Assembly: GCA_027492485.1 (NCBI GenBank)
Contig: JAPUER010000058.1
Span: 64,619 to 128,618 of the forward strand
Length of the DNA stretch: 64,000 bases
Direction: 5' to 3'
Origin: Betaproteobacteria bacterium
GTDB taxonomy: Bacteria > Pseudomonadota > Gammaproteobacteria > Burkholderiales > Casimicrobiaceae
How positions within the stretch are numbered: position 1 is the stretch's first letter; every line of letters starts with the position of its first letter. Both the position numbers and the translations under genes were made by a program. Positions 1-64,000 of the stretch are shown piece by piece. Below the pieces are notes generated by a model. The model did no database searches and was not told the origin of the DNA. It saw nothing but the letters and a program-made list of their open reading frames with translations.

Positions 1-153
1 GTCGGCCCGCGCGCCCAGCGCCAGCCCAAGCGCGTCGAGCACGATCGATTTGCCGGCCCCGGTCTCGCCGGTCAGCGCGGTCATGCCGGCCTCGAACTCG
101 ACGTCAAGCCGGTCGATGAGCACGAAGTTGCGAATGGAAAGTTGCTTCAGCAC
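1..153 (-). CDS. recN: DNA repair protein RecN, N-terminal fragment (runs off the window)
   Basis: RecN is an SMC-like ATPase acting in recombinational repair of double-strand breaks. Only the first 51 codons are in the window. They read as an N-terminal ABC/SMC ATPase segment with an IRNFVLID start and the Walker A motif GETGAGKS. The start is a GTG at 153. An in-frame stop, which is also the stop codon of nadK (174-172), lies just upstream, so no longer start is possible. recN follows nadK on the same strand with an 18-nt gap, implying co-transcription as in Burkholderiales. Confidence 0.9.
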   Translation of the reverse strand, partial: MLKQLSIRNFVLIDRLDVEFEAGMTALTGETGAGKSIVLDALGLALGARAD

Positions 154-171
154 GTAAAGAAAAGAAAGCCG

Positions 172-1092
172 CTAGCGTTTGCGCGGCGACAGTCCCTCGG
201 GCGTCTCCGTCCAGCCCAGCTTGTGCCGCAGCGTGTGGTAGTAGTCGTATTCGAGCGGATGCCAGAGGCGAACGTTGGTCGCGGCGCGGCGCAGCACCAC
301 GGAATCGCCCTCGGCCAGCGGCAGGGTGTGGTGGCCGTCGATACTGGCCACGGCTTCGCGGGCACGCGCCACGGTGATGCGGATGACCGAATCGTCGGCC
401 ACCACGATCGGGCGCATGGTCAGCGCATGTGGCGCAATCGGCGCCAGCGTGAACGCGTTGACGGCCGGCGCCAGAATCGGCCCGCCGGCCGACAGCGCGT
501 AGGCGGTGGAGCCGGTGGGCGTGGCAACGATGACGCCGTCGGCCCGAAAGCCATAGGCAAACCGGTCGTTGAGCGAAATTTCGAGGTCGACCAGCGAGGC
601 CGTGGTGCCGCGGTTCACCACCACGTCGTTCATTGCGAAATATTCGGCGCCGGCATCGGTCGATATCACCGCGCTGATCAGCGCGCGTGCCTCCTCGCGA
701 TACGCCCCGGCGAGAATCTGCGGCAGCAATTCGTGCACCGTGCCTTCGCCGAGATCGGTCAGAAACCCGAGTCGCCCGTGATTGATGCCGATCACCGGTA
801 CGCCGAACGGCGCCAGTTGCCGGGCCACCGAAATCAGCGTACCGTCGCCGCCCAGCACAATGGCCAGGCCGCACTGGGCACCGATCTCCGCCGCCGTCAA
901 GGTCGGCAGCCCGGAGCCGCCAATCTCTTCGGCGCTATTGCGCTCCAGCACCGGGTGATAGCCGTTGTCGGCCAGCAAGTCGGCGATCGAATCCACCCAG
1001 GTGCGCAGCTCATGCCGGCTTTCGCGGGCGCCGTCCCGTTGCGACGGCCGCACGGCAATCGCAATGGAGCAGGGAGCAAGCGCGGCAGGCAT
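172..1092 (-). CDS. nadK: NAD kinase
   Basis: This 306-residue protein phosphorylates NAD to NADP with ATP in the cytoplasm. The diagnostic GGDG motif is at residues 81-84, followed by an [11 protein letters not shown] segment and the glycine- and threonine-rich [20 protein letters not shown] region typical of the family. Length is normal. It is divergent from hrcA across a 68-bp gap and is followed by recN on the same strand. The ATG at 1092 is preceded by TTAAAT 6 nt upstream and has no obvious Shine-Dalgarno sequence, so the message may be leaderless; that is inference. Confidence 0.95.
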
Positions 1093-1147
1093 GCGGGGAT
1101 TTAATCACACGGTTTGACGGCGACCGGCTGCGCGGCAGTCCCCTAAT

Positions 1148-1153
1148 TACAAT
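1148..1153 (+). promoter_or_regulatory. Putative -10 box of hrcA (leaderless start)
   Basis: TACAAT lies 7 nt before the hrcA ATG at 1161, with no Shine-Dalgarno sequence between them. A TSS 6-8 nt after the hexamer would fall on or next to the start codon. No good -35 is seen at 17-nt spacing; TTGACG at 1114-1119 is too far upstream. Confidence 0.45.
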
Positions 1154-1160
1154 CGGCAGC

Positions 1161-2192
1161 ATGCTGGACCCTCGCTCCCGAATCCTGCTGAAAGCGCTCG
1201 TCGAGCGCTACATCGCCGACGGCGAACCGGTCGGTTCGCGCACGCTGTCCAGGCAAAGCGGGCTGGAACTGTCGCCGGCGACCATCCGCAACGTCATGGC
1301 CGACCTCGAAGAGCTTGGCTTTATCGCCAGCCCGCATACCTCGGCAGGCAGGGTGCCGACGCCGCGCGGCTATCGCTTCTTCGTCGACACCCTGCTGGTG
1401 ACGCAACCGTTGCAGCAGATCGAGCTGCGCGAGGCGGAGGCGCAGATCCAGGGGCAGCAACCGCAGGAACTGATCAGCGCCGCCGCGCGCATGCTGTCCG
1501 ACCTGTCGTCGTTCGCCGGTGTCGTCGCCGCGCCGCACAAGACGCCCGGTTTCCGGCACATTGAATTCGTGCGCCTCGGCGAGCGGCGACTGCTGATGGT
1601 GCTGGTGGCGCCGGACGGCGACGTGCAGAACCGCATCCTCAATACCGACCGCCCCTACTCGCCCGCGCAGCTGGTCGAGGCGGCCAATTTTTTCAACGAA
1701 CACTTCGCCGGCCTGCCGCTCGATCAGGTGCGGGTGCGGTTGACCGATGAGTTGAAGCGCCTGCGCGAAGACATCGTGGTGCTGATGACCACCGCCGTCG
1801 AGACCGGTTCCGAGGTGGCGCAACAGTCGAGCGACAACCTGATCGTCTCCGGCGAGCGGCGATTGCTGCATTCGCAGGATCTGGCCGGCAATGTCGGCAG
1901 CCTGCGGCATCTGTTCGATCTCTTCGAGCAGCGCACGCAGCTGCTGCATTTGTTCGATCAGGCAAACAAGGCCGACGGCGTACAGATTTTCATTGGCGGC
2001 GAATCGCAGGTGGTGCCGCTCGACGAGTTCTCGCTGGTGACGGCGCCGTATCAGGTCAACGGACAGGTAATCGGCACCCTGGGCGTCATCGGGCCGACGC
2101 GGATGGCTTACGACCGCGTGATTCCGATCGTCGATCTGACCGCAAAACTGCTGTCGTCCGCGATGCAGCGCGAGATGGGCGACACGACGTAA
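1161..2192 (+). CDS. hrcA: Heat-inducible transcription repressor HrcA
   Basis: HrcA represses chaperone genes by binding CIRCE operators (TTAGCACTC-N9-GAGTGCTAA) and is kept active by GroE. The 343-residue protein has the N-terminal winged helix (residues 1-80, with [26 protein letters not shown] and TSAGRVPT) and the C-terminal GAF-like and dimerisation regions. Length and motifs are normal. It lies between nadK (divergent) and hemH (same direction, 52-bp gap). No complete CIRCE element is visible in this window, so its targets here are limited to possible half-sites near grpE and dnaK. Confidence 0.95.
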
Positions 2193-2230
2193 TCGCGGCG
2201 ATGCCCGACCCCGCGGCCTAGCGGCACTCC

Positions 2231-2236
2231 TACAAT
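2231..2236 (+). promoter_or_regulatory. Putative -10 box of hemH (leaderless start)
   Basis: TACAAT is followed after 8 nt by the hemH ATG at 2245. The context TACAATCGGC is the same as in front of hrcA. There is no Shine-Dalgarno sequence, and the -35 region is weak. Confidence 0.45.
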
Positions 2237-2244
2237 CGGCGGTC

Positions 2245-3345
2245 ATGGCAAGCGGTCAATTCACTCACGGGCAGGCGCCGCGCGTCGGCATTCTGCTGGT
2301 CAACCTGGGCACGCCGGACGCAGCGACCCCTGCTGCCGTGCGTCGTTATCTGGCGGAGTTCCTGAGCGATCGCCGGGTCGTCGAAATCCCGTGGGTGCTC
2401 TGGAAGCTGATCCTGCACGGCATCATCCTGCGCACCCGCCCCGCCAAGAGCGCAAAGAAGTACGCCAGCATCTGGACCCCAGAGGGCTCACCGCTGCTGG
2501 TGTGGACGCAGCGCCAGGCGCAGTATCTGCGCGGCGCGCTGGGCGAACGCTTGAAAGCGGTCGGCTTGCCGCCCGATCTGGTTCAGATCGCGGTGGGCAT
2601 GCGCTACGGCAACCCGTCCATCGCCAGCGCCTTGTCCGCATTGCGGGCGGCGCGTTGCGATCGCATCCTGCTGTTGCCGATGTACCCGCAATACGCGGCC
2701 AGCACTACGGCCACCGCCTGCGACGCCGTGTTTCGGGTGTTGCTGCAGGAACGGGCCATGCCTGCGCTACGCACCATCGCCAGTTGGCATGACGATCCGG
2801 CCTACATCAAGGCGCTGGCGACCCGCGTCAATGGATTCTGGAAGCAGCATGGCCGGCCCGACAAGCTGGTCATGAGCTTTCACGGCGTGCCGAAATTCAC
2901 GCTGAGCAAGGGCGATCCGTACCACTGCCTGTGCCAGAAGACCGCGCGATTGCTGGCGACCGAGCTTGGCCTTGGCGAGAGCCAGTGGCAGCTCACGTTT
3001 CAGTCGCGCTTCGGCCGCGCCGAATGGTTGCAGCCCTACACCGATGCCACGCTGCGGGCGCTGCCGGCGCAGGGCGTCAAGCGGGTGCATGTGCTGTGCC
3101 CCGGGTTTCCGGCCGATTGCCTGGAAACGCTGGAGGAGATTGCCATCGAAGGCCGCGAAATCTTCCTGCACGCCGGCGGCCAGTCTTACGACTACATTCC
3201 GGCGCTCAACGATCATCCGGCGTTGATTCACATGCTGACCGATCTGGCGATGACGCATCTGCAAGGCTGGCTGCCGGCGCCGCCGGATGCCGCCCAGCTC
3301 GCCGAGCAGACCGCCCGCGCCCGCGCGCTGGGAGCGAGCGGCTGA
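2245..3345 (+). CDS. hemH: Ferrochelatase
   Basis: Inserts ferrous iron into protoporphyrin IX as the last step of haem synthesis. The 366-residue protein carries the N-terminal [11 protein letters not shown] motif, the conserved SFHGVP segment with the metal-binding histidine at residue 213, and a second active-site glutamate around residue 294 in DCLETLEEI. Length is typical for the bacterial enzyme. The stop overlaps the start of the patatin gene (TGATG at 3343-3347), so the two are translationally coupled. Confidence 0.96.
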
Positions 3346-4253
3346 TGAACCGCCGTGGCGCGCTGCGGCGGATGCTTGGCGGCGCCGCCCTGCTACCGGC
3401 CACCTCCCTGCTGGCCGGTTGCGCCGAGTTTGGCAGCGGCTACGACGAAGGTGCAACACCGGGGCCGGGGCCCATCGCCTGGCCGTTGGACCGCCCCCGC
3501 AGCGCACTGGTGCTGGGCAGCGGCGGACCGCGCGGCTTCGCCCACATCGGCGTGCTCAAGGTGCTGGAGGCGGCCGGCATCGAGCCGGCACTCGTCGTCG
3601 GGGCGAGCGCCGGCGCCATCGCCGGATCGCTCTATGCCGCCCGCATTGCCGCCGTCGAGATCGAAGCGCGCGCACTGTCGCTGGGCTTCACCGACATTGC
3701 CGACCCGGCATTGCTGCGGCCTAATCGCTTCGTCGGTCGTGCCCTGCAGAACTTCATCAACGTGGCGGTGGGCGAGCGTGTCATCGAACGCCTGCCGCGG
3801 CGCTTCTGCGCGGTGGCAGCGCCGGTCGGCCGCAAGGAGCTGGTCGCGTTCACTCGCGGCAACACCGGCGCCGCCGTGCGCGCTTCCGCCGCACTGCCGT
3901 CGATGTTCCTGCCGACAACAATAGGCAACGTCGAGTACGAGGACGGCGACATGGTGTCGCCGGTGCCGATTCGCGTGGCGCGGCAGCTCGGCGCCGACCG
4001 GGTTGTGGCCGTCGATGTCTCCGCATTCCTCGAGGACACGCCGGACCGCGCGCCCGAGCCGTGGCGGCAGCGCGATGCCGAGCGCCGCGCCATCATCGAT
4101 GCCGAGGCGGCAGATGCGGATTTCCTGTTTCGGGTGCGACTGCCTTACTACGCCGGTGCTTCCCGCGAATATCGCGAAAACCTGATCCGGCTGGCAACGG
4201 TGCAAACCACCGATGCGCTCGCACGCATTGCGCCGCTGCTGCGCGGCGGATAG
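3345..4253 (+). CDS. Patatin-like phospholipase lipoprotein
   Basis: A 302-residue serine acyl hydrolase of the patatin family. The N-terminus is a lipoprotein signal peptide with lipobox LLAGC (Cys26), so the mature protein should be membrane-anchored. The patatin domain shows the oxyanion-hole motif GSGGPRGFAHIG (residues 58-69), the nucleophile motif GASAG with Ser88, and the dyad aspartate at residue 200 in EDGD. The usual form is DG[GA], so DGD is a small variation. The start is fixed by the TGATG overlap with hemH. Substrate is not predictable. Confidence 0.88.
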   Translation: MNRRGALRRMLGGAALLPATSLLAGCAEFGSGYDEGATPGPGPIAWPLDRPRSALVLGSGGPRGFAHIGVLKVLEAAGIEPALVVGASAGAIAGSLYAARIAAVEIEARALSLGFTDIADPALLRPNRFVGRALQNFINVAVGERVIERLPRRFCAVAAPVGRKELVAFTRGNTGAAVRASAALPSMFLPTTIGNVEYEDGDMVSPVPIRVARQLGADRVVAVDVSAFLEDTPDRAPEPWRQRDAERRAIIDAEAADADFLFRVRLPYYAGASREYRENLIRLATVQTTDALARIAPLLRGG

Positions 4254-4258
4254 CCCGC

Positions 4259-5275
4259 CTACTTCGCGCTCCACTCCCCGCTGTCGCCCAGCATCGCCGG
4301 CACGTCGGCGCGCAGCCATTGCCGGGCAGCCGCGTCGTCTTTCAGATAGGCGTCGAGAAACTTCAGCGTGATCAGCCGCGTCTTGTCGTGAATGACGCGG
4401 GCGGTGGCGGCGGGCGTGGCGGCGTTGGCCGCACCGGTGGCCCGCGCAAGCCACAGCGCATCGCGAAAATCACCGCCGCCGAACACCGCATGATCGCCTT
4501 CGGCGAACACGACGCGATACTTGTTGCCGGCCGCTTGCGCGTCGAACACTGCGGCGCGATTGGCAGCCGAACTGCCGTTGCCCATCACGTCCCCGTCAAT
4601 AGTGCCGGTAACGCTCAGGAACGGTTCGGCCATATTGCCGTAGCGTTCCGACCAGGTTCGTTTCAGGCCCTGGGTGGCCGGGCTGAATGCGATGAAGGCC
4701 GAAATGCGGGGCTCACCGAGCGAACGGATCGGGCCGGGGAAGCGCTCGCCCGCCAGCGCCATCGCGGTCCGTGCACCGAAGCTGTGGCCGGTCATCGCGA
4801 TGCGGGCCGGGTTGATGCGCTTCAGCCACGGCGGCGCATCCGGCTTCGCCTGCTGCCGCGCGATTTCGTCGAGCACAAAGCGAATGTCGTCGACGCGACC
4901 GAGCAGCTGCTCCGCGGTGGCGCCGCGCGCCAGCCGCTGTTTCGGCGGGCCTTCGCCGGCGCCCTTCCACAACGAATCGTCGCTGCCCGGATGCTGCACG
5001 TGCAGCACCAGATAGCCATGCTGCGACCAGTGCTCGCCCCAGGCCTTGCCGCCCTCGCGCGAGCCGCCCAGGCCATGCGAGAAGATCACCAGCGGCACTT
5101 TGTCGCTGCCCTCCGGCACCCGCACCTTGAGCGGCAGGTTGCGCCCGCGGGCAGCGTCGACCCAGTCGAGATCGATCACCTGCGGCGCACCGTGGGCGAA
5201 GGTGCCGGCCAACAGCGTGCCGGCAATCAGGCAACGACGCGCCCATCGACTCAGGTGCAGGATCGAAGTTTTCAT
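4259..5275 (-). CDS. Secreted alpha/beta hydrolase (PAF-acetylhydrolase/dienelactone-hydrolase-like)
   Basis: A 338-residue exported hydrolase. From the ATG at 5275 the N-terminus is a signal peptide (positively charged start, LIAGTLLAGTFAHG core, cleavage near HGA). The alpha/beta hydrolase core shows SHGLGGSREG (oxyanion region), the nucleophile elbow GHSFGA, and a likely acid and histidine in the C-terminal third (EGDHAVFGG). A 36-codon upstream extension is open but has no signal character and was rejected. The gene converges with the patatin gene, leaving 5 bp between stops. Substrate unknown. Confidence 0.8.
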   Translation of the reverse strand: MKTSILHLSRWARRCLIAGTLLAGTFAHGAPQVIDLDWVDAARGRNLPLKVRVPEGSDKVPLVIFSHGLGGSREGGKAWGEHWSQHGYLVLHVQHPGSDDSLWKGAGEGPPKQRLARGATAEQLLGRVDDIRFVLDEIARQQAKPDAPPWLKRINPARIAMTGHSFGARTAMALAGERFPGPIRSLGEPRISAFIAFSPATQGLKRTWSERYGNMAEPFLSVTGTIDGDVMGNGSSAANRAAVFDAQAAGNKYRVVFAEGDHAVFGGGDFRDALWLARATGAANAATPAATARVIHDKTRLITLKFLDAYLKDDAAARQWLRADVPAMLGDSGEWSAK

Positions 5276-5345
5276 GGGAGCAATGTAGCCGCATCTTCGC
5301 GGCAACGGCAACGCATAATGCAAGCAAACGTTACCGCGCCCAGCC

Positions 5346-6716
5346 ATGACCACGATCGCCGAACTGCAACATGCCTTCGCCACCGGAAGCGACCAGCCGT
5401 CGGCGCTCGCCAGCCGGCAACTCGAACGCGCCCGCGATCCGCGCGGCGAGGGTGCGCGCGTCTTTCTGGCGCTGGACGAGCCGGCAATCCGCGCTGCCGC
5501 TGCACGCGCGGACGGGTACTACCGGCAGGGTGTTGAGGCCGCGCCGCGCCCGCTGGAAGGGATCACCATTTCGATCAAGGATTTGTTCGACGTCGCCGGC
5601 GAGGTGACCACGGCCGGCTCCACCGTGTTGCGCCCGCGCGCACCGGCGACCGCCGACGCGCCCGCCGTGGCGCGCCTGCGCGCGGCGGGCGCCGTCATCT
5701 TCGGCCGCAGCAACATGGTCGAGTTCGCGTTTTCCGGCGTCGGCATCAACCCCCACTACGGCACGCCGCGCAACCGCTGGCAGCGCGGCGAGGCCGGCGG
5801 GCGCGTGCCCGGCGGCTCGTCGAGCGGTGCCGGCGTCGGCGTGGCCGACGACATGTGCGTCGCCGCGCTCGGCACCGACACCGGCGGCAGCGTGCGCATC
5901 CCGGCGGCGTTCAACGGACTCGTCGGCTTCAAACCCACGGCATTCCGGGTGCCGGTCAACGGCGCGGTGCCGCTGTCGTTCCTGCATGATTCGGTGGGCC
6001 CGCTGGCCCATTCGGTTGCCTGCTGCGCACGGATCGACGCCGTACTGGCGGACGAGCCGGTGGCCGCGCTGCCGGCCAAACCGCTGCGCGACGTGCGTTT
6101 GCTGTGCCCGACCGGCACCCTCTGGCGCGACGTCGACTCCGAAGTGGACGCCGCTTGCCGTTCGGCCATCGCGCGGCTGCGCGAGGCGGGCGCCAGCATC
6201 GTCGAGGCGCGTTGCGATGCGCTGGAGGATTTGTTCGCGGCCGGCAACCTGCCGCCCGGCGAGCGCGTCATGGGGCGGTTGGCGGAGACCTTCGACTGGC
6301 ACGCCGCCAATATCGGCGTCGATGGGCGCGGCTACGATCCGCGTGTCTGGCATCGCATCGCGCTTGGCGCCGACGTCACGCGCGCCGAGGTGTCGCAGGC
6401 AATCGCCTGGCTGCGCCTGTGGAAACACCGCATGCATGCCGCGCTGGCCGGCTTCGATGCCCTGATCGCGCCGACCGTGGCCTGCCTGCCGCCGCCGATC
6501 GCAGCGCTGGTGGCCGACGATGCGCTGTTTTATGCGACCAACCAGCTCATCTTGCGCAATACGGCGTGGGTCAACATGATGGATGGCTGTGCGCTGAGCC
6601 TGCCCTGTCATGCGCCCGGCGCGGCGCCGGTCGGCCTGCAACTGGTGGGCCGGCACGGCGCCGACCGCGATTTACTGGCGCTCGCGCTGAGCGTGGAGGC
6701 GGCGCTGCGGCAATAA
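5346..6716 (+). CDS. Amidase-signature family hydrolase
   Basis: A 456-residue amidase-signature protein; members hydrolyse amide bonds with a Ser-cisSer-Lys triad. The catalytic Lys is residue 78 (ISIKDLFD), the GGSSSG loop holding the cis-serine is at 156-161, and the nucleophile serine is residue 182 in TDTGGSVRIPA. It could be mistaken for GatA, but no gatB or gatC is adjacent, so a catabolic amidase is more likely. Substrate unknown. A -10-like CATAAT lies about 27 nt upstream of the ATG. Confidence 0.88.
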   Translation: MTTIAELQHAFATGSDQPSALASRQLERARDPRGEGARVFLALDEPAIRAAAARADGYYRQGVEAAPRPLEGITISIKDLFDVAGEVTTAGSTVLRPRAPATADAPAVARLRAAGAVIFGRSNMVEFAFSGVGINPHYGTPRNRWQRGEAGGRVPGGSSSGAGVGVADDMCVAALGTDTGGSVRIPAAFNGLVGFKPTAFRVPVNGAVPLSFLHDSVGPLAHSVACCARIDAVLADEPVAALPAKPLRDVRLLCPTGTLWRDVDSEVDAACRSAIARLREAGASIVEARCDALEDLFAAGNLPPGERVMGRLAETFDWHAANIGVDGRGYDPRVWHRIALGADVTRAEVSQAIAWLRLWKHRMHAALAGFDALIAPTVACLPPPIAALVADDALFYATNQLILRNTAWVNMMDGCALSLPCHAPGAAPVGLQLVGRHGADRDLLALALSVEAALRQ

Positions 6717-6758
6717 AAAAGCCGCAGCAACCGTTCGTCCGGTACAGTCAACTGCGGC
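6715..6758 (-). terminator. Intrinsic terminator of the S9 peptidase gene
   Basis: On the minus strand, GCCGCAG and CTGCGGC (6752-6758 and 6721-6727) form a 7-bp stem with a 24-nt loop, followed by six T residues (6720-6715). It sits right after the peptidase stop and overlaps the amidase stop codon. Confidence 0.6.
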
Positions 6759-6769
6759 GCGCGGCGACG

Positions 6770-8674
6770 CTACTTCGCCACGTTTTTCAGGTGCTTGCCG
6801 AGGAATTTTTCCATCGCGTCGTAGAACTCGTACTGGTTCTCCTGCAGACGGAAACCGTGGCCTTCGTTGTCCTTGACCATGTATTCCACGGCGACACCAC
6901 GTTTCTTGAGCGCTTCGACCATCTGGTCGCTCTCCGCCTTGACCACGCGTGGATCCTTGGCGCCCTGGGCGACGAACAACGGCGTCTTGATGCGGTCGGC
7001 ATTGAGCGCCGGCGAGGTGGCCGTGAGCTGCGCCTTGTCCTTCTCGGCATCGCCGACCATCTCGGTCATCATGTCAAGGAAGGGCTTCCAGTACGGCGGA
7101 ATCGACTTCATGAAGGTGAACATGTTCGACACGCCCACGTAATCAACTGCTGCAGCGTACAGCTCCGGCGTCTTGGTCACGCCCATCAGCGTGGCGTAGC
7201 CGCCGTAACTGGCACCATAGATGGCGACGCGCTTCGGGTCGGCAATGCCTTCCTTGATCAACCACTGCACGCCATCGGTGATGTCGTCCTGCATGGCCAG
7301 GCCCCATTGCTTGAAGCTCGCCTCCCAGAATTTGCGGCCGTAGCCGACCGAACCGCGGAAGTTCATCTGCAACACGGCGTAGCCGCGATTGGCGAGGAAC
7401 TGAATTTCCGGGTTGTAGCCCCAGCTGTCGCGGTACCACGGGCCGCCGTGCGGGTTCACGATCACCGGCAGATTTTTGGCCGGGATGCCCTTGGGCAGTG
7501 TGAGATAGCCGCGAATGGTCAAACCGTCGCGGGCGGTGTAGCTGACCGGTTTCACTTCGGCCATGTCGGCCTCGGCAATCGCGGGATTGATCTCGGCCAG
7601 CTTGGTGAGCTTGTCGGCTTTCGCGTCATAGACATACCGCGTGCCCGGTGTACGGTCGTTGCTGGCGGCCACGATCATCAGGTTTTCGTCCCTGGTCATG
7701 CTCTGCACGCCGATTTGATAGCCAGGCAGCTTCGCTTTCAGTGCCTTGTAGACGCGCTCCGATTCCTGGTCGAAGAACACCGGTTCGGCCTTTTCGAAAT
7801 TGACCGTCGTCTGCGTGATGACCTTGCGCGCACGCGACCAGCCGAGCGAATCGACGTCGACGTTGGCGTTCTCGTAGATCAGCTTGCCTTCCCTGGCCGT
7901 GTTCGGGTCGAACTCGAACAGCGCTGCCTTGTCGCGGCCGCGGTTGGAGGCGACGTACATCAGCTTGCTGTCTGCGGTCCAGCCGACGATATCGACCGCC
8001 TCCCGGAAGTTGGTGGTCAACAGCGGCTTGAACGGCCCGGTCTCGGTTTCGCGGTAGAGCAGCGTCTTGTTGACGCCGTCGGTCGCACCGGCCGCACGGA
8101 CCTTGCCCGCGTGATCGGTGTTCCATGCAGTAATGTTGCCCGGATTCTGCGCGACCAGCGTTTCAGCGCCAGTCTTGATGTTGATGCGGTAGACGTCGAA
8201 CAGCCGCTTGTCGCGCTTGTTGTGCGAGACGAGGATGTGATCGTCGTCGTCCGGCAGTGCGTCGAGGATGCTGGCCTGAGTGCTCTCGTGCGGTGTCAGG
8301 TCCTGCACCTTGCCGGTGTTGATGTCGGCCATGACGACGTGAAAGTTTTCGTCGCCGCCGAAATCCTTGGTGTAGAGGACGTGCTGCGGCCCCTTGAAGA
8401 AGTAGTTGGAGATGTCGCGCGCCGTCTCGGCGGTAATGCGCTTGACGCCTTCCTTGCTGCCCACCTTGTCGATCGGCTGCACAAAAATGTTCATGCGCGA
8501 TTCATACGGCTGCATGAAACCCAGCGTCCGGCCGTCGGGCGACAGGCGGAAGTAGCCCTGCTCGGGATTCTTGAAGAAGTCGCGCAGCGGATACTGCCGG
8601 GCGGGTTGCGCCGCGGCGGAGGCGGCGATCAGGCCGGCGCCGCTCAGCGCCAGCAGCCAATGGTTAAGTTTCAT
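6770..8674 (-). CDS. S9 family (prolyl oligopeptidase-type) serine peptidase, exported
   Basis: A 634-residue protein with an N-terminal signal peptide (HWLLALSGAGLIAASAAAQ), then a beta-propeller region (roughly residues 25-370, with repeated SPDGRTLGF-like and VGWTADSKLMYVAS-like strands) and a C-terminal alpha/beta hydrolase domain. The catalytic serine is in GASYGGYA, the acid in QGAKDPRV and the histidine in EGHGF. This matches acylaminoacyl-peptidase or dipeptidyl-peptidase-like S9 enzymes, probably periplasmic. It is divergent from grpE across a 398-bp gap that contains palindrome copy C. Confidence 0.9.
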   Translation of the reverse strand: MKLNHWLLALSGAGLIAASAAAQPARQYPLRDFFKNPEQGYFRLSPDGRTLGFMQPYESRMNIFVQPIDKVGSKEGVKRITAETARDISNYFFKGPQHVLYTKDFGGDENFHVVMADINTGKVQDLTPHESTQASILDALPDDDDHILVSHNKRDKRLFDVYRINIKTGAETLVAQNPGNITAWNTDHAGKVRAAGATDGVNKTLLYRETETGPFKPLLTTNFREAVDIVGWTADSKLMYVASNRGRDKAALFEFDPNTAREGKLIYENANVDVDSLGWSRARKVITQTTVNFEKAEPVFFDQESERVYKALKAKLPGYQIGVQSMTRDENLMIVAASNDRTPGTRYVYDAKADKLTKLAEINPAIAEADMAEVKPVSYTARDGLTIRGYLTLPKGIPAKNLPVIVNPHGGPWYRDSWGYNPEIQFLANRGYAVLQMNFRGSVGYGRKFWEASFKQWGLAMQDDITDGVQWLIKEGIADPKRVAIYGASYGGYATLMGVTKTPELYAAAVDYVGVSNMFTFMKSIPPYWKPFLDMMTEMVGDAEKDKAQLTATSPALNADRIKTPLFVAQGAKDPRVVKAESDQMVEALKKRGVAVEYMVKDNEGHGFRLQENQYEFYDAMEKFLGKHLKNVAK

Positions 8675-8872
8675 GACATCTCCTGCGGAAAGTAAGCTCG
8701 CGAATTGTTTGCGATGCCGCGACTATGGGCGACGGCGGTGCGATGAAACCGCGGGATCGGCGCCCGAACTGCGGGCGCCCTGCCACCGCGGTGACCCAAG
8801 GTGCGGCAAGTACCGCGGTTGCGGACGACAGGGATTGCGGGCGAAAATGTGTTGACAACAAATTTTCGACGT
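8675..8872. other. Gap between the S9 peptidase gene and palindrome copy C
   Basis: No convincing coding sequence. The stretch holds the upstream region of the peptidase gene and several unremarkable CG-rich segments; the part nearest copy C becomes AT-rich. A TTGACA at 8852-8857 has no matching -10. Confidence 0.5.
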
Positions 8873-8996
8873 TATTGGCTTTTTGCCAGTAGCGGCATCC
8901 ACATTGGGCAAAGCGGCCAATATGACAGCAAGTCGACTTTCGTCACAATGGCGCTTTATGCCTCATTCGTGCGCCGTTTTTGACAAAATGTTGTTG
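8873..8996. repeat. Dispersed intergenic palindrome, copy C
   Basis: An imperfect inverted repeat of about 124 bp centred on AAGTCGACTT (8930-8939). Read outward, both arms give a GTCA, TGGC-GCTTT, GCC, CAAAA order, so the arms are homologous. The left end reads ATTGGCTTTTTG. The copy lies between the divergent S9 peptidase and grpE genes, just upstream of the grpE heat-shock promoter. Confidence 0.7.
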
Positions 8997-9013
8997 ATTT
9001 CCTTTGGGCTTTG

Positions 9014-9038
9014 CTTGAAATAGGGGAACTTTCCCCTA
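9014..9038 (+). promoter_or_regulatory. Sigma-32 heat-shock promoter of grpE, with embedded palindrome
   Basis: CTTGAAA (9014-9020) and CCCCTA (9033-9038) with a 12-nt spacer fit the sigma-32 consensus CTTGAAA / CCCCAT. The spacer and -10 together form a perfect 8-bp inverted repeat TAGGGGAA-CT-TTCCCCTA (9021-9038). The predicted TSS near 9045 leaves about 28 nt before the grpE ATG at 9073. GTGTGCTAA (9042-9050) is one mismatch from a CIRCE right half-site. Confidence 0.65.
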
Positions 9039-9072
9039 GATGTGTGCTAACACCTTGTTTTCAAAATAAAAA

Positions 9073-9657
9073 ATGGCCACGACAGACGAATCGAACACCC
9101 CGCTGCGAGACGCTGGCGCCGATGCGGCGACCGCCCGCGATGCGCCTGCCTGGATCGGCGTCGAGGATCAGCTCGCCGCCGCGCAAAACGAAATCGCCGA
9201 TTTGAAAGCGCAGCTCAAGGATCAGCAACTGCGCAACCTCGCCGAAATGGAGAACCTGCGCAAGCGCAACACGCAGGAGATCGCCAGCGCGCGCGACTTC
9301 GCGGCGAAGGATTTCGCCTTTTCGCTGCTGGCGGTGAAAGACACGCTGGAAATGGTGCTGAAGGATCAGCAAAGCAGCACCGAGCAGATCAAGATGGGCG
9401 TCGACATGACGCTCAAGAACCTCGCCAGCGCGTTCGAGCGCGCCCGCGTGAAAGAGGTTAAGGCCGAAGGCGCCAAATTCGACCCCAACGTGCATCAGGC
9501 GATGACCCAGATCGAATCCGCCGACGCCGCGCCGGGCACTGTGCTGCAGGTCTTCCAGAAGGGCTACACCATCGCCGATCGCGTGCTGCGCCCGGCGATG
9601 GTGGCGGTCGCCAAGGCGCTGGCCGTGGCGAAGGACGAAAAGACGAATGACGAATGA
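9073..9657 (+). CDS. grpE: Nucleotide exchange factor GrpE
   Basis: GrpE is the co-chaperone that releases ADP from DnaK. The 194-residue protein has a poorly conserved N-terminus, a long coiled coil (about residues 30-90, with QLRNLAEMENLRKR) and the C-terminal beta domain (FDPNVHQAMTQIESADAAPGTVLQVFQKGYTIADRVLRPAMV region). The sigma-32 promoter and the dnaK neighbour fit. The last codons (DEKTNDE) are supplied by the left end of the inserted four-helix-bundle element, and the stop overlaps that element's ORF, so the original C-terminus has probably been altered. Confidence 0.95.
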   Translation: MATTDESNTPLRDAGADAATARDAPAWIGVEDQLAAAQNEIADLKAQLKDQQLRNLAEMENLRKRNTQEIASARDFAAKDFAFSLLAVKDTLEMVLKDQQSSTEQIKMGVDMTLKNLASAFERARVKEVKAEGAKFDPNVHQAMTQIESADAAPGTVLQVFQKGYTIADRVLRPAMVAVAKALAVAKDEKTNDE

Positions 9658-10048
9658 CGAGAGGCCGCCGCGCTCGCATCGCGACTTTCCTGTTTGGCAA
9701 CAGGCGATGTCGCTGGTTGAGTCCGTCTATCGGTTGAGCGCAGAATTTCCCGCGGACGAACGATTCGGACTGGCGCAACAGCTTCGTCGCGCGGCGGTTT
9801 CGATTCCGTCCAATGTGGCTGAAGGCGCCGGGCGGTCCAATACCGGTGAGCTTGGACATTTTCTCGGCATCGCCCTCGGCTCTGCGGCTGAAGTTGAAAC
9901 CCAACTGGAACTCGCCGTCAGGCTGAAGTTCGTCGCCGGCGTCGGTGACGCACTCGAATTGCTCGAAAACGTTCGCAAACAACTCATCGTATTCCGCCGC
10001 TCACTCAAAACCTAGCTTTGCGTCAATCGTCTTTCGTCACTCGTCCTT
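9631..10048 (+). mobile_element. IVS-like element with imperfect terminal inverted repeats between grpE and dnaK
   Basis: The four-helix-bundle ORF (9647-10015) is bracketed by related inverted sequences. The left end (9631-9664) begins AAGGACGAAAAGACGAATGA. The reverse complement of the right end (10016-10048) begins AAGGACGAGTGACGAAAGAC. Intervening sequences in bacterial 23S rRNA carry the same protein family and also have complementary ends forming an RNase III stem. Here the host is the grpE-dnaK message. Mobility is inferred; no target duplication was established. Confidence 0.6.
9647..10015 (+). CDS. Four-helix-bundle protein (23S rRNA intervening-sequence protein family)
   Basis: A 122-residue protein matching the family found in 23S rRNA intervening sequences: FPVWQQAM, the central LAQQLRRAAVSIPSNVAEGAGR motif, then two further helices ending VRKQLIVFRRSLKT. 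Members are small all-helical pentamer-forming proteins of unknown biochemical role. The ATG at 9647 lies inside the end of grpE (11-nt overlap, different frame), which would couple its translation to grpE. The position between grpE and dnaK, not in rRNA, is unusual. Confidence 0.85.
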   Translation: MTNDERPPRSHRDFPVWQQAMSLVESVYRLSAEFPADERFGLAQQLRRAAVSIPSNVAEGAGRSNTGELGHFLGIALGSAAEVETQLELAVRLKFVAGVGDALELLENVRKQLIVFRRSLKT

Positions 10049-10085
10049 GCAAGTAACCCTTGAACGGCAACGAACTGCAACCAAC

Positions 10086-10094
10086 TTAGCACTC
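10086..10094 (+). promoter_or_regulatory. CIRCE left half-site upstream of dnaK
   Basis: TTAGCACTC is an exact match to the left arm of the HrcA operator. The sequence 9 nt later (TAGCTACGG) does not match the expected GAGTGCTAA, so this is a half-site at best. It lies 32 nt before the dnaK ATG, in the leader. Confidence 0.35.
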
Positions 10095-10125
10095 ATACAA
10101 CATTAGCTACGGAGAACAAGAAATC

Positions 10126-12087
10126 ATGGGCAAGATCATTGGTATCGACCTCGGCACCACCAATTCGTGCGTAGCCGTCGTCGAAGGCGGCAACACGAAG
10201 GTCATCGAGAACAGCGAAGGCGCGCGCACCACGCCGTCCATCGTCGCTTATCTGGAAGACGGTGAAATCACCGTCGGTGCGCCGGCCAAGCGGCAGGCCG
10301 TCACCAACCCGAAGAACACCATCTACGCGGTCAAGCGCCTGATCGGTCGCCGCTTCGACGAGAAGGAAGTGCAGAAGGACATCGGCCTGATGCCCTACCA
10401 GATCGTCAAGAACGACAACGGCGACGCCTGGGTCGAAGTGCGCGGCAAGAAGCTGTCGCCGCCCGCCGTCTCGGCGGAAACGCTGCGCAAGATGAAGAAA
10501 ACCGCCGAGGACTATCTCGGCCACGAAGTCACCGAGGCCGTGATCACGGTGCCGGCCTACTTCAACGATTCGCAGCGTCAGGCGACCAAGGACGCGGGCC
10601 GCATCGCGGGCCTGGAAGTCAAGCGCATCATCAACGAGCCGACGGCGGCCGCGCTGGCGTTCGGCCTCGACAAGGTGAAGAAGGATTCCAAGATCGCCGT
10701 GTACGACCTCGGCGGCGGCACCTTCGACGTGTCGATCATCGAGATCGCCGACGTCGACGGCGAAAAACAGTTCGAAGTGCTCGCCACCAACGGCGACACC
10801 TTCCTCGGCGGCGAAGATTTCGATCAACGCCTGGTGGATTACCTCTGCGACGAATTCAAGAAGCAGAGCGGCATCGATCTGACCAAAGACCCGATCGCGC
10901 TGCAACGCATCAAGGCGGCGGCGGAACGCACCAAGATCGAGTTGTCGTCGTCGCAGCAAAGCGAGATCAACGAGCCGTACATCGCGATGGACGCGACCGG
11001 CCCGAAACATCTCACCATGAAGGTGACGCGCGCCAAGCTTGAGTCGCTGGTGGAAGACCTGATCGCCAAGACGATCGAGCCTTGCCGCATCGCCCTCAAG
11101 GACGCCGGCCTCGGTGTCGACAAGATCGACGACGTGATTCTCGTCGGCGGCCAGACGCGCATGCCGAAGGTGATCGACGCCGTGAAAGCCTTCTTCGGCA
11201 AGGAGCCGCGCAAGGACGTGAACCCGGACGAAGCGGTGGCCGTGGGTGCCGCGATTCAGGGCAGCGTGCTGGCCGGTGACCGCACCGACGTGCTGCTGCT
11301 CGACGTGACGCCGCTGTCGCTCGGTATCGAGACGCTCGGTGGCGTGATGACCAAACTGATCCAGAAGAACACGACGATTCCGACCAAGGCGTCGCAGGTC
11401 TTCTCGACCGCCGACGACAACCAGGGCGCGGTGACCATTCACGTGCTGCAGGGCGAGCGCGAAGTGTCCGCCGGCAACAAGAGCCTCGGCCAGTTCAACC
11501 TCGAAGGCATTCCGCCGGCGCCGCGCGGCATGCCGCAGATCGAAGTGCAGTTCGACATCGACGCCAACGGCATCCTGCATGTGTCCGCGAAAGACAAAGG
11601 CACCGGCAAGGAAAACAAGATCACCATCAAGGCCAACAGCGGTCTTAGCGAGGACGAAATCCAGCGCATGGTGAACGACGCCAAGGCCAATGAGGTCGAG
11701 GACAAGAAACGTCTCGAACTCGTGCAGTCGCGCAACAACCTCGACACGCTGGCGCACAGCGTGAAGAAGAGCCTCGGCGAATTCGGCGACAAACTCGATG
11801 CCGGTGAAAAGGCCAAAATCGAGGATGCACTGAAAGAAGCCGACGCGCTGCTCAAGGACCAGAACGCAACGAAAGAAGCGCTCGACGCCAAGCTCGAATC
11901 GCTGTCCACCACCTCGCAGAAGCTCGGCGAAAAGATGTACGCCGCAGCGCAGGCGGAACAGGCGGCGGCCGGCGCCGCAGCCGGCGGTGGTGATGCCGGC
12001 GGCGCCCCCGGCGGCGGCAAGCCAGGCGACGATGCAAAAGTGGTCGACGCCGACTTCACCGAAGTGAAAGACGACAAGAAGAAGTAA
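10126..12087 (+). CDS. dnaK: Molecular chaperone DnaK (Hsp70)
   Basis: DnaK is the cytoplasmic ATP-dependent Hsp70. The 653-residue protein has the N-terminal ATPase domain ([13 protein letters not shown] at the start, [24 protein letters not shown]), the linker ([18 protein letters not shown]), the substrate-binding domain and a helical lid ending in a Gly/Ala-rich tail ([15 protein letters not shown]) and [15 protein letters not shown]. Length is standard. A GGAG at 10111-10114 is a distant ribosome-binding site. A strong terminator follows immediately, so dnaJ is not co-transcribed and is absent from the window. Confidence 0.98.
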
Positions 12088-12092
12088 CGAAA

Positions 12093-12121
12093 TCGGGCTC
12101 CTGCGGGGGCCCGAGTTTTTT
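12093..12121 (+). terminator. Rho-independent terminator of dnaK
   Basis: TCGGGCTCC (12093-12101) pairs with GGGGCCCGA (12106-12114), with one G-T pair, around loop TGCG; GTTTTTT follows (12115-12121). It is 5 nt after the dnaK stop. Confidence 0.85.
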
Positions 12122-12199
12122 GGGGTGCGTATGCGCGCCGCGCACGCCGACTGACGGCCGTCATTGCCGCTGTGCCACCGCGCTGCGTACACTGCCGCG

Positions 12200-12865
12200 A
12201 TGGATTTGAGTTTGCCGGATTTGCCGCTCGCGTGGGTCGCCGTCGCCTGGCCGGTCGCGCTGGCGATGCTGCTCTGGAGCGCGCGTCGTGTGCCGTGGGC
12301 GCAGCTGAGCGAGCGTTTCCCGACGCGTGTCTGGCACGGCGGCATCGCCACGGCGGTGGTGCTGTGGAGCATGCAGGCAACGGTGTCGGGCAACTTTACC
12401 TTCCATCTGCTCGGCATGGCTGGCCTGACGCTCGCCTTGGGCGTGCCGCTGGCGATGATCAGCGCGGCGCTGGTGGTGGCCGTGCACATCGGCATTCACG
12501 GCGGGCAGTGGGCGAATCTCGCAGTGGTGTGGTTGACGCTTGGCGCCGGTGCGATCCTGACCGTCGCCGGCGTGCTGCGTGCCGCCGAACGCTGGTTGCC
12601 GCCGAACTTCTTCATCTATATCTTCGTGGTGGCGTTCTTTGGGTCGGCGCTGTCGCTTGCGGTTGCCGGAATGCTTGCCTTGCTGGTGTTCGCTGCCGCG
12701 AGCGGCATCACCCTGGGCAAAGCGCTCGGGCAGTACGCGCCTTACCTGATCCAGCTCGGCTTTGGCGAGGCGACGCTAACAGGCATGATCATCACGCTCG
12801 GTGTCGTCTACCGGCCGCAGTGGGTCGCCACATTCGACGATGCCCGCTATCTCAGGCCACGCTGA
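12200..12865 (+). CDS. Membrane protein, energy-coupling-factor (CbiM-like) permease family
   Basis: A 221-residue protein with about six membrane segments. It resembles short proteobacterial proteins annotated as energy-coupling factor ABC transporter permeases: LWSARRVPWAQL after the first helix, then FHLLGMAGLTLALGVPLAM and a C-terminal PYLIQLGFGEATLTGMIITLG region. No ATPase or substrate-specific subunit is adjacent, so a transport role is only inferred and the substrate is unknown. The ATG at 12200 is preferred over an upstream TTG at 12164. A TACACT hexamer ends 6 nt before the ATG, suggesting a leaderless start. Confidence 0.6.
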   Translation: MDLSLPDLPLAWVAVAWPVALAMLLWSARRVPWAQLSERFPTRVWHGGIATAVVLWSMQATVSGNFTFHLLGMAGLTLALGVPLAMISAALVVAVHIGIHGGQWANLAVVWLTLGAGAILTVAGVLRAAERWLPPNFFIYIFVVAFFGSALSLAVAGMLALLVFAAASGITLGKALGQYAPYLIQLGFGEATLTGMIITLGVVYRPQWVATFDDARYLRPR

Positions 12866-13012
12866 GGGCGCCACCGGCATTGCCGGGTACGCCGCGCTCG
12901 CTTGCGGCACGTCAATACCGTGGCGACGACTGCTGCTACGATGTCATGGCAATCTGCTGGATTGCTCGCGTTGGCAATGGCGAACGCGGCCACTTATTGA
13001 GGTATGTTTTTC

Positions 13013-13264
13013 ATGCGTTCCGACTTGCTACCGCACGCACTCAACCGCGAATTCCCCGAGCTCGCCGAAGTCATCGCGAAGCTCAAGACCACCGATCACC
13101 ACTTCACCCATCTGCTCAGCCAGCACGATGCCGTGGACACCGAGATCACCAAGAGCGAAACCGGCGTCGCCCCGATCAACGACGACACGCTGGAGACGCT
13201 CAAAAAGCAACGTCTGCATCTGAAAGACCAGCTCTACGCGATCGCCAGCCGTTCGGCGGCGTAG
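13013..13264 (+). CDS. YdcH family protein (DUF465)
   Basis: An 83-residue cytoplasmic protein of the small helical DUF465/YdcH family: LNREFPELAEVIAKLKTTDHHFTHLLSQHDAVDTEI followed by LKKQRLHLKDQLYAIAS. Family function is not known. The ATG at 13013 is chosen because TGAGG (12998-13002) sits 10 nt upstream; the ATG at 13004 is too close to that Shine-Dalgarno. A strong terminator follows. Confidence 0.8.
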   Translation: MRSDLLPHALNREFPELAEVIAKLKTTDHHFTHLLSQHDAVDTEITKSETGVAPINDDTLETLKKQRLHLKDQLYAIASRSAA

Positions 13265-13315
13265 CGGACGACGACGCCAACTTGACGTAGGGGGCGTCGA
13301 CTGGTGCCGGAAACG

Positions 13316-13339
13316 ACGGGGCTATGCCCCGTTTTTTTT
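13316..13339 (+). terminator. Rho-independent terminator after the YdcH gene
   Basis: ACGGGGC (13316-13322) and GCCCCGT (13326-13332) form a 7-bp stem with loop TAT, followed by a run of eight T residues. Confidence 0.88.
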
Positions 13340-13376
13340 CGGCGATACTCTGCAGGGCAATTCACGGAGAGCACGC

Positions 13377-14198
13377 ATGTCATTCGCCAATCGAGTCATT
13401 GTGATCACCGGCGCCTCCGACGGCATCGGCGCCGAACTGGCGCGACAACTGGCGCGTGACAGGCCGATGCTGGTGCTCGCTGCCCGCCGGCGCGATGCGC
13501 TGCAGGCGGTCGCCGCGCAGTGCGAGGCCGCCGGCGCGACGACGCTGGTGGTGCCGACCGATGTCGCGGTGGAGGCGGATTGCCGCGCGCTGATTGCCGC
13601 CGCCGTCGACAAGTTCGGCGGCATCGACGCGCTGGTGAACAACGCCGGGGTGTCGATGCACGCCAATTTCGACGAAATCGCCGATACCGCCGTCTACGAA
13701 AACCTGATGCGCATCAACCTGATGGGCAGCGTGTGGCCGACGCACGCGGCGCTGCCGCATCTGAAAGCGTCGCGCGGGCTGATCGTTGCCGTGGCGAGCC
13801 TGGCCGGGTTGGTCGGCGTGCCCGGCCGCACCACCTATTGCGCCACCAAGTTCGCGCAGATCGGCTTTTTCGAGGCGTTGCGCACCGAGTTGCAGCCGCA
13901 GGGCGTCGACGTGACCATCGTCTACCCCGGCGTGGTCGCCACCGAAATCCGCCGCAACGGCTGGAACGCGAAGGGTGAACGCGCCGGCGTCTCCGGCCTC
14001 GCCGAGGATCAGGCGATGAGCGTCGAACAATGCGCCGGTTTGATCGTGGCCGCAATGCGCGCCCGCAAGCGCGACGAGGTGATGAGCGTCAAGGGCAAGC
14101 TCGGGCGCTGGCTCAAGCTGATCGCGCCGGCGCGGGTCGATGCGATGGCGCGGGCAGCGTTGGCAAAGCAACGCAACGCGCCGCGTTCACCGACCTAA
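13377..14198 (+). CDS. Short-chain dehydrogenase/reductase
   Basis: A 273-residue NAD(P)-dependent oxidoreductase of the classical SDR family. Visible motifs are the cofactor-binding TGASDGIG (residues 11-18), NNAG, the active-site YCATK (YxxxK) and the PG segment after it (YPGVVATEI). The C-terminal helix-rich tail (GKLGRWLKLIAPARVDAMARAAL) resembles membrane-associated SDRs of the DHRS7/RhlG type. A GGAG lies 8 nt before the ATG. It converges with the CARDB gene and overlaps its stop by 4 nt. Substrate unknown. Confidence 0.85.
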   Translation: MSFANRVIVITGASDGIGAELARQLARDRPMLVLAARRRDALQAVAAQCEAAGATTLVVPTDVAVEADCRALIAAAVDKFGGIDALVNNAGVSMHANFDEIADTAVYENLMRINLMGSVWPTHAALPHLKASRGLIVAVASLAGLVGVPGRTTYCATKFAQIGFFEALRTELQPQGVDVTIVYPGVVATEIRRNGWNAKGERAGVSGLAEDQAMSVEQCAGLIVAAMRARKRDEVMSVKGKLGRWLKLIAPARVDAMARAALAKQRNAPRSPT

Positions 14199-16108
14199 CT
14201 CGGCACGCAGAACTTCACACCTTCGCCGTCCCAGCCCAGCGCGACGAACGCGCTGTAGGTCGATAGGCTGGTGGTAAAGCGATGGTTCGGGTTGTCGGGG
14301 AATCGCGCATTGCCGCGGAAAACGCGGTACACCGGAATCAGCCCAGTTGCACAGCGTCCGCCCACTCCCTCCACTACAGGCACATACGCGTAGGAGTCGA
14401 TGCCTTCGTTGTACGGCAAGCGTGGCGCCGCGGAATTGGTAGGATTCAGCGCCGTCAGCGCCGAAAGCTCCGACGGGACGAGCGTGTAGAAATGGCTGCC
14501 ACGCGTGGCGCTGACAGCAACCTTGTCGAAGTAAAACCGCGTAATCGGCATGCGCGCACCGAACGCCGAGGTCAGCCCGGTGGCCACAGCGTACACGCGG
14601 AAACTCAAGCCCGTTCGTCGGAACGGCGGAGTGGCGTCGAGCAGTGCGATCTCGCTGCTGCGCGATGTTATGAAGTAGTAGTCGAGCGGGGGATGGTAAT
14701 ACTCGACCATGTCGGCGGTCGCGTCCGAGCCGGACACAATCGAGACGGTTAGTGGGTCGTACCCGGTGTTGTTGTTGTAGTCGCTTTCGACCACCGCGCC
14801 GTCTTCGTTGACGTAGGCCCCGAAGTAGTAGGTGCCCACCACCGTCGGCGCGTCTACGTTACCGGCACACGTCATGGTTTGTCCCGGCGCCAGCGCCCCA
14901 ACGTCGCAGTACCAGCCGCTGTAGATGTCGGCGGTCGAAATGATGTTGTTGGTCGACCAGTAAAATTTGATCCGCGCACCGGCGGGTGCAGTGGTGCTGC
15001 CTGCGTTGCGGATCGTGGTGGATTGCGCCGTAAGGCGCTGCCCCACCGAAGCCAGACGCACACCACCAATCGAGGTGTTGACCACCACCAAATCCGGATA
15101 GAAAACAACGTTGGTGACGCTGACGGTCAGCGGGTCGTAGTTGGTGTTGTTGCTGTAGTCGCTCTCGGTAACGGCGCCATCTTCGTTGACGTAAGCGCCA
15201 AAGTAATACGTACCGGCCGTGCTCGGCGCGTCGACCTGACCGCTGCAAGTCATCGACTGACCGGGCGCCAGCGCGCCCACGTCGCAGTACCAGCCGCTGT
15301 AGGTGTCCGCGAGCGAGATAATGTTGTTGGTCGACCAGTAAAACTTGACGCGTGCTCCTGCCGGAGCGCTCGCCGAGCCGTTGTTGCGCACCGTCGTGGT
15401 TTGCGTGGAAATGCGTTGCCCAACGGTGGCGGATCGCACGCTCATCGACACGCCGGAGACAACCAGATCGGGATACGTCGCCCCACCAATCACCCAGGTG
15501 GGATTGGAAAACGTTTCCCAGTCAACCCAGGCGTAGCCATCGTTGAGCGATGAGGCGTTGTACTCCGATACGAACATGTACATGTACCAGGTGCCCGCTG
15601 TCGGTGTAGACAGTTGCAACACGGTCTGGTCGATGTTGGTGTACTGGAACCCGGCCGTCAGCGGCGAAAACACTGCCGTTTGCCCAATCTTGTAACCGGT
15701 CGCGCCGCCGCCGCTATATGGGCTCGGGAGAGCCCACAGTTCGAGGCGCAGTGACCCCGACACACCGGACGATCGCCGGTTGGCAATTGCGCCCGCCTGC
15801 AGACGTACCGTGCCGCCGGAAATGGTGTACGCCCAAGACGTCTCAAGCGAAATATTGCCCGGGTTGACTTTGGGAACATCGACCGACCGCTGATTCTGAT
15901 GATGCGCCAGCGCGTCCACCATCGCTGGTTCGACAGCGACCTGTGCCTGTACGCCCACAGCGGCAGACAATGTAAGTATCACGGCAGCGATTTGGTGCTT
16001 GACGTCGCCGCATCGTGCAGCCGTACGACGCGCGACACTGGAGATTGTCCGCGGCCACTGATTCAGAAATCTGGCCACTGCGGACTTAGCCTGCGCATTG
16101 ATTTTCAC
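14195..16108 (-). CDS. Exported protein with two CARDB-type repeats and a C-terminal DUF5648-like domain
   Basis: A 637-residue protein. The chosen GTG at 16108 has a strong GAGGGGA ribosome-binding site; a longer ATG frame to 16171 exists. After a charged N-region comes a hydrophobic signal core (IAAVILTLSAAVGVQAQ). An N-terminal region of about 180 residues precedes two tandem repeats of about 115 residues, each with YPDLVV, APAGAR, FYWSTNNIIS, YSGWYCDVGALAPGQ and TYYFGAYVNEDGAV, i.e. CARDB-like adhesion modules with two Cys each. The C-terminus (YYHPPLDYYFITS to GWDGEGVKFCVPS) matches DUF5648. Function unknown; likely extracellular. Confidence 0.75.
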   Translation of the reverse strand: MKINAQAKSAVARFLNQWPRTISSVARRTAARCGDVKHQIAAVILTLSAAVGVQAQVAVEPAMVDALAHHQNQRSVDVPKVNPGNISLETSWAYTISGGTVRLQAGAIANRRSSGVSGSLRLELWALPSPYSGGGATGYKIGQTAVFSPLTAGFQYTNIDQTVLQLSTPTAGTWYMYMFVSEYNASSLNDGYAWVDWETFSNPTWVIGGATYPDLVVSGVSMSVRSATVGQRISTQTTTVRNNGSASAPAGARVKFYWSTNNIISLADTYSGWYCDVGALAPGQSMTCSGQVDAPSTAGTYYFGAYVNEDGAVTESDYSNNTNYDPLTVSVTNVVFYPDLVVVNTSIGGVRLASVGQRLTAQSTTIRNAGSTTAPAGARIKFYWSTNNIISTADIYSGWYCDVGALAPGQTMTCAGNVDAPTVVGTYYFGAYVNEDGAVVESDYNNNTGYDPLTVSIVSGSDATADMVEYYHPPLDYYFITSRSSEIALLDATPPFRRTGLSFRVYAVATGLTSAFGARMPITRFYFDKVAVSATRGSHFYTLVPSELSALTALNPTNSAAPRLPYNEGIDSYAYVPVVEGVGGRCATGLIPVYRVFRGNARFPDNPNHRFTTSLSTYSAFVALGWDGEGVKFCVPS

Positions 16109-16236
16109 GATCTTCCCCTCGCACTTCAAAACGTGCTTGGGCAAGAGTATTCCGATTGCCTGTGATGTCAAGCCGTTCTGATCAGTTCCTACGCGTTTGC
16201 GTGGGGTAACTCAAGGACGCAATCGCCTCGCTCGGC

Positions 16237-17214
16237 CTAGTCAGACGTGTATGGCGCACTCGCGCTATCGAGCGATCGGGCGGCGGCACGATACTCCGCG
16301 CTCAGGCGCGTGACCAGCGTGGCGGTGTCCGGCACGTCGTCCATCTGGCCGACGCCCTGCCCCGAGCCCCAGATGTCTTTCCACGCCTTCACCGCGCCCT
16401 GGCCGAAGTTCATCGCGCTCTTGTCGGCGCTGGGCAGATTGTCGGGGTCGAGCCCGGCCTTGCGCACCGAGTCCTTCAGGTAGTTGCCGTGGATGCCGGT
16501 GAACAGCGACGAGTAGACGATGTCCTGCGCCGCCGAATTGACGATCATGTCCTTGTAGGCGTCGGCGGCGCGTGCTTCCTGGGTGGCGATGAAGCGCGTG
16601 CCCATGTAGGCGAAGTCCGCGCCCATCGCCTGCGCGGCGAGGATGCTGGCGCCATGCGCGATGGCGCCGGAGAGCGCGATCGGGCCATCGTAGAAGCGGC
16701 GCACCTCGCGCATCAGCGCGAACGGCGACAGCATGCCGGCATGGCCGCCGGCGCCGGCGCAGACCAGGATCAGGCCGTCGACGCCGGCCTCCAGCGCCTT
16801 CTCGGCATGGCGCACCGAGATCACGTCGTGCATGACGATGCCGCCCCAGGCGTGCGCCTGCTTGACGACGTCGCCCGGCGCACGCAACGAGGTGATCAGC
16901 ATCGGCGAGCGGTACTTCTCGCAGAGTTGCATGTCGTGGTCGAGCCGGTCGTTGCTCGAATGCACGATCTGATTCACGGCATACGGCGCGATGCGCCGCG
17001 CGGGCTCGGCGGCCTGCGCGGCGGCGAGCTTTTCGGTCAGCTCGCCGAGCCAGTCGTCGAGCTGCTCCTTCGGCCGTGCGTTGAGTGCGGGGAAGGCGCC
17101 GATCACGCCGGCCAGGCATTGCGCCAGCGTCAGCGGCGGATGCGAAATGATGAACAGCGGCGCCGCTATCACGGGCAGACTGAGTCGGTTCTCTAAAAAA
17201 GCAGGAATGGGCAT
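16237..17214 (-). CDS. Nitronate monooxygenase family flavoprotein
   Basis: A 325-residue FMN-dependent TIM-barrel protein of the nitronate monooxygenase (formerly 2-nitropropane dioxygenase) family. It shows LPVIAAPLFIISHPPL at the N-terminus, the phosphate-binding VCAGAGGHAG segment, ALSGAIAHGASILAAQAMGADFAYMGTRF, and a C-terminal GSGQGVG. Members oxidise nitronates; many have unproven substrates. It is divergent from the acyl-CoA dehydrogenase genes (66-bp gap), which suggests related regulation. Confidence 0.88.
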   Translation of the reverse strand: MPIPAFLENRLSLPVIAAPLFIISHPPLTLAQCLAGVIGAFPALNARPKEQLDDWLGELTEKLAAAQAAEPARRIAPYAVNQIVHSSNDRLDHDMQLCEKYRSPMLITSLRAPGDVVKQAHAWGGIVMHDVISVRHAEKALEAGVDGLILVCAGAGGHAGMLSPFALMREVRRFYDGPIALSGAIAHGASILAAQAMGADFAYMGTRFIATQEARAADAYKDMIVNSAAQDIVYSSLFTGIHGNYLKDSVRKAGLDPDNLPSADKSAMNFGQGAVKAWKDIWGSGQGVGQMDDVPDTATLVTRLSAEYRAAARSLDSASAPYTSD

Positions 17215-17280
17215 ATCAGGGAGCGCTTAAACTTCACTACAGCAAAGGATACAGTGCCAACAGGAACGATTGAGGCAAGT

Positions 17281-18477
17281 ATGGATCTCAACTATTCACC
17301 CGAACAGCGCGCCTTCGAAAAAGAGGTACGCGATTTCACCCGCGCCAATCTCGATCCGAAGGTGGCCCGCAAAGTGCTCGAAGGCTCGCGGCTCGATCGC
17401 GAAGACTTCCTCGGCTGGCATCGCGCGCTGCACAAGAAGGGCTGGGTCGGCGTCGGCTGGCCAAGGCAGTTCGGCGGCACCGGCTGGAACTCCACGCAGC
17501 AGCACATCTTCGACGAAGTGACCGCCGACGAAGGCGCGCCGCAACTGATTCCGTTCGGGCTGCGCATGGTGTCGCCGGTCATCATGGCGTTCGGCAACAA
17601 GGAGCAGCAGGACTATCACCTGCCGAAAATCCTCTCCGGCGAAAACTGGTGGTGTCAGGGTTACAGCGAGCCGGGCTCGGGCTCCGATCTCGCCTCGCTC
17701 AAGTGCAAGGCCGAGCGCGACGGTGACCACTACATCGTCAACGGCCAGAAGACCTGGACCACGCTCGGCCAGTACGCCGACTGGATTTTCTGCCTCGTGC
17801 GCACCTCGAGCGAAGGCCGCCAGCAGGAGGGCATCTCGTTCCTGCTGATCGACATGAAGACGCCGGGTATCACGGTGCGTCCGATCATCATGCTCGATCA
17901 GGAGCATGAGGTGAACGAAGTCTGGTTCGACAACGTGAAAGTGCCGGTCAGCAACCGCGTCGGCGAAGAGAACAAGGGCTGGACTTACGCCAAGTTCCTG
18001 CTTGGCCACGAGCGCACCGGTATCGCCGGCGTCGGCCGCTGCAAGCGCATCGTCAAACGGCTGCAGAACGTCGCCAAACAGGCAAAGTCGAACGGTCGCC
18101 CGCTGATCGAAGACGTGCGTTTTCGCGACCGTCTGGCGCAGGTGGAAATCGATCTGCGCGCACTCGAAATCACGCTGCTGCGCGTGCTCGCCGCCGAGGC
18201 CGAGAAGCGCGCGCCCGGCCCCGAGGCTTCGCTGCTCAAGATCAAGGGCTCGGAGATTCAGCAGACGCTGACCGAGCTGACCATGATGGCCGCCGGCCCC
18301 GCCGCGCTGCCCTACGTGCGCGAGGGCGAGCATGGCGCCGCCGATGTGCCGTGGCTCAGCGACGAGGCGTTCCGCTTCGCCTCCGGCCACTACTTCAACT
18401 TCCGCAAGACGACGATCTACGGCGGTTCCAACGAAATCCAGCGCAACATCATCACGCAGATGGTGCTTGGTCTTTAG
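17281..18477 (+). CDS. Acyl-CoA dehydrogenase, first of a pair
   Basis: A 398-residue FAD-dependent acyl-CoA dehydrogenase. It shows CQGYSEPGSGSDLASLKCKAERDGDHYIVNGQKTW (the FAD and substrate-binding loop), a mid-domain, and the C-terminal helical domain ending in TTIYGGSNEIQRNIITQMVLGL. The next gene encodes a shorter dehydrogenase, as in PimC/PimD-type heteromeric enzymes for dicarboxylic or branched acyl-CoAs. A GAGG ribosome-binding site precedes the ATG at 17281; the upstream start at 17254 is less likely. Confidence 0.9.
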   Translation: MDLNYSPEQRAFEKEVRDFTRANLDPKVARKVLEGSRLDREDFLGWHRALHKKGWVGVGWPRQFGGTGWNSTQQHIFDEVTADEGAPQLIPFGLRMVSPVIMAFGNKEQQDYHLPKILSGENWWCQGYSEPGSGSDLASLKCKAERDGDHYIVNGQKTWTTLGQYADWIFCLVRTSSEGRQQEGISFLLIDMKTPGITVRPIIMLDQEHEVNEVWFDNVKVPVSNRVGEENKGWTYAKFLLGHERTGIAGVGRCKRIVKRLQNVAKQAKSNGRPLIEDVRFRDRLAQVEIDLRALEITLLRVLAAEAEKRAPGPEASLLKIKGSEIQQTLTELTMMAAGPAALPYVREGEHGAADVPWLSDEAFRFASGHYFNFRKTTIYGGSNEIQRNIITQMVLGL

Positions 18478-18494
18478 CCGGAAGGACAACCCAT

Positions 18495-19628
18495 ATGGAC
18501 TTCAATCTCTCCGACGAGCAGAACGCGCTCAAGGATTCGCTGGCCAAATTCATCGACCGCGACTACGGTTTCGAAGCGCGCTGGAAGGTGCTGCGGTCGC
18601 CCGCAGGCTGGTCGCGCGCGCACTGGAACCAGCTCGCCGAAATCGGCCTGATGGCGCTGCCGGTGGCCGAAGCCGACGGTGGCCTCGGCGGCAAGGGCGT
18701 CGACACCATGCTGGTGATGGAGGAACTCGGGCGCGGCCTGGTGCTTGAGCCCTACCTCGGCTGCGCGATCCTGCCGGCAGCGCTGATCAAGGCCGCGGGC
18801 AACGCTGCCCAGCGCGCCGCGCTCAGCGAAGGTCTCGCCAGCGGAGCAACGCTGTACGCCTTCGCGCACAGCGAACCGGGCCAGCGTTACGAACGCAACG
18901 CGGTGGCGATGACGGCCACCGCCAAAGGTGCGGGCTACGTGCTGAACGGCAAGAAGGTCTCGGTGCTCGGCGGCGATGCGGCGGATCAATTGCTGGTGTC
19001 GGCCACCGTTGCTGGCGACACCGACCCGTCGCTGTTCGTGGTGCCGGCGACTGCTGCCGGCGTGACGCGCTTCGGCTATCCGATGCAGGACGCGCAGCGC
19101 GGTGCCGATATTGCATTCGCCAATGTTGAAGTCGGCGCCGACGCCCTGCTCGGCGAGCGCGGCAAAGCGGCTGCCGCCATCGACTACGCGCTCGACGTGG
19201 CATGCGCCGCGCTCTGTGCCGAAGCCGTCGGCGCGATGGCGGAACTGCACAAGATCACCGTCGAGTATCTCAAGACGCGCAAGCAGTTCGGCCGCCCGAT
19301 CGGCATGAATCAGGCGCTGCAGCATCGCGCGGTGGACATGCTGATGCATGTGGAAATGTCGCGCTCGATGGCGATGGAAGCCGCGGTCGCCTGCGACAAC
19401 CCGGACAGCGCCGCGCGGGCGAAAGCGATCTCGGCAGCCAAGACGCTGGTCAGCCAGGGCTGCCGTTACGTCGGCCAGCAGGCAGTGCAATTGCACGGCG
19501 GCATCGGCGTCACCGATGAGCTGAATACCTCGCACTACTTCAAGCGCCTGACCATGATCAGCGTGACCTTCGGCGACACCGACTGGCATCTCGCCCGCTA
19601 CGGCGACGCGCTGCTCGCGGCAGCGTAG
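18495..19628 (+). CDS. Acyl-CoA dehydrogenase, second of a pair
   Basis: A 377-residue acyl-CoA dehydrogenase homologue. The N-terminal helical domain and middle beta domain are divergent. The C-terminal domain shows LKTRKQFGRPIGMNQALQHRAVDMLMHVEMSRSMAMEAA and QLHGGIGVTDELNTSHYFKRL. The gene starts 17 nt after its partner with AAGGA upstream, so the two are one operon and probably one heteromeric enzyme of acyl-CoA oxidation. PimD-like is the closest type recognised. Confidence 0.88.
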   Translation: MDFNLSDEQNALKDSLAKFIDRDYGFEARWKVLRSPAGWSRAHWNQLAEIGLMALPVAEADGGLGGKGVDTMLVMEELGRGLVLEPYLGCAILPAALIKAAGNAAQRAALSEGLASGATLYAFAHSEPGQRYERNAVAMTATAKGAGYVLNGKKVSVLGGDAADQLLVSATVAGDTDPSLFVVPATAAGVTRFGYPMQDAQRGADIAFANVEVGADALLGERGKAAAAIDYALDVACAALCAEAVGAMAELHKITVEYLKTRKQFGRPIGMNQALQHRAVDMLMHVEMSRSMAMEAAVACDNPDSAARAKAISAAKTLVSQGCRYVGQQAVQLHGGIGVTDELNTSHYFKRLTMISVTFGDTDWHLARYGDALLAAA

Positions 19629-19684
19629 ATCGGTGGCAGCCCTCGATTCCACTGCGTTGCATCGAGGCTTGTAGTGACGCCGTC

Positions 19685-19779
19685 ATTCCCGCGAAGGCGG
19701 GAATCCAGACCGCGCTGACAAGGTCATGCCGGCCTGCCAATGCAACCCTTTCGGGCTGGGTCCCCGCCTTCGCGGGGAC
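19685..19779. repeat. REP-like hairpin pair (CGTCATTCCCGCGAAGGCGGGAATCC type)
   Basis: ATTCCCGC (19685-19692) pairs with GCGGGAAT (19697-19704) around GAAG. GTCCCCGC (19760-19767) pairs with GCGGGGAC (19772-19779) around CTTC. This pair is a dispersed intergenic repeat familiar from many proteobacterial genomes. It fills the gap between the convergent dehydrogenase and TPR genes and may act as a transcription barrier. Confidence 0.8.
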
Positions 19780-19850
19780 GACAGCCTGCCAAGGCATCGT
19801 TTGGCTCAGGGTCGACTGCCAGCGCGAGGTCTCGCCAGGCTCGCAGTAAA

Positions 19851-20729
19851 TCAGGGTTTCCGCTTCAAGCTGTTCTGCTTTTCGGTGTACTTCGCGGCGT
19901 CTTCCGGGCGCTTCAGCGCCTTGCTGAGCGCGGCCAGTTCCTCGTAGACGTATTCGTCCGGCTCTTTCGCGGCGAGCATTTCCTGCTCCAGCCGTAGCTG
20001 GATCGCGAGTGCATCGTCGAGCTTGCCCTGCAATCGCCGCACGTTCGCCACCTGCCACCACGCAATGCGCACGTTGAGCGGCGTGCCGGTCGCCTGGTGC
20101 GCCTTCAGCGCGGCGTCGAAATGCTTTGCCGCGGCGTCGAGGTTGCCGCGCTCGCGCTCGGTGGAGCCCATGTTGTTGGCGAGTCCCGCGCGCCAGCGGA
20201 TGGCGCGCGGCAGTTCGCTCGACCGCGCCAGCCGCATCGCGACCTCGGTCCACGCCATCGCTTCATCGAGATTTTTCGAGAAGCCGAACATGTGCGCCGC
20301 GTCGATGGCGAGCAGCACCTCGCTCTCGCGCTGCGCGAGCTGGAAGGCATCGACAAACAGCGGCTTCGCCTGATCAAACTGCCCGGCCGAGTTGAGCGTG
20401 CGGCCGCGTTCGAGCAGATAGCGGATGCGCACCCGCGGCGCGGTGTTGCCGGACATGCGGGCCGCCACCGCGTCGAGCGCCAGGTTGGCGCGCGCAAAGT
20501 CGCGCCGGATGCTGAAGGTGCGTGCGATCTGCGTTTCGACTTCGAGCGCCGCGTCACCGGTCTCGGCTTTCAGCACCTCGCGAAAGCGTGCTTCGCTCTC
20601 CGCCGGTTTCGCGTAGTCCCAGAGCGCATCGATGTCTGCCGCCACACTCACTCCACCCGTCCAGAAGATTGCGCCGGCCAGGAAGGCACGGGCGGCGCGG
20701 CGCGCACTAGCTGCCACGCTGACCGCCAT
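19851..20729 (-). CDS. Exported tetratricopeptide-repeat protein
   Basis: A 292-residue protein starting at the ATG at 20729, which overlaps the end of the flavin reductase gene by 23 nt. An N-terminal signal-like segment (ARRAARAFLAGAIFWTGGVSVAA) is followed by TPR-like helical pairs over most of the length (for example ANNMGSTERERGNLDAAAKHFDAALKAHQA). It probably acts as a scaffold in the periplasm; partner unknown. It is the last gene of the rraA-hydrolase-flavin reductase operon, and its stop is in the REP-rich gap. Confidence 0.7.
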   Translation of the reverse strand: MAVSVAASARRAARAFLAGAIFWTGGVSVAADIDALWDYAKPAESEARFREVLKAETGDAALEVETQIARTFSIRRDFARANLALDAVAARMSGNTAPRVRIRYLLERGRTLNSAGQFDQAKPLFVDAFQLAQRESEVLLAIDAAHMFGFSKNLDEAMAWTEVAMRLARSSELPRAIRWRAGLANNMGSTERERGNLDAAAKHFDAALKAHQATGTPLNVRIAWWQVANVRRLQGKLDDALAIQLRLEQEMLAAKEPDEYVYEELAALSKALKRPEDAAKYTEKQNSLKRKP

Positions 20730-21384
20730 CGCGCCGCTGCAGCGTCTCGATCTCGCGCAGCCGCGCGTAGAAATTACTGCCGAGCCGCGCATAGGGCCGC
20801 ATGTCGATCTGCGACAGCACGTCGACGCGATGCTTGAAGCCGCGCTTCTCGCCGGCGTAGCAGCGGGCGTCGATATGCACCTGCACCACGTCGCCCATCA
20901 CCCAGGTACTGCGTCCGAGCGCAATGCTTTCGCGCAGCACACATTCGTAGGCAACCGGCACGCCCGCCACCCGCGGTGGCTTCACGCGCGTCGACGCCAC
21001 CGGTGTCAGGCCCGCGTGCACGAATTCGCTGGCGCCGGGCGGCAGCGGATCGCTGCTGCGCACCATCGCCTCGGCCATCGATTCCGGCACCAGATTGATG
21101 ACGAACTCACGCGTCTCGCGGATGTTGGCCCAGGTGTCTTTCAGCGCCCAGGTCTCGTTGCTGCGGTCCTCGCCACGCGGGCCACAACTGAAGCCAAGCA
21201 CCGGCGGCGTCGGCGAGCAGACATTGAAAAACGAGAACGGCGCGATATTGGTGTTGCCCTGCGCATCGATGCTCGACACCCAGGCAATCGGGCGCGGAAC
21301 GATGGCATCGCGCAGCACGAAGTACATCTCGTCGGCCGTGAAATCGGCCGGCGCCAGCGAGATCGCATCCGGTGCAGCGCTCAC
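20707..21384 (-). CDS. Flavin reductase-like domain protein
   Basis: A 225-residue protein of the flavin reductase-like (FMN-binding split barrel) family: PRPIAWVSSIDAQGNTNIAPFSFFN near the N-terminus, then ETREFVINLVPESMAEAM and YECVLRESIALGRSTWVMGDVVQVH. Members reduce or bind FMN for partner oxygenases. The GTG start at 21384 overlaps the stop of the hydrolase gene (GTGA), giving translational coupling. No partner oxygenase is adjacent. Its own 3' end overlaps the TPR gene. Confidence 0.85.
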   Translation of the reverse strand: MSAAPDAISLAPADFTADEMYFVLRDAIVPRPIAWVSSIDAQGNTNIAPFSFFNVCSPTPPVLGFSCGPRGEDRSNETWALKDTWANIRETREFVINLVPESMAEAMVRSSDPLPPGASEFVHAGLTPVASTRVKPPRVAGVPVAYECVLRESIALGRSTWVMGDVVQVHIDARCYAGEKRGFKHRVDVLSQIDMRPYARLGSNFYARLREIETLQRRDGGQRGS

Positions 21385-22271
21385 GCAGCGTCCCACGGCG
21401 CGGCATGCAGAAAGCGCTTCACCGCGGCCACCGTCGGCTCGTCCATGATCATCGGCGCGTGGCCGGTGTCGGCGATGGTCAATGCTTCGGCAACGCGACC
21501 GGCGTCGCAGTGCATCGCGAGCATCCGGTCGACGGTCGTTGCGCTGAGCAGATCGGACTCGGCACCGCGCAGCACCAGCACCGGCTGCATGACCGCGGCC
21601 CACAGCGGCCACATGTCCATCGCGGTCTGCTTGAGTCCGTCGCGGAAGGCGTCGCCGATCTTGGGGTCGGTCTTGAACTCCCACTGCCCGTCCGTGCGTT
21701 GCTGCACGGCCGTCTTCACCATGTGATGCTTTTGCTCGTCGGTCAGCGGGCCGAAGGTGGCGTTGATCGGCTGCACCGCGTCGAACAGCGCCATGTAGCT
21801 CGGGAAGGTCGGCACCCGGCCGACGTAGGCCGCGATGCGATCCAGCGCCGCCTTTTCGATCACCGGCCCGATGTCGTTGATGACGAAGCGGCGCATCTTC
21901 GAGCCCGGCGTGGCGGCCATCACCATGCCGATCAGCCCGCCCATCGAGGTGCCGATCCAGTCGTAGCGCGACACGCCGAGCTGAGTGAACATCGCATTGA
22001 TCGCCGCGATGTAGTTCGGAATCGTGTAGTCCGCCGCATTCGCATACCAGTCGCTCTCGCCGCGACCGGGAATGTCGGGGCACAGCACGCGGCAGCCATC
22101 GGCCAGCGCAGGAGCAACCACGTCGAAGTCGCGCCCGTTGCGCGACAGGCCGTGCACGCAGACCACCACCCGCGGATTGCGCTCGTCGCCCCAGTCATGC
22201 ACCACCATGTTGCGCGTCGCATCGCCCACCGGTACGACGACATTGATGCGGCGATCGGGGGTCGGAATCAT
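21381..22271 (-). CDS. Alpha/beta hydrolase
   Basis: A 296-residue cytoplasmic alpha/beta hydrolase: [14 protein letters not shown] (HG oxyanion motif), the nucleophile elbow GTSMGG, an aspartate in the ESDLLS region and the histidine in DTGHAP. The ATG at 22271 overlaps the rraA stop (ATGA), so the genes are translationally coupled. The operon order rraA-hydrolase-flavin reductase suggests a small catabolic unit, for instance ring-cleavage product hydrolysis, but the substrate is not predictable. Confidence 0.85.
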
Positions 22272-22759
22272 GCCAGCTCCACATCGGAAAACAACACGCC
22301 ATCGCGATCGGCGTAGCACCAGTCACCCGGCTTCACCGTCACACCGCCGAACGCGAGCGGCACGTCGAACGACCCGGCCCCCGCTTTTTTGCTCTTGACC
22401 GGACAGGTGCCCAGCGCACGCACGCCAATGGCACAGGCGTCGATCTCGTCGGCATCGCGGATCGGCGCGTTGAGCACCACGCCGGCCCAGCCGTTCTTCT
22501 CGGCCAGCTTGCCCAGATTGCCGCCGAGCAGCGCACAACGCAGCGAGCCGGCGCCATCGACCACCAGCACCCGACCGTCTCCCGCACTGTCCACCGCGGT
22601 ACGCACCAGCGAGTTGTCCTCGAACACTTTCAGGGTCTTCACCCGGCCGGCAAACGTGGTGTATTTGCCGTAGTGGTGGAAGTTGGCAGCAAGAACACGG
22701 AGTGACCCGTCAGCAAGCTTCGGCTCGTTGGCGTCGCAAAGGTCGGTGGTGGCGGGCAT
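22268..22759 (-). CDS. rraA: RraA family protein
   Basis: A 163-residue protein like E. coli RraA, the trimeric inhibitor of RNase [71 protein letters not shown] and [12 protein letters not shown]. The same fold includes 4-carboxy-4-hydroxy-2-oxoadipate and HMG aldolases, and the conserved G-x-L and R-D features are shared. In this operon with a hydrolase and flavin reductase, a catabolic aldolase role is possible, though the close likeness to RraA favours that name. Confidence 0.8.
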
Positions 22760-22854
22760 GGACGAGGAAAAGAAGTGTTTTGTGAAGCATAGCGCGGCTG
22801 TCCGCTAGCGCGTTCACGGTGCTCGCGCGAGCCATGAACCGGCGGGAGGTCGTA

Positions 22855-22982
22855 GGGTGCGTTTTCAACGCACCCAAATTGATACCAGCCAGATCGTTCT
22901 TCGCGGCGATGGTTGACTCGTCATCACCCCGGATTTGTAGTGCAACCAACCCTCACCCCAACCCTCTCCCGCTGGGAGAGGG
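22855..22982. repeat. Two REP-like hairpins between rraA and amn
   Basis: GGGTGCGTT (22855-22863) and AACGCACCC (22867-22875) form a 9-bp stem with loop TTC. CCCTCTCCC (22962-22970) and GGGAGAGGG (22974-22982) form a 9-bp stem with loop GCT. The second is the common CCCTCTCCC-type repeat, seen again at 51745. It lies 10 bp after the amn stop and could limit read-through. The rest of the 233-bp gap shows nothing. Confidence 0.75.
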
Positions 22983-22992
22983 AGCCGTTGCG

Positions 22993-24546
22993 CTACTGGA
23001 ACGCCACCTCGGCGAAGCTGCGCAGCTTGCGGCTGTGCAGGTGATCCGCCCCCGCTTCGCGCATCAGCTCGATGGCGCGAATGCCGATCAGCAGGTGCTG
23101 GTTGACGCGTTCGCGATAGAAGTGGTTGGCCATGCCGGGCAGTTTGATTTCGCCGTGCAGCGGCTTGTCGCTGACGCAGAGCAGCGTGCCGTAGGGGACG
23201 CGGAAGCGAAAGCCGTTGGCGGCGATGGTGGCGCTTTCCATGTCGAGCGCGATGGCGCGGCTTTGCGAGAAACGCAACTCCGGCGAGGTGGCCGCGCCGC
23301 GTGACGGCAGCAGCTCCCAGTTGCGGTTGTCGGTGCTGGCGACGGTGCCGGTGCGCAGCACGCGCTTGAGTTCATAGCCCTTGAGCCGGGTGATGTCGGC
23401 GACCGCCGTTTCCAATGCCACCTGCACTTCGGCCAACGCCGGGATCGGCACCCACAGCGGCAGCTCTTCGTCGAGCACGTGGTCCTCGCGCACATAGCCG
23501 TGGGCGAGCACGTAGTCGCCCAGCGATTGCGAGTTGCGCAGGCCGGCGCAGTGGCCGAGCATCAGCCAGGCGTGCGGGCGCAGCACGGCAATGTGGTCGG
23601 TGATGGTCTTGGCGTTGGCCGGGCCGACGCCGATGTTGACCATGGTGATGCCGGAATGATCGGCGCGCAGCAGGTGATAGCCCGGCATCTGCGGCAGCCG
23701 CGGCGGCGGGGCGCCCAGGGCGTCGATGGCCTCCGCCGGCAATCCTTTGCGACGCGTCACGACGTTGCCCGGTTCGACGAAGGCGATGTATTCGCTGTTC
23801 GGGTCGTTCATCAGTTCATGGCCGATGCGCACGAATTCGTCGATGTAGAACTGGTAGTTGGTGAACAGCACGAAGTTCTGGAACCACTCCGGTGCGGTGC
23901 CGGTGTAGTGGCGCAGGCGGTGCAGCGAGTAGTCGACGCGCGGCGCGGTGAACAGCGAAAGCGGCTGCTGCGCGCCGTGCGGCGGCTCATAGGTGCCGTT
24001 GGCGATGCCGTCGTCCATCACCAGCAAGTCCGGCAGGTCGAACACGTCGCGCATCATCTGCCGGCGCTCGTTGCTCAGCGTGCCTTCGACGTGATCGTTC
24101 TCGGCGAACGAAAAATGCACCGGAATCGGCTGCGCGCTGCTGCCGACTTCGAGCGTGGTGCCGTGGTTTTTCAGCAGCAGGCGGAACTGCTCCAGGTAGT
24201 AGTCGGCGTAAAGATCGGGCCGCGTCAGCGTCGTCTCGTAAACGCCGGGGCCGTGCACGAAGCCGTAGGAGAGCCGCGAATCGGCGCGGGCGACGGTGCG
24301 CGTGTGCACGCGAACGAACGGGTAGCAGGCGCGCACATGGCTGCCGATGTCCTCACCGGCGACGAAGCGATGCAAGCTGTCACGCAAGTGATTGATGGCG
24401 CCGTCGTAGATGCGCCGGACCTGTGCGAGCGCTAGGCTGGCATCGTCAAACTGCGCCGGGGCGACAAAGGGGGGCACCGAGGATGGTGCAACAACGGGGG
24501 GCACCGAGGATGGCGCAGTGGTGGGGTTATGTTTATTCTTGTCCAT
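22993..24546 (-). CDS. amn: AMP nucleosidase
   Basis: Amn hydrolyses AMP to adenine and ribose 5-phosphate. The 517-residue protein matches the family along its length: GSHVRACYPFVRVHTRT, LSYGFVHGPGVYETTLTRPDLY, HVEGTLSNERRQMMRDVFDLPDLLVMDDGIANGTY, and a C-terminal phosphorylase-like domain with NIGVGPANAKTITDH, GHCAGLRNSQSLGDYVLAHGYVREDHVL and ALDMESATIAANGFRFRVPYGTLLCVSDKPLHGE. An N-terminal extension of about 30 residues contains a duplicated APSSVPP segment encoded by a tandem DNA repeat. It is divergent from the DUF1415 gene. Confidence 0.95.
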   Translation of the reverse strand: MDKNKHNPTTAPSSVPPVVAPSSVPPFVAPAQFDDASLALAQVRRIYDGAINHLRDSLHRFVAGEDIGSHVRACYPFVRVHTRTVARADSRLSYGFVHGPGVYETTLTRPDLYADYYLEQFRLLLKNHGTTLEVGSSAQPIPVHFSFAENDHVEGTLSNERRQMMRDVFDLPDLLVMDDGIANGTYEPPHGAQQPLSLFTAPRVDYSLHRLRHYTGTAPEWFQNFVLFTNYQFYIDEFVRIGHELMNDPNSEYIAFVEPGNVVTRRKGLPAEAIDALGAPPPRLPQMPGYHLLRADHSGITMVNIGVGPANAKTITDHIAVLRPHAWLMLGHCAGLRNSQSLGDYVLAHGYVREDHVLDEELPLWVPIPALAEVQVALETAVADITRLKGYELKRVLRTGTVASTDNRNWELLPSRGAATSPELRFSQSRAIALDMESATIAANGFRFRVPYGTLLCVSDKPLHGEIKLPGMANHFYRERVNQHLLIGIRAIELMREAGADHLHSRKLRSFAEVAFQ

Positions 24547-24644
24547 TTCCTATTTTGCACGGCGAAATCGCTTTCGCGATAGATTTCGTCTATGCCCGCT
24601 ATTTGATGCTGCGCGCATTGCGTCCTGATTGCATCGCCCCGCCC

Positions 24645-25220
24645 ATGACAACCGCCGACCACGAACCACCTGAAGTGACCGCCACCAAACGCTGGATTGA
24701 GCACGCCGTGATCGGGCTCAACCTCTGCCCGTTTGCCAAGGCGGTGTTCAGCAAGAACCAGATTCGCTACGCGGTGAGCATGGCGCAAACTCCCGAGGCC
24801 GTGGCCGGCGATCTGCATCGCGAGCTGGAATGGCTCGCGCAAGCAAGCGCCGAGGCCGTCGACACCACGCTGCTGATCTTGCCCCATGCGTTTGCCGACT
24901 TTCTGGATTTCAACGATTTCATCGATGTTGCCGATGGGCTGGTTGTGGAACTCGAACTCGACGGCATCCTGCAGGTCGCGAGTTTCCATCCAAAGTTTCA
25001 GTTTGCCGACACCGATGCCGACGACATCGGCAACTACACCAATCGCGCGCCGTATCCGACGCTGCACATTCTGCGCGAAGACAGCGTGGAGCGCGCCGTC
25101 GCGGCGTTTCCCGACGAGCTGGAGATTGCCGAACACAACATCGAAACGATGGAAAAACTCGGCCACGACGGCTGGGCGGCGCTTGCGGTGGGTGCGCCGG
25201 CGACCGCCCGGACCGGTTGA
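24645..25220 (+). CDS. DUF1415 family protein
   Basis: A 191-residue soluble protein of the DUF1415 family: KRWIEHAVIGLNLCPFAKAVF at the N-terminus (with a conserved Cys), a central FADFLDFNDFIDVADGLV, then LQVASFHPKFQFADTDADDIGNYTNRAPYPTLHILREDSVERAV. Family function is unknown; the conserved N, C, H and Y positions suggest an enzyme. The ATG at 24645 is chosen as the one nearest the conserved region. It is divergent from amn with a 98-bp gap. Confidence 0.8.
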   Translation: MTTADHEPPEVTATKRWIEHAVIGLNLCPFAKAVFSKNQIRYAVSMAQTPEAVAGDLHRELEWLAQASAEAVDTTLLILPHAFADFLDFNDFIDVADGLVVELELDGILQVASFHPKFQFADTDADDIGNYTNRAPYPTLHILREDSVERAVAAFPDELEIAEHNIETMEKLGHDGWAALAVGAPATARTG

Positions 25221-25257
25221 TGCGCTCGCGTTCCCGCTCCTCCCGACCTCGCGCGCC

Positions 25258-26085
25258 TCATCTCGCCGTCAACGGCTCCAGCCCGGTTTTGGCGATGATC
25301 GGTGCAGCCTTCGCCGAGGTGAAGAAGCGGATCAGTTCGCGGGCGGCTTCTGGTTCGGCAGCGCCGGTGACGATGCCAGCCGAAAACAGCGTCGCCTGCT
25401 GCACCTCGTCGGGTAGCGGGCCGATGTAATCGATGCCGGGGATCGGCACCAGCTCGCTCACCTGCTGCAAACCCAGTTCGGCGTCGCCGCGGGCGACCAC
25501 GGTGCCGACCCGTTCGCTCAGGATGCGTTTGCTCTTGGGCAGCACCTGATCGGCGATGCCGAGCTTCTGCACCAGTTGCGTCGAAAAGTAGACGCCGCTG
25601 GCGCTGGCCGAATAGGCAATGGATTTGGCGTCGAGCAGCGTCTGCTTCAGTTTGGCAACGGTGCTGATGTCGGGCTTCGGCGCACCGGCCTTGACCGCAA
25701 AGCCGATGCTGGAACGCACCAGATCGACGCGACTGCCGGCGACCGCCTTGCCGTCCTTGATGAACTGGTCGAGCGCGGGGCCGGCCAGGATGATGACGTC
25801 GAACTTTTCGCCACGTGCGAGACGGGTGGGGATGGCGTCGGGCGCGTTGCCCATCGAGGCGCCGAACGAGGAAACGACCTTGTGGCCGCTCGCCTTCTCG
25901 AACTCCGGTACCAGCAGTTTGTACGCCTCGGTGAACGCACCGGAGGTGATGACGCGGATTTCCGCGCTGCGCGGCGCGGGCGCGGTGGGCGTGGCGCAGG
26001 CGCCCAGCAGCAGCGCGGGCGCGGCGAGCGCGGCGCTGGCGAAGCCGCGCAACAGACGGCGGCGCGGTGCAATCGAACGGTTCAT
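25258..26085 (-). CDS. Extracellular solute-binding lipoprotein (ModA/type-2 periplasmic fold)
   Basis: A 275-residue binding protein. From the ATG at 26085 (GAGGAGG ribosome-binding site) the N-terminus has an RRRLLRG charged stretch, a hydrophobic core and lipobox LLGAC. The mature part resembles molybdate-binding (ModA-like) proteins: EIRVITSGAFTEAYKLLVPEFEKASGHKV, GEKFDVIILAGPALDQFI and YSASASGVYFSTQLVQKLGI. No permease or ATPase gene is adjacent, so the ligand and transporter are unknown. The double arginine could also allow Tat export. It is divergent from proA across palindrome copy A. Confidence 0.8.
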   Translation of the reverse strand: MNRSIAPRRRLLRGFASAALAAPALLLGACATPTAPAPRSAEIRVITSGAFTEAYKLLVPEFEKASGHKVVSSFGASMGNAPDAIPTRLARGEKFDVIILAGPALDQFIKDGKAVAGSRVDLVRSSIGFAVKAGAPKPDISTVAKLKQTLLDAKSIAYSASASGVYFSTQLVQKLGIADQVLPKSKRILSERVGTVVARGDAELGLQQVSELVPIPGIDYIGPLPDEVQQATLFSAGIVTGAAEPEAARELIRFFTSAKAAPIIAKTGLEPLTAR

Positions 26086-26181
26086 GGTTGCCTCCTCGGT
26101 GGCGATGTCGTGGCGGCGTAGCGTACGAGTTGCCGCTAACGGATTGCTGGCAAGCGATCGGCCGAACCGGATGGCACTGTC

Positions 26182-26309
26182 AGCCAATGGCTTACTGCTG
26201 TAACGCCTATTCCATAAGGCTTGAAGCGATAATTTTCAGAAAGTCGACTTGCGCAATTTTCGGCGTCAAATGCCCATTAAATAGGCGTTTTAACTGCAAA
26301 GCCAATGAC
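26182..26309. repeat. Dispersed intergenic palindrome, copy A
   Basis: An imperfect palindrome of about 128 bp centred on AAGTCGACTT (26241-26250). Read outward, both arms contain AAATTnTCG or AATTTTCGGC, then a GCC-TAT-GGC hairpin motif and AATAGGCGTT, then GTAAGCC-ATTGG or GCAAAGCCAATG. GCCTATTCCATAAGGC (26205-26220) is a small hairpin within the left arm. It sits between the divergent binding-protein gene and proA. Confidence 0.75.
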
Positions 26310-26333
26310 GAGTCACGCCGCAGTCGCGACCGC

Positions 26334-26339
26334 TAGAAT
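26334..26339 (+). promoter_or_regulatory. Putative -10 box of proA (leaderless start)
   Basis: TAGAAT ends 6 nt before the proA ATG at 26346, with no Shine-Dalgarno sequence. The spacing is the same as in front of hrcA, hemH and argS. Confidence 0.4.
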
Positions 26340-26345
26340 GCTGTC

Positions 26346-27620
26346 ATGAACAAGCTTCTCGACGTCGCCGAATACATGCACTTGGTCGGGCGCTCCGCGC
26401 GCTCGGCGGCGCGCGTGATCGCCCGTGCGAGCACCGCGACCAAGAATGCGGCCCTGCTCGAAATCGCCGCCACCATCGAGAAGCGCGAAGCCCACATCCT
26501 CGAAGAAAACGCCGCCGACGTCCGCGACGCCAAAAAGGCCGACCTGACGCCGGCGCTGATCGACCGCCTGACGTTGACGCCGAAGTCCGTCGCCGCGATG
26601 GCGGAGGGCCTGCGGCAGATCGCCCAGTTGCCCGATCCGGTCGGCGCCATCGACGGCATGCGCACGCGGCCGTCCGGCATTCAGGTCGGCAAGATGCGGG
26701 TGCCGCTCGGCGTCATCGGCATCATTTACGAATCCAGGCCCAACGTCACCGCCGACGCCGCCGGGCTCTGCCTGAAAAGCGGCAACGCGGTGGTGCTGCG
26801 CGGCGGCAGCGAGGCGGCGCGCTCCAATCAGGCGATCGCCGGCTGCATCGAGGCGGGCCTGAAAGCGGCGAAACTGCCGGAGACCGTGGTGCAGGTGCTC
26901 GAAACCACCGACCGTGCGGCAGTCGGCGAAATGATCACGCGGCCGGAATACATCGACGTCATCATCCCGCGCGGCGGCAAGGGCCTGATCGAGCGCATCG
27001 CCGCCGAGGCGAAGGTGCCGGTGATCAAGCACCTCGATGGCAACTGCCACGTCTACGTCGACGAGCAGGCGGAGCTCGACAAGGCCGTGCGCATTGCCGA
27101 CAACGCCAAGACGCGCCGCTACGGCGTCTGCGGCGCAATGGAATCGCTGCTGGTACACGAGGCCCGCATGCACGACGTGTTGCCGCGCATCGCCAGAATC
27201 TTTGCCGACAAGAGCGTCGAGATGCGCGGCTGCGAACGCTCGCGCAACGCGCTTGCCGCATTCGACGTGAAGGCTGCGACCGAGGAAGACTGGTCCACGG
27301 AATATCTGGCGCCGGTGGTGTCGATCAAGGTGGTGGCCGATCTTGACGAGGCGATCGCGCACATCGAGCGCTACGGCTCGCACCACACCGACAGCATCGT
27401 CACCGAACACTGGAGCCACGCGCAACGCTTTCTGCGCGAGGTCGATTCGGCCAGCGTGATGGTCAACGCCAGCACGCAGTTCGCCGATGGTTTCGAATAT
27501 GGCCTGGGCGCGGAAATCGGCATCTCGACCGATAAGCTGCACGCGCGCGGCCCGGTCGGCCTGGAAGGCCTCACCACCCAGAAGTACGTGGTGCTCGGCG
27601 ACGGTAGTGTGAGGGGCTGA
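26346..27620 (+). CDS. proA: Glutamate-5-semialdehyde dehydrogenase (gamma-glutamyl phosphate reductase)
   Basis: ProA reduces gamma-glutamyl phosphate to glutamate semialdehyde with NADPH in proline synthesis. The 424-residue protein shows [62 protein letters not shown] and the catalytic cysteine in the [10 protein letters not shown] segment. C-terminal [35 protein letters not shown] is typical. It is followed 11 nt later by the methyltransferase gene. Confidence 0.97.
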
Positions 27621-27631
27621 ACGGATCAATC

Positions 27632-29353
27632 ATGCTGCGTTGGGGCCCGCACAGCGAACCGTCGCAAGGCAGCGTCTGCCGTGGCTGCGGCGCGGCCGGC
27701 TCGCTGCGCGCACACGTGCGGACAGCTCACCAGGCGGACGCTGCAATCGAGTGCGCTTTTGACCGATGCAGCGCGTGCGGAAGTCTTTCGCTGCGAGGGC
27801 AAATGCTGGCTTTCGAGCATTTGTACGACAAGGACGAAACACTTTTTGTCCGCAGCTATGTGGAAAGCTCGGCGGGGCCTTGGGAAATGCTGTGGCCGGT
27901 CGCGCTGATTGCCGACGCACGACAACGATCGTTTCTCGAAGTCGGTTGTGGCTACGGCTTTACGGTCGACTGGTGGCGTCGGCGCGTGAACGCCGACGCC
28001 ATCGGTTGCGATCCTGCGAACTATGCCGCGATAGGTCGGGAAACGCTTGGCGAGCACATTCACCATGCTTTGCTCGATGCTGTCCCGGAGGCCCGCACCC
28101 GCCAGTTCGACGTGGTTTATGCAAGCGAAGTGATCGAACATGTCGATGACCCGATCGCATTCGTGCGCGAGCTGGCGCAACGGCTCACACCGCGCGGCAT
28201 TCTGACGCTGACGACACCGGCCGCCGAATTTGTGGCGCCGGAAAGTACGAGTGGCATGGTCACGGCCGTACTCGCGCCGGGATTCCATAGCGTGCTGTTT
28301 TCCGAACACCAACTGGGCGCACTGCTGCGAGAGGCTGGCTTCGCCAGTGTCGTAACTCGGCGCTATAACGAACGGCTGGTTTGCTGGTGCAGCGCGGAGC
28401 CCTTCGCGCTTCTCCCTGGCGCCGATGCTTCGGTGCCCGAATACCTCGACTACCTCGCTGACATCATCAACCGATTGCAGGTACCGGACGCTTTCGAGAC
28501 GCATCGGGGCGAGCATCTGACCAGCCTGCGTGCCGGCGCCGCCTATCGCCTGTACAAAGAACTTGTATTTCGCGGGCACATCGACACGGCACAGCAATGG
28601 CATCAAGCAGCGCATCGCGACTTGCTGCTGGTGACACAACTCGGCGCCTCGCTGGAAGCGGCGGTCGATGCCTTCCTCGATACCGCGGACGGCTCATTCG
28701 CGTCGTTTCTGCGCGGCGCCAGATTGCACCTGCCGCAGCTTTGTTTCGTCGATGGCCAAGTTGCCGAACGCGCTGGCGATTTCCATGCCGCGGCGCGCTG
28801 GTACGGGCGCTGCGCAAGTGCCATGCGCTGGATCGCGGCAGGCAGTCGATTGGGCAATATCGAGGGCTCGGCGTTCGTGTGGCCGGCAATGGCCGGTCTC
28901 GCGCGTTGCCTTGTCGCGACCGGGCGACTCGATCAACCTATCGAAGTAGCCATCGAGTTTGCGCGCGCGGTTGTGATGCGCGATTCGCCATACGGCTCGA
29001 TGCCGGAGCCCGCCGTCGCGGCCAACTGTCTGGTGCAAGTTCTGACGGCGTGCGATCGGCGCGGCGGCGGAGACTTGCAGTCGCTGCTGGATCGCCTGCA
29101 GGCGGAGAACGATCCGCCGCATCCGATGTTGACTGCAGTGATGGCTCTCGCGCGAGCTGGCCACGCAAGCGATGTAACGGGTGACCGTGCAGTCGCCGGA
29201 CGGATCGCGGACGAGGCCTGCACGGCACTCGACCGGGCGGCCGACACGCCGATCGGTCGTTGGCTCGGCGTCGACACGATTGCAGGGCTGCGACAGGCGC
29301 TGTCGCCGTTCGTGACACGCCAGGCAAGTTTCGCCGCGCTGTTCGGACGCTGA
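27632..29353 (+). CDS. SAM-dependent methyltransferase with N-terminal Cys motifs and long C-terminal helical region
   Basis: A 573-residue protein. Residues 16-50 contain two CxxC-like pairs (CRGCG and CSACG), a probable small zinc site. A class I methyltransferase domain follows, with motif I EVGCGYGF, DVVYASEVIEHV and LTPRGILTLTTP. The C-terminal half is alpha-helical and TPR-like, with no assigned function. The combination resembles methyltransferases of surface-polysaccharide or glycan modification clusters. It is first of three genes (27632-31787) with two glycosyltransferases, inserted between proA and dapF. Confidence 0.75.
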   Translation: MLRWGPHSEPSQGSVCRGCGAAGSLRAHVRTAHQADAAIECAFDRCSACGSLSLRGQMLAFEHLYDKDETLFVRSYVESSAGPWEMLWPVALIADARQRSFLEVGCGYGFTVDWWRRRVNADAIGCDPANYAAIGRETLGEHIHHALLDAVPEARTRQFDVVYASEVIEHVDDPIAFVRELAQRLTPRGILTLTTPAAEFVAPESTSGMVTAVLAPGFHSVLFSEHQLGALLREAGFASVVTRRYNERLVCWCSAEPFALLPGADASVPEYLDYLADIINRLQVPDAFETHRGEHLTSLRAGAAYRLYKELVFRGHIDTAQQWHQAAHRDLLLVTQLGASLEAAVDAFLDTADGSFASFLRGARLHLPQLCFVDGQVAERAGDFHAAARWYGRCASAMRWIAAGSRLGNIEGSAFVWPAMAGLARCLVATGRLDQPIEVAIEFARAVVMRDSPYGSMPEPAVAANCLVQVLTACDRRGGGDLQSLLDRLQAENDPPHPMLTAVMALARAGHASDVTGDRAVAGRIADEACTALDRAADTPIGRWLGVDTIAGLRQALSPFVTRQASFAALFGR

Positions 29354-29361
29354 TACGGCAC

Positions 29362-30417
29362 ATGGGCCCGCGAGCGCAAGAGAGGCCGCCACGCCGGATG
29401 ATGTTGCTGGTCGATGGCCTGATCGCGACGACCGATATCGTTCGCCGATTGCTGGTCGCCGCCGGCTACGAGCCGGTGGTGGCGACGCCGGAAACGCTGC
29501 CCGCGCAACGGCCGTTTTCGCCACTGGTCATCTCGCGGTTGGCGTTGCCGCGCCTGAGCTGGCTGCCTGAGTACCTGGCCAAGCACGGCATCAGGTACGC
29601 TTACTTTCTCGACGACAACTTTTTCGAGATCGATGCTCGGCAGGATCCATACCATGCGGCCTACTTCCGGCGTGCCGGCGTGTGCAATACGCTGTCGGCA
29701 ATGCTGCAGGGAGCCAGCCCGGTTTGGGTGCAGTCGCCGCCGCTGGCGGCTTACCTTCGGCACCGCTTCCCCACCGTTGACCTGCGGCAGATCGACGCCG
29801 GCGTGGATCTCGACCTGTTTGGTGCCGCCCGGGCGAAGGTGGCGGGACTCGGTACTGCGGCGGGCTCGGACGACGTGCTGCGCGTGGGCTATCCCACCAC
29901 GCCGCGCCATCATCTTGCAGCGCTGATTACGGCTATCGTGCGGTCGGCGCAGGCACGCTTCGGCAACCGTGTACTGTTCGAGTTTGTCGGATGGTGGCCG
30001 GACGGTGTTGCGGTCGCCCCCAACGTCCGCACTTTTCCCGCGATTGCGGGCTATGGCGACTATGTTGCCTTTGCGGCGTCGAGACAGTGGGATGCCGGAC
30101 TGGCGCCGCTTGGCAGCAGCGTCTTCGAGAACTGCAAGACCAACCTGAAGTTCCGCGAGTACGCGGCACTTAGGGTGCCGGGCGTTTACAGCGATGTTCC
30201 GCTGTACCGCAGTTGCATCGAGGACGGGACGACCGGCTTGCTGTGCGCCAACGAGCCGGACGCGTGGATCGACGCACTGGGCCGGCTGTTGATGGACCGC
30301 AGTTTGCGCGAGCAGATCCGGCAACAATCCGCAGTTGCAGTGTCTGCGCGCCACGGCAATGCCACCGTGGCACGCGAGATTGCCATGCTGATGCGCGAGC
30401 TGGAGGACGGCCGCTGA
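29362..30417 (+). CDS. Glycosyltransferase, GT-B-like
   Basis: A 351-residue protein with the C-terminal nucleotide-sugar domain of group-1-type transferases: NLKFREYAALRVPGVYSDVPLYRSCIEDGTTGLLCANEPDAW, preceded by IDAGVDLDLF and RVGYPTTP. The N-terminal half (YAYFLDDNFFEID) is the acceptor side. The ATG at 29362 follows the methyltransferase stop by 8 nt; an ATG at 29398 is an alternative. The stop overlaps the next ATG (TGATG). Donor and acceptor are unknown. Confidence 0.78.
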   Translation: MGPRAQERPPRRMMLLVDGLIATTDIVRRLLVAAGYEPVVATPETLPAQRPFSPLVISRLALPRLSWLPEYLAKHGIRYAYFLDDNFFEIDARQDPYHAAYFRRAGVCNTLSAMLQGASPVWVQSPPLAAYLRHRFPTVDLRQIDAGVDLDLFGAARAKVAGLGTAAGSDDVLRVGYPTTPRHHLAALITAIVRSAQARFGNRVLFEFVGWWPDGVAVAPNVRTFPAIAGYGDYVAFAASRQWDAGLAPLGSSVFENCKTNLKFREYAALRVPGVYSDVPLYRSCIEDGTTGLLCANEPDAWIDALGRLLMDRSLREQIRQQSAVAVSARHGNATVAREIAMLMRELEDGR

Positions 30418-31787
30418 TGCCACCATCCGTGTCACGCAACGCCCCGTGCCCGTGCGGTAGCGGCAAGCGCTACAAGGACTGTTGCGGGAAGCTTGCTGCA
30501 AGCGAGCGCAGCAGCGCCATAACCGATCCAGCCAACTCAAGTCTCGACCTGGTATTGAACCGGGCACTGGAAGCGCAGATCGCCCGCGATCTTCGTGGTG
30601 CGGAAACGCTCTACCGCGAGGCCTTGTCGCTGTCGCCGAAACACGCGGACGCGTTGCACATGCTGGGGGTTGTCCGCATGGAGCGTGGCGAGCATGCCGA
30701 AGCCGCCCGCATGATCCTGGACGCCCTCGACGAGGTCGACTGGCAGGACAGCAACATGCAACACAACCTGGGGCTTGCGTTGTCGCGCATGCTGGTGGCG
30801 CAACCATTGGCGATGCCGCGGCGCACCATCGCCCACACAACAACAACGGGCGCAGTTCCAAGCGGCTCCGCCAGCTCGGTCAGCGTGGTGCTGCCGGTCT
30901 ACAACCATGAGCGCTACGTCGCTGAGGCGATTCGCTCGGTACTGGGGCAGGACAGCCCTCCGATGGAGTTGATCGTCATCGACGACGGATCGACCGACAA
31001 TTCTGTGGAAGTCGCGCGACAGGCCTTGCGGGAGGCGGACATCCCCTGGCGTTTCGTTGCGCGCGAAAACCGCGGCGCAGCTGCGACTTTGAATGAGGCC
31101 ATCATGCAGTCGCGAGGCGATTTCATCCAGCCTCTCAACAGCGACGATCTGCTCGCGGCCAACAGACTGTCCTCCATGACGGCGAATGTGGCCGACAAGG
31201 GCATTGAACTCGGTTTCTCGGCGGTCGACTGCATCGACGCCAACGGCGCAAAACTGGACGAATTCGACGACGCGCGCGTTTTCGAATTTCGTTGCAGTCA
31301 GGCGAATATCGCCGATCGCGAAAGCGTCGGGCTGTCGTTCATTGCCAGCAACCCGGCAGTGTCGACCGGGAATCTGTTTTTCTCGCGTCAGCTGTTCGAC
31401 CGACTGGGAGGTTTTCGCGACTTGCGCTATCACCATGACTGGGATTTTGTGCAGCGCGCGCTGTGGCACATCGAACCCGCGTACGTGCAGCATTGCCTGT
31501 ACCACTACCGTTTTCATGGCCGCAACACCATTTCCGAGAACGGGCCGGCGCGCCGCAACGAAGTGGATGCCATGCTGGGCAACTTCCTGACGGAGGCGCT
31601 CTCGCGTCAGCCCACACACCCGCTGGCCCCTTGCGTCGAAAATTGGGGGAGCACCATCTTTGAGCTGGTTCTCGGCAACGGAATGGCCCGACTGCTGCCC
31701 CGTTCGACCATGGTCGGGCTTTACCAGCGGATGGCTTCCCGCGATCCGGCGGATGCCCGGTTGGAAATTGTCGCCAACGACGGATGA
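30417..31787 (+). CDS. Fusion of SEC-C zinc motif, TPR region and family-2 glycosyltransferase
   Basis: A 456-residue protein with three parts. Residues 5-25 (RNAPCPCGSGKRYKDCCGKL) are a SEC-C motif like the C-terminus of SecA, with the expected CxCx8CC ligands. Residues about 45-110 form one or two TPR units (AETLYREALSLSPKHADALHMLGVVRMERGEHAEAARMIL). From about residue 150 a GT-A domain begins with VSVVLPVYNHERYVAEAIRSVLGQ, the IDDGSTDNS motif and LNSDDLL (DxD-like). SEC-C with a glycosyltransferase is an unusual join. The start overlaps the previous stop. Confidence 0.8.
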   Translation: MPPSVSRNAPCPCGSGKRYKDCCGKLAASERSSAITDPANSSLDLVLNRALEAQIARDLRGAETLYREALSLSPKHADALHMLGVVRMERGEHAEAARMILDALDEVDWQDSNMQHNLGLALSRMLVAQPLAMPRRTIAHTTTTGAVPSGSASSVSVVLPVYNHERYVAEAIRSVLGQDSPPMELIVIDDGSTDNSVEVARQALREADIPWRFVARENRGAAATLNEAIMQSRGDFIQPLNSDDLLAANRLSSMTANVADKGIELGFSAVDCIDANGAKLDEFDDARVFEFRCSQANIADRESVGLSFIASNPAVSTGNLFFSRQLFDRLGGFRDLRYHHDWDFVQRALWHIEPAYVQHCLYHYRFHGRNTISENGPARRNEVDAMLGNFLTEALSRQPTHPLAPCVENWGSTIFELVLGNGMARLLPRSTMVGLYQRMASRDPADARLEIVANDG

Positions 31788-31793
31788 GACAAT
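31788..31793 (+). promoter_or_regulatory. Putative -10 box of dapF (leaderless start)
   Basis: GACAAT ends 6 nt before the dapF ATG at 31800 and starts 1 nt after the glycosyltransferase stop codon. No Shine-Dalgarno sequence is visible. Confidence 0.3.
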
Positions 31794-31799
31794 CTCGCG

Positions 31800-32648
31800 A
31801 TGCGATTTTTCAAGTACCACGCCCTCGGCAACGACTACCTGGTCATCGACCCGCGCGACTGGCCGGCGCCGTTCACGCCGGCGCAAATCGTGCGTATTTG
31901 CCATCGCAACTTTGGCATCGGCTCCGACGGCATTTTGTGGGGGCCGCTGCCGGCGCGGGAGGGTGCGGCATTCGCGCTGCGAATCTTCAATCCGGACGGC
32001 AGCGAAGCGCAAAAGAGCGGCAATGGTTTGCGCATTTTCTGCCGCTATCTGTTCGATCGCGAGCTGGTGACGGCGGCGCCGTTTCGCGTTCACACCGCCG
32101 GCGGTATGGTCGAAGCAACCGTGCACGATCGTGGCCGCAGCGTGGCGGTGCAGATGGGAAAGGTCAGCTTCGATGCCGGCAAGATTCCCGTTGCCGGGCC
32201 GCCGCGCGAGGTGATCCGCGAGCAACTGACCGTTGCCGGCGAGAGCCTGCTGTTCACCAGCGCGACGGTCGGCAATCCGCACTGTGTGGTGGAACGCGCC
32301 GGCACCACGACGGCGGACGTTCATCGGCTCGGGCCGTTGATCGAGCGGCACGGCAATTTTCCCGAGCGCACCAACGTGCAATTTCTGACCGTCCGCGATC
32401 GCGCCAACATCGGGATCGAGATTTGGGAACGGGGTGCCGGCTACACGCTGGCGTCGGGCTCCAGCTCCAGCGCAGCAGCGGCGGTGGCGCATCGCCTCGG
32501 GCTGGTCGATCGCGATGTCACCGTGCACATGCCCGGCGGCCGCATCGCGATCAATATCGACGAAAACTATGGCATCACGATGACCGGCCCGGTGACGCAT
32601 GTCGCCGACGGCACCATAGCTGCCGAAATGCTGGAGGACGTTGCATGA
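31800..32648 (+). CDS. dapF: Diaminopimelate epimerase homologue lacking both catalytic cysteines
   Basis: DapF converts LL- to meso-diaminopimelate with two cysteines as acid and base. This 282-residue homologue occupies the canonical dapF-DUF484-xerC locus and has the DapF fold markers HALGNDYLVID, NPDGSEA, SGNGLRIF, GNPHCVV, NVQF and ERGAGYTLASG. At the two catalytic positions, where active DapF has CGNG and ACG, it has Ser73 (KSGNG) and Ser219 (LASG). The glutamate in GAGET is Tyr215. Normal DapF activity is therefore doubtful. It may belong to a divergent subfamily or have another substrate. Confidence 0.75.
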   Translation: MRFFKYHALGNDYLVIDPRDWPAPFTPAQIVRICHRNFGIGSDGILWGPLPAREGAAFALRIFNPDGSEAQKSGNGLRIFCRYLFDRELVTAAPFRVHTAGGMVEATVHDRGRSVAVQMGKVSFDAGKIPVAGPPREVIREQLTVAGESLLFTSATVGNPHCVVERAGTTTADVHRLGPLIERHGNFPERTNVQFLTVRDRANIGIEIWERGAGYTLASGSSSSAAAAVAHRLGLVDRDVTVHMPGGRIAINIDENYGITMTGPVTHVADGTIAAEMLEDVA

Positions 32649-33337
32649 GCGACACGGAGATGGTGAGCGGCGACGACGTCGCGGCCTGGTTGAAAGCCAA
32701 CCCGGATTTCTTCATGGATCACGCCGATGTGTTCTCGGCGATGCGGGTGCCGCATCCGCAGGGCGGGCATGCGATTTCGATGGTGGAGCGGCAACTCATT
32801 TCGCTGCGCGATCGCAACGCCCAACTTGAGAAGCAATTGCTGGAGCTGATCGGCTACGGTCAGCACAACGACGGCCTCATCGAGAAACTGCATCGCCTGA
32901 CGCTGGCGCTGTTGCGCGCGCCCGATGCGGCGCTGACGCTGGCGGTGGTGCAGGAGAGCCTGCGCTCGGACTTTGCCATTCCGTACTGTGCGGTGCGCTG
33001 GTGGGGTTCGTTCCTGGGTGAGCACGGACTGGAAGCAATGCTCGCGTGCAGTGACGATTTGCGCAGCTACATCGGTGGCCTCGATCGCCCTTACGTCGGG
33101 CCGAATGCGGCGCATGAATCGCGTGCCTGGCTGGGTGCCGGCGCCGGCGACACGCGATCGTTTGCCTATGTGCCGTTGACCGACGGCGGTGTCGTGGGCG
33201 TGTTGATGCTGGCCAGCGAAGATGGCGGCCGCTTCACACCGGACATGGCGACCGACGTCGTCACCCGGCTCGCGCAACTGACCAGCGCCGCGCTGGCGCG
33301 TTTCGCGCAGCGCGGATTCGAACCGCAGATCGCCTGA
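32645..33337 (+). CDS. DUF484 family protein
   Basis: A 230-residue cytoplasmic protein of the DUF484 (GAF-like) family: VAAWLKANPDFFMDHADVFSAMRVPHP and MVERQLISLRDRNAQLEKQLLELI (short coiled coil), then a GAF-like C-terminal domain with SFAYVPLTDGGVVGVLMLASEDGGRFTPDMATD. Function is unknown, but it regularly sits between dapF and xerC in proteobacteria. Its ATG overlaps the dapF stop (ATGA), giving translational coupling. Confidence 0.85.
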   Translation: MSDTEMVSGDDVAAWLKANPDFFMDHADVFSAMRVPHPQGGHAISMVERQLISLRDRNAQLEKQLLELIGYGQHNDGLIEKLHRLTLALLRAPDAALTLAVVQESLRSDFAIPYCAVRWWGSFLGEHGLEAMLACSDDLRSYIGGLDRPYVGPNAAHESRAWLGAGAGDTRSFAYVPLTDGGVVGVLMLASEDGGRFTPDMATDVVTRLAQLTSAALARFAQRGFEPQIA

Positions 33338-33365
33338 GCCGGCCAACCGCCGTCGGCCATTGACG

Positions 33366-34277
33366 ATGGATCATCAGGCAGCGCTGGCTTCGTTCATCGC
33401 CAGCCTGCGCGCGCGCGGCTCGGAGCAGACGCGCATGCGCTATGAGCGCGCCTGTCTCGCGTTGATCGAACAGCTTGACGGCAAGCCGCTGCAACAGGTC
33501 ACGCGCCACGACGTTCAACGGTCGCTCGCGCGGCTGCATGCGCGCGGCTTGTCGCCGCGAACGCTGGCGGTGACGCTGTCGGCGTGGCGGACGTGGTTTC
33601 GCCACCTGGCGAAAGTGGGCGTCGCCGACGCCGCCGTGTTCAGCGGCATCAAGGCGCCGCGGGCACCCAAACGGTTGCCCAATGCGTTGACCGAGGGCGA
33701 GGCGATGCGACTGGTCGACGCGCCGGACGATGCATCGGCGACGCAGTCGCCGGCCGTTGCGGCGCGCGATCAGGCGATGTTCGAAGTGCTCTATGGCTGC
33801 GGCATTCGCATCGGCGAACTGATTGGCCTGGATCTGCACGACGCCGATTTGCAGCGCGGCGAGATGCGCGTCTTCGGCAAGGGACGCAAGGAGCGCGTGG
33901 TGCCGCTGGGGGCGCCGGCCTGCACGGCAATCCGGCAATGGCTGGCGTTGCGGCCGTCACTGGCCGGCGATGCGGCGCTGCCCGCGCTGTTTGTCGGCGC
34001 GCGGGGCGAACGCATCAGTGCGCCGGTAGTACGTCGCGCCCTGAAGCTGCGCGCGATTCAGCAGGGCATCGCCAGCCACGTCTATCCGCATCGGCTGCGG
34101 CATTCGTTTGCATCCCATGTGCTGCAAAGCTCGCAGGACTTGCGTGCGGTGCAGGAACTGATGGGGCACGCCAGCATCGCCTCGACGCAGGTCTATACGC
34201 ATCTGGACTTCCAGCACCTCGCCAAGGTCTACGACCAGGCACACCCCCGCGCCCGCAAACAAAAGCCCGATCGCTAG
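33366..34277 (+). CDS. xerC: Tyrosine recombinase XerC
   Basis: XerC resolves chromosome dimers at dif together with XerD. The 303-residue protein has the N-terminal SAM-like core-binding domain and the C-terminal catalytic domain with Arg148 (YGCGIRIGEL), Lys172 (FGKGRKE), His242 and Arg245 (HRLRHSFASH), His268 (LMGHAS) and nucleophile Tyr277 (STQVYTH). The residues are complete and in order. The ATG at 33366 is chosen over a TTG at 33360. Position after DUF484 is canonical. Confidence 0.93.
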   Translation: MDHQAALASFIASLRARGSEQTRMRYERACLALIEQLDGKPLQQVTRHDVQRSLARLHARGLSPRTLAVTLSAWRTWFRHLAKVGVADAAVFSGIKAPRAPKRLPNALTEGEAMRLVDAPDDASATQSPAVAARDQAMFEVLYGCGIRIGELIGLDLHDADLQRGEMRVFGKGRKERVVPLGAPACTAIRQWLALRPSLAGDAALPALFVGARGERISAPVVRRALKLRAIQQGIASHVYPHRLRHSFASHVLQSSQDLRAVQELMGHASIASTQVYTHLDFQHLAKVYDQAHPRARKQKPDR

Positions 34278-34322
34278 CGCCGCACGGCTTCCCGCACCTC
34301 GGACGTCGCGCGGCGAGCGCGC

Positions 34323-35075
34323 TCAGGACGCTTCGTTCGATTGCGGCGCGACGTTCGCGGCGGGGCCGTTGGCGGCCGGCGCAACCGGCGCCCGCTTGCC
34401 CCGCGCTGCCACCTGCCGCTGCCGCCAGATAAACGTGAACAGCAGCGCGGCCGTCAGGATGGCGCCGCTGACCTCGTCGAACCACGAATGTGCCGGCAGA
34501 TAGGGCGTCAGCAGTTTTTCGTCGAGGATCATCTGTAGCGCGGTCCAGATCAGCACGCCGGCGCCGACCGTGATTACCCAGGGATGACGGTCGACCAGCT
34601 TGAGCACCAGGGTCGAGCCCCAGATCATGATCGGCACGCTGATCAGCAGGCCGAGCACGACGAGCAGGAAGCTGCCCTGCGCGGCGCCGGCAACGCCGAG
34701 CACGTTGTCGACACCCATCAGCGCGTCGGCGACGACGATGGTTTTCAGCGCACCCCAGAAATTGTTGCTGGCCGCGACATGGTCGTCACCGGCCTCATTG
34801 GGCGGACTCATCAGTTTGTAGGCGACCGGCAGCAGCAGCAGGCCGCCGACCAGCATGAGACCGGGAATCTTCAGCAGCCAGACGATGCCCAGCGTGAACG
34901 CGATGCGGATCGCAATCGCGCCCGCCGTACCCCACAGGATCACCCGCTTCTGCAGATGCGCCGGCACGTTGCGCGCGGCGAGACCGATCACCAGCGCGTT
35001 GTCGCCGGCGAGAACGAGGTCGATGACGATGATGGTCAGCAGCGCCATCAGAAAGGTCGTGGAGAAAATTTCCAT
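34323..35075 (-). CDS. TerC family membrane protein (probable manganese exporter)
   Basis: A 250-residue integral membrane protein of the TerC/YjbE family with about seven helices. Conserved acidic segments are IDLVLAGDNALVIGLAAR and DALMGVDNVLGVAGAA. The N-terminus starts directly with the first helix (MEIFSTTFLMALLTIIVID). The C-terminal tail is Ala/Pro-rich. A yybP-ykoY manganese riboswitch precedes it, and TerC proteins behind this riboswitch export Mn2+. That function is inferred from the riboswitch and family. Confidence 0.9.
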   Translation of the reverse strand: MEIFSTTFLMALLTIIVIDLVLAGDNALVIGLAARNVPAHLQKRVILWGTAGAIAIRIAFTLGIVWLLKIPGLMLVGGLLLLPVAYKLMSPPNEAGDDHVAASNNFWGALKTIVVADALMGVDNVLGVAGAAQGSFLLVVLGLLISVPIMIWGSTLVLKLVDRHPWVITVGAGVLIWTALQMILDEKLLTPYLPAHSWFDEVSGAILTAALLFTFIWRQRQVAARGKRAPVAPAANGPAANVAPQSNEAS

Positions 35076-35200
35076 GTGCGGTGTTTGCGATTGCGTGGGT
35101 TGGCAACGGTATTCGGTACGCGGCAAGCGCCGCCACCGGGGAACGCACAGGAAAGGGCTGCAACCCCATGCCTTCGCCAGCAGCCGCACTTGCCGTGCAG

Positions 35201-35322
35201 TTCAACAGCGAAGGTCTTGCCAGACAGCCCGATGCGGGCGGCCCACCACAACCGGAGCGCCACCGCGGACGGCGATCGCTCGTACTGACGACTGTGGTGC
35301 GAGAGCTACTCCCCTTCAATCC
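35201..35322 (-). ncRNA. yybP-ykoY (manganese) riboswitch upstream of terC
   Basis: On the minus strand the leader contains the two conserved blocks of this riboswitch in order: AAGGGGAGTAGCTCTCGC (about 35318-35301) followed by a CGTCAGTACG segment, and later GGCAAGACCTTCGCTG (about 35220-35206) ahead of a further 125-nt stretch to the terC ATG. The class binds Mn2+ and activates export genes. The fit of gene family and leader is strong; a covariance-model scan was not possible here. Confidence 0.82.
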
Positions 35323-35368
35323 AAAGGATTTTGGCACGAGCGCGGCGTTCCGCAAACAGGAATTTTGT

Positions 35369-35489
35369 GGCCGCTTTTTTCTGTACGCGAGGATACATGG
35401 GGCTTGCCGGGCGATTTGGCGATTTTGCGACTTTTCGGAAAATAGCGCTGCTAGCCCTTGTTCAATGCGCCATTTGCATGAAAGCTGTT
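35369..35489. repeat. Dispersed intergenic palindrome, copy F
   Basis: The most degenerate copy: the core is GCGACTT rather than AAGTCGACTT (35427-35433). The right arm AAAATAGCGCTGCTAGCCCT (35439-35458) matches copy B's AAAATAGTGCTGCTTGCCCC closely, and it ends in GAAAGCTGTT. The left arm, read outward, gives CGCAAAATCGCC and AAGCCCC, then GAAAAAAGCGGCC. It lies upstream of both the terC riboswitch and the Bug gene. Confidence 0.6.
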
Positions 35490-35498
35490 AATTTGTCA

Positions 35499-35523
35499 TT
35501 ATCGAGACGAATTGTCTCGATAA
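35499..35523. promoter_or_regulatory. Perfect 10-bp inverted repeat, operator-like
   Basis: TTATCGAGAC (35499-35508) and its exact complement GTCTCGATAA (35514-35523) are separated by GAATT. This 25-bp dyad resembles a regulator binding site, although no regulator gene is adjacent. It is 314 bp upstream of the Bug protein gene and immediately beyond palindrome copy F. Confidence 0.45.
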
Positions 35524-35837
35524 ATTCCTTCGCACGAGGAAAAGTCGTCGTCCCGCTGGACAACGGTTCCGCAACGCCGGGGATAACGTGCGCGACGAAG
35601 TCGGCCGGGACACGACGTAGAGAAGCCCGAGACCAAGGTCGAACGTGCGCGGTACGCCGGCGACTGCATTGCGCAACTGGTCGGCGTCGTGGATGCGGAC
35701 CCGCCACGCAACCGTGGGCGTCTGCACCACCGGCCACTCGTCGTCGGCAGCGCTCCAACCATGTGTTCCGGAAACCCATGGACGATCCGCGGACCGCGGG
35801 CGCCACGAAACGATAATCGTCGCCGAGGAGGACATCC
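35524..35837. other. Gap before the Bug gene
   Basis: No intact gene was assigned. Two minus-strand frames here read protein-like in succession (WPVVQTPTVAWRVRIHDADQ, then VPGVAEPLSSGTTTFPRAKEF-like residues after a frame change), so a decayed gene is possible. A strong ribosome-binding site (GAGGAGG) for the Bug gene lies at the right end. Confidence 0.3.
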
Positions 35838-36842
35838 ATGCGCCCGGTTCCTGCTGCAAGAACGGTACGTGCGGCGATGGTCGCAGCGGCCGCATTGATC
35901 GTCGCGACGCCAGCCATCGCCCAGGCGCCGCAATGGCCCATCCCCGGCAAGACCATCCGCATCGTGCTGCCGTTCCCGGCGGGCGGTGCCGGCACCGACA
36001 TGATGGCGCGCGTGGTCGGCAAAAAACTGTCGGAAGATATTGGCGTGCCGGTCGTGGTCGACAACAAGCCGGGTGCATCCACTATCATCGGCGCGCAGGA
36101 AGTGGCCAAGGCGCTGCCCGATGGCCATACGCTGCTCTACACGATCGTCATCACCCACACCCAGAATCCGCATCTCTTCAGCAAGCTGCCCTACGATCCG
36201 TTCAAGGATTTCACGCCGCTATCGCAAGTGGCGCGTTCCGCCACCGTGCTGATCGCCAACAAGGATGCGCCGTTCGCCGACTTCAAGGGCATGCTCGCCT
36301 ACGGCAAGGCGAACCCCGGCAAGTTGAACGTGGCGTCGTACAGTCCCGGCTCGACGGCGCATCTCAATGCCGAGATGTTGCGCGTTGCGTCCGGTGTCGA
36401 CATGGTGCACGTGCCGTACAAAGGCGTTGCCGATGCCCAGAAGGCGCTGATGGCGGGCGAAGTGCAGCTTTACTTCGATGGCACGGCGAGTGCGGTGACT
36501 GCCATCAAGGCCGGCACGGCAAAAGGCATGGCGACCGCCACCGACAAGCGCGTCCCGGTGCTGCCCGATTTGCCGACCATCGCCGAGCAGGGCGTCGCCG
36601 GCATCGACATCGTCGGCTGGCAGGGCTTCTTCGGCCCCGGCGGCATGCATCCCGAGGTGGTGAAGAAGATCTCGGCAGCATTGGCGAAAGCGGTGAAAAG
36701 CGAAGAGATCAGCAATCTCATCCGCAGCCAGGGCAACGAGCCGACCGGCACCGGCAGTGACGAGTTCGCGCGGATCGTGCGCAACGACTACGACCGCTGG
36801 GGCGCCGTGATCAAGCGTACCGGCATCAAGCTGGAGCAGTAA
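35838..36842 (+). CDS. Bug-family (TctC) tripartite tricarboxylate transporter substrate-binding protein
   Basis: A 334-residue periplasmic binding protein of the Bug family, which is greatly expanded in Burkholderiales. The signal peptide (AAMVAAAALIVATPAIAQA) is followed by IRIVLPFPAGGAGTDMMARVVGKKL, VVVDNKPGASTIIGAQEVAKALPDGHTLL, and AHLNAEMLRVASGVDMVHVPYKG. No TctA or TctB gene is adjacent, as is common for this family. The next gene, an amidohydrolase, starts 2 nt after the stop, so the ligand may be a substrate of that enzyme. Confidence 0.93.
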   Translation: MRPVPAARTVRAAMVAAAALIVATPAIAQAPQWPIPGKTIRIVLPFPAGGAGTDMMARVVGKKLSEDIGVPVVVDNKPGASTIIGAQEVAKALPDGHTLLYTIVITHTQNPHLFSKLPYDPFKDFTPLSQVARSATVLIANKDAPFADFKGMLAYGKANPGKLNVASYSPGSTAHLNAEMLRVASGVDMVHVPYKGVADAQKALMAGEVQLYFDGTASAVTAIKAGTAKGMATATDKRVPVLPDLPTIAEQGVAGIDIVGWQGFFGPGGMHPEVVKKISAALAKAVKSEEISNLIRSQGNEPTGTGSDEFARIVRNDYDRWGAVIKRTGIKLEQ

Positions 36843-36844
36843 AC

Positions 36845-38557
<1,713 letters not shown>

Positions 38558-38684
38558 ACCGGTGGCGGCAGGCGGGAAACGCGAAGGCGGGGATGCCGCC
38601 TGGCTGCGGCGAAAATCGCGAATCCGGCGCCGGCCTTTGCTTAGAATCTGAGCAAACGCCTACTCACTTCGTCGACCCAATCCC

Positions 38685-39569
38685 ATGTCCGTTTCCGCCG
38701 CTACCGCGTCCGACCGCGCGCAGATTCTTGCCGAGGCGCTGCCTTATATCCGTCAGTTTCACGACAAGACGCTGGTCATCAAGTACGGCGGCAACGCCAT
38801 GACCGACCCGTTGCTCAAGAAGAGCTTCGCGTTCGACGTCGTGATGCTGAAACTGGTCGGCATGAATCCGGTGGTCGTGCATGGTGGCGGCCCGCAGATC
38901 AACGACATGCTGGACAAGACGGGCAAGAAGGGCACCTTCATCCAGGGCATGCGGGTCACCGACGACGAAACGCTGTACGTGGTCGAAGCCGTGCTCGGCG
39001 AGCTCAATCAGGAGATCGTCGGCCTCATCAATCAGGCGGGCGGCAAGGCGGTGGGTCTGAACGGCCAGGATGGCGGCTTCATCCGCGCCAAGAAGATGAT
39101 GGTCGAGAGCGAAACCGAGAAGGGCAAGATGCTCGATATCGGCTTCGTCGGCGACATCTACAACATCGACCCGACCTTGATTCACCACCTCGACGCAGCG
39201 GATTTCATTCCGGTGGTCGCGCCGATCGGCGTCGGCGAGGACGGACAGGCCTACAACATCAACGCCGATCTGGTCGCCAGTGAATTGGCGCAGACGCTCA
39301 AGGCCGAAAAACTGGTGCTGATGACCAATACGCCGGGCGTGCTCGACAAGAGCGGCAAGCTGCTGACCGGTTTGACCTACAACGAGATCAACGCACTGTT
39401 CGACGACGGTACCATCAGCGGCGGCATGAAACCGAAGATCCAGGGCGCGCTCGACGCCGTGCAGCACGGGGTGAAGACCACGCACATCATCGACGGCCGC
39501 GTCGAGCACGCATTGCTGCTGGAAATTCTCACCTCGGAAGGGGTGGGCACGATGATTCGTGCCGAGTAG
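38685..39569 (+). CDS. argB: Acetylglutamate kinase
   Basis: ArgB phosphorylates N-acetylglutamate in arginine synthesis. The 294-residue protein shows [22 protein letters not shown], the substrate segment [38 protein letters not shown] and [13 protein letters not shown], then [36 protein letters not shown]. It is of the amino-acid kinase family and normal length. A TAGAAT hexamer lies 37 nt before the ATG, giving a short leader. slmA follows. Confidence 0.97.
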
Positions 39570-39655
39570 TTGTCACATGAAATTGCGCTGGGGGCGCAGC
39601 GTCATGTAGAGTGTTATGTCGCAGCGGGGACGGACAGAACAAAGGGGAAACGACG

Positions 39656-40234
39656 ATGGCATTGAAGCCGGGCGAGCGAAAAACACAAATCCTGCAAACG
39701 CTGGCCGGCATGCTGGAGCAGCCGCAGGGCGAGAAGATCACCACCGCCGCGCTGGCCGCCAGGGTCGGCGTTTCCGAAGCCGCTCTCTACCGCCATTTCG
39801 CGAGCAAGGCACAGATGTTCGAGGCGCTCATCGAGTTCATCGAGGAATCGGTGTTTACGCTGGTCAACCAGATCGCGCAAAGTGAACGCGATGGTCGCGC
39901 CCAGGTACAGCAGATCATCTCGATGTTGCTGTCCTTCGCCGAGAAGAATCCGGGCATGGTGCGGGTGCTGATCGGCGACGCGCTGGTCAACGAAGATGCC
40001 CGCCTGCAAACGCGAATCAATCAGTTGATCGACCGCATAGAGGCTTCCCTCAAGCAGGCGTTGCAGTTGACTCCGGCGTCGGCGCCGGCAACCGACACCG
40101 GCCGCAGTGCCGCCGCGCACGCCAATGCACTGACGGCCTTTGTCGTCGGCCGCTGGCAGCTCTATGCGAAATCGGGGTTCAAACGCAGTCCGGCCGAGCA
40201 CTGGGTCGAACAGGCTACGCTGCTGCGCGTCTGA
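39656..40234 (+). CDS. slmA: Nucleoid occlusion factor SlmA
   Basis: SlmA is a TetR-family DNA-binding protein that blocks FtsZ polymerisation over the nucleoid. The 192-residue protein has the N-terminal helix-turn-helix (QILQTLAGMLEQPQGEKITTAALAARVGVSEAALYRHFASKAQMFEALIEFIEESVF) and the SlmA-type C-terminus (FVVGRWQLYAKSGFKRSPAEHW). The ATG at 39656 follows AAAGGGGAAA. Position after argB is usual in Burkholderiales. Confidence 0.9.
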   Translation: MALKPGERKTQILQTLAGMLEQPQGEKITTAALAARVGVSEAALYRHFASKAQMFEALIEFIEESVFTLVNQIAQSERDGRAQVQQIISMLLSFAEKNPGMVRVLIGDALVNEDARLQTRINQLIDRIEASLKQALQLTPASAPATDTGRSAAAHANALTAFVVGRWQLYAKSGFKRSPAEHWVEQATLLRV

Positions 40235-40251
40235 TCAGGCCGCGCTCGCCA

Positions 40252-42468
40252 TCAGGTGAAGCGCCGCACCGTCATCACCCGCTGGCCATAGCTGCGCCAC
40301 GCCTTGCCGTCGCGCATACAGGCGTCGGCACCGGCGCAAACCTCGTAGCGATCGCCTTTTGCGGTACCGAACTCCGCCACCGCGATCACCGGCGTCAAGC
40401 CTTCCAGCGGCTGCGTCGACTGCACGACCGGCCCAATCGGTAACGCCACCCCGGCCTTGACGAACACCGGAATGCGTTCGAGGTCGTAGTTGAGGCTAAT
40501 CACTTCGCCGTCATCGACGTGCATGCCGCTCCACAGTTCGTACCAGCCGCCGTCGTGTTCGGGCAGATAGCCTTCAACGTCGCCTTCGCGGTTCAGTACC
40601 GGCATCACCAGCAGGTGCGGTCCGCAGTAGAACTGCGTCTCGAAGGCACGGGCGACGCGGTCGTCGGGATGCATCAGCGCCATCGAGCGCATCACCGGCA
40701 ATCCGGTTTTCACCGCAAGGTCGCAGGCGCCGCGCAGATACGGCAGCAGCTTGTAGCGCAGCTCGAAAAATTCGCGTGCGATGCGTTCGACTTCGTTGCC
40801 GAAACACCACGGCTCGCGGGCGCCGATGCCGTGGATGCGGAAGTGCGACGCAAACACGGCCGCCTGTACCCAGCGCAGATAGAGCGCGAGTTCCGGCTGT
40901 GCGGCACCGTAGAAGCCGCCGACGTCGGTGGCGTGGAACGGCGTGCCGGAGTGCCCGTGATTCATGCCAGCGCGCAGGCTGGCGGCCAGCCCCTCCCAGT
41001 CGCTCTGCGGGTCGCCGCCCCACTGCACCGGGTGGCATTGGGTGCCGATCCAGCCGGAACGGCCCCAGATGCAGGCTTGTTCGCCGTGCGCCTGGCGTGC
41101 CGCCTCATAGACGCAGCGGTTGTACAGGTGCGCATTGACATTGTGCAGGCGCGCCCCGGAGTCGCCATTGTGCGCCAGCGCGTCGGCAGGCACCTGTTCG
41201 CCAAAGTCGCTCTTGATGGTATCGACACCCAGCGCCCAAAGCGCACGGTGCGAATCGCGCCACCACGCATACGCCGCAGGATTGGTGAAGTCGACCAACC
41301 CCGAGGGTGGCAGCGGCGTCAGCGTCGGGCCGAATGGCGTGGTCTTCTTGCCGGTGTCCCATTCGAACACCAGTTCGCTGCCATCGCTGCGCCTCAGAAA
41401 GTAGCCCTGCTGCTCATACTTGCGGTACTGGGGATGATCGACCGAGACGAGCGGGTATTCCCAGCAGCAGATCTTGTAGTCGAGCGCCTTCAGCGCGCCG
41501 ATGACACGCGCCGGATCGGGGTAGCGCGACGGATCGAAACTGAAGTGGAAGCGCGTCGGCGTGTCCTGCCAGGCGCGGCCGTCGAAGGTGATGACGTCGG
41601 CCGGGAAGCGGCGCTCGCGCACTTCGCGCGCCGTTGCCATGATGTCGGCCTCGTCGCGGTAATAGGCACGGCTGATCCACGCGCCGAGCGACCACAGCGG
41701 CACGTTCTCCGGCTTGCCGGTCAAGCGGTGATAGGCCGCAAGAACGCCCGCAGGGGTGTCGGCGGCAATGAAAAAGAGATCGAGTTCCGGCTCATTGCTG
41801 ACCACGACGTAGCTGCGGTTCGACCACTGCGCGTAACCCACGCCGTGCATCACATCGACGGTCGTATGCGTAAGCACGCCCCAGCAGCCGTTGGCCGTAA
41901 TGCCCCAGGCAAACGGCGTGTTCTTGTACGACAGATCGGTATTGACGCCGAGCGCATCTTCCACCCGCGAGCTGACCAGTTGCCCGCGCTTGTTCAAGGC
42001 GCCGCCCTTTTCGCCAAGCCCGTACACCGGCGTTTCGGACGCCAGCGCCAGGGCCGCGACGGCCATGCCGTCGGCGAGCCCGAACGGCGCAATGCGCGTC
42101 GCCTCCAGCGGTTTCGCCATGCCGCGAAAGTGTTCGTCGGTGATGCTGGTCAGCAGCGTCTTGCCGCGCCAGGCGAGCGTCAGTCCCACGGCATGCGTGG
42201 CATCGCTGGCCAGCGTCAGCGTGGCGCGACCGGCGGCGATCGACAGCGACGATTCGCCCGCGGTTGCGGCGGTTTCGTCGGCGTGCGCGAGCAGCAGTCC
42301 GTAGTCCGGCTTGGCCGATGGGTTGACGCGCACGCGGACGACGCCGTGACCGAAGCCGGCGACCGACAGCGCGACGCTGCGTCCTTCGATGGTGGTGGCG
42401 ATGGCTTTGTTGGGTGCGGCGGCCGAAGGGCTGAGCGACACCAGGCGGTCGAACTGCGTGAAATCCAT
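40252..42468 (-). CDS. Glycoside hydrolase family 31 (alpha-glucosidase/alpha-xylosidase type)
   Basis: A 738-residue GH31 enzyme: an N-terminal beta domain, then a TIM barrel. The nucleophile is Asp421 in IKSDFGEQ and the likely acid/base Asp486 in QWGGDPQSDW; WGRSGWIGTQ and FHATDVGGFYG are further barrel motifs. GH31 enzymes release alpha-linked glucose, xylose or galactose from oligosaccharides. No signal peptide is apparent, so it acts in the cytoplasm. The gene is last of the minus-strand run glycosidase-aldolase-dehydratase. The substrate is inferred to be an alpha-linked pentose or hexose. Confidence 0.88.
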   Translation of the reverse strand: MDFTQFDRLVSLSPSAAAPNKAIATTIEGRSVALSVAGFGHGVVRVRVNPSAKPDYGLLLAHADETAATAGESSLSIAAGRATLTLASDATHAVGLTLAWRGKTLLTSITDEHFRGMAKPLEATRIAPFGLADGMAVAALALASETPVYGLGEKGGALNKRGQLVSSRVEDALGVNTDLSYKNTPFAWGITANGCWGVLTHTTVDVMHGVGYAQWSNRSYVVVSNEPELDLFFIAADTPAGVLAAYHRLTGKPENVPLWSLGAWISRAYYRDEADIMATAREVRERRFPADVITFDGRAWQDTPTRFHFSFDPSRYPDPARVIGALKALDYKICCWEYPLVSVDHPQYRKYEQQGYFLRRSDGSELVFEWDTGKKTTPFGPTLTPLPPSGLVDFTNPAAYAWWRDSHRALWALGVDTIKSDFGEQVPADALAHNGDSGARLHNVNAHLYNRCVYEAARQAHGEQACIWGRSGWIGTQCHPVQWGGDPQSDWEGLAASLRAGMNHGHSGTPFHATDVGGFYGAAQPELALYLRWVQAAVFASHFRIHGIGAREPWCFGNEVERIAREFFELRYKLLPYLRGACDLAVKTGLPVMRSMALMHPDDRVARAFETQFYCGPHLLVMPVLNREGDVEGYLPEHDGGWYELWSGMHVDDGEVISLNYDLERIPVFVKAGVALPIGPVVQSTQPLEGLTPVIAVAEFGTAKGDRYEVCAGADACMRDGKAWRSYGQRVMTVRRFT

Positions 42469-42487
42469 GATCAGCAAGGCAGCGTTA

Positions 42488-43318
42488 TCAGTAAGCGGCG
42501 GGCGGCGAGGTGGGGGCCGTCTGCGTTGGCGGGTCGGTCATGCGGGCGTCCGCCGACAATTCGCGGATGCGCTGCACGCCGGCCTTGGCGGCATTCATCA
42601 GCAGGCCGAGGTCGCTCGCGTGCGAGACGAAGTTGTAGCCGACCGAGTACGCCCAGGCGACGGTTTCCGGCGTCGGCATCACGGTGCCGAGCGGCACGCC
42701 GGCGCGACGGCAGAAGCCACCCACTTCGGTCATCATTTCGCGCACTTGCGGATGCATCACGTTGCCGCCATGACCGAGCGCAACCGCCAGATCGCCGGGT
42801 CCGACGAACAATCCGTCGATGCCGGGCACGCCGGCAATCTGCATCGCGGCCGCCATCGCCTGCGGCGTTTCCAGTTGCGCGATCACGCAGACTTCCTGAT
42901 TGATGCGTTCGAAATAGTCGCCAATCGAGTTGTAGCGGCTGCCGCGGTGCATGCGCGCGAAGCCGCGGTCGCCGAACGGCGGATAGCGGCAGGCGCGGGC
43001 CAGCGCAACGGCTTCGTCCACCGTATTCACCATCGGGAAATACAGCGACAGAGCGCCGATGTCGAGCGCGAACTTGATCTGCGTCCGGTCGTGCGACGCC
43101 ATGCGCACCACGGCCGCCGTCTGCGACGCGGCGCAGGCCTGCAGCAAGCCGTGCAGGTCGTGCGTGCTGGCGGTCGAGTGTTCGATGTCGATGACCAGGA
43201 AATCGTAGTCGGCGTGCGCCATCAATTCGGCGATCACCGTCGAGGCGGACATGAACCAGCCGCCGAGCAGACGCTCGCGCTGGAGCAGGGCGTGTTTGAA
43301 CGTGTTGTGCAGTCGCAT
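42488..43318 (-). CDS. HpcH/HpaI-family aldolase (2-keto-3-deoxy sugar acid aldolase type)
   Basis: A 276-residue class II pyruvate aldolase of the HpcH/HpaI family: FLVIDIEHS near the N-terminus, AVVRMASHD, SLYFPMVNTVDEA, and GIDGLFVGPGDLAVALG, with the metal and catalytic residues (Glu, Asp, Arg) at usual places. Such enzymes cleave 2-keto-3-deoxy-rhamnonate, -glucarate or -pentonates to pyruvate and an aldehyde. The dehydratase gene upstream would supply the 2-keto-3-deoxy acid. A C-terminal extension (about 25 residues, Ala/Pro/Thr-rich) is unremarkable. Confidence 0.88.
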   Translation of the reverse strand: MRLHNTFKHALLQRERLLGGWFMSASTVIAELMAHADYDFLVIDIEHSTASTHDLHGLLQACAASQTAAVVRMASHDRTQIKFALDIGALSLYFPMVNTVDEAVALARACRYPPFGDRGFARMHRGSRYNSIGDYFERINQEVCVIAQLETPQAMAAAMQIAGVPGIDGLFVGPGDLAVALGHGGNVMHPQVREMMTEVGGFCRRAGVPLGTVMPTPETVAWAYSVGYNFVSHASDLGLLMNAAKAGVQRIRELSADARMTDPPTQTAPTSPPAAY

Positions 43319-43342
43319 GGTGGGAGGAGGCGTCGTGGAACG

Positions 43343-45088
43343 CTAGAAAATGGTGGGCTCGGGCAGCAATTCTGCGCCTTGCAGGAAGTCGAAGTCAGCC
43401 CCTTCGTCGGCCTGTGTGACGTGTTGCTGGTAGAGCGCGGCATAGCTGCGACGGTAGCGCGGGGTTGCCGATGCCGCCTGCTGCGCCTGTTGCCATTCGG
43501 CGTGGCGCCGGTCGAGCTCCTGTACCGGCACCTGCAGCGTGATGCTGCGGGCAGCAACATCGAGCGCAATCTGATCGCCGTCGCGCACCAGCGCCAGCGG
43601 TCCGCCGACAGCCGCTTCCGGGCACACATGCAGCACGCAGGTGCCGTAATGGGTGCCGCTCATGCGGCCATCGGAGATGCGCACCATGTCGCGCACGCCC
43701 TGTTCGAGCAGTTTTTTCGGGATCGGCAGATTGCCGGCTTCCGGCATGCCGGGGGCGCCGACCGGGCCGATGTTTTTCAGCACCAGTACAGAATCCTGAG
43801 TGACGTTCAAGTCCGGTGCGTCGATGCGCGCCTGCATGTCGGCAAAGTTCTCGAACACCAGCGCCGGGCCGGTGTGCCTGAGCAGATGCGGCGACGCGGC
43901 CGATGGCTTCATCACGGCGCCGCGCGGGGCGAGATTGCCGGTGACGACGGCGATGGCTTCTCTGGATACAGGATTATCGAGCGGCCGGATGATCTCCGCA
44001 TTGAATACTTCCGCGTTGCCGATCGCGTCGCCCAGCGTGCCGCCGGTCACATTGCGGCAACCGGTGTCGAGATGCGCTGCGATCTGCTTGAGCAGCGCCG
44101 GCAGACCTCCCGCGAAGAAAAAGTCCTCCATCAGTGCGCTGCCGGCCGGCATCAAGTTGGCCAGCACCGGGACGTCGCGGTTGTACTGTTCCCAAACCGA
44201 AAGCGGCAATTTGATGCCCAGCCGCCCGGCCATCGCCGGCAGATGCACGCAGGCGTTGGTCGAGCCGCCGATGGCGAGCACCGTCTTCACGGCATTGTGA
44301 AAGCTCGCCTCGGTACAGATGTCGCGCGGCTTCAGATCTTCCAGCACCATCGCCACGATGCGCTCGCCCGCCTGCGAGCACATGCGCGGGTGGTGCGAAT
44401 CCATCGCCGGGATCGACTGCGCGCCGGGCAGCGAGAAGCCGAGCACTTCGGCCACCGCCGTCATGGTGGTGGCGGTGCCGGCGGTATTGCAGGTGCCGGG
44501 GCTGCGCGTCATGCAGCTTTCCAGTTCCAGCCAGTCGTCGTCGGCCAGGCGCCCGGCACGGCGCTCGTTCCAGAATTTCATGGTGTGGGTGCCGGTGCCG
44601 ACGGTCTGGCCCTTGAACGAGGCGTTCGACGAGGCGCCCGCCGGGACGAAGATCGCCGGCAGGTTCATCGAGAACGCGCCCATCAAGAGCGCCGGCGTCG
44701 TCTTGTCGCAGCCGCCCATCAGCACCACGCCATCGACCGGGTGCGAGCGGATCAGCTCCTCGGTCTCCATCGCGAGGAAGTTGCGATAGAGCATGGTGGT
44801 CGGCTTCACCCAGACCTCGCCGAGACTCATCGCCGGCAACTCGATCGGCCAGCCGCCCGCGCGCAGCACGCCTTCGCGCACCTTCTGCGCGCGCTCGCGC
44901 AGGTGCGAGTGACAGGTGGAGATGTCGCTCCAGGTGTTGATGATGCCGACGACCGGGCGACCCATGAAGTCGCTGCGGTTCCAGCCGGTCTGGGCCAGCC
45001 GGGCGCGGTGCGAGAACACGCGCATGCTGTCGCCGGCCAGCCAGCGCTGGCTGCGCAACTCTTCGATGCGTTTTCCGGGCTGACTCAC
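43343..45088 (-). CDS. IlvD/Edd family sugar-acid dehydratase
   Basis: A 581-residue iron-sulfur dehydratase of the IlvD/Edd family, pentonate type. It shows RPVVGIINTWSDISTCHSHLRERA (first Fe-S cysteine region), LMGGCDKTTPALLMGA, SCMTRSPGTCNTAGTATTM, and SDGRMSGTHYGTCVLHVCPEAA. These residues match arabinonate or xylonate-type dehydratases rather than IlvD of valine synthesis. The GTG at 45088 has a GGAGGGG ribosome-binding site; a longer frame to 45139 has no support. It is divergent from the lactonase gene across three tandem 9-mers. Confidence 0.9.
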   Translation of the reverse strand: MSQPGKRIEELRSQRWLAGDSMRVFSHRARLAQTGWNRSDFMGRPVVGIINTWSDISTCHSHLRERAQKVREGVLRAGGWPIELPAMSLGEVWVKPTTMLYRNFLAMETEELIRSHPVDGVVLMGGCDKTTPALLMGAFSMNLPAIFVPAGASSNASFKGQTVGTGTHTMKFWNERRAGRLADDDWLELESCMTRSPGTCNTAGTATTMTAVAEVLGFSLPGAQSIPAMDSHHPRMCSQAGERIVAMVLEDLKPRDICTEASFHNAVKTVLAIGGSTNACVHLPAMAGRLGIKLPLSVWEQYNRDVPVLANLMPAGSALMEDFFFAGGLPALLKQIAAHLDTGCRNVTGGTLGDAIGNAEVFNAEIIRPLDNPVSREAIAVVTGNLAPRGAVMKPSAASPHLLRHTGPALVFENFADMQARIDAPDLNVTQDSVLVLKNIGPVGAPGMPEAGNLPIPKKLLEQGVRDMVRISDGRMSGTHYGTCVLHVCPEAAVGGPLALVRDGDQIALDVAARSITLQVPVQELDRRHAEWQQAQQAASATPRYRRSYAALYQQHVTQADEGADFDFLQGAELLPEPTIF

Positions 45089-45136
45089 GCGGCCCCTCCT
45101 TGGTGAATTGCGAGAATAGCACAGCAAGCCCCGAAA

Positions 45137-45163
45137 CATCTATATCATCTAGATCATCTATAT
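45137..45163. promoter_or_regulatory. Three tandem 9-bp repeats in the divergent sugar-gene promoter region
   Basis: CATCTATAT (45137-45145), CATCTAGAT (45146-45154) and CATCTATAT (45155-45163) follow each other with a 9-bp period. The middle unit contains the palindrome ATCTAGAT. The array is in the 84-bp region between the dehydratase (minus) and lactonase (plus) genes and may bind a regulator of both. It is AT-rich in otherwise GC-rich DNA. Confidence 0.5.
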
Positions 45164-45172
45164 GACTTCAAT

Positions 45173-46081
45173 ATGACCTCATCCGCGCAAACACCGGATC
45201 GTTTCCGGGCCGAACTCGCGCTCGACGCCCGCGCGACGCTGGGCGAATGTATTCGCTGGGACGAGCGGGCGAAGCTGATCTACTGGATCGACATTCCGGG
45301 CCGCCGGATGCACCGCTACGACCCGGCAAGCGGCCGTGACGATGCGCTGGCGCTGGCGCAGGAGATGGGCTGCTTTGCGCTCGCCGAACGCGGCGGCTTC
45401 ATCTGCGGCATGCGCTCTGGTTATGCCCGGCTCGACCGTTTCGGCGGCGAATTCACACTGCTCGCCGGCCCCGACTATGACCCGGCGCGGGCCCGCTTCA
45501 ACGACGGCCGCTGCGATGGCGCCGGGCGCTTCTGGGCCGGCACGATGTGGGAGCCGCGCGATCGCGCCGGCGGCATCGTCTACCGGCTCGATGCCGACGG
45601 CCGCTTTGCGGCCCAGGCCAACCCGGTCGTCATCGCCAATGGCATCACCTTCGCCGGCGATGGACGCACGATGACGCTGGCCGATACCACCAACCACGTA
45701 CTGTGGGCGTTCGACTACGACGCCGCCACCGGCACGCCATGCAATCGCCGCGAGCTGCGCCGCTACCGGCCGGAGAGCGGGCGCCCGGACGGCGCCTGCG
45801 TCGATGCCGAGGGCAACGTCTACGTCGCCATCATGGCCGGCGCCCGGGTCGAGAAAATCTCGCCGGCGGGCGCGCTGCTGGCGACGATCGAATTGCCGAT
45901 CCCGAACATCACCTGCTGCACCTTCGCCGGCGACGATCTGCGCACGCTCTACATCACCACCGCGCGCACCCGGATGAGCGACGCCGAGCTTGCGGCGCAT
46001 CCTTACGCCGGCGGCCTGTTCGCCTGCCGCTTGCCGGATCGCTACGCGCCGGGCATCATCGAACCCCGATTCGCCGGTTAA
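45173..46081 (+). CDS. SMP-30/gluconolactonase family lactonase
   Basis: A 302-residue six-bladed beta-propeller of the SMP-30/gluconolactonase family: LGECIRWDERAKLIYWIDIPGRRMHRYDP (first-blade Glu ligand), RFNDGRCDGAGRFWAGTM (Asn/Asp ligands), VVIANGITFAGDGRTMTLADTTNHVLW, and GRPDGACVDAEGNVYVA. It opens sugar lactones to sugar acids in the cytoplasm. The next gene is an SDR dehydrogenase, so the pair would convert aldose to aldonic acid for the divergent dehydratase. Confidence 0.92.
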   Translation: MTSSAQTPDRFRAELALDARATLGECIRWDERAKLIYWIDIPGRRMHRYDPASGRDDALALAQEMGCFALAERGGFICGMRSGYARLDRFGGEFTLLAGPDYDPARARFNDGRCDGAGRFWAGTMWEPRDRAGGIVYRLDADGRFAAQANPVVIANGITFAGDGRTMTLADTTNHVLWAFDYDAATGTPCNRRELRRYRPESGRPDGACVDAEGNVYVAIMAGARVEKISPAGALLATIELPIPNITCCTFAGDDLRTLYITTARTRMSDAELAAHPYAGGLFACRLPDRYAPGIIEPRFAG

Positions 46082-46101
46082 TCCGAACGGAACACCCCAT
46101 C

Positions 46102-46869
46102 ATGCGGCTTGCCAATCTTTACCCGTCGCTGCGCGGCAAACATGTGTTCGTCACCGGGGGCGCCACCGGCATCGGCGCCACGCTGGTCGAGGCCTTCGTC
46201 GTGCAGGACTGCCAGGTGAGCTTTCTCGACATCGACGACGAGGCTGCCAACGCGCTACGGGCGCGGCTCAACGCGAAAGGGCGGCTGCGTTACTGGCATT
46301 GCGACATCCGCGACGTGGCCGCATTGCAGGAGACCATCGCCACCGCGGCAAAGGCGCATGCGGGCCGCCTCGACGTCTACATCGGCAACGCCGCCAACGA
46401 CGTGCGCCACGCCTTCGACGAACTGACGCCGGACTACTGGGACAACAACCTTGCCATCAACCTGCGTCCGCAGGTGTTCGGCGCCCAGGCCGCTGCCCGC
46501 GCGATGACCGATTCCGCCGCCGGCGGTGCCATCCTGATGATGGGCAGCGTCAGCTGGATGCGCCGGCGGCCGGGCTTCGTCAGCTACACCACCAGCAAGG
46601 CGGCGATCCACGGCCTCACGCGTACGCTGGCGCAGGAGCTGGGCGGGCGCAACATCCGCGTCAACTGCGTCGTGCCCGGCGCCATCCGCACGGCCAAGCA
46701 GATGGCGCAGGTGGTGACGCCGCAACTGGAGCAGGAGTTTCTCGACCATCAGGCGCTCAAGTTCCGGCTCGACGCCGAGGACGTCACCGCGATGGCATTG
46801 TTCCTCGCCAGCGACGATGCGCGCGGCTGTTCCGGGCAAGCGTTTATTGTTGATGGCGGGATTTCCTGA
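46102..46869 (+). CDS. SDR sugar dehydrogenase
   Basis: A 255-residue short-chain dehydrogenase: VFVTGGATGIG (TGxxxGxG), GNAAND (in place of NNAG), the serine in MGSVSWM, the YTTSK (YxxxK) motif and NCVVPGAIRT. The sequence is closest in kind to NAD(P)-dependent aldose 1-dehydrogenases of the non-phosphorylative pathways (rhamnose, fucose or arabinose). It begins 20 nt after the lactonase gene, so dehydrogenase and lactonase act on the same sugar. Confidence 0.88.
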   Translation: MRLANLYPSLRGKHVFVTGGATGIGATLVEAFVVQDCQVSFLDIDDEAANALRARLNAKGRLRYWHCDIRDVAALQETIATAAKAHAGRLDVYIGNAANDVRHAFDELTPDYWDNNLAINLRPQVFGAQAAARAMTDSAAGGAILMMGSVSWMRRRPGFVSYTTSKAAIHGLTRTLAQELGGRNIRVNCVVPGAIRTAKQMAQVVTPQLEQEFLDHQALKFRLDAEDVTAMALFLASDDARGCSGQAFIVDGGIS

Positions 46870-46887
46870 AAATCGGTCGCGGCAACC

Positions 46888-47008
46888 AGCAGCTTTCGGC
46901 TGCAATGACGGTGGCAATGGGGCAGCAGCCGAAAATCACGTGAAGTCGACTTCATGCCATTTTTCGTATTGAGCCCCGATTGAATGGGGCATTCAACAGA
47001 AAGCTGCT
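46888..47008. repeat. Dispersed intergenic palindrome, copy D
   Basis: An imperfect palindrome of 121 bp centred on AAGTCGACTT (46943-46952). Its termini are an exact 10-bp inverted repeat: AGCAGCTTTC (46888-46897) and GAAAGCTGCT (46999-47008). The right arm carries a GCCCC-GATTGAAT-GGGGC hairpin (46973-46990). It fills the gap between the SDR and mutarotase genes, ending 4 bp before the mutarotase ATG, so it would form a long stem in the message. Confidence 0.8.
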
Positions 47009-47012
47009 TTAC

Positions 47013-47891
47013 ATGACCGCCACTATTCCCGGCTTGCGTTTCGGCGAATTTCAGGGCTTCCCGGCGCTGCTCATCAGCACGCCGTTCTCGCGCGCCGCGA
47101 TCAGCCTGTTCGGCGGCCACGTGCTGTCGTGGACGCCGCAGGGCTTCGACGACGTGCTCTGGCTGTCGCCGGTCAGCAAGCGCCCGCCGGACCCGATCCG
47201 CGGCGGCATTCCCGTCTGCTGGCCGTATTTCGCCCGCCAGGGGCAACCGGACGACGCGCCGATGCACGGTTTCGCGCGCACCGCGCAGTGGCAGGTCACG
47301 CATGCGCAGCAGAACGCGGACGGCGAGATCGTGCTGGCGATGGCGCCGCCCGAGTTCGGCGAGGTGCCGATGAACCTGATGCTGACCATGCGCATCGGCC
47401 GCGCGCTGGAGCAGGCGCTGACCACGGTCAACCTGAGCAGCGAAACGGTACGCTTCACGCAGGCGCTGCACACCTACTTCCGCGTCGGCGACGCCGAACG
47501 CATCCGCGTCACCGGACTCGACGGCCTGACCTACGCCGACAAGTTCGACGATTTCAACGAACACCGGCAAAGCGGCGACTGGCTGCTGCACGGCCCGCGC
47601 GACCCCGGCCGCAGCGACCGCATCTACATGAATGCCGGCAACCGCTTCGAGCTGATCGATCCGGCGGCGCAACGCAAAATCACGCTAACCACCGGCGGCA
47701 GCAAGACGCTGGTGGTCTGGAACCCTGGCAGCGAGTGGATCAAGACCTTCGCCGATCTGCCCGGCGACGGCTGGAAGCATTACGTCTGCCTGGAAGCCGC
47801 CAACTGCGGCAACGACGTGATCGAACTCGGCCCCGACGATTCGCACGTGCTGCAGCAGACCATCACCTGTGCCGCCCTGACCAATCACTAA
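47013..47891 (+). CDS. D-hexose-6-phosphate mutarotase-like (aldose 1-epimerase) protein
   Basis: A 292-residue protein of the YeaD-type aldose 1-epimerase family: LLISTPFSRAAISLFGGHVLSWTP, VLWLSPVSKRPPDPIRGGIPVCWPYFARQ, and MHGFARTAQW with the conserved histidine, then ALHTYFRVGD and an ETVRF/E-like catalytic region. It interconverts sugar anomers, supporting the adjacent sugar pathway. The ATG at 47013 follows copy D directly and has no evident Shine-Dalgarno. A TTG at 46980 inside the repeat was rejected. Confidence 0.88.
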   Translation: MTATIPGLRFGEFQGFPALLISTPFSRAAISLFGGHVLSWTPQGFDDVLWLSPVSKRPPDPIRGGIPVCWPYFARQGQPDDAPMHGFARTAQWQVTHAQQNADGEIVLAMAPPEFGEVPMNLMLTMRIGRALEQALTTVNLSSETVRFTQALHTYFRVGDAERIRVTGLDGLTYADKFDDFNEHRQSGDWLLHGPRDPGRSDRIYMNAGNRFELIDPAAQRKITLTTGGSKTLVVWNPGSEWIKTFADLPGDGWKHYVCLEAANCGNDVIELGPDDSHVLQQTITCAALTNH

Positions 47892-47933
47892 CCGCCTGAC
47901 CCCGTCGCGGCCATTGGGCCGCGCCGCTCCGCC

Positions 47934-49007
47934 ATGACCGCCACCCACGACACCACCCGCATCGACGACACCCGCATCTCCCGCGTGCGCCCGCTGCTCA
48001 CGCCGGCCTTGCTGGAGGAAAAACTGCCGGTGCCGGAAGCGGCCGAGCAGCTGGTCGAAGCGAGCCGCGCCGCCATCTCGCGCATCCTGCACGGCGAGGA
48101 CGACCGCCTGCTGGCGATCGTCGGCCCCTGCTCGATCCACGACCACGATCAGGCGATGGAATACGCCCGTCTGCTCAAGGCCGAAGCCGACGCCCACGCC
48201 GCCGATCTGCTGGTCGTCATGCGCGTCTACTTCGAAAAGCCGCGCACCACCGTCGGTTGGAAGGGCTACATCAACGACCCGCATCTCGACGGCAGCTTCG
48301 CCATCAACGAAGGGCTGGAGATGGCGCGGCGCCTGCTGCTCGACGTGCTCGCCGCCGGGCTGCCGGTCGGCACCGAGTTTCTCGATCTGTTGAGCCCGCA
48401 GTTCATCAGCGACCTCGTCACCTGGGGCGCGATTGGCGCCCGCACCACCGAGAGCCAGAGCCACCGTCAGCTTGCCAGCGGTTTGTCCTGCCCGGTCGGC
48501 TTCAAGAACGGCACCGACGGCAGCGTCAAGATCGCCGCCGACGCCGTGCTCGCCGCGCAGGCCAGCCACGCCTTCATGGGCATGACCAAGATGGGCCAGG
48601 CGGCCGTGTTCGAGACGCGCGGCAACCGCGATTGCCACGTCATCCTGCGCGGCGGCAAGGCGCCCAACTACGACGCCGCGTCGGTGCAGGCCGCCTGCGA
48701 CGCGCTGACGGCGGCGAAACTGCGGCCGCAAGTGATGATCGACCTTTCGCATGCCAACAGCAGCAAGCAGCATCGCCGCCAGATCGAAGTTGGCAGCGAG
48801 GTGGCAAAGCAGATCGCGTCCGGCGACCGGCGCGTGGTGGGCGTGATGATCGAAAGCCACCTGCATGAAGGGCGGCAGGACATCGTGGCTGGCCAGCCGC
48901 TGGCCTGGGGTGTATCGGTGACCGACGCCTGCATCAGCTTCGAACAGACGCGCCCGCTGCTGGCGGAACTGGCGGCGGCGGTGTGCCACCGGCGCGCGGC
49001 GAAGTAA
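47934..49007 (+). CDS. aroG: 3-deoxy-7-phosphoheptulonate synthase, class I
   Basis: DAHP synthase condenses phosphoenolpyruvate and erythrose 4-phosphate, the first step of aromatic synthesis. The 357-residue protein is of the E. coli AroFGH type: LLAIVGPCSIHDHDQAMEYA, MRVYFEKPRTTVGWKGYINDP, GARTTESQSHRQLASGLSCPVGFKNGTDG, VILRGGKAPNY and DLSHANSSK. The metal ligands (Cys, His, Glu, Asp) are in these segments. Which of aroF, aroG or aroH it corresponds to in feedback is not decided by the sequence. Confidence 0.93.
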   Translation: MTATHDTTRIDDTRISRVRPLLTPALLEEKLPVPEAAEQLVEASRAAISRILHGEDDRLLAIVGPCSIHDHDQAMEYARLLKAEADAHAADLLVVMRVYFEKPRTTVGWKGYINDPHLDGSFAINEGLEMARRLLLDVLAAGLPVGTEFLDLLSPQFISDLVTWGAIGARTTESQSHRQLASGLSCPVGFKNGTDGSVKIAADAVLAAQASHAFMGMTKMGQAAVFETRGNRDCHVILRGGKAPNYDAASVQAACDALTAAKLRPQVMIDLSHANSSKQHRRQIEVGSEVAKQIASGDRRVVGVMIESHLHEGRQDIVAGQPLAWGVSVTDACISFEQTRPLLAELAAAVCHRRAAK

Positions 49008-49035
49008 GCGTCGCTACCGGTCGAAGCAGGCGCCG

Positions 49036-49365
49036 TTACCGGCTTGGGGCCGGTGCCACCGGGGCGCGGGCGACGCGCTTCGTCTGCTGGTAGGCGCGCG
49101 CCTCGGCGCGGGTTACCACGCCGTCCTGATTGCGGTCCATCAGGTGAAAACGTTTGCAGATGCGCGGCGTCCTGCCAGCGCAGGCTTCGGATTTGCTCAG
49201 GGCGCCGTCGTGGTCGCTGTCGGCCTGCGTGAACGGGCGTTTGCCGACACCGGGCGTGCCGGGAGCACCCACAGCCGAGCTCGACAGCGGCACCGACAGC
49301 GCAAACGCAAAGGCGAACAGCGCAGACACCTGCGCTGTTCTGACCGTAGCCGACCTGATCGTCAT
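49036..49365 (-). CDS. Small exported EF-hand protein
   Basis: A 109-residue protein with an N-terminal signal sequence (QVSALFAFAFALSVPLSSSAVG) and two EF-hand loops, DSDHDGALSKSE and DRNQDGVVTRAE, predicted to bind calcium. Two cysteines lie between them. The C-terminus is Arg/Ala/Pro-rich. It is followed upstream by another EF-hand gene on the same strand (19-bp gap), so they are probably co-transcribed. Function is unknown. Confidence 0.75.
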   Translation of the reverse strand: MTIRSATVRTAQVSALFAFAFALSVPLSSSAVGAPGTPGVGKRPFTQADSDHDGALSKSEACAGRTPRICKRFHLMDRNQDGVVTRAEARAYQQTKRVARAPVAPAPSR

Positions 49366-49384
49366 TGCCTGCCCGACGCGACGG

Positions 49385-49897
49385 TCAGTGCGTGCGCCAG
49401 CCGCTGACTTCTTCGCGCGTCAAATAGCCGTCGCGATTGCGGTCCATGAAGCCGAAGTTGCGCTGCCAATGCGGATAGGCCGCCGCTTCCTGATACGAAA
49501 TGAAGCCGTCATGGTCGACGTCAGCGTAGTCGAAGGCTTCGCTTGCCACGGGAGTCACGTTGACGGCCATCGGGCTCGCATAGCCATACGCCACGGGGGC
49601 CGGCGGTGCGACGTAAGTGACTGTCGGCGCGGCATAAACCGGCGCGGTCGCCGCGTAGGCGATGCCGCCAATGGCGGCCGCGATGAACACCGGCGCGATC
49701 CAGCGTCCGCCCGACCAGTAACCCTGACGCCAGTAGCCATGCCGGTACCCGGGCCCCGGCGCCACATAGGCCGGACGCGCATGACCGCCGCCGACGACCA
49801 CCGGGCCGCGATTGAAATGCTTGCCACCGTCTGCGCTGGCTGCCGTTGCGGCGACGGCCGCGAGCACCGCAGCACCGAGAGCGATCAACTTGTTCAT
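49385..49897 (-). CDS. Exported EF-hand protein
   Basis: A 170-residue protein starting at an ATG with a strong AAGGAG ribosome-binding site. A signal peptide (LIALGAAVLAAVAATAASA) is followed by a Gly/Tyr/Pro-rich region and a hydrophobic segment (WIAPVFIAAAIGGIAYA), which may be a membrane helix. Two EF-hand loops near the C-terminus are DVDHDGFISYQE and DRNRDGYLTREE. It pairs with the next EF-hand gene. Function unknown. Confidence 0.75.
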   Translation of the reverse strand: MNKLIALGAAVLAAVAATAASADGGKHFNRGPVVVGGGHARPAYVAPGPGYRHGYWRQGYWSGGRWIAPVFIAAAIGGIAYAATAPVYAAPTVTYVAPPAPVAYGYASPMAVNVTPVASEAFDYADVDHDGFISYQEAAAYPHWQRNFGFMDRNRDGYLTREEVSGWRTH

Positions 49898-50104
49898 AAG
49901 AAAACTCCTTGTTCGGGTTCGGGCACGCTGTCCCGATGGCTTGTCAACGGATTAGACGCAGCCGTGGCGGACAAAACGACATCGGCGTTACAAATGATTA
50001 CGACTGACTATCACGGCCGCAGCGCCCTGGCCTGCTGGTAAGACTCGGCAAAACGCCTATAAGTTCCGTAAAATCAAGGGTTTCCAGCCGTTACAGACAT
50101 TCCC

Positions 50105-51736
50105 GTGACCGCCACGCCGCACACGGCCGAAGTCGCGCGCCGCCGCACTTTCGCCATCATTTCCCACCCCGACGCCGGTAAAACCACGCTGACCGAGAAG
50201 CTTTTGCTGTTCTCGGGCGCCATTCACGTCGCCGGCAGCGTCAAGGCGCGCAAGGCGTCGCGCCACGCGACCTCGGACTGGATGGAGATCGAAAAGCAGC
50301 GCGGCATCTCGGTCGCCTCGTCGGTGATGCAGATGCTCTATCGCGAGCACGTGATCAACCTGCTCGACACGCCCGGCCACCGCGACTTTTCGGAAGACAC
50401 CTATCGCGTGCTGACCGCCGTCGACAGCGCGCTGATGGTCATCGACGCCGCCAACGGCGTGGAAGCGCAGACCAAACGCCTGATCGAGGTCTGCCGCCAG
50501 CGCGACACGCCGATCATGACTTTCGTGAACAAGATGGACCGCGAAGGCCGTGACCCGATCGAGCTGCTCGACGAGATCGAGAGCGAGCTCGGCATGCCCT
50601 GCGTGCCGATGACCTGGCCGGTCGGTCAGGGCAAGGCGTTCGGCGGCATCATCAATCTGCGCACGCAGACGATGCGCGTGTTCAACCCCGGCGAGGACAC
50701 CGTCGAGGCGTCCGCGGCCGAGGAGATTCCGCTGTCCGACACCGCGACACTCAAAGCCCGCTTCGGCAGCGATTTCGAGCACGCGATGGCGAACATCGAG
50801 CTGCTCGCGGGTGTCGCGCCCGCGTTCGACCGCGAGGCCTTCCTCGCAGCGAAGCAGACGCCCGTGTTCTTCGGCTCCGCCGTCAACAATTTCGGTGTGC
50901 AGGAAGTGCTCGACGCGCTGGTCGATCTGGCGCCGCCGCCGCATCCGCGCGCATCGAGCAACGCCGATGGAACGCTTACCGAAATTGCGCCCGACGCCGA
51001 AGGCTTTTCCGGCGTCGTGTTCAAGGTGCAGGCCAACATGGACCCGCAGCATCGCGACCGCATCGCCTTCGTGCGCGTGTGCTCCGGCAAGTACGAATCG
51101 GGCATGAAACTAAAAGTCGTGCGCAGCGGCAAGGAGATGCGCCCGACCAGCGTCGTCACCTTCCTGTCGCAGCGCCGCGAGGCCGTCGACGAGGCCTACG
51201 CCGGCGACATCATCGGCTTTACCATCCACGGTGGCGTGCAGCTCGGCGACACCATCACCGATGGCGCCACGTTGCAGTTCACCGGCCTGCCGTTCTTCGC
51301 GCCCGAGCTGTTCCAGACCGTCGAGCTCAAGAATCCGCTCAAGAGCAAGCAGTTGCAGCAGGGCCTCGCGCAGCTCGGCGAGGAGGGCGCGATTCAGGTA
51401 TTCAAGCCGCAACTCGGCTCGTTGATGCTGCTTGGCGCGGTGGGCCAACTGCAATTCGAAGTCGTACAGCATCGGCTGTCGACCGAATACAAGGCCGAGA
51501 TCGCGCTCAAGGGCAGCCAGTTCGTCGGCGCCCGCTGGGTCACCTGCGACGACCCGGTCGAGATGAAGAAATTCATGGACTACAACGCGGCCAAGCTCGC
51601 CTACGACGCGGCCGACACGCTGGCCTATTTGCTCACGTCGAATTACGACCTGCGCCTGACACAGGAACGGCACCCGAAGATCCAGTTCCATCCGCTGCGC
51701 GAGCATGCCGGGTTGAAGCTGGAGCAGGCGGCGTAG
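50105..51736 (+). CDS. prfC: Peptide chain release factor 3
   Basis: RF3 is the GTPase that recycles RF1 and RF2 after termination. The 543-residue protein shows ISHPDAGKTTLTEKLLLFSGAIHVAGSVKARKASRHATSDWMEIEKQRGISVASSVMQ, LLDTPGHRDFSEDTYR and TFVNKMDREGRDP (the G1 to G4 motifs), plus the C-terminal RF3 region with QLGSLMLLGAVGQLQFEVV. The start is a GTG at 50105, and no clear Shine-Dalgarno is seen. The CCCTCTCCC repeat follows the stop by 8 bp. Confidence 0.96.
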   Translation: MTATPHTAEVARRRTFAIISHPDAGKTTLTEKLLLFSGAIHVAGSVKARKASRHATSDWMEIEKQRGISVASSVMQMLYREHVINLLDTPGHRDFSEDTYRVLTAVDSALMVIDAANGVEAQTKRLIEVCRQRDTPIMTFVNKMDREGRDPIELLDEIESELGMPCVPMTWPVGQGKAFGGIINLRTQTMRVFNPGEDTVEASAAEEIPLSDTATLKARFGSDFEHAMANIELLAGVAPAFDREAFLAAKQTPVFFGSAVNNFGVQEVLDALVDLAPPPHPRASSNADGTLTEIAPDAEGFSGVVFKVQANMDPQHRDRIAFVRVCSGKYESGMKLKVVRSGKEMRPTSVVTFLSQRREAVDEAYAGDIIGFTIHGGVQLGDTITDGATLQFTGLPFFAPELFQTVELKNPLKSKQLQQGLAQLGEEGAIQVFKPQLGSLMLLGAVGQLQFEVVQHRLSTEYKAEIALKGSQFVGARWVTCDDPVEMKKFMDYNAAKLAYDAADTLAYLLTSNYDLRLTQERHPKIQFHPLREHAGLKLEQAA

Positions 51737-51744
51737 CGCTTCTT

Positions 51745-52079
51745 CCCTCTCCCTTGAGGGGAGAGGGCTAGGGAGAGGGTGATGGTCAATGAAGATTGAT
51801 CTTTGCCACCAACGCGCTCATGCCGCGCGGGCAGTTACCTTTTCGCTTCGCCAAAAAGGTAACCCAAAAAGGCGACCCCAACGATTCGCCTGTTTCCTCC
51901 GGTGCTCGCGTTTCGCGGGACGAATCGCGACCATAGGAGCGATTCGGTCAAGTGTGCGCCGGGAACGCATCTACGGCCGCGAAACACTCCGCTCCTCGGG
52001 GCGAATCAATGGGGACCCGTCGGGCGATACTTGATCGCTTCGCGATTGACGTACGAGGCCCCGGATGCAAGCATCCGGG
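51745..52079. repeat. REP-like hairpin block downstream of prfC
   Basis: A 351-bp gap full of hairpins. CCCTCTCCC (51745-51753) pairs with GGGAGAGGG at 51759-51767, and GGGAGAGGG recurs at 51771. GTTACCTTTT (51834-51843) pairs with AAAAGGTAAC (51854-51863). CCCGGATGC (52060-52068) pairs with GCATCCGGG (52071-52079). An ORF at 51789-52034 with reading AVTFSLRQKGNPKRRPQRF is a repeat-derived frame seen widely in proteobacteria, not a gene. Confidence 0.75.
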
Positions 52080-52087
52080 CTACGCGG

Positions 52088-52603
52088 CTATTGCTTAGAG
52101 CTGATAGGGACGGTCTTCCAGTTGAACCCAACCACACTACCGGACTGGTCATACCAAACCGTAATCAGGTACTCGCGTTCTCGTGAGGCAGTCGCGTTGG
52201 CCGGCACTGTAAGCAGTTCGCTGACGCCGGCTGTCATCAACGCCAAGCTCGCAGATTCGCCTGCATCATGCCCGCCACGAATAGCTCCTCGGAAACGGTA
52301 TGTTTCGCGCGTTGACCAAGTTATCACTGGCCAATCGTCTTTGTAGCTATTTGGAGTGCGAGTTACAACCCGCCTCACCAAGATATATGAGTTTCTCTCG
52401 TAAGTTTTGATATGCGAAATGCTATGCGACTCAGGTATCGGCTCCGCGGAAAGAGCGTTGCCCAACTTTGCGCGGACAATCTCGCGTGTCGCTCCTCTTG
52501 GAAGAAGGTCCTCGGCGCTTGTGGTTGTAGCTGAGAGCAGCGCGGCGGAGCAGCCTGTGAGCAGCACGCAAACGAATATGATGGCTCCTTGCCGTATGGT
52601 CAT
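52088..52603 (-). CDS. Hypothetical lipoprotein
   Basis: A 171-residue protein with a lipoprotein signal (IIFVCVLLTGC, lipobox LTGC). The mature part has LPRGATREIVRAKLGNAL, which is like the short helix in BamE/SmpA-type lipoproteins, then a mixed beta region ending YLITVWYDQSGSVVGFNW. No known family was firmly recognised. Base composition is lower in GC than the neighbours, suggesting an acquired gene. It stands alone between REP-like repeats. Confidence 0.6.
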   Translation of the reverse strand: MTIRQGAIIFVCVLLTGCSAALLSATTTSAEDLLPRGATREIVRAKLGNALSAEPIPESHSISHIKTYERNSYILVRRVVTRTPNSYKDDWPVITWSTRETYRFRGAIRGGHDAGESASLALMTAGVSELLTVPANATASREREYLITVWYDQSGSVVGFNWKTVPISSKQ

Positions 52604-52639
52604 CGCATCAGTGCTCCAGATAGTGGTTTAACTGTATCG

Positions 52640-52831
52640 TTGTATCGTAGCCCGGATGCTCGCAGCCGGGTTTCTGCGCTCCTATCAACGTGCGCATTCG
52701 AGTGCGCAACGCGCATTGGTAGTACGGCGTCATCGGCGGTCGTTGCAACAGTTCCACTCATGGAACGTCGGCATTCGACGCGCGACAACAAACATGCATA
52801 GTTACAGCATTCGGTTCGCACGTTACGCGCC
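52640..52831. other. Gap with a partial REP-like sequence
   Basis: GTAGCCCGGATGCTCGCAGCC (about 52650-52670) resembles one half of the CCCGGATGC hairpin at 52060. The minus-strand frame at 52600-52845 has no protein features and was rejected. Nothing else is supported. Confidence 0.4.
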
Positions 52832-53983
52832 ATGAATACTCCCACTCGCCCCCTCCGCCTCGCCCTCCTAGGCGGCGGCCCCGCCTCATGGATCGGCGGC
52901 CAGCATCGCCGTGCTGCGCAGTTCGATGGTTGCTGGCAGGTCGTGGCGGGTGTGTTCTCGTCAAAGGCGGAGCGTTCGCGTGAGGCGGCTGGGGCGCTGG
53001 GGCTCGATCCCGCACGCGGCTATGCCGATCTGGCGCAAATGATCGCCGCCGAGAAGCAGCGTGCCGACGGCATCGACGCCGTCGCCATCATGTCGCCGAA
53101 CGATACCCATTATCCCTACGCCGCGATGGCGCTCGATGCCGGCCTCGACGTGATCGGCGACAAGCCGGTGAGCACAACGGCAGCCGAGGCGCGCGATCTC
53201 GCGGCGCGTGCGCGAGCGAAGCAGCGTGTGTTCTGTGTGACGCATGGCTATTCGGCGTACCCGATGACGCGGCACGCGAAGCAGCTGATCGCCGACGGCG
53301 CGATTGGTGCCGTGCGCTTTGTGCAGGTGGAATACATCCAGAGCGGCCTCGCCAGGCCCATCGAGCAGGGCGCCATGACCGACAGCCAGCGCTGGAAGTT
53401 CGACGCCTCGCGCAGCGGCCTGGCGCTGGTGTTCTCCGCCATCGGCTGCCACGCGCAGCATCTGGCGTGCAATGTGTCGGGCGTCGCGATCGAAGCCGTC
53501 AGCGCCGACGTCGGCGCGCTGATGCCGGGCCGCACCGTCACCGACACCTTGCTCGCCAGCCTGCGTTTCGCGGGCGGCGCACGCGGGCAATACGCGATCA
53601 CGCAGGCCGCGGCGGGCAGCGAGAACGACATCCGTCTGCGCGTCTACGGCGAGCGCGGCCATCTCGACTGGTCGCACCGCAACTCGGGCTATCTGCAACT
53701 CAACCTCGAAGGCGAGCCCGCGCGCACTATCGGCCGCGGCGACCCAGGTCTGCCGCCGCCCATCGTCAAGCTGAGCCGCACGCCGCGCGGCCACCCCGAA
53801 GGCCTGCTCGAAGCCTTCGCCAACCTCTACCGCGAAGCGGCCGAAGCGATCCACGCGCGCAACGCGGGCACGCCGCTCACGCAGGTGAACTTTCCGACGA
53901 TTGAGGATGGCGTCGAGAGCATGCGCTTCATCGAGGCCTGCATTGCGTCGCATGCGGCGAACGGGGTGTGGACGGCGGTGTAG
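52832..53983 (+). CDS. Gfo/Idh/MocA family oxidoreductase
   Basis: A 383-residue NAD(P)-dependent oxidoreductase. The N-terminal Rossmann fold has LALLGGGPASWIGGQHRRAA, then DAVAIMSPNDTHYPYAAMALDAGLDVIGDKPVSTTAAEARDLA, with the EKP-type DKP catalytic motif. The C-terminal domain is the usual dimer beta-sheet (VQVEYIQSG, RLRVYGERGHLDW). Substrates of the family are sugars, inositols or bile pigments. Its neighbours give no clue. Confidence 0.9.
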   Translation: MNTPTRPLRLALLGGGPASWIGGQHRRAAQFDGCWQVVAGVFSSKAERSREAAGALGLDPARGYADLAQMIAAEKQRADGIDAVAIMSPNDTHYPYAAMALDAGLDVIGDKPVSTTAAEARDLAARARAKQRVFCVTHGYSAYPMTRHAKQLIADGAIGAVRFVQVEYIQSGLARPIEQGAMTDSQRWKFDASRSGLALVFSAIGCHAQHLACNVSGVAIEAVSADVGALMPGRTVTDTLLASLRFAGGARGQYAITQAAAGSENDIRLRVYGERGHLDWSHRNSGYLQLNLEGEPARTIGRGDPGLPPPIVKLSRTPRGHPEGLLEAFANLYREAAEAIHARNAGTPLTQVNFPTIEDGVESMRFIEACIASHAANGVWTAV

Positions 53984-54344
53984 CGTCGCCGTTCGTGCGT
54001 CGACAGGATCACCACTAACCAACGTGCCGGGTTGCCGCGTTGTTGGAGCGGGCTTGCCCCCGAAAAGCGGCCGTAGCGGGCAAGCCCCCACCCCCACCCC
54101 CGTTCACGCGAAAAATTGCGCCGGGGCGGCAGGTAACCCCCACCTTCCCGGCTGAAGCACCGCTTCGGCTTTGCTAAACCTGCCGATCGTTCACTGACCG
54201 TTTGTTGCGTTGTTCGCAATTTCGGCGCCGATCGTTTTCTGCACTGACTGTTTGACGCTTTGCTGCGCCGGGTCGTGCTGGAAGGGGGGCTCCCAGCGTT
54301 CCATCGTCCTGGCCGATTTCAATTCCTGAAAGGCAGGCTCACTC
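53984..54344. other. Gap between oxidoreductase and DUF2087 genes
   Basis: Contains a REP-like hairpin (54048-54090), a CCCCCA-type run (54085-54101) and two imperfect direct repeats, GATCGTTCACTGACCGTTTG and GATCGTTTTCTGCACTGACT (about 54184 and 54230). No gene or promoter could be supported. Confidence 0.5.
54048..54090. repeat. REP-like inverted repeat (GCGGGCTTGCCC type)
   Basis: GCGGGCTTGCCCCC (54048-54061) is complementary to the GCGGGCAAGCCC at about 54076-54087 around a 15-nt loop. It is the same family as the pair at 54997-55080, and resembles REP elements of Pseudomonas. Confidence 0.6.
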
Positions 54345-55052
54345 ATGTCCACTCTCAATCCGGCGGCGGATGCCGCTATCTCCCACGCAACCGACGCCGC
54401 GCCGGCGAAGGCCCGCGCCCGCGCCAAGGCCGACGACCGCGCCGTTGCCTATTACGTCGAAAACCTGAGCACGCTGGCGAAAGCGTTGCGCGATCAGTTC
54501 GAGCCGTTCGCGAAAGCGGCGACGATGCCCTCGCATGTGCAGTTGCTGAACTGGCTGGCGCGCGCAGCCGGGCATCGCAACTATCAGGCGCTGCGCGCGG
54601 CGGCGCTCACACCGGGGGCACGGCCGCTGTTGCCGCCGGTCGGTGCGACGCCGGCATCCGCGTTCGACGCCACGCTGAGCACGCACGCAGCGAAGGCGCT
54701 GACGCAGTTCGACGAACGCGGCCGCCTGACGCGCTGGCCCAACAAGTTCGCCGTGCAGCGCATCGCGCTGTGGGCGCTGTGGCAACGCTTTGACGCGCGC
54801 CGCAGCTACAGCGAGCGCGAGGTGAACGCCGTGATCAACACCTGGGCGACTTATGGCGACCACGCCACGCTGCGCCGCGAGCTGATCAACATGAAGCTGC
54901 TCGGCCGCAAGAGCGATTGCAGCGAATACTGGAAGGAGCCGCAGCGCGCCGGCGACGAGGTGCGGGCGTTCCTGCGCGCGCTGCGCGAGCGGACGCTGGT
55001 AGGAGCGGGCTTGCCCGCGATGAGCGGCACTCGCAAGACGGCATCGACGTAG
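54345..55052 (+). CDS. DUF2087 domain protein
   Basis: A 235-residue protein. An Ala-rich N-terminus is followed by a helical region (VAYYVENLSTLAKALRDQFEPFAKAATMPSHVQLLNWLARAAGHRNYQALRAAAL) and a DUF2087 domain at about residues 120-205 (FDERGRLTRWPNKFAVQRIALWALWQRFDARRSYSEREVNAVINTW, DHATLRRELINMKLLGR). This domain is found with transcription regulators and may bind DNA. The last 20 codons (RTLVGAGLPAMSGTRKTAST) are encoded within a REP element, so the C-terminus has been extended. Confidence 0.75.
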   Translation: MSTLNPAADAAISHATDAAPAKARARAKADDRAVAYYVENLSTLAKALRDQFEPFAKAATMPSHVQLLNWLARAAGHRNYQALRAAALTPGARPLLPPVGATPASAFDATLSTHAAKALTQFDERGRLTRWPNKFAVQRIALWALWQRFDARRSYSEREVNAVINTWATYGDHATLRRELINMKLLGRKSDCSEYWKEPQRAGDEVRAFLRALRERTLVGAGLPAMSGTRKTAST

Positions 55053-55080
55053 TGGCATTCGCGGGCAAGCCCGCTGCCAC
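54997..55080. repeat. REP-like inverted pair overlapping the DUF2087 gene end
   Basis: The left unit GTAGGAGCGGGCTTGCCCGC (54999-55018) and right unit GCGGGCAAGCCCGCTGCCAC (55061-55080) are inverted to each other around about 42 bp. Such twin REPs (REPINs) are mobilised by RAYT proteins in other bacteria. The gene's stop codon lies between them. Confidence 0.7.
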
Positions 55081-55141
55081 TTGTCGCCTACCCCTCACTC
55101 GTGATCCCTGCGCCGGGATGACGCCCGAGGCGATTCCAGCG

Positions 55142-55263
55142 TATGTCTTTTCATCGAAAGCCGCATGTAAATTGGGAAAAATCGCCTATTTGTCAAGAAG
55201 TCGACTTTTGCAAAAATAGTGCTGCTTGCCCCTATGGAATGAGCCTTCCACTAAAAAGCCGCT
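55142..55263. repeat. Dispersed intergenic palindrome, copy B
   Basis: An imperfect palindrome of 122 bp centred on AAGTCGACTT (55198-55207). Read outward, the arms share AAATAG, GC, TTTCCC or TTGCCC, ATG-GGC-CTTTC and AAAAG. The right arm AAAATAGTGCTGCTTGCCCC is close to copy F, and the terminal sequence is AAAAAGCCGCT. It lies between the DUF2087 and argS genes. Confidence 0.75.
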
Positions 55264-55328
55264 AATCATCATCGGCAACCCGCAAGCGCCCGGCGCCGGC
55301 GCCAACGCGCCCGCCCGCCGCCGCTTGG

Positions 55329-55334
55329 GATAAT
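55329..55334 (+). promoter_or_regulatory. Putative -10 box of argS (leaderless start)
   Basis: GATAAT ends 7 nt before the argS ATG at 55342. There is no Shine-Dalgarno sequence, and the -35 is weak. The pattern is that of hrcA and hemH. Confidence 0.4.
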
Positions 55335-55341
55335 TGCGGCT

Positions 55342-56997
55342 ATGCAAAAAGAACAATTGATCGAATGGCTGACCGCCGCCATTCGCGCGGCGGGGCTGTC
55401 CGCTACGGCGGTGCCGGCGCTGGAGCGGCCGAAACAGGCCGAACACGGCGACTGGGCGACCAACATCGCGCTGCAAATGGCGAAGCCGCTGGGCAAGAAC
55501 CCGCGCGAGGTCGCCACGCTGCTGAAGGCCGCGCTGGACGCCAGCCCGAGCCCGATGGTCGGCGACATCGCCATCGCCGGGCCGGGCTTCATCAACATCC
55601 GGCTGAACCCGGCCGCCAAGTTCTCGGCGGTGGCCGACGCCATCCGCCTGGGCGACGCCTTCGGTCGCAGCGCTGGCCGCGCCGGCGAAAAAGTGATGGT
55701 GGAATTCGTCTCGGCCAACCCGACCGGGCCGCTGCACACCGGGCACGCGCGTCAGGCCGCACTCGGCGACACGCTGTGCAACCTGCTCGCAACGCAGGGC
55801 TGTGCGGTGTACCGCGAGTTCTATTACAACGACGCCGGCAACCAGATCGACAACCTCGCGCGCTCGGTGCAACTGCGCGCGATGGGCGTGGAGCCGGGCA
55901 GCGCGCTGTGGCCGGAAGACGGCTACCGCGGCGACTACATCGTCGAGATCGGCAAGGCGTATCTGGAACGCGGCGGCGACGTGAACGACCTCGACGCCAT
56001 CCGCCGCTACGCGGTGGAGGTGCTGCGGGTCGAGCAGGATCGCGACCTTACGGCCTTCGGCGTGAAGCAGTTCGACTGCTACTACCTCGAAAGCTCGCTC
56101 TACACCGACGGCCGTGTCGACAAGACCGTGGCCGGCCTCAAGGCTTCGGGCCACACCTTCGAGCAGGACGGCGCGCTGTGGCTCAGGACCACCGACTTCG
56201 GCGACGACAAGGATCGCGTCATGAAGAAGGCGACCGGCGGCTACACCTATTTCGTGCCCGACGTTGCTTATCACGTCAGCAAGTGGGAGCGCGGCTTCAG
56301 CAAGGTGGTGAACATCCAGGGCACCGATCACCACGGCACCATCGCCCGCGTGCGCGCGGGGCTGCAGGCGCTCAACGATGTACAACCGCCGATGTCCGGC
56401 TCGGGCATTCCGCAGGGCTACCCGGACTACCTGCTGCACAGCATGGTGCGCGTGATGCGCGGCGGCGAGGAGGTGAAGATCAGCAAGCGCGCCGGCAGCT
56501 ACATCACGCTCGGCGAACTGATCGAATGGGTCGGCCGCGACGCCGTGCGCTTCTTCCTCGTCTCGCGCAAGGCGGACAGCGAATTCACCTTCGACATCGA
56601 CCTCGCGCTGTCGCAGAGCGAGGAAAACCCGGTCTACTACGTGCAGTACGCGCATGCACGCATCTGCTCGGTGTTGCGCGAGGCGGCGGTCGGCGACGAC
56701 GCCCTGCGCGCCGCCGATCTGGCGCTGCTGACGCACGAAAAAGCCGAGGCGCTGGCGAGCAAGCTGGCCGATTACCCCGCGTTGCTGGCAACCGCGGCGC
56801 GCGATCTGGCGCCGCATTTGCTGCCGTACTACCTGCGTGAAGTGGCGGCCGCGTTCCACGGCTACTACGCCGCCGAGCGCATCCGCGTCGATGACCCGGC
56901 GTTGCGCGCCGCGCGCACCGCGCTGGCGGCGGCGACCGCCCGCGTGCTGAAAAACGGCCTGCAACTGCTCGGCGTCTCGGCGCCCGAGAAAATGTAA
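55342..56997 (+). CDS. argS: Arginyl-tRNA synthetase
   Basis: A class I synthetase of 551 residues. It shows [14 protein letters not shown], the HIGH-type motif [28 protein letters not shown], and the KMSKS-type motif [15 protein letters not shown], and ends with the DALR anticodon-binding domain ([17 protein letters not shown] and [12 protein letters not shown]). Length is normal. A SPOR-domain gene follows after 11 nt, so an operon with dsbA is likely. Confidence 0.97.
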
Positions 56998-57008
56998 GAA
57001 TCAGCGCC

Positions 57009-57614
57009 GTGGATACCTCCCCGCAGAATAAAACCGCGACATTCCTCTTTGGCGGCCTGATCGGCTTTGTGGTCGGGCTGGTGGTGGCGGGGGTGCTGGC
57101 GATCTGGATTTACAGCGCCTCGCCGTTCCGCGCAGAATCGACGCCGCTGCCCAAGCTCGACCCGATCCGCCCGAAATCCGAGGCGAAGACCGAGGCCAAG
57201 CCGACCGGCCAGACCGGCGCGCTGGCGAAAGACGAAAACAAGCCCGATGCCGAGCGCATCGTGCAGCCGGGCACCGCGTCGGGCAATCCGCCGGCGGCGA
57301 CCGCGGCAGCAACGCCGCCTGCGGCGACCAAGGCGCCAGCCAAGCCAAGCGATCCCGAGCCGTCGCCGAGCGCCGAGCCGCGGGGGCGGCTGTGGTTGCA
57401 AGTGGGCGCTTACGCCAACAAGCAGGACGCCGAAAATCAGCGCGCCCGCTTCGCCATGCTGGGTTACGAAGCGAAGATCGAATCGGCCGACGTGCCGGAC
57501 AAGGGCACCGTCCATCGCGTTCGCGTCGGCCCCTACCGCGACCCGGACGAAGCCGGCAAGGTGCGCGGCGATCTGGCGCGGCAGGGCATCGAAGTCACGG
57601 TGGTCAAGCCCTGA
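57009..57614 (+). CDS. SPOR-domain membrane protein
   Basis: A 201-residue protein. An N-terminal anchor (FLFGGLIGFVVGLVVAGVLAIWIY) is followed by a Pro/Ala/Lys-rich linker (about residues 40-125) and a C-terminal SPOR domain (LWLQVGAYANKQDAENQRARFAMLGYEAKIES to RVRVGPYRDPDEAGKVRGDLARQGIEVTVVK). SPOR domains bind denuded septal peptidoglycan, so it probably localises to the division site, as FtsN does. The start is GTG at 57009. Confidence 0.85.
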   Translation: MDTSPQNKTATFLFGGLIGFVVGLVVAGVLAIWIYSASPFRAESTPLPKLDPIRPKSEAKTEAKPTGQTGALAKDENKPDAERIVQPGTASGNPPAATAAATPPAATKAPAKPSDPEPSPSAEPRGRLWLQVGAYANKQDAENQRARFAMLGYEAKIESADVPDKGTVHRVRVGPYRDPDEAGKVRGDLARQGIEVTVVKP

Positions 57615-57718
57615 CCGCCGCCCGTCATGGCAACGCGCTGTCGGCGAACCAAACGCCGCGTCCGTTAGTCACAGGCAACGGTTAGTCAAACAAACAACAT
57701 CGAAAGCACGGAGAAATC

Positions 57719-58366
57719 ATGGTTCGCTGGGTCAAATCCCTCAAATGGCTGGCACTGGGCTTGATGGCCGCCTCGTTCACCGCCGGTGCGCAGGAGCAAC
57801 TCGCCGAAGGCAAAGACTTCCTGCGTCTCAAGCAGCCGCAGGCCGTCGAGTCCGGCGCCAAGATCGAAGTCATCGAGTTTTTCAGTTACGGCTGCCCGCA
57901 CTGCAAGGACCTCGAGGAATACCTTGGACCCTGGACCAAGAAAGTGCCGGCCGATGTCAGCTTCAAGCGCGTCCCGGTGGTGTTCCAGCCGGCCTGGGTG
58001 AATTTGGGCAAGATTTACTACACGCTGGAAGGTCTCGGTCGCGAGGATTTGTCGGCCAAGGTGTTCGCGTCGCTGCACGGCGCCGGCGTCAAGTTTCATG
58101 AAGAAAAGGTCTTCTTCGATTGGGCGGCCAGCAACGGTCTCGACGCCAAGAAGGTGCAGGAGATGTGGGGTTCGTTCGCCGTCAACAGCAAGATGAACCG
58201 CGCCAAGACGCTGGCCGGCAACTATCAGGTCGACAGCGTGCCGATGCTGTTCATCGACGGCAAGTTCAAGCTGCAACCGCACCTGCTCAAGGGCCAGCAC
58301 AAGGACGTACCCGCCGCGCTCGACTTCCTGATCGCCAAGGCACGCGCCGAGCGCAACAAGAAGTAA
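57719..58366 (+). CDS. dsbA: Thiol:disulfide interchange protein DsbA
   Basis: DsbA introduces disulfide bonds into periplasmic proteins. The 215-residue protein has a signal peptide (LALGLMAASFTAGAQ), the active site CPHC at residues 59-62, the usual cis-proline in the VPMLFIDGKF segment, and a helical insertion. Length is typical. A second dsbA follows after a terminator-like hairpin. A GGAG lies 8 nt upstream of the ATG. Confidence 0.95.
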   Translation: MVRWVKSLKWLALGLMAASFTAGAQEQLAEGKDFLRLKQPQAVESGAKIEVIEFFSYGCPHCKDLEEYLGPWTKKVPADVSFKRVPVVFQPAWVNLGKIYYTLEGLGREDLSAKVFASLHGAGVKFHEEKVFFDWAASNGLDAKKVQEMWGSFAVNSKMNRAKTLAGNYQVDSVPMLFIDGKFKLQPHLLKGQHKDVPAALDFLIAKARAERNKK

Positions 58367-58401
58367 GCAGGAAGAACAATCGTCCCTTCGACGACCAACC
58401 G

Positions 58402-58430
58402 GGGCCGCCCGCGAGCGCGGCCCTTTCCTT
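58402..58430 (+). terminator. Probable terminator between the two dsbA genes
   Basis: GGGCCGC (58402-58408) pairs with GCGGCCC (58417-58423) around an 8-nt loop; the following TTTCCTT is only partly T-rich, so strength is moderate. Confidence 0.5.
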
Positions 58431-58450
58431 ATCCCGATCAGAGCAAAGTC

Positions 58451-59101
58451 ATGTTGACGCGACGCGAACTGCTTGGCGTGCTGGCCGCGCTGCCGATGTT
58501 GTCCTCTGCCAACGCGCAGACGGCCTGGCAGGAAGGGCGTGACTTCCTGCGGCTGGCAGCGCCGCAACCGATTGAGCCCGGTAGCGGGATCGAGGTGCTG
58601 GAATTTTTCAGCTACGGTTGCCCGCATTGCAATGATCTTGAGGAGTTTCTCGGCCCGTGGCTACGCCAATTGCCCGCCGATGTGAGTTTTCGCCGCGTGC
58701 CCGTGTTGTTTCATCCGCCTTGGGTGAACCTGGCGAAGCTTCATTTCACGCTGGAGGCGATCGGCCGCGCGGATCTTGCCGGCAAAGTGTTTCACGCGGT
58801 TCACGCCCGTGGCGTCAAGCTTTACGACGAGAAGGTATTCATCGAGTGGGGCGCCGGAAACGGTCTCGACGCCGCGAAAGTACGGGAGGCGTGGAATTCG
58901 TTTGCGGTCAGCGGCAAGATGAATCGGGCGCGGACGCTGGCCCAGGCGTTTCGCGTTGACGGCGTGCCGACGTTGTTCGTTGACGGCAAATTCAAACTGC
59001 AACCAACCACCGAAGGGATGGGACCGGTGGCGCACCGGCAGGCGCCGTCATTGCTCGACTTCCTGATCGCCAAGGCACGCGCCGAACGCAACAAGAAGTA
59101 G
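58451..59101 (+). CDS. Second thiol:disulfide interchange protein (DsbA paralogue)
   Basis: A 216-residue DsbA homologue. The signal peptide starts RRELLGVLAALPMLSSANAQ; the active site CPHC is at residues 57-60 in FFSYGCPHCND, and VPTLFVDGKFKLQP holds the cis-proline. It resembles the preceding gene in order and length, so the two arose by tandem duplication. The last 40 or so bases of the two ORFs are almost identical, as by recent gene conversion. A strong terminator follows. Confidence 0.9.
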   Translation: MLTRRELLGVLAALPMLSSANAQTAWQEGRDFLRLAAPQPIEPGSGIEVLEFFSYGCPHCNDLEEFLGPWLRQLPADVSFRRVPVLFHPPWVNLAKLHFTLEAIGRADLAGKVFHAVHARGVKLYDEKVFIEWGAGNGLDAAKVREAWNSFAVSGKMNRARTLAQAFRVDGVPTLFVDGKFKLQPTTEGMGPVAHRQAPSLLDFLIAKARAERNKK

Positions 59102-59127
59102 GCCGCTGCGCCGCGCTCCGCTGCAAG

Positions 59128-59161
59128 GGCCGCCGATAGCAACCGGCGGCCTTTTGCTTTT
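59128..59161 (+). terminator. Rho-independent terminator after the second dsbA
   Basis: GGCCGCCG (59128-59135) pairs with CGGCGGCC (59144-59151) around ATAGCAAC, followed by TTTTGCTTTT (59152-59161). Confidence 0.8.
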
Positions 59162-59200
59162 CGGGGTTTTGCTTTGCCGGGCCGCCCCCACGTGCGAGCC

Positions 59201-60034
59201 ATGACCCATCTGCCCGACGCCATTGGCTTGCGCCACGCGCGCTTTCACTCGCCCGAACGGCTGCGCATCGCCTGCCTGGTGCCCTCGATCACCGAGACGC
59301 TGTTCGCGCTCGGGCTGGGCGACCGCGTAGTGGCGCGCACCGGTTTCTGCATCCATCCCGCAGAGGGCGTGCGCGAGGTGCCCAAGGTCGGCGGCACCAA
59401 GGACGTCAATGTGGCGAAACTGATCGCCACCGAACCCACCCACGTCATCGTCAACATCGACGAAAACCGCAAGGACACGGTCGATCATCTGCGCCGCGTG
59501 GTGCCCAACCTGGTCGTCACCCATCCGCTGCTGCCGGAGGACAACGCCACGCTATTTGCGCTGCTCGGCCATATCTTCAGCGTGGACGACGCCGCGCTCA
59601 CGCTCGCCCGCCGGCTGGCCGACGCGCTGACGCGTGCCCGTGCCGTGGGCGCGTCGCGGGCGAGCGAATCGGTGCTCTATCTGATCTGGAAGAACCCGTG
59701 GATGACCGTCGCGCGCGATACCTACGTCAGCGCGATGCTCGCCACAGTGGGCTGGAAGACCTTGCCGTTGCAGGCAGAGAAGCGCTACCCCGAGATCGCA
59801 GCGAACGACAGCGTCTGGCAGCACGCGGATCGGGTGTTGCTGTCCACCGAGCCTTATCTGTTCGACGACGAGCACGTCGCGGCGCTGCGCAACGAACGAC
59901 AACTGACGCAACCGGTCGCGCTGATCGACGGCGAAATGACCAGTTGGTACGGCGTGCGGGCGATTGCCGGGCTCGACTACCTCGCCGATCTGCGTTCAAA
60001 TCGGCAACAGCTTTCCGAGCAAAGTCCCATTTGA
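59201..60034 (+). CDS. Helical-backbone metal receptor (BtuF-like) protein, no signal peptide
   Basis: A 277-residue protein of the BtuF/TroA helical-backbone metal-receptor fold: RIACLVPSITETLFALGLGDRVVARTGFCIHPAEGVREVPKVGGTKDVNVAKLIATEPTHVIV. No signal peptide is seen, so it is not an ordinary periplasmic receptor; cytoplasmic cobalamin-associated members of this family exist. The ATG at 59201 is chosen; a TTG at 59174 gives an extension with no family resemblance. The last 11 codons lie in palindrome copy E, so the original end was probably replaced. Confidence 0.75.
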   Translation: MTHLPDAIGLRHARFHSPERLRIACLVPSITETLFALGLGDRVVARTGFCIHPAEGVREVPKVGGTKDVNVAKLIATEPTHVIVNIDENRKDTVDHLRRVVPNLVVTHPLLPEDNATLFALLGHIFSVDDAALTLARRLADALTRARAVGASRASESVLYLIWKNPWMTVARDTYVSAMLATVGWKTLPLQAEKRYPEIAANDSVWQHADRVLLSTEPYLFDDEHVAALRNERQLTQPVALIDGEMTSWYGVRAIAGLDYLADLRSNRQQLSEQSPI

Positions 60035-60131
60035 TCTGGGCTCACGCCTTGAAATCGGTATAGTCGACAAAGCGGAATTCTTCGGTCTACGCCTTATACG
60101 GACGGCGTTTGACAAGAAAAGCTGCTTGCCG
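60002..60131. repeat. Dispersed intergenic palindrome, copy E
   Basis: An imperfect palindrome of 130 bp centred on GTCGAC (60063-60068). The termini CGGCAACAGCTTTC (60002-60015) and GAAAAGCTGCTTGCCG (60116-60131) are inverted repeats apart from a 1-nt indel. The right arm holds ACGCC-TTATACGGAC-GGCGT. It begins inside the receptor gene and ends 1 bp before the dxs stop. Confidence 0.78.
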
Positions 60132-62018
60132 TCAGGCCGCGGCTTTGGCGTCGGCGCCCGCGATCGCGGCGCGAATGCTGCGCTCGATGCCGGCGGCGTC
60201 GAGCCCGACCGAGGCGAGCAGAATCGCCGGGTCGCCCTGATCGATGAAACGGTCGGGCAGACCCAGCATCAGCACGCGATTGTCGAAGCCGGCGCCGGCG
60301 AGATATTCCGCCACTGCGCCGCCGGCGCTGCCGGGCAGCGCGGCTTCCTCCACCGTCACCAGCAGATCGTGCGTCGCGGCCAGCTCGCGCAGCAGCGCTT
60401 CGTCGAGCGGCTTGACGAAGCGCATGTTGGCGACCGTGGCGTCCAGCTTGTCGGCCGCCGCCAGCGCCGGATGCAGCATCGAGCCCCAGGCGAGGACAGC
60501 GATGCGGCCCTTGGCCCCGGCGCTGCCGCCGGCCTTGCGGGCGACGACGCCCTTGCCGTGTTCCAGCGGCGCGATGGCCGCATCCGCGGCGCCGTGCGCG
60601 GCGCCGCGCGGATAGCGCACGGCGGCGGGCGCGGCGAGTGCGACGCCGTGCGACAGCATCGCGCGGCATTCGGCGGCGCTCGACGCGCTCATGATGGTCA
60701 TGTTCGGCAGGCAGCGCAGGAAGGCGACGTCGAAGCTGCCGGCATGCGTCGGGCCGTCGGCGCCGACCAGCCCGGCGCGGTCGATGGCGAACAGCACCGG
60801 CAGGTTCTGCAGCACCACGTCGTGCACCAGCTGGTCGTAGGCGCGCTGCAAAAAGGTGGAATAGATCGCCACCACCGGCTTCAGGCCCTCGCAGGCCAGG
60901 CCGGCCGCGAAGGTGACGCTGTGCTGCTCGGCGATGCCGACGTCGAAGTAGCGGTCCGGGAATTCCTTCGAATAGCGCACCATGCCCGAGCCTTCGCGCA
61001 TCGCCGGCGTGATGGCGACCAGCTTGTCGTCGCCGGCGGCGGTGTCGCACAGCCAGTCGCCGAAGATGTCGGAATAGGTTTTCTTCGGCACCACTGCCGG
61101 CGCCGCCGGGATGCCGGAGACGTGGTCGAACTTGGGCACGCCGTGATAGAGGATCGGGTCGTCCTCGGCGCGCCCGTAGCCGGCGCCCTTGCGGGTGACG
61201 ACGTGCAGGAACTGCGGCCCGCTGCGGTCCTTCACCTTGTTCAGGGTGTCGACTAGCAGGTTCACGTCATGGCCGTCGATGGGGCCGATGTAGTTGAAGC
61301 CGAACTCCTCCCACATGGTGCCGGGCAGCACCATGCCCTTGGTGTGCTCCTCCCAGCGCCGCGCGAAGCGCGACACCGGTGGAATGGCGGAGAGCATGTT
61401 CTTGCCCATGCGGCGCACGGCGCCGTAGGTCTTCGACGCCAGCAGGCGCGCCAGATAATTGTTCAGCGCGCCCACCGGCTCGCTGATCGACATCTCGTTG
61501 TCGTTCAGGATCACCAGCAGGTTGGCGTCCATCGCGCCAGCGTTGTTGAGCGCCTCGAAGGCCATGCCGGCGGTCATCGCACCGTCGCCGATGATGGCCA
61601 CCACGCGCCGCTGCTCGCCCTTCGCCTTGGCGGCGACCGCCATGCCGAGCGCGGCGGAAATGCTGGTCGACGAATGGGCGACGCCGAAGGTGTCGTACTC
61701 GCTCTCGTCGCGCTTCGGAAACCCGGCCAACCCCTGCCACTGGCGCAGCGTGTTCATGCGTTCGCGGCGCCCGGTCAGCACCTTGTGCGGATAGCACTGG
61801 TGGCCGACGTCCCACACCAGCCGGTCGTGCGGCGTGTCGTAGCAGTAATGCAGCGCCACGGTCAGCTCGACGACGCCGAGATTGGACGACAGATGGCCGC
61901 CGGTCTTCGACACCGAGTCGAGCACGAAGGCGCGCAGCTCGTCGCAGAGGCCGCCCAGTTCGCTTTGCTGCAGACCGCGCAGGGCCGCCGGCTGGTTGAT
62001 GGTTTCGAGCAGGGACAT
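60132..62018 (-). CDS. dxs: 1-deoxy-D-xylulose-5-phosphate synthase
   Basis: Dxs makes 1-deoxyxylulose 5-phosphate from pyruvate and glyceraldehyde 3-phosphate using thiamine diphosphate, the first step of the MEP isoprenoid pathway. The 628-residue protein shows [58 protein letters not shown], the TPP motif [18 protein letters not shown], and [42 protein letters not shown]. It lies downstream of ispA and xseB in one operon. Confidence 0.97.
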
Positions 62019-62033
62019 GATTGGCAGTTCCGG

Positions 62034-62918
62034 TTACGCGCTGCGCGCTGCCATCGCGTGGGCCAGCGCGGCGAGGCGTTCGGTATTGAGGTGGGGCGGC
62101 AGCGCGGCCACTGCCTCGGCGGTCAGCCGCCCGGCGTAGGCGCGTGCGGCGTCGATGCCCATCAGCGAGACGAAGGTGGGCTTGTCGTTGGCGGCATCCT
62201 TGCCGGCCGTCTTGCCAAGCGTGGCGCTGTCGGCGGTGGCGTCGAGCACGTCGTCGACCACCTGGAAGACGAGGCCGATGGTCTGCGCATAGCGCGACAA
62301 CGCGGCGATGGTGCTGGCATCTTCCTCCGCCAGCAGCGCCGGCAGGATGACGGCCGCCTCGAACATGGCGCCGGTCTTCAGTGCGTGCATCTCTTCCAGC
62401 GCCGCCTGCGTCATCGGCTTGCCGACGTTGGCCAGATCGATCGCCTGACCGCCGGCCATGCCGTAGGCGCCGGAGGCTTCGGCCAGCTCGTGCGCCGCCG
62501 CCACGATGCCCGCCGCCGCGGCCGGCGCCGCCAGCAGCACAGCGAAGGCGAGCGGCTGCATGGCATCGCCGGCGAGCATCGCGGTGGCCTCGCCGAATGC
62601 GATGTGATTGGTCGCTTTGCCACGGCGCAGATCGTCGTCGTCCATGCAGGGCAGATCGTCGTGGATCAGCGAATAGGCGTGGATCATTTCGACGGCGGCG
62701 GCGGCGTGGTCGGCCAGTTCGGCAGTGGCGCCGATTGCCTCGGCGCTGGCGTAGGCGAGCAGCGCGCGCAGCCGCTTGCCGCCGCCGAGGGCGCTGTAGC
62801 GCATCGCTTCGAGCAGGCGCCCGGAGGCGAGTTCGCCCGCCGGCACCCAGCGCGCCAGCGCCGCCTCCGCGCGCTCGCGGTGCGCGCTACTCCATCGATC
62901 GAGGCCGGTACTGCTCAT
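62034..62918 (-). CDS. ispA: Farnesyl diphosphate synthase
   Basis: A 294-residue prenyl diphosphate synthase that makes farnesyl diphosphate from IPP and DMAPP. The first aspartate-rich motif is in HDDLPCMDDDDLRRG and the second is DDVLD (VFQVVDDVLDA). Residues before the first motif (SLIHDDL) fit a C15 enzyme. It sits between xseB (9 nt upstream) and dxs (15 nt downstream) as in most proteobacteria. Confidence 0.95.
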   Translation of the reverse strand: MSSTGLDRWSSAHRERAEAALARWVPAGELASGRLLEAMRYSALGGGKRLRALLAYASAEAIGATAELADHAAAAVEMIHAYSLIHDDLPCMDDDDLRRGKATNHIAFGEATAMLAGDAMQPLAFAVLLAAPAAAAGIVAAAHELAEASGAYGMAGGQAIDLANVGKPMTQAALEEMHALKTGAMFEAAVILPALLAEEDASTIAALSRYAQTIGLVFQVVDDVLDATADSATLGKTAGKDAANDKPTFVSLMGIDAARAYAGRLTAEAVAALPPHLNTERLAALAHAMAARSA

Positions 62919-62927
62919 TGCGGACGA

Positions 62928-63146
62928 CTACTCGGGCTTGAACGGTTTGAGCACATCGCCTTCGAGAATGCGCACCTGCTGCTCGACCTGGGCGAGTTCG
63001 CCCTGGGCGTATTTCAGAAGCTCGGCGCCGCGCTTGTAGGCCGCCAGCGAATCCGCCAGCGGCAGATTGCCGTTTTCGAGGTCGGCGACCAGCTTTTCCA
63101 GCTCTTCTAGCGCGGCTTCAAAGGTTTTCGGGGCGGCTTTGGCCAT
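62928..63146 (-). CDS. xseB: Exodeoxyribonuclease VII small subunit
   Basis: A 72-residue helical protein: FEAALEELEKLVADLENGNLPLADSLAAYKRGAELLKYAQGELAQVEQQVRIL. This is the XseB signature. It forms exonuclease VII with XseA, which is not in the window. The ATG at 63146 is preferred over a TTG five codons upstream. It heads the xseB-ispA-dxs operon. Confidence 0.93.
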   Translation of the reverse strand: MAKAAPKTFEAALEELEKLVADLENGNLPLADSLAAYKRGAELLKYAQGELAQVEQQVRILEGDVLKPFKPE

Positions 63147-63228
63147 GACGTGGCGGCTCAATGGGGCGCGAAACGTAAACGAACGATTTTACGAGGCACC
63201 CGCCGGCCACGGCGGTGGAGCGAAAGCC

Positions 63229-63690
63229 CTACTGCCAGGGACGGAAGAACGCCTGCTCCGGCGTACAGGCTGCGGCGGCGCCCGCCAGCGGTTCGCCGTG
63301 GATGGGGATGCGGGCCTGCTGATCGCCGGAAAGCACGGTCAGAATGTCGAAACTGCCGTCGGCCTTGACCTTGACGCTGATCTGATAGTCGATACGAAAA
63401 ACCCGCCCCATGCCGGGCTGCGAGCATGCCCCGCGCCAGCTCGCCTCGCGTTTGCCTTCGCGCACGTCGGCCAGCGTGCAGACGATGCCCTGCGCCGCCA
63501 TGACGCCCTGCCAGTCGCGCGCCGACAGATCCTCGCTGCTGTAGGCATCGACGCAAAGATCGCGCAGCTTGCGGTTCCAGTCGATGCGATAGGCGCCTTC
63601 CTTCAGCGTCGGCGCAGCCGCCGCGGGCACGGCCAGCAGCGCCGACAGGGCGCAGGTGGCGAAAACGGCAAGCGGGCGCGAACGCATCAT
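63229..63690 (-). CDS. Exported hypothetical protein
   Basis: A 153-residue protein with a signal peptide (AVFATCALSALLAVPAAAA). The mature region has conserved-looking cysteines (LRDLCVDAYS, GIVCTLADV, GACSQP, AACTPE), four in all, suggesting disulfides in the periplasm. It could be distantly related to DUF3617-type proteins, but no family was firmly recognised. The ATG at 63690 has GGAG 5 nt upstream; ATG at 63687 is equally possible. Confidence 0.6.
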   Translation of the reverse strand: MMRSRPLAVFATCALSALLAVPAAAAPTLKEGAYRIDWNRKLRDLCVDAYSSEDLSARDWQGVMAAQGIVCTLADVREGKREASWRGACSQPGMGRVFRIDYQISVKVKADGSFDILTVLSGDQQARIPIHGEPLAGAAAACTPEQAFFRPWQ

Positions 63691-63960
63691 GCAAACTCCG
63701 GGTGCGGGGCACGGCGAGCGTAGCGCCGCCGCCTCTTTAGGTGTCGCCGGCAGCATAAACCTTACAGCCGGCAGCCACGCCGCCGCCGGGGCGCCGGGCC
63801 GGCAAACATGGGATAATGCGGGCGTTTGACGATGCAGCCTCCGGCCCCCAGGGCAGAGGTTGACTTAGCAAGGGTTGGGTGCGGTCCCACGGTCATCGTA
63901 GTTGGCCATCATTGCACCTGGTTTGTGTTGGGTTAACTCCTGTGACTGGAAAGGTTTGCG
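63691..63960. other. Gap with a promoter-like sequence before the last gene
   Basis: The gap contains GGATAAT (63811-63817), a possible -10 for the plus-strand gene, and a long leader of about 145 nt. No riboswitch or known RNA was recognised in the leader. GGAAAGG (63948-63954) is the ribosome-binding site for the ATG at 63961. Confidence 0.4.
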
Positions 63961-64000
63961 ATGAGCCGCCTTCTTGCCGCCGCGGAACTGTCCGCGCCGG
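63961..64000 (+). CDS. Start of a protein-coding gene cut by the window end
   Basis: An ATG preceded by GGAAAGG at 7-13 nt opens a frame reading MSRLLAAAELSAP before the window ends. Too little is present for identification. Confidence 0.5.
   Translation, partial: MSRLLAAAELSAP

What the first reader, a model, noticed from the sequence alone, without database searches (positions are those of the whole stretch)
8873..60131. A family of six dispersed 120-130 bp imperfect palindromes centred on AAGTCGACTT
Copies at 8873, 26182, 35369, 46888, 55142 and 60002. Each reads as two homologous arms of about 60 bp facing a common centre (AAGTCGACTT in four, GTCGAC or GCGACTT in two). Arms share AAAAT, a GCC-N-GGC hairpin block and an AAAGCTGCT or AAAGCC end. 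Between copies, B and F share AAAATAGnGCTGCTnGCCC; A and B share TATGGAAT. They lie between divergent (A, C, F), co-directional (B, D) and convergent (E) genes, which argues for a mobile or structural repeat (REPIN- or MITE-like) rather than a promoter. I do not recognise it as a described family.
Basis: partly seen in the sequence, partly recalled or inferred. Interest (0 to 1): 0.8.

Follow-up and report, generated by a model that had tools for sequence, protein, structure and literature searches.

The report
Evenly spaced genus-specific palindromic chromosome sites
A group of uncultured Burkholderiales bacteria carries, about every 10-12 thousand bases between genes, a 122-base mirror-symmetric DNA element that stays in the same places while species diverge, which suggests a site where an unknown protein organises the chromosome.

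Summary
The six copies are real and are all that the model finds in the window. The family has about one copy per 12 kb (96 in 1.14 Mb), in 16 of 17 genomes of the genus and 0 of 47 from six other genera of its family. Each copy is a 122-bp dyad-symmetric element with nearly fixed spacing: a few conserved blocks, random bases between. Its two arms hardly resemble each other more than arms of different copies, and no pairing is conserved. Among 49 compared copies no pair exceeds 67% identity; no target-site duplication is evident; no element lies within 1.8 kb of the 20 of 44 RAYT-like matches checked. Elements occupy orthologous sites in related species, 5 of 5 testable window copies in the closest one, though centre and arm blocks differ by species. 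Spacing is more even than random intergenic placement in four species. Best reading: vertically inherited, selected binding sites of an unidentified chromosome-organising protein (gyrase is one candidate). Present-day REPIN/MITE mobility is not supported. Protein and function are inferred.

The parts
8874..8995 (.). Element A, full 122-bp palindrome, core AAGTCGACTT at 8930-8939, between divergent genes
   Evidence: E 5.9e-20
26185..26306 (.). Element B, core at 26241-26250, upstream of a proA-like gene (aldehyde dehydrogenase family); dyad 100 bp before its ATG
   Evidence: E 9.7e-17; orthologous element in G005 and further species
35371..35489 (.). Element C, degenerate centre TTGCGACTTT, next to a TerC-family gene
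   Evidence: E 3.3e-9, not in training; orthologous element in G005
46887..47008 (.). Element D, core at 46943-46952, ends 4 bp before the ATG of an aldose-1-epimerase-family gene
   Evidence: E 7.6e-19; element at the same place in 8 of 10 species examined, G000 included
55142..55263 (.). Element E, core at 55198-55207, upstream of argS
   Evidence: E 6e-22; element at the same place in 4 of 7 species examined
60005..60126 (.). Element F, centre ATAGTCGACAAA, between convergent genes, beyond the stop of dxs; overlaps the end of the called ORF 59174-60034
   Evidence: (E 2e-10, not in training); element at the same place in 4 of 9 species examined

Best explanation
Each element is a large two-fold symmetric protein-binding site. 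Outward from the dyad each 61-bp arm carries GACTT, an A/T block at 12-15, GCCC at 26-29, an A/T-rich stretch at 30-38, G at 39, TT at 44-45 and AAAAGCTG at the end. About 350 such sites (extrapolated) stand roughly every 10-12 kb, nearly always between genes and more evenly than chance. They are inherited in place and kept by purifying selection on the blocks. A trans-acting protein or complex, probably a symmetric multimer, reads them; its preference has drifted between species, so the whole array differs by species. The most likely role is chromosome architecture: setting supercoil domains or anchoring a nucleoid protein. Shown here: family, symmetry, conserved blocks, no conserved pairing, orthologous positions, even spacing, restriction to the genus, species variants. 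Inferred: that a protein binds, that it is a multimer, that it co-evolves with the sites, and the architectural role.
For: Conservation in blocks with near-random bases between and almost no indels; ends vary by 1 bp, independently in the two arms. No consensus pairing, almost no arm-arm covariation. 71 of 73 elements intergenic, in all gene orientations. 5 of 5 window elements in the collinear part kept in G005; 14 of 16 mappable ones on another contig. In 14 orthologous pairs, identity 0.73 at high-information positions, 0.50 at middle, 0.30 at low ones, against 0.65, 0.36 and 0.29 for non-orthologous copies. Spacing CV 0.55, 0.56, 0.36, 0.30 in G005, G000, G011, G012 against 0.94, 0.91, 0.84, 0.79 under random intergenic placement. 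Species-specific blocks on the same architecture. 16 of 17 genus genomes, 0 of 47 others of the family.
Against: No binding protein was identified and no binding data exist. Sites can be lost or gained: E is absent in 3 of 7, F in 5 of 9, D in 2 of 10, B in 1 of 15 species examined; G016 has no match. Low-information positions are as different between orthologues as between paralogues (0.30 against 0.29) while fourfold sites are 0.627 identical, faster than plain neutral drift would predict and unexplained. The blocks tested for spacing were partly chosen because they held elements or for synteny, and some are orthologous to each other, so they are not fully independent.
Confidence: 0.58

Rival explanations
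1. Strong DNA gyrase sites: DNA wraps symmetrically over about 120-130 bp and is cut around the central TCGA, so supercoiling activity is spread evenly along the chromosome (a special case of the best explanation).
For: Size and dyad symmetry match the E. coli motif: 130 bp, symmetric, with flanks of 10.75-bp GC periodicity, and BIME-2 elements are enriched in cuts (PMC6379681, passages); gyrases wrap up to 120-140 bp (PMC12324340, passages). A/T and G/C blocks alternate along the arms. Central -2A/+6T preference is met if TCGA is the cut overhang.
Against: The strongest period in three of four species sets is 9.5 bp and in G011 7.5 bp. Of three reported preferences (-4G/+8C, -2A/+6T, +1G/+4C) only one is met. 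Gyrase is near universal, but the elements are confined to one genus and their blocks differ between its species.
Confidence: 0.14
2. Old REPIN- or MITE-like mobile elements that spread early in the genus, perhaps with immunity against nearby insertion (which would also give even spacing), and now decay in place.
For: Inverted-repeat architecture, dispersed intergenic copies, about 8 half-elements among 73. Y1_Tnp genes in 15 of 17 genus genomes; of the two without, G016 has no elements and G009 few.
Against: Blocks kept while other bases are randomised is not uniform decay. No near-identical copies, no evident target-site duplication (the largest of 45 offset/length tests, 10 bases at offset 3, is 33% against 26% identity with no perfect repeat). 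No element within 1.8 kb of 20 Y1_Tnp matches. G000 and G005 share no Y1_Tnp orthologue. Genomes with weaker R1 counts than G009 (G002, G010, G011, G014) do have Y1_Tnp.
Confidence: 0.15
3. Transcriptional sites: operators of a global regulator, or terminators/insulators between transcription units.
For: Intergenic; at locus B the dyad is exactly 100 bp before the start codon in 10 of 15 species, and at D 63-66 bp before it in the 8 that have it (after subtracting 12 bases of the gene that the script included). Slightly more frequent in convergent gaps (24 of 88) than divergent (17 of 107) or co-directional (22 of 119, 17 of 100).
Against: All orientations used; distance to the start differs by locus (B element ends 39 bp, D element 4 bp before the ATG); neighbours of window copies share no theme; no conserved pairing for an intrinsic terminator; even spacing is not expected of a regulon.
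Confidence: 0.1

Closest known systems
REPINs / REP elements with RAYT transposases
   Same: Dispersed intergenic inverted doublets; half-size singlets occur; GCC..GGC-like block in each arm
   Different: No conserved hairpin, no near-identical copies, not beside the Y1_Tnp genes checked, orthologous positions kept, evenly spaced
BIME-2 of E. coli as gyrase sites
   Same: Intergenic, palindromic, proposed chromosome-wide role via protein binding (PMC6379681, passages)
   Different: One 122-bp symmetric unit per site rather than clustered REPs, independent half-sites, even spacing
ERIC/IRU (127-bp enterobacterial palindromes) and other bacterial MITEs
   Same: Almost the same length, imperfect palindrome, intergenic (PMC2229807, passages)
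   Different: Copies share only blocks; no evident target-site duplication and no conserved TA end
Chromosome-organising sites such as parS, Noc sites and matS (recalled)
   Same: Degenerate palindromic sites read by a dedicated protein, kept in many places of a chromosome
   Different: Those are short, about 13-16 bp, and regional or clustered (recalled); here 122 bp with several blocks per arm about every 10-12 kb

Membership tests
REPIN/REP with RAYT | Inverted doublet whose pairing (hairpin) is kept | tested here: not met
   No pair in RNAalifold; arms within copy 0.448 against 0.427 between copies; within-arm pairing 0.56-0.62 against 0.51-0.60 expected in variants, 0.405 against 0.393 in the G000-type set
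REPIN/REP with RAYT | Family members beside the RAYT gene (PMC3116915, passages) | tested here: not met
   0 of 20 fetched Y1_Tnp loci (of 44 matches) with an element within 1.8 kb; three or so loci are cut short by contig ends
REPIN/REP with RAYT | Highly similar doublets from recent spread | tested here: not met
   Best pair of 49 copies 67% identical
MITE / ERIC-like element | Target-site duplication | tested here: not met
   69 elements; no convincing signal; top z 3.7 of 45 tests without perfect repeats
MITE / ERIC-like element | Terminal inverted repeats | tested here: met
   CAGCTTTT / AAAAGCTG ends
MITE / ERIC-like element | Conserved TA at termini | tested here: not met
   After AAAAGCTG: non-G, then T 66%, then A 30%
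Strong gyrase site | About 120-130 bp, symmetric about the cut | tested here: met
   Symmetric to about 61 bp each side
Strong gyrase site | 10.75-bp GC periodicity in the flanks | tested here: inconclusive
   9.5 bp strongest in three of four sets, 7.5 bp in G011
Strong gyrase site | Cut-site preferences and cleavage by gyrase | tested here: inconclusive
   One of three preferences met, cut position assumed; cleavage itself not testable
Chromosome-organising binding site | Position conserved between species under selection | tested here: met
Chromosome-organising binding site | Cognate DNA-binding protein | not testable with these tools
   No genome-wide protein profile could be made; none identified
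Rfam RNA families | Match at gathering score | tested here: not met
   0 matches in the window

The most novel reading that the evidence does not exclude
A genus-wide chromosome ruler: hundreds of 122-bp symmetric sites held about every 10-12 kb in fixed positions, while the sequence code of the whole array drifts from species to species together with an undiscovered DNA-wrapping or bridging protein.
Probability: 0.4. Interest if true: 0.9.

Novelty: new variant of a known kind. Interest (0 to 1): 0.76.

Why it matters
Bacterial chromosomes are thought to fall into topological domains of roughly 10 kb (recalled), but I know of no sequence element that marks them regularly. An evenly spaced, position-conserved, sequence-specific array would make domain spacing an encoded and testable property and would lead to its binding protein. 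Change of hundreds of sites in place between close species would be a strong natural case of protein-site co-evolution.

Tried and rejected
Hairpin or RNA element: rejected. REPIN/RAYT: Y1_Tnp genes exist but were not beside elements in the 20 loci fetched, and G000 and G005 share no orthologue of them. MITE: no evident duplication. Integron attC, a resemblance in size recalled by me: set aside because the elements lie singly between unrelated genes and keep sequence blocks; an integrase was not searched for. DNA-uptake signal: set aside, not tested. Papers: the core string is in 80 papers, 20 listed; further searches on palindromic, regularly spaced or Burkholderiales intergenic repeats listed nothing that, by title or start of abstract, describes this family; only listings were seen, so absence from print is not proven. 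Profile iteration for G007, G011 and G002 from the G000 profile failed and was redone from seeds; G002 stays weak (2 matches per 100 kb). The genus is named by no call; Casimicrobium is a guess from recall (searches do not test it). Equal contig lengths tie G012 to JAEUPL01 (210842) and G013 to JAFEDD01 (151491).
Full report
Observation. The six places were read directly. The core AAGTCGACTT occurs 130 times in the window's 4.12-Mb genome (G000); its reversed control occurs 0 times. Of 51 cores fetched from G000 and its relative G005, 49 pass a two-arm score, which was trained on these copies. Outward from the dyad the arm reads GACTT, an A/T block at 12-15, GCCC at 26-29, an A/T-rich stretch, G39, TT44-45, then AAAAGCTG; conservation stops at about position 61. 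In 69 elements with both ends clear, G is nearly excluded (1%) from the two bases after AAAAGCTG. A sequence-only model R1 of the 49 copies finds exactly six elements in the window, with C and F not in training.

Copy number and surroundings. In 40 stretches (798 kb) R1 gives 140 matches counting both strands. With the window, a profile search gives 73 elements in 862 kb, and 96 in 1.14 Mb of contiguous blocks, one per 11.9 kb, hence about 350 per genome by extrapolation. The whole-genome search scored only its best 150 candidates, so this is no direct count. By simple frame-bias gene of 73 are intergenic. Of gaps of at least 110 bp, 24 of 88 convergent, 17 of 107 divergent, 22 of 119 and 17 of 100 co-directional ones hold an element. 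A few are single arms; one half-element has a half-element at the matching place in G005.

Range. R1 matches 16 of 17 genomes of the genus and 0 of 47 genomes from six other genera of the family; that search used stricter filters that lose weak matches. At E 0.01 the genus counts (both strands, capped at 150) are 0 in G016, 2 in G010, 7 in G002, 16 in G014, 20 in G011, 26 in G009, 29 in G007 and 119 or more in the other ten. Profiles reseeded from weak matches found 11 elements per 100 kb in G011, 5 in G007 and 2 in G002; G012 has 10. The variants keep size, symmetry and AAAGCTG-like ends but differ in blocks: a TTTCGAAA-like centre in G011, CGACC..GGTCG in the arm of G012.

Not a hairpin. RNAalifold on the 49 copies predicts no pair. 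In 82 elements the arms of a copy agree at 0.448, arms of different copies at 0.427: a small excess. In G011, G012 and G007 the figures are 0.479 against 0.495, 0.515 against 0.507, 0.427 against 0.410. Pairing inside an arm exceeds the expectation from column composition by 0.018, 0.048 and 0.049 in these three sets and by 0.012 in the G000-type set.

Inherited in place. In the part of the window collinear with G005, B to F each have an element at the matching place (5 of 5); A lies outside it. On contig C16, of 28 G000 elements 1 could not be mapped, 11 fall in a stretch without collinear counterpart, and 14 of the other 16 have an element in the matching G005 interval, two of these intervals being loose; from the G005 side 16 of 34 are matched, 15 unmapped, 3 absent. 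Across species, against the maximum of shuffled upstreams, B passes in 14 of 15 (G002 only just), D in 8 of 10, E in 4 of 7, F in 4 of 9. The dyad of B is 100 bp before the start codon in 10 of 15 species (the script's 112 includes 12 bases of the gene), 99 in one and 103 in three. In G013 the two genes around F stand close together with no element between, so single sites are dispensable.

Selection. Fourteen of nineteen matched G000-G005 pairs were compared (window 5, C16 9; five left out as half, long or loosely mapped). Ungapped identity is 0.733 (high-information positions), 0.503 (middle) and 0.297 (low), against 0.648, 0.356 and 0.289 for non-orthologous copies; gapped, low positions are 0.52 in both. 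Fourfold-degenerate sites are 0.627 identical (17,456 sites); flanking noncoding DNA 0.72 and coding 0.81 by gapped alignment. So the blocks keep ancestry and function while the bases between are randomised, also close to the dyad (80 of 280), faster than I can explain.

Even spacing. Coefficients of variation of full-element spacings are 0.55 (G005, 54 spacings), 0.56 (G000, 29), 0.36 (G011, 9) and 0.30 (G012, 9); random intergenic placement gives 0.94, 0.91, 0.84 and 0.79, with P below 0.0002, 0.001, 0.0036 and 0.0004; uniform placement is rejected too. Blocks were partly chosen for synteny or because they held elements, and some are orthologous, so these are not four independent origins.

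Tests of mobility. Y1_Tnp (PF01797) is in 15 of 17 genus genomes, 44 matches. None of the 20 loci fetched has an element within 1.8 kb; a few are cut by contig ends. G000's three and G005's four Y1_Tnp proteins are at most 48% identical, while prfC, proA-like and dxs proteins are 97, 95 and 93% identical. The two genomes without Y1_Tnp, G016 and G009, are also the smallest of the genus; G016 has no elements, G009 few, but other genomes with Y1_Tnp have still fewer R1 matches.

Mechanism. Long symmetric sites with independent half-sites, kept in place and evenly spread, fit a symmetric protein assembly acting on chromosome structure. Gyrase is a special case favoured by size and symmetry (PMC6379681, PMC12324340 and PMC12393610, passages), but the period here is 9.5 bp, one of three cut-site preferences fits, and the restriction to one genus with species-specific blocks suggests a dedicated protein. 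REPIN and MITE features were taken from passages of PMC3116915 and PMC2229807.

Verdict. Present mobility is not supported, a structural role is. The binding protein and the function remain inferred.

Noticed in passing
L075:9009-9071 (G000) and its G005 counterpart: A single-arm half-element (63 bp) kept as a half-element at the orthologous place, so half-elements may be stable and not only decay products.
   Followed up: partly
window 35500-35522: A separate short inverted repeat (TATCGAGAC..GTCTCGATA) just beyond element C, partly kept in G005.
   Followed up: no
L073:13207-13343 (G000): An element about 15 bp longer than usual whose G005 counterpart is also long (about 132 bp).
   Followed up: no
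14 orthologous element pairs of G000 and G005: Bases between the conserved blocks are as different as between unrelated copies although fourfold sites are 63% identical: unusually fast turnover inside the elements.
   Followed up: partly
L240-L259: Several diverse Y1_Tnp (RAYT-like) genes per genome, not orthologous between close species.
   Followed up: partly
G002:C2 and G006:C642 dxs matches: One stop codon inside the dxs-like match in each of two metagenome-type assemblies, possibly assembly errors.
   Followed up: no
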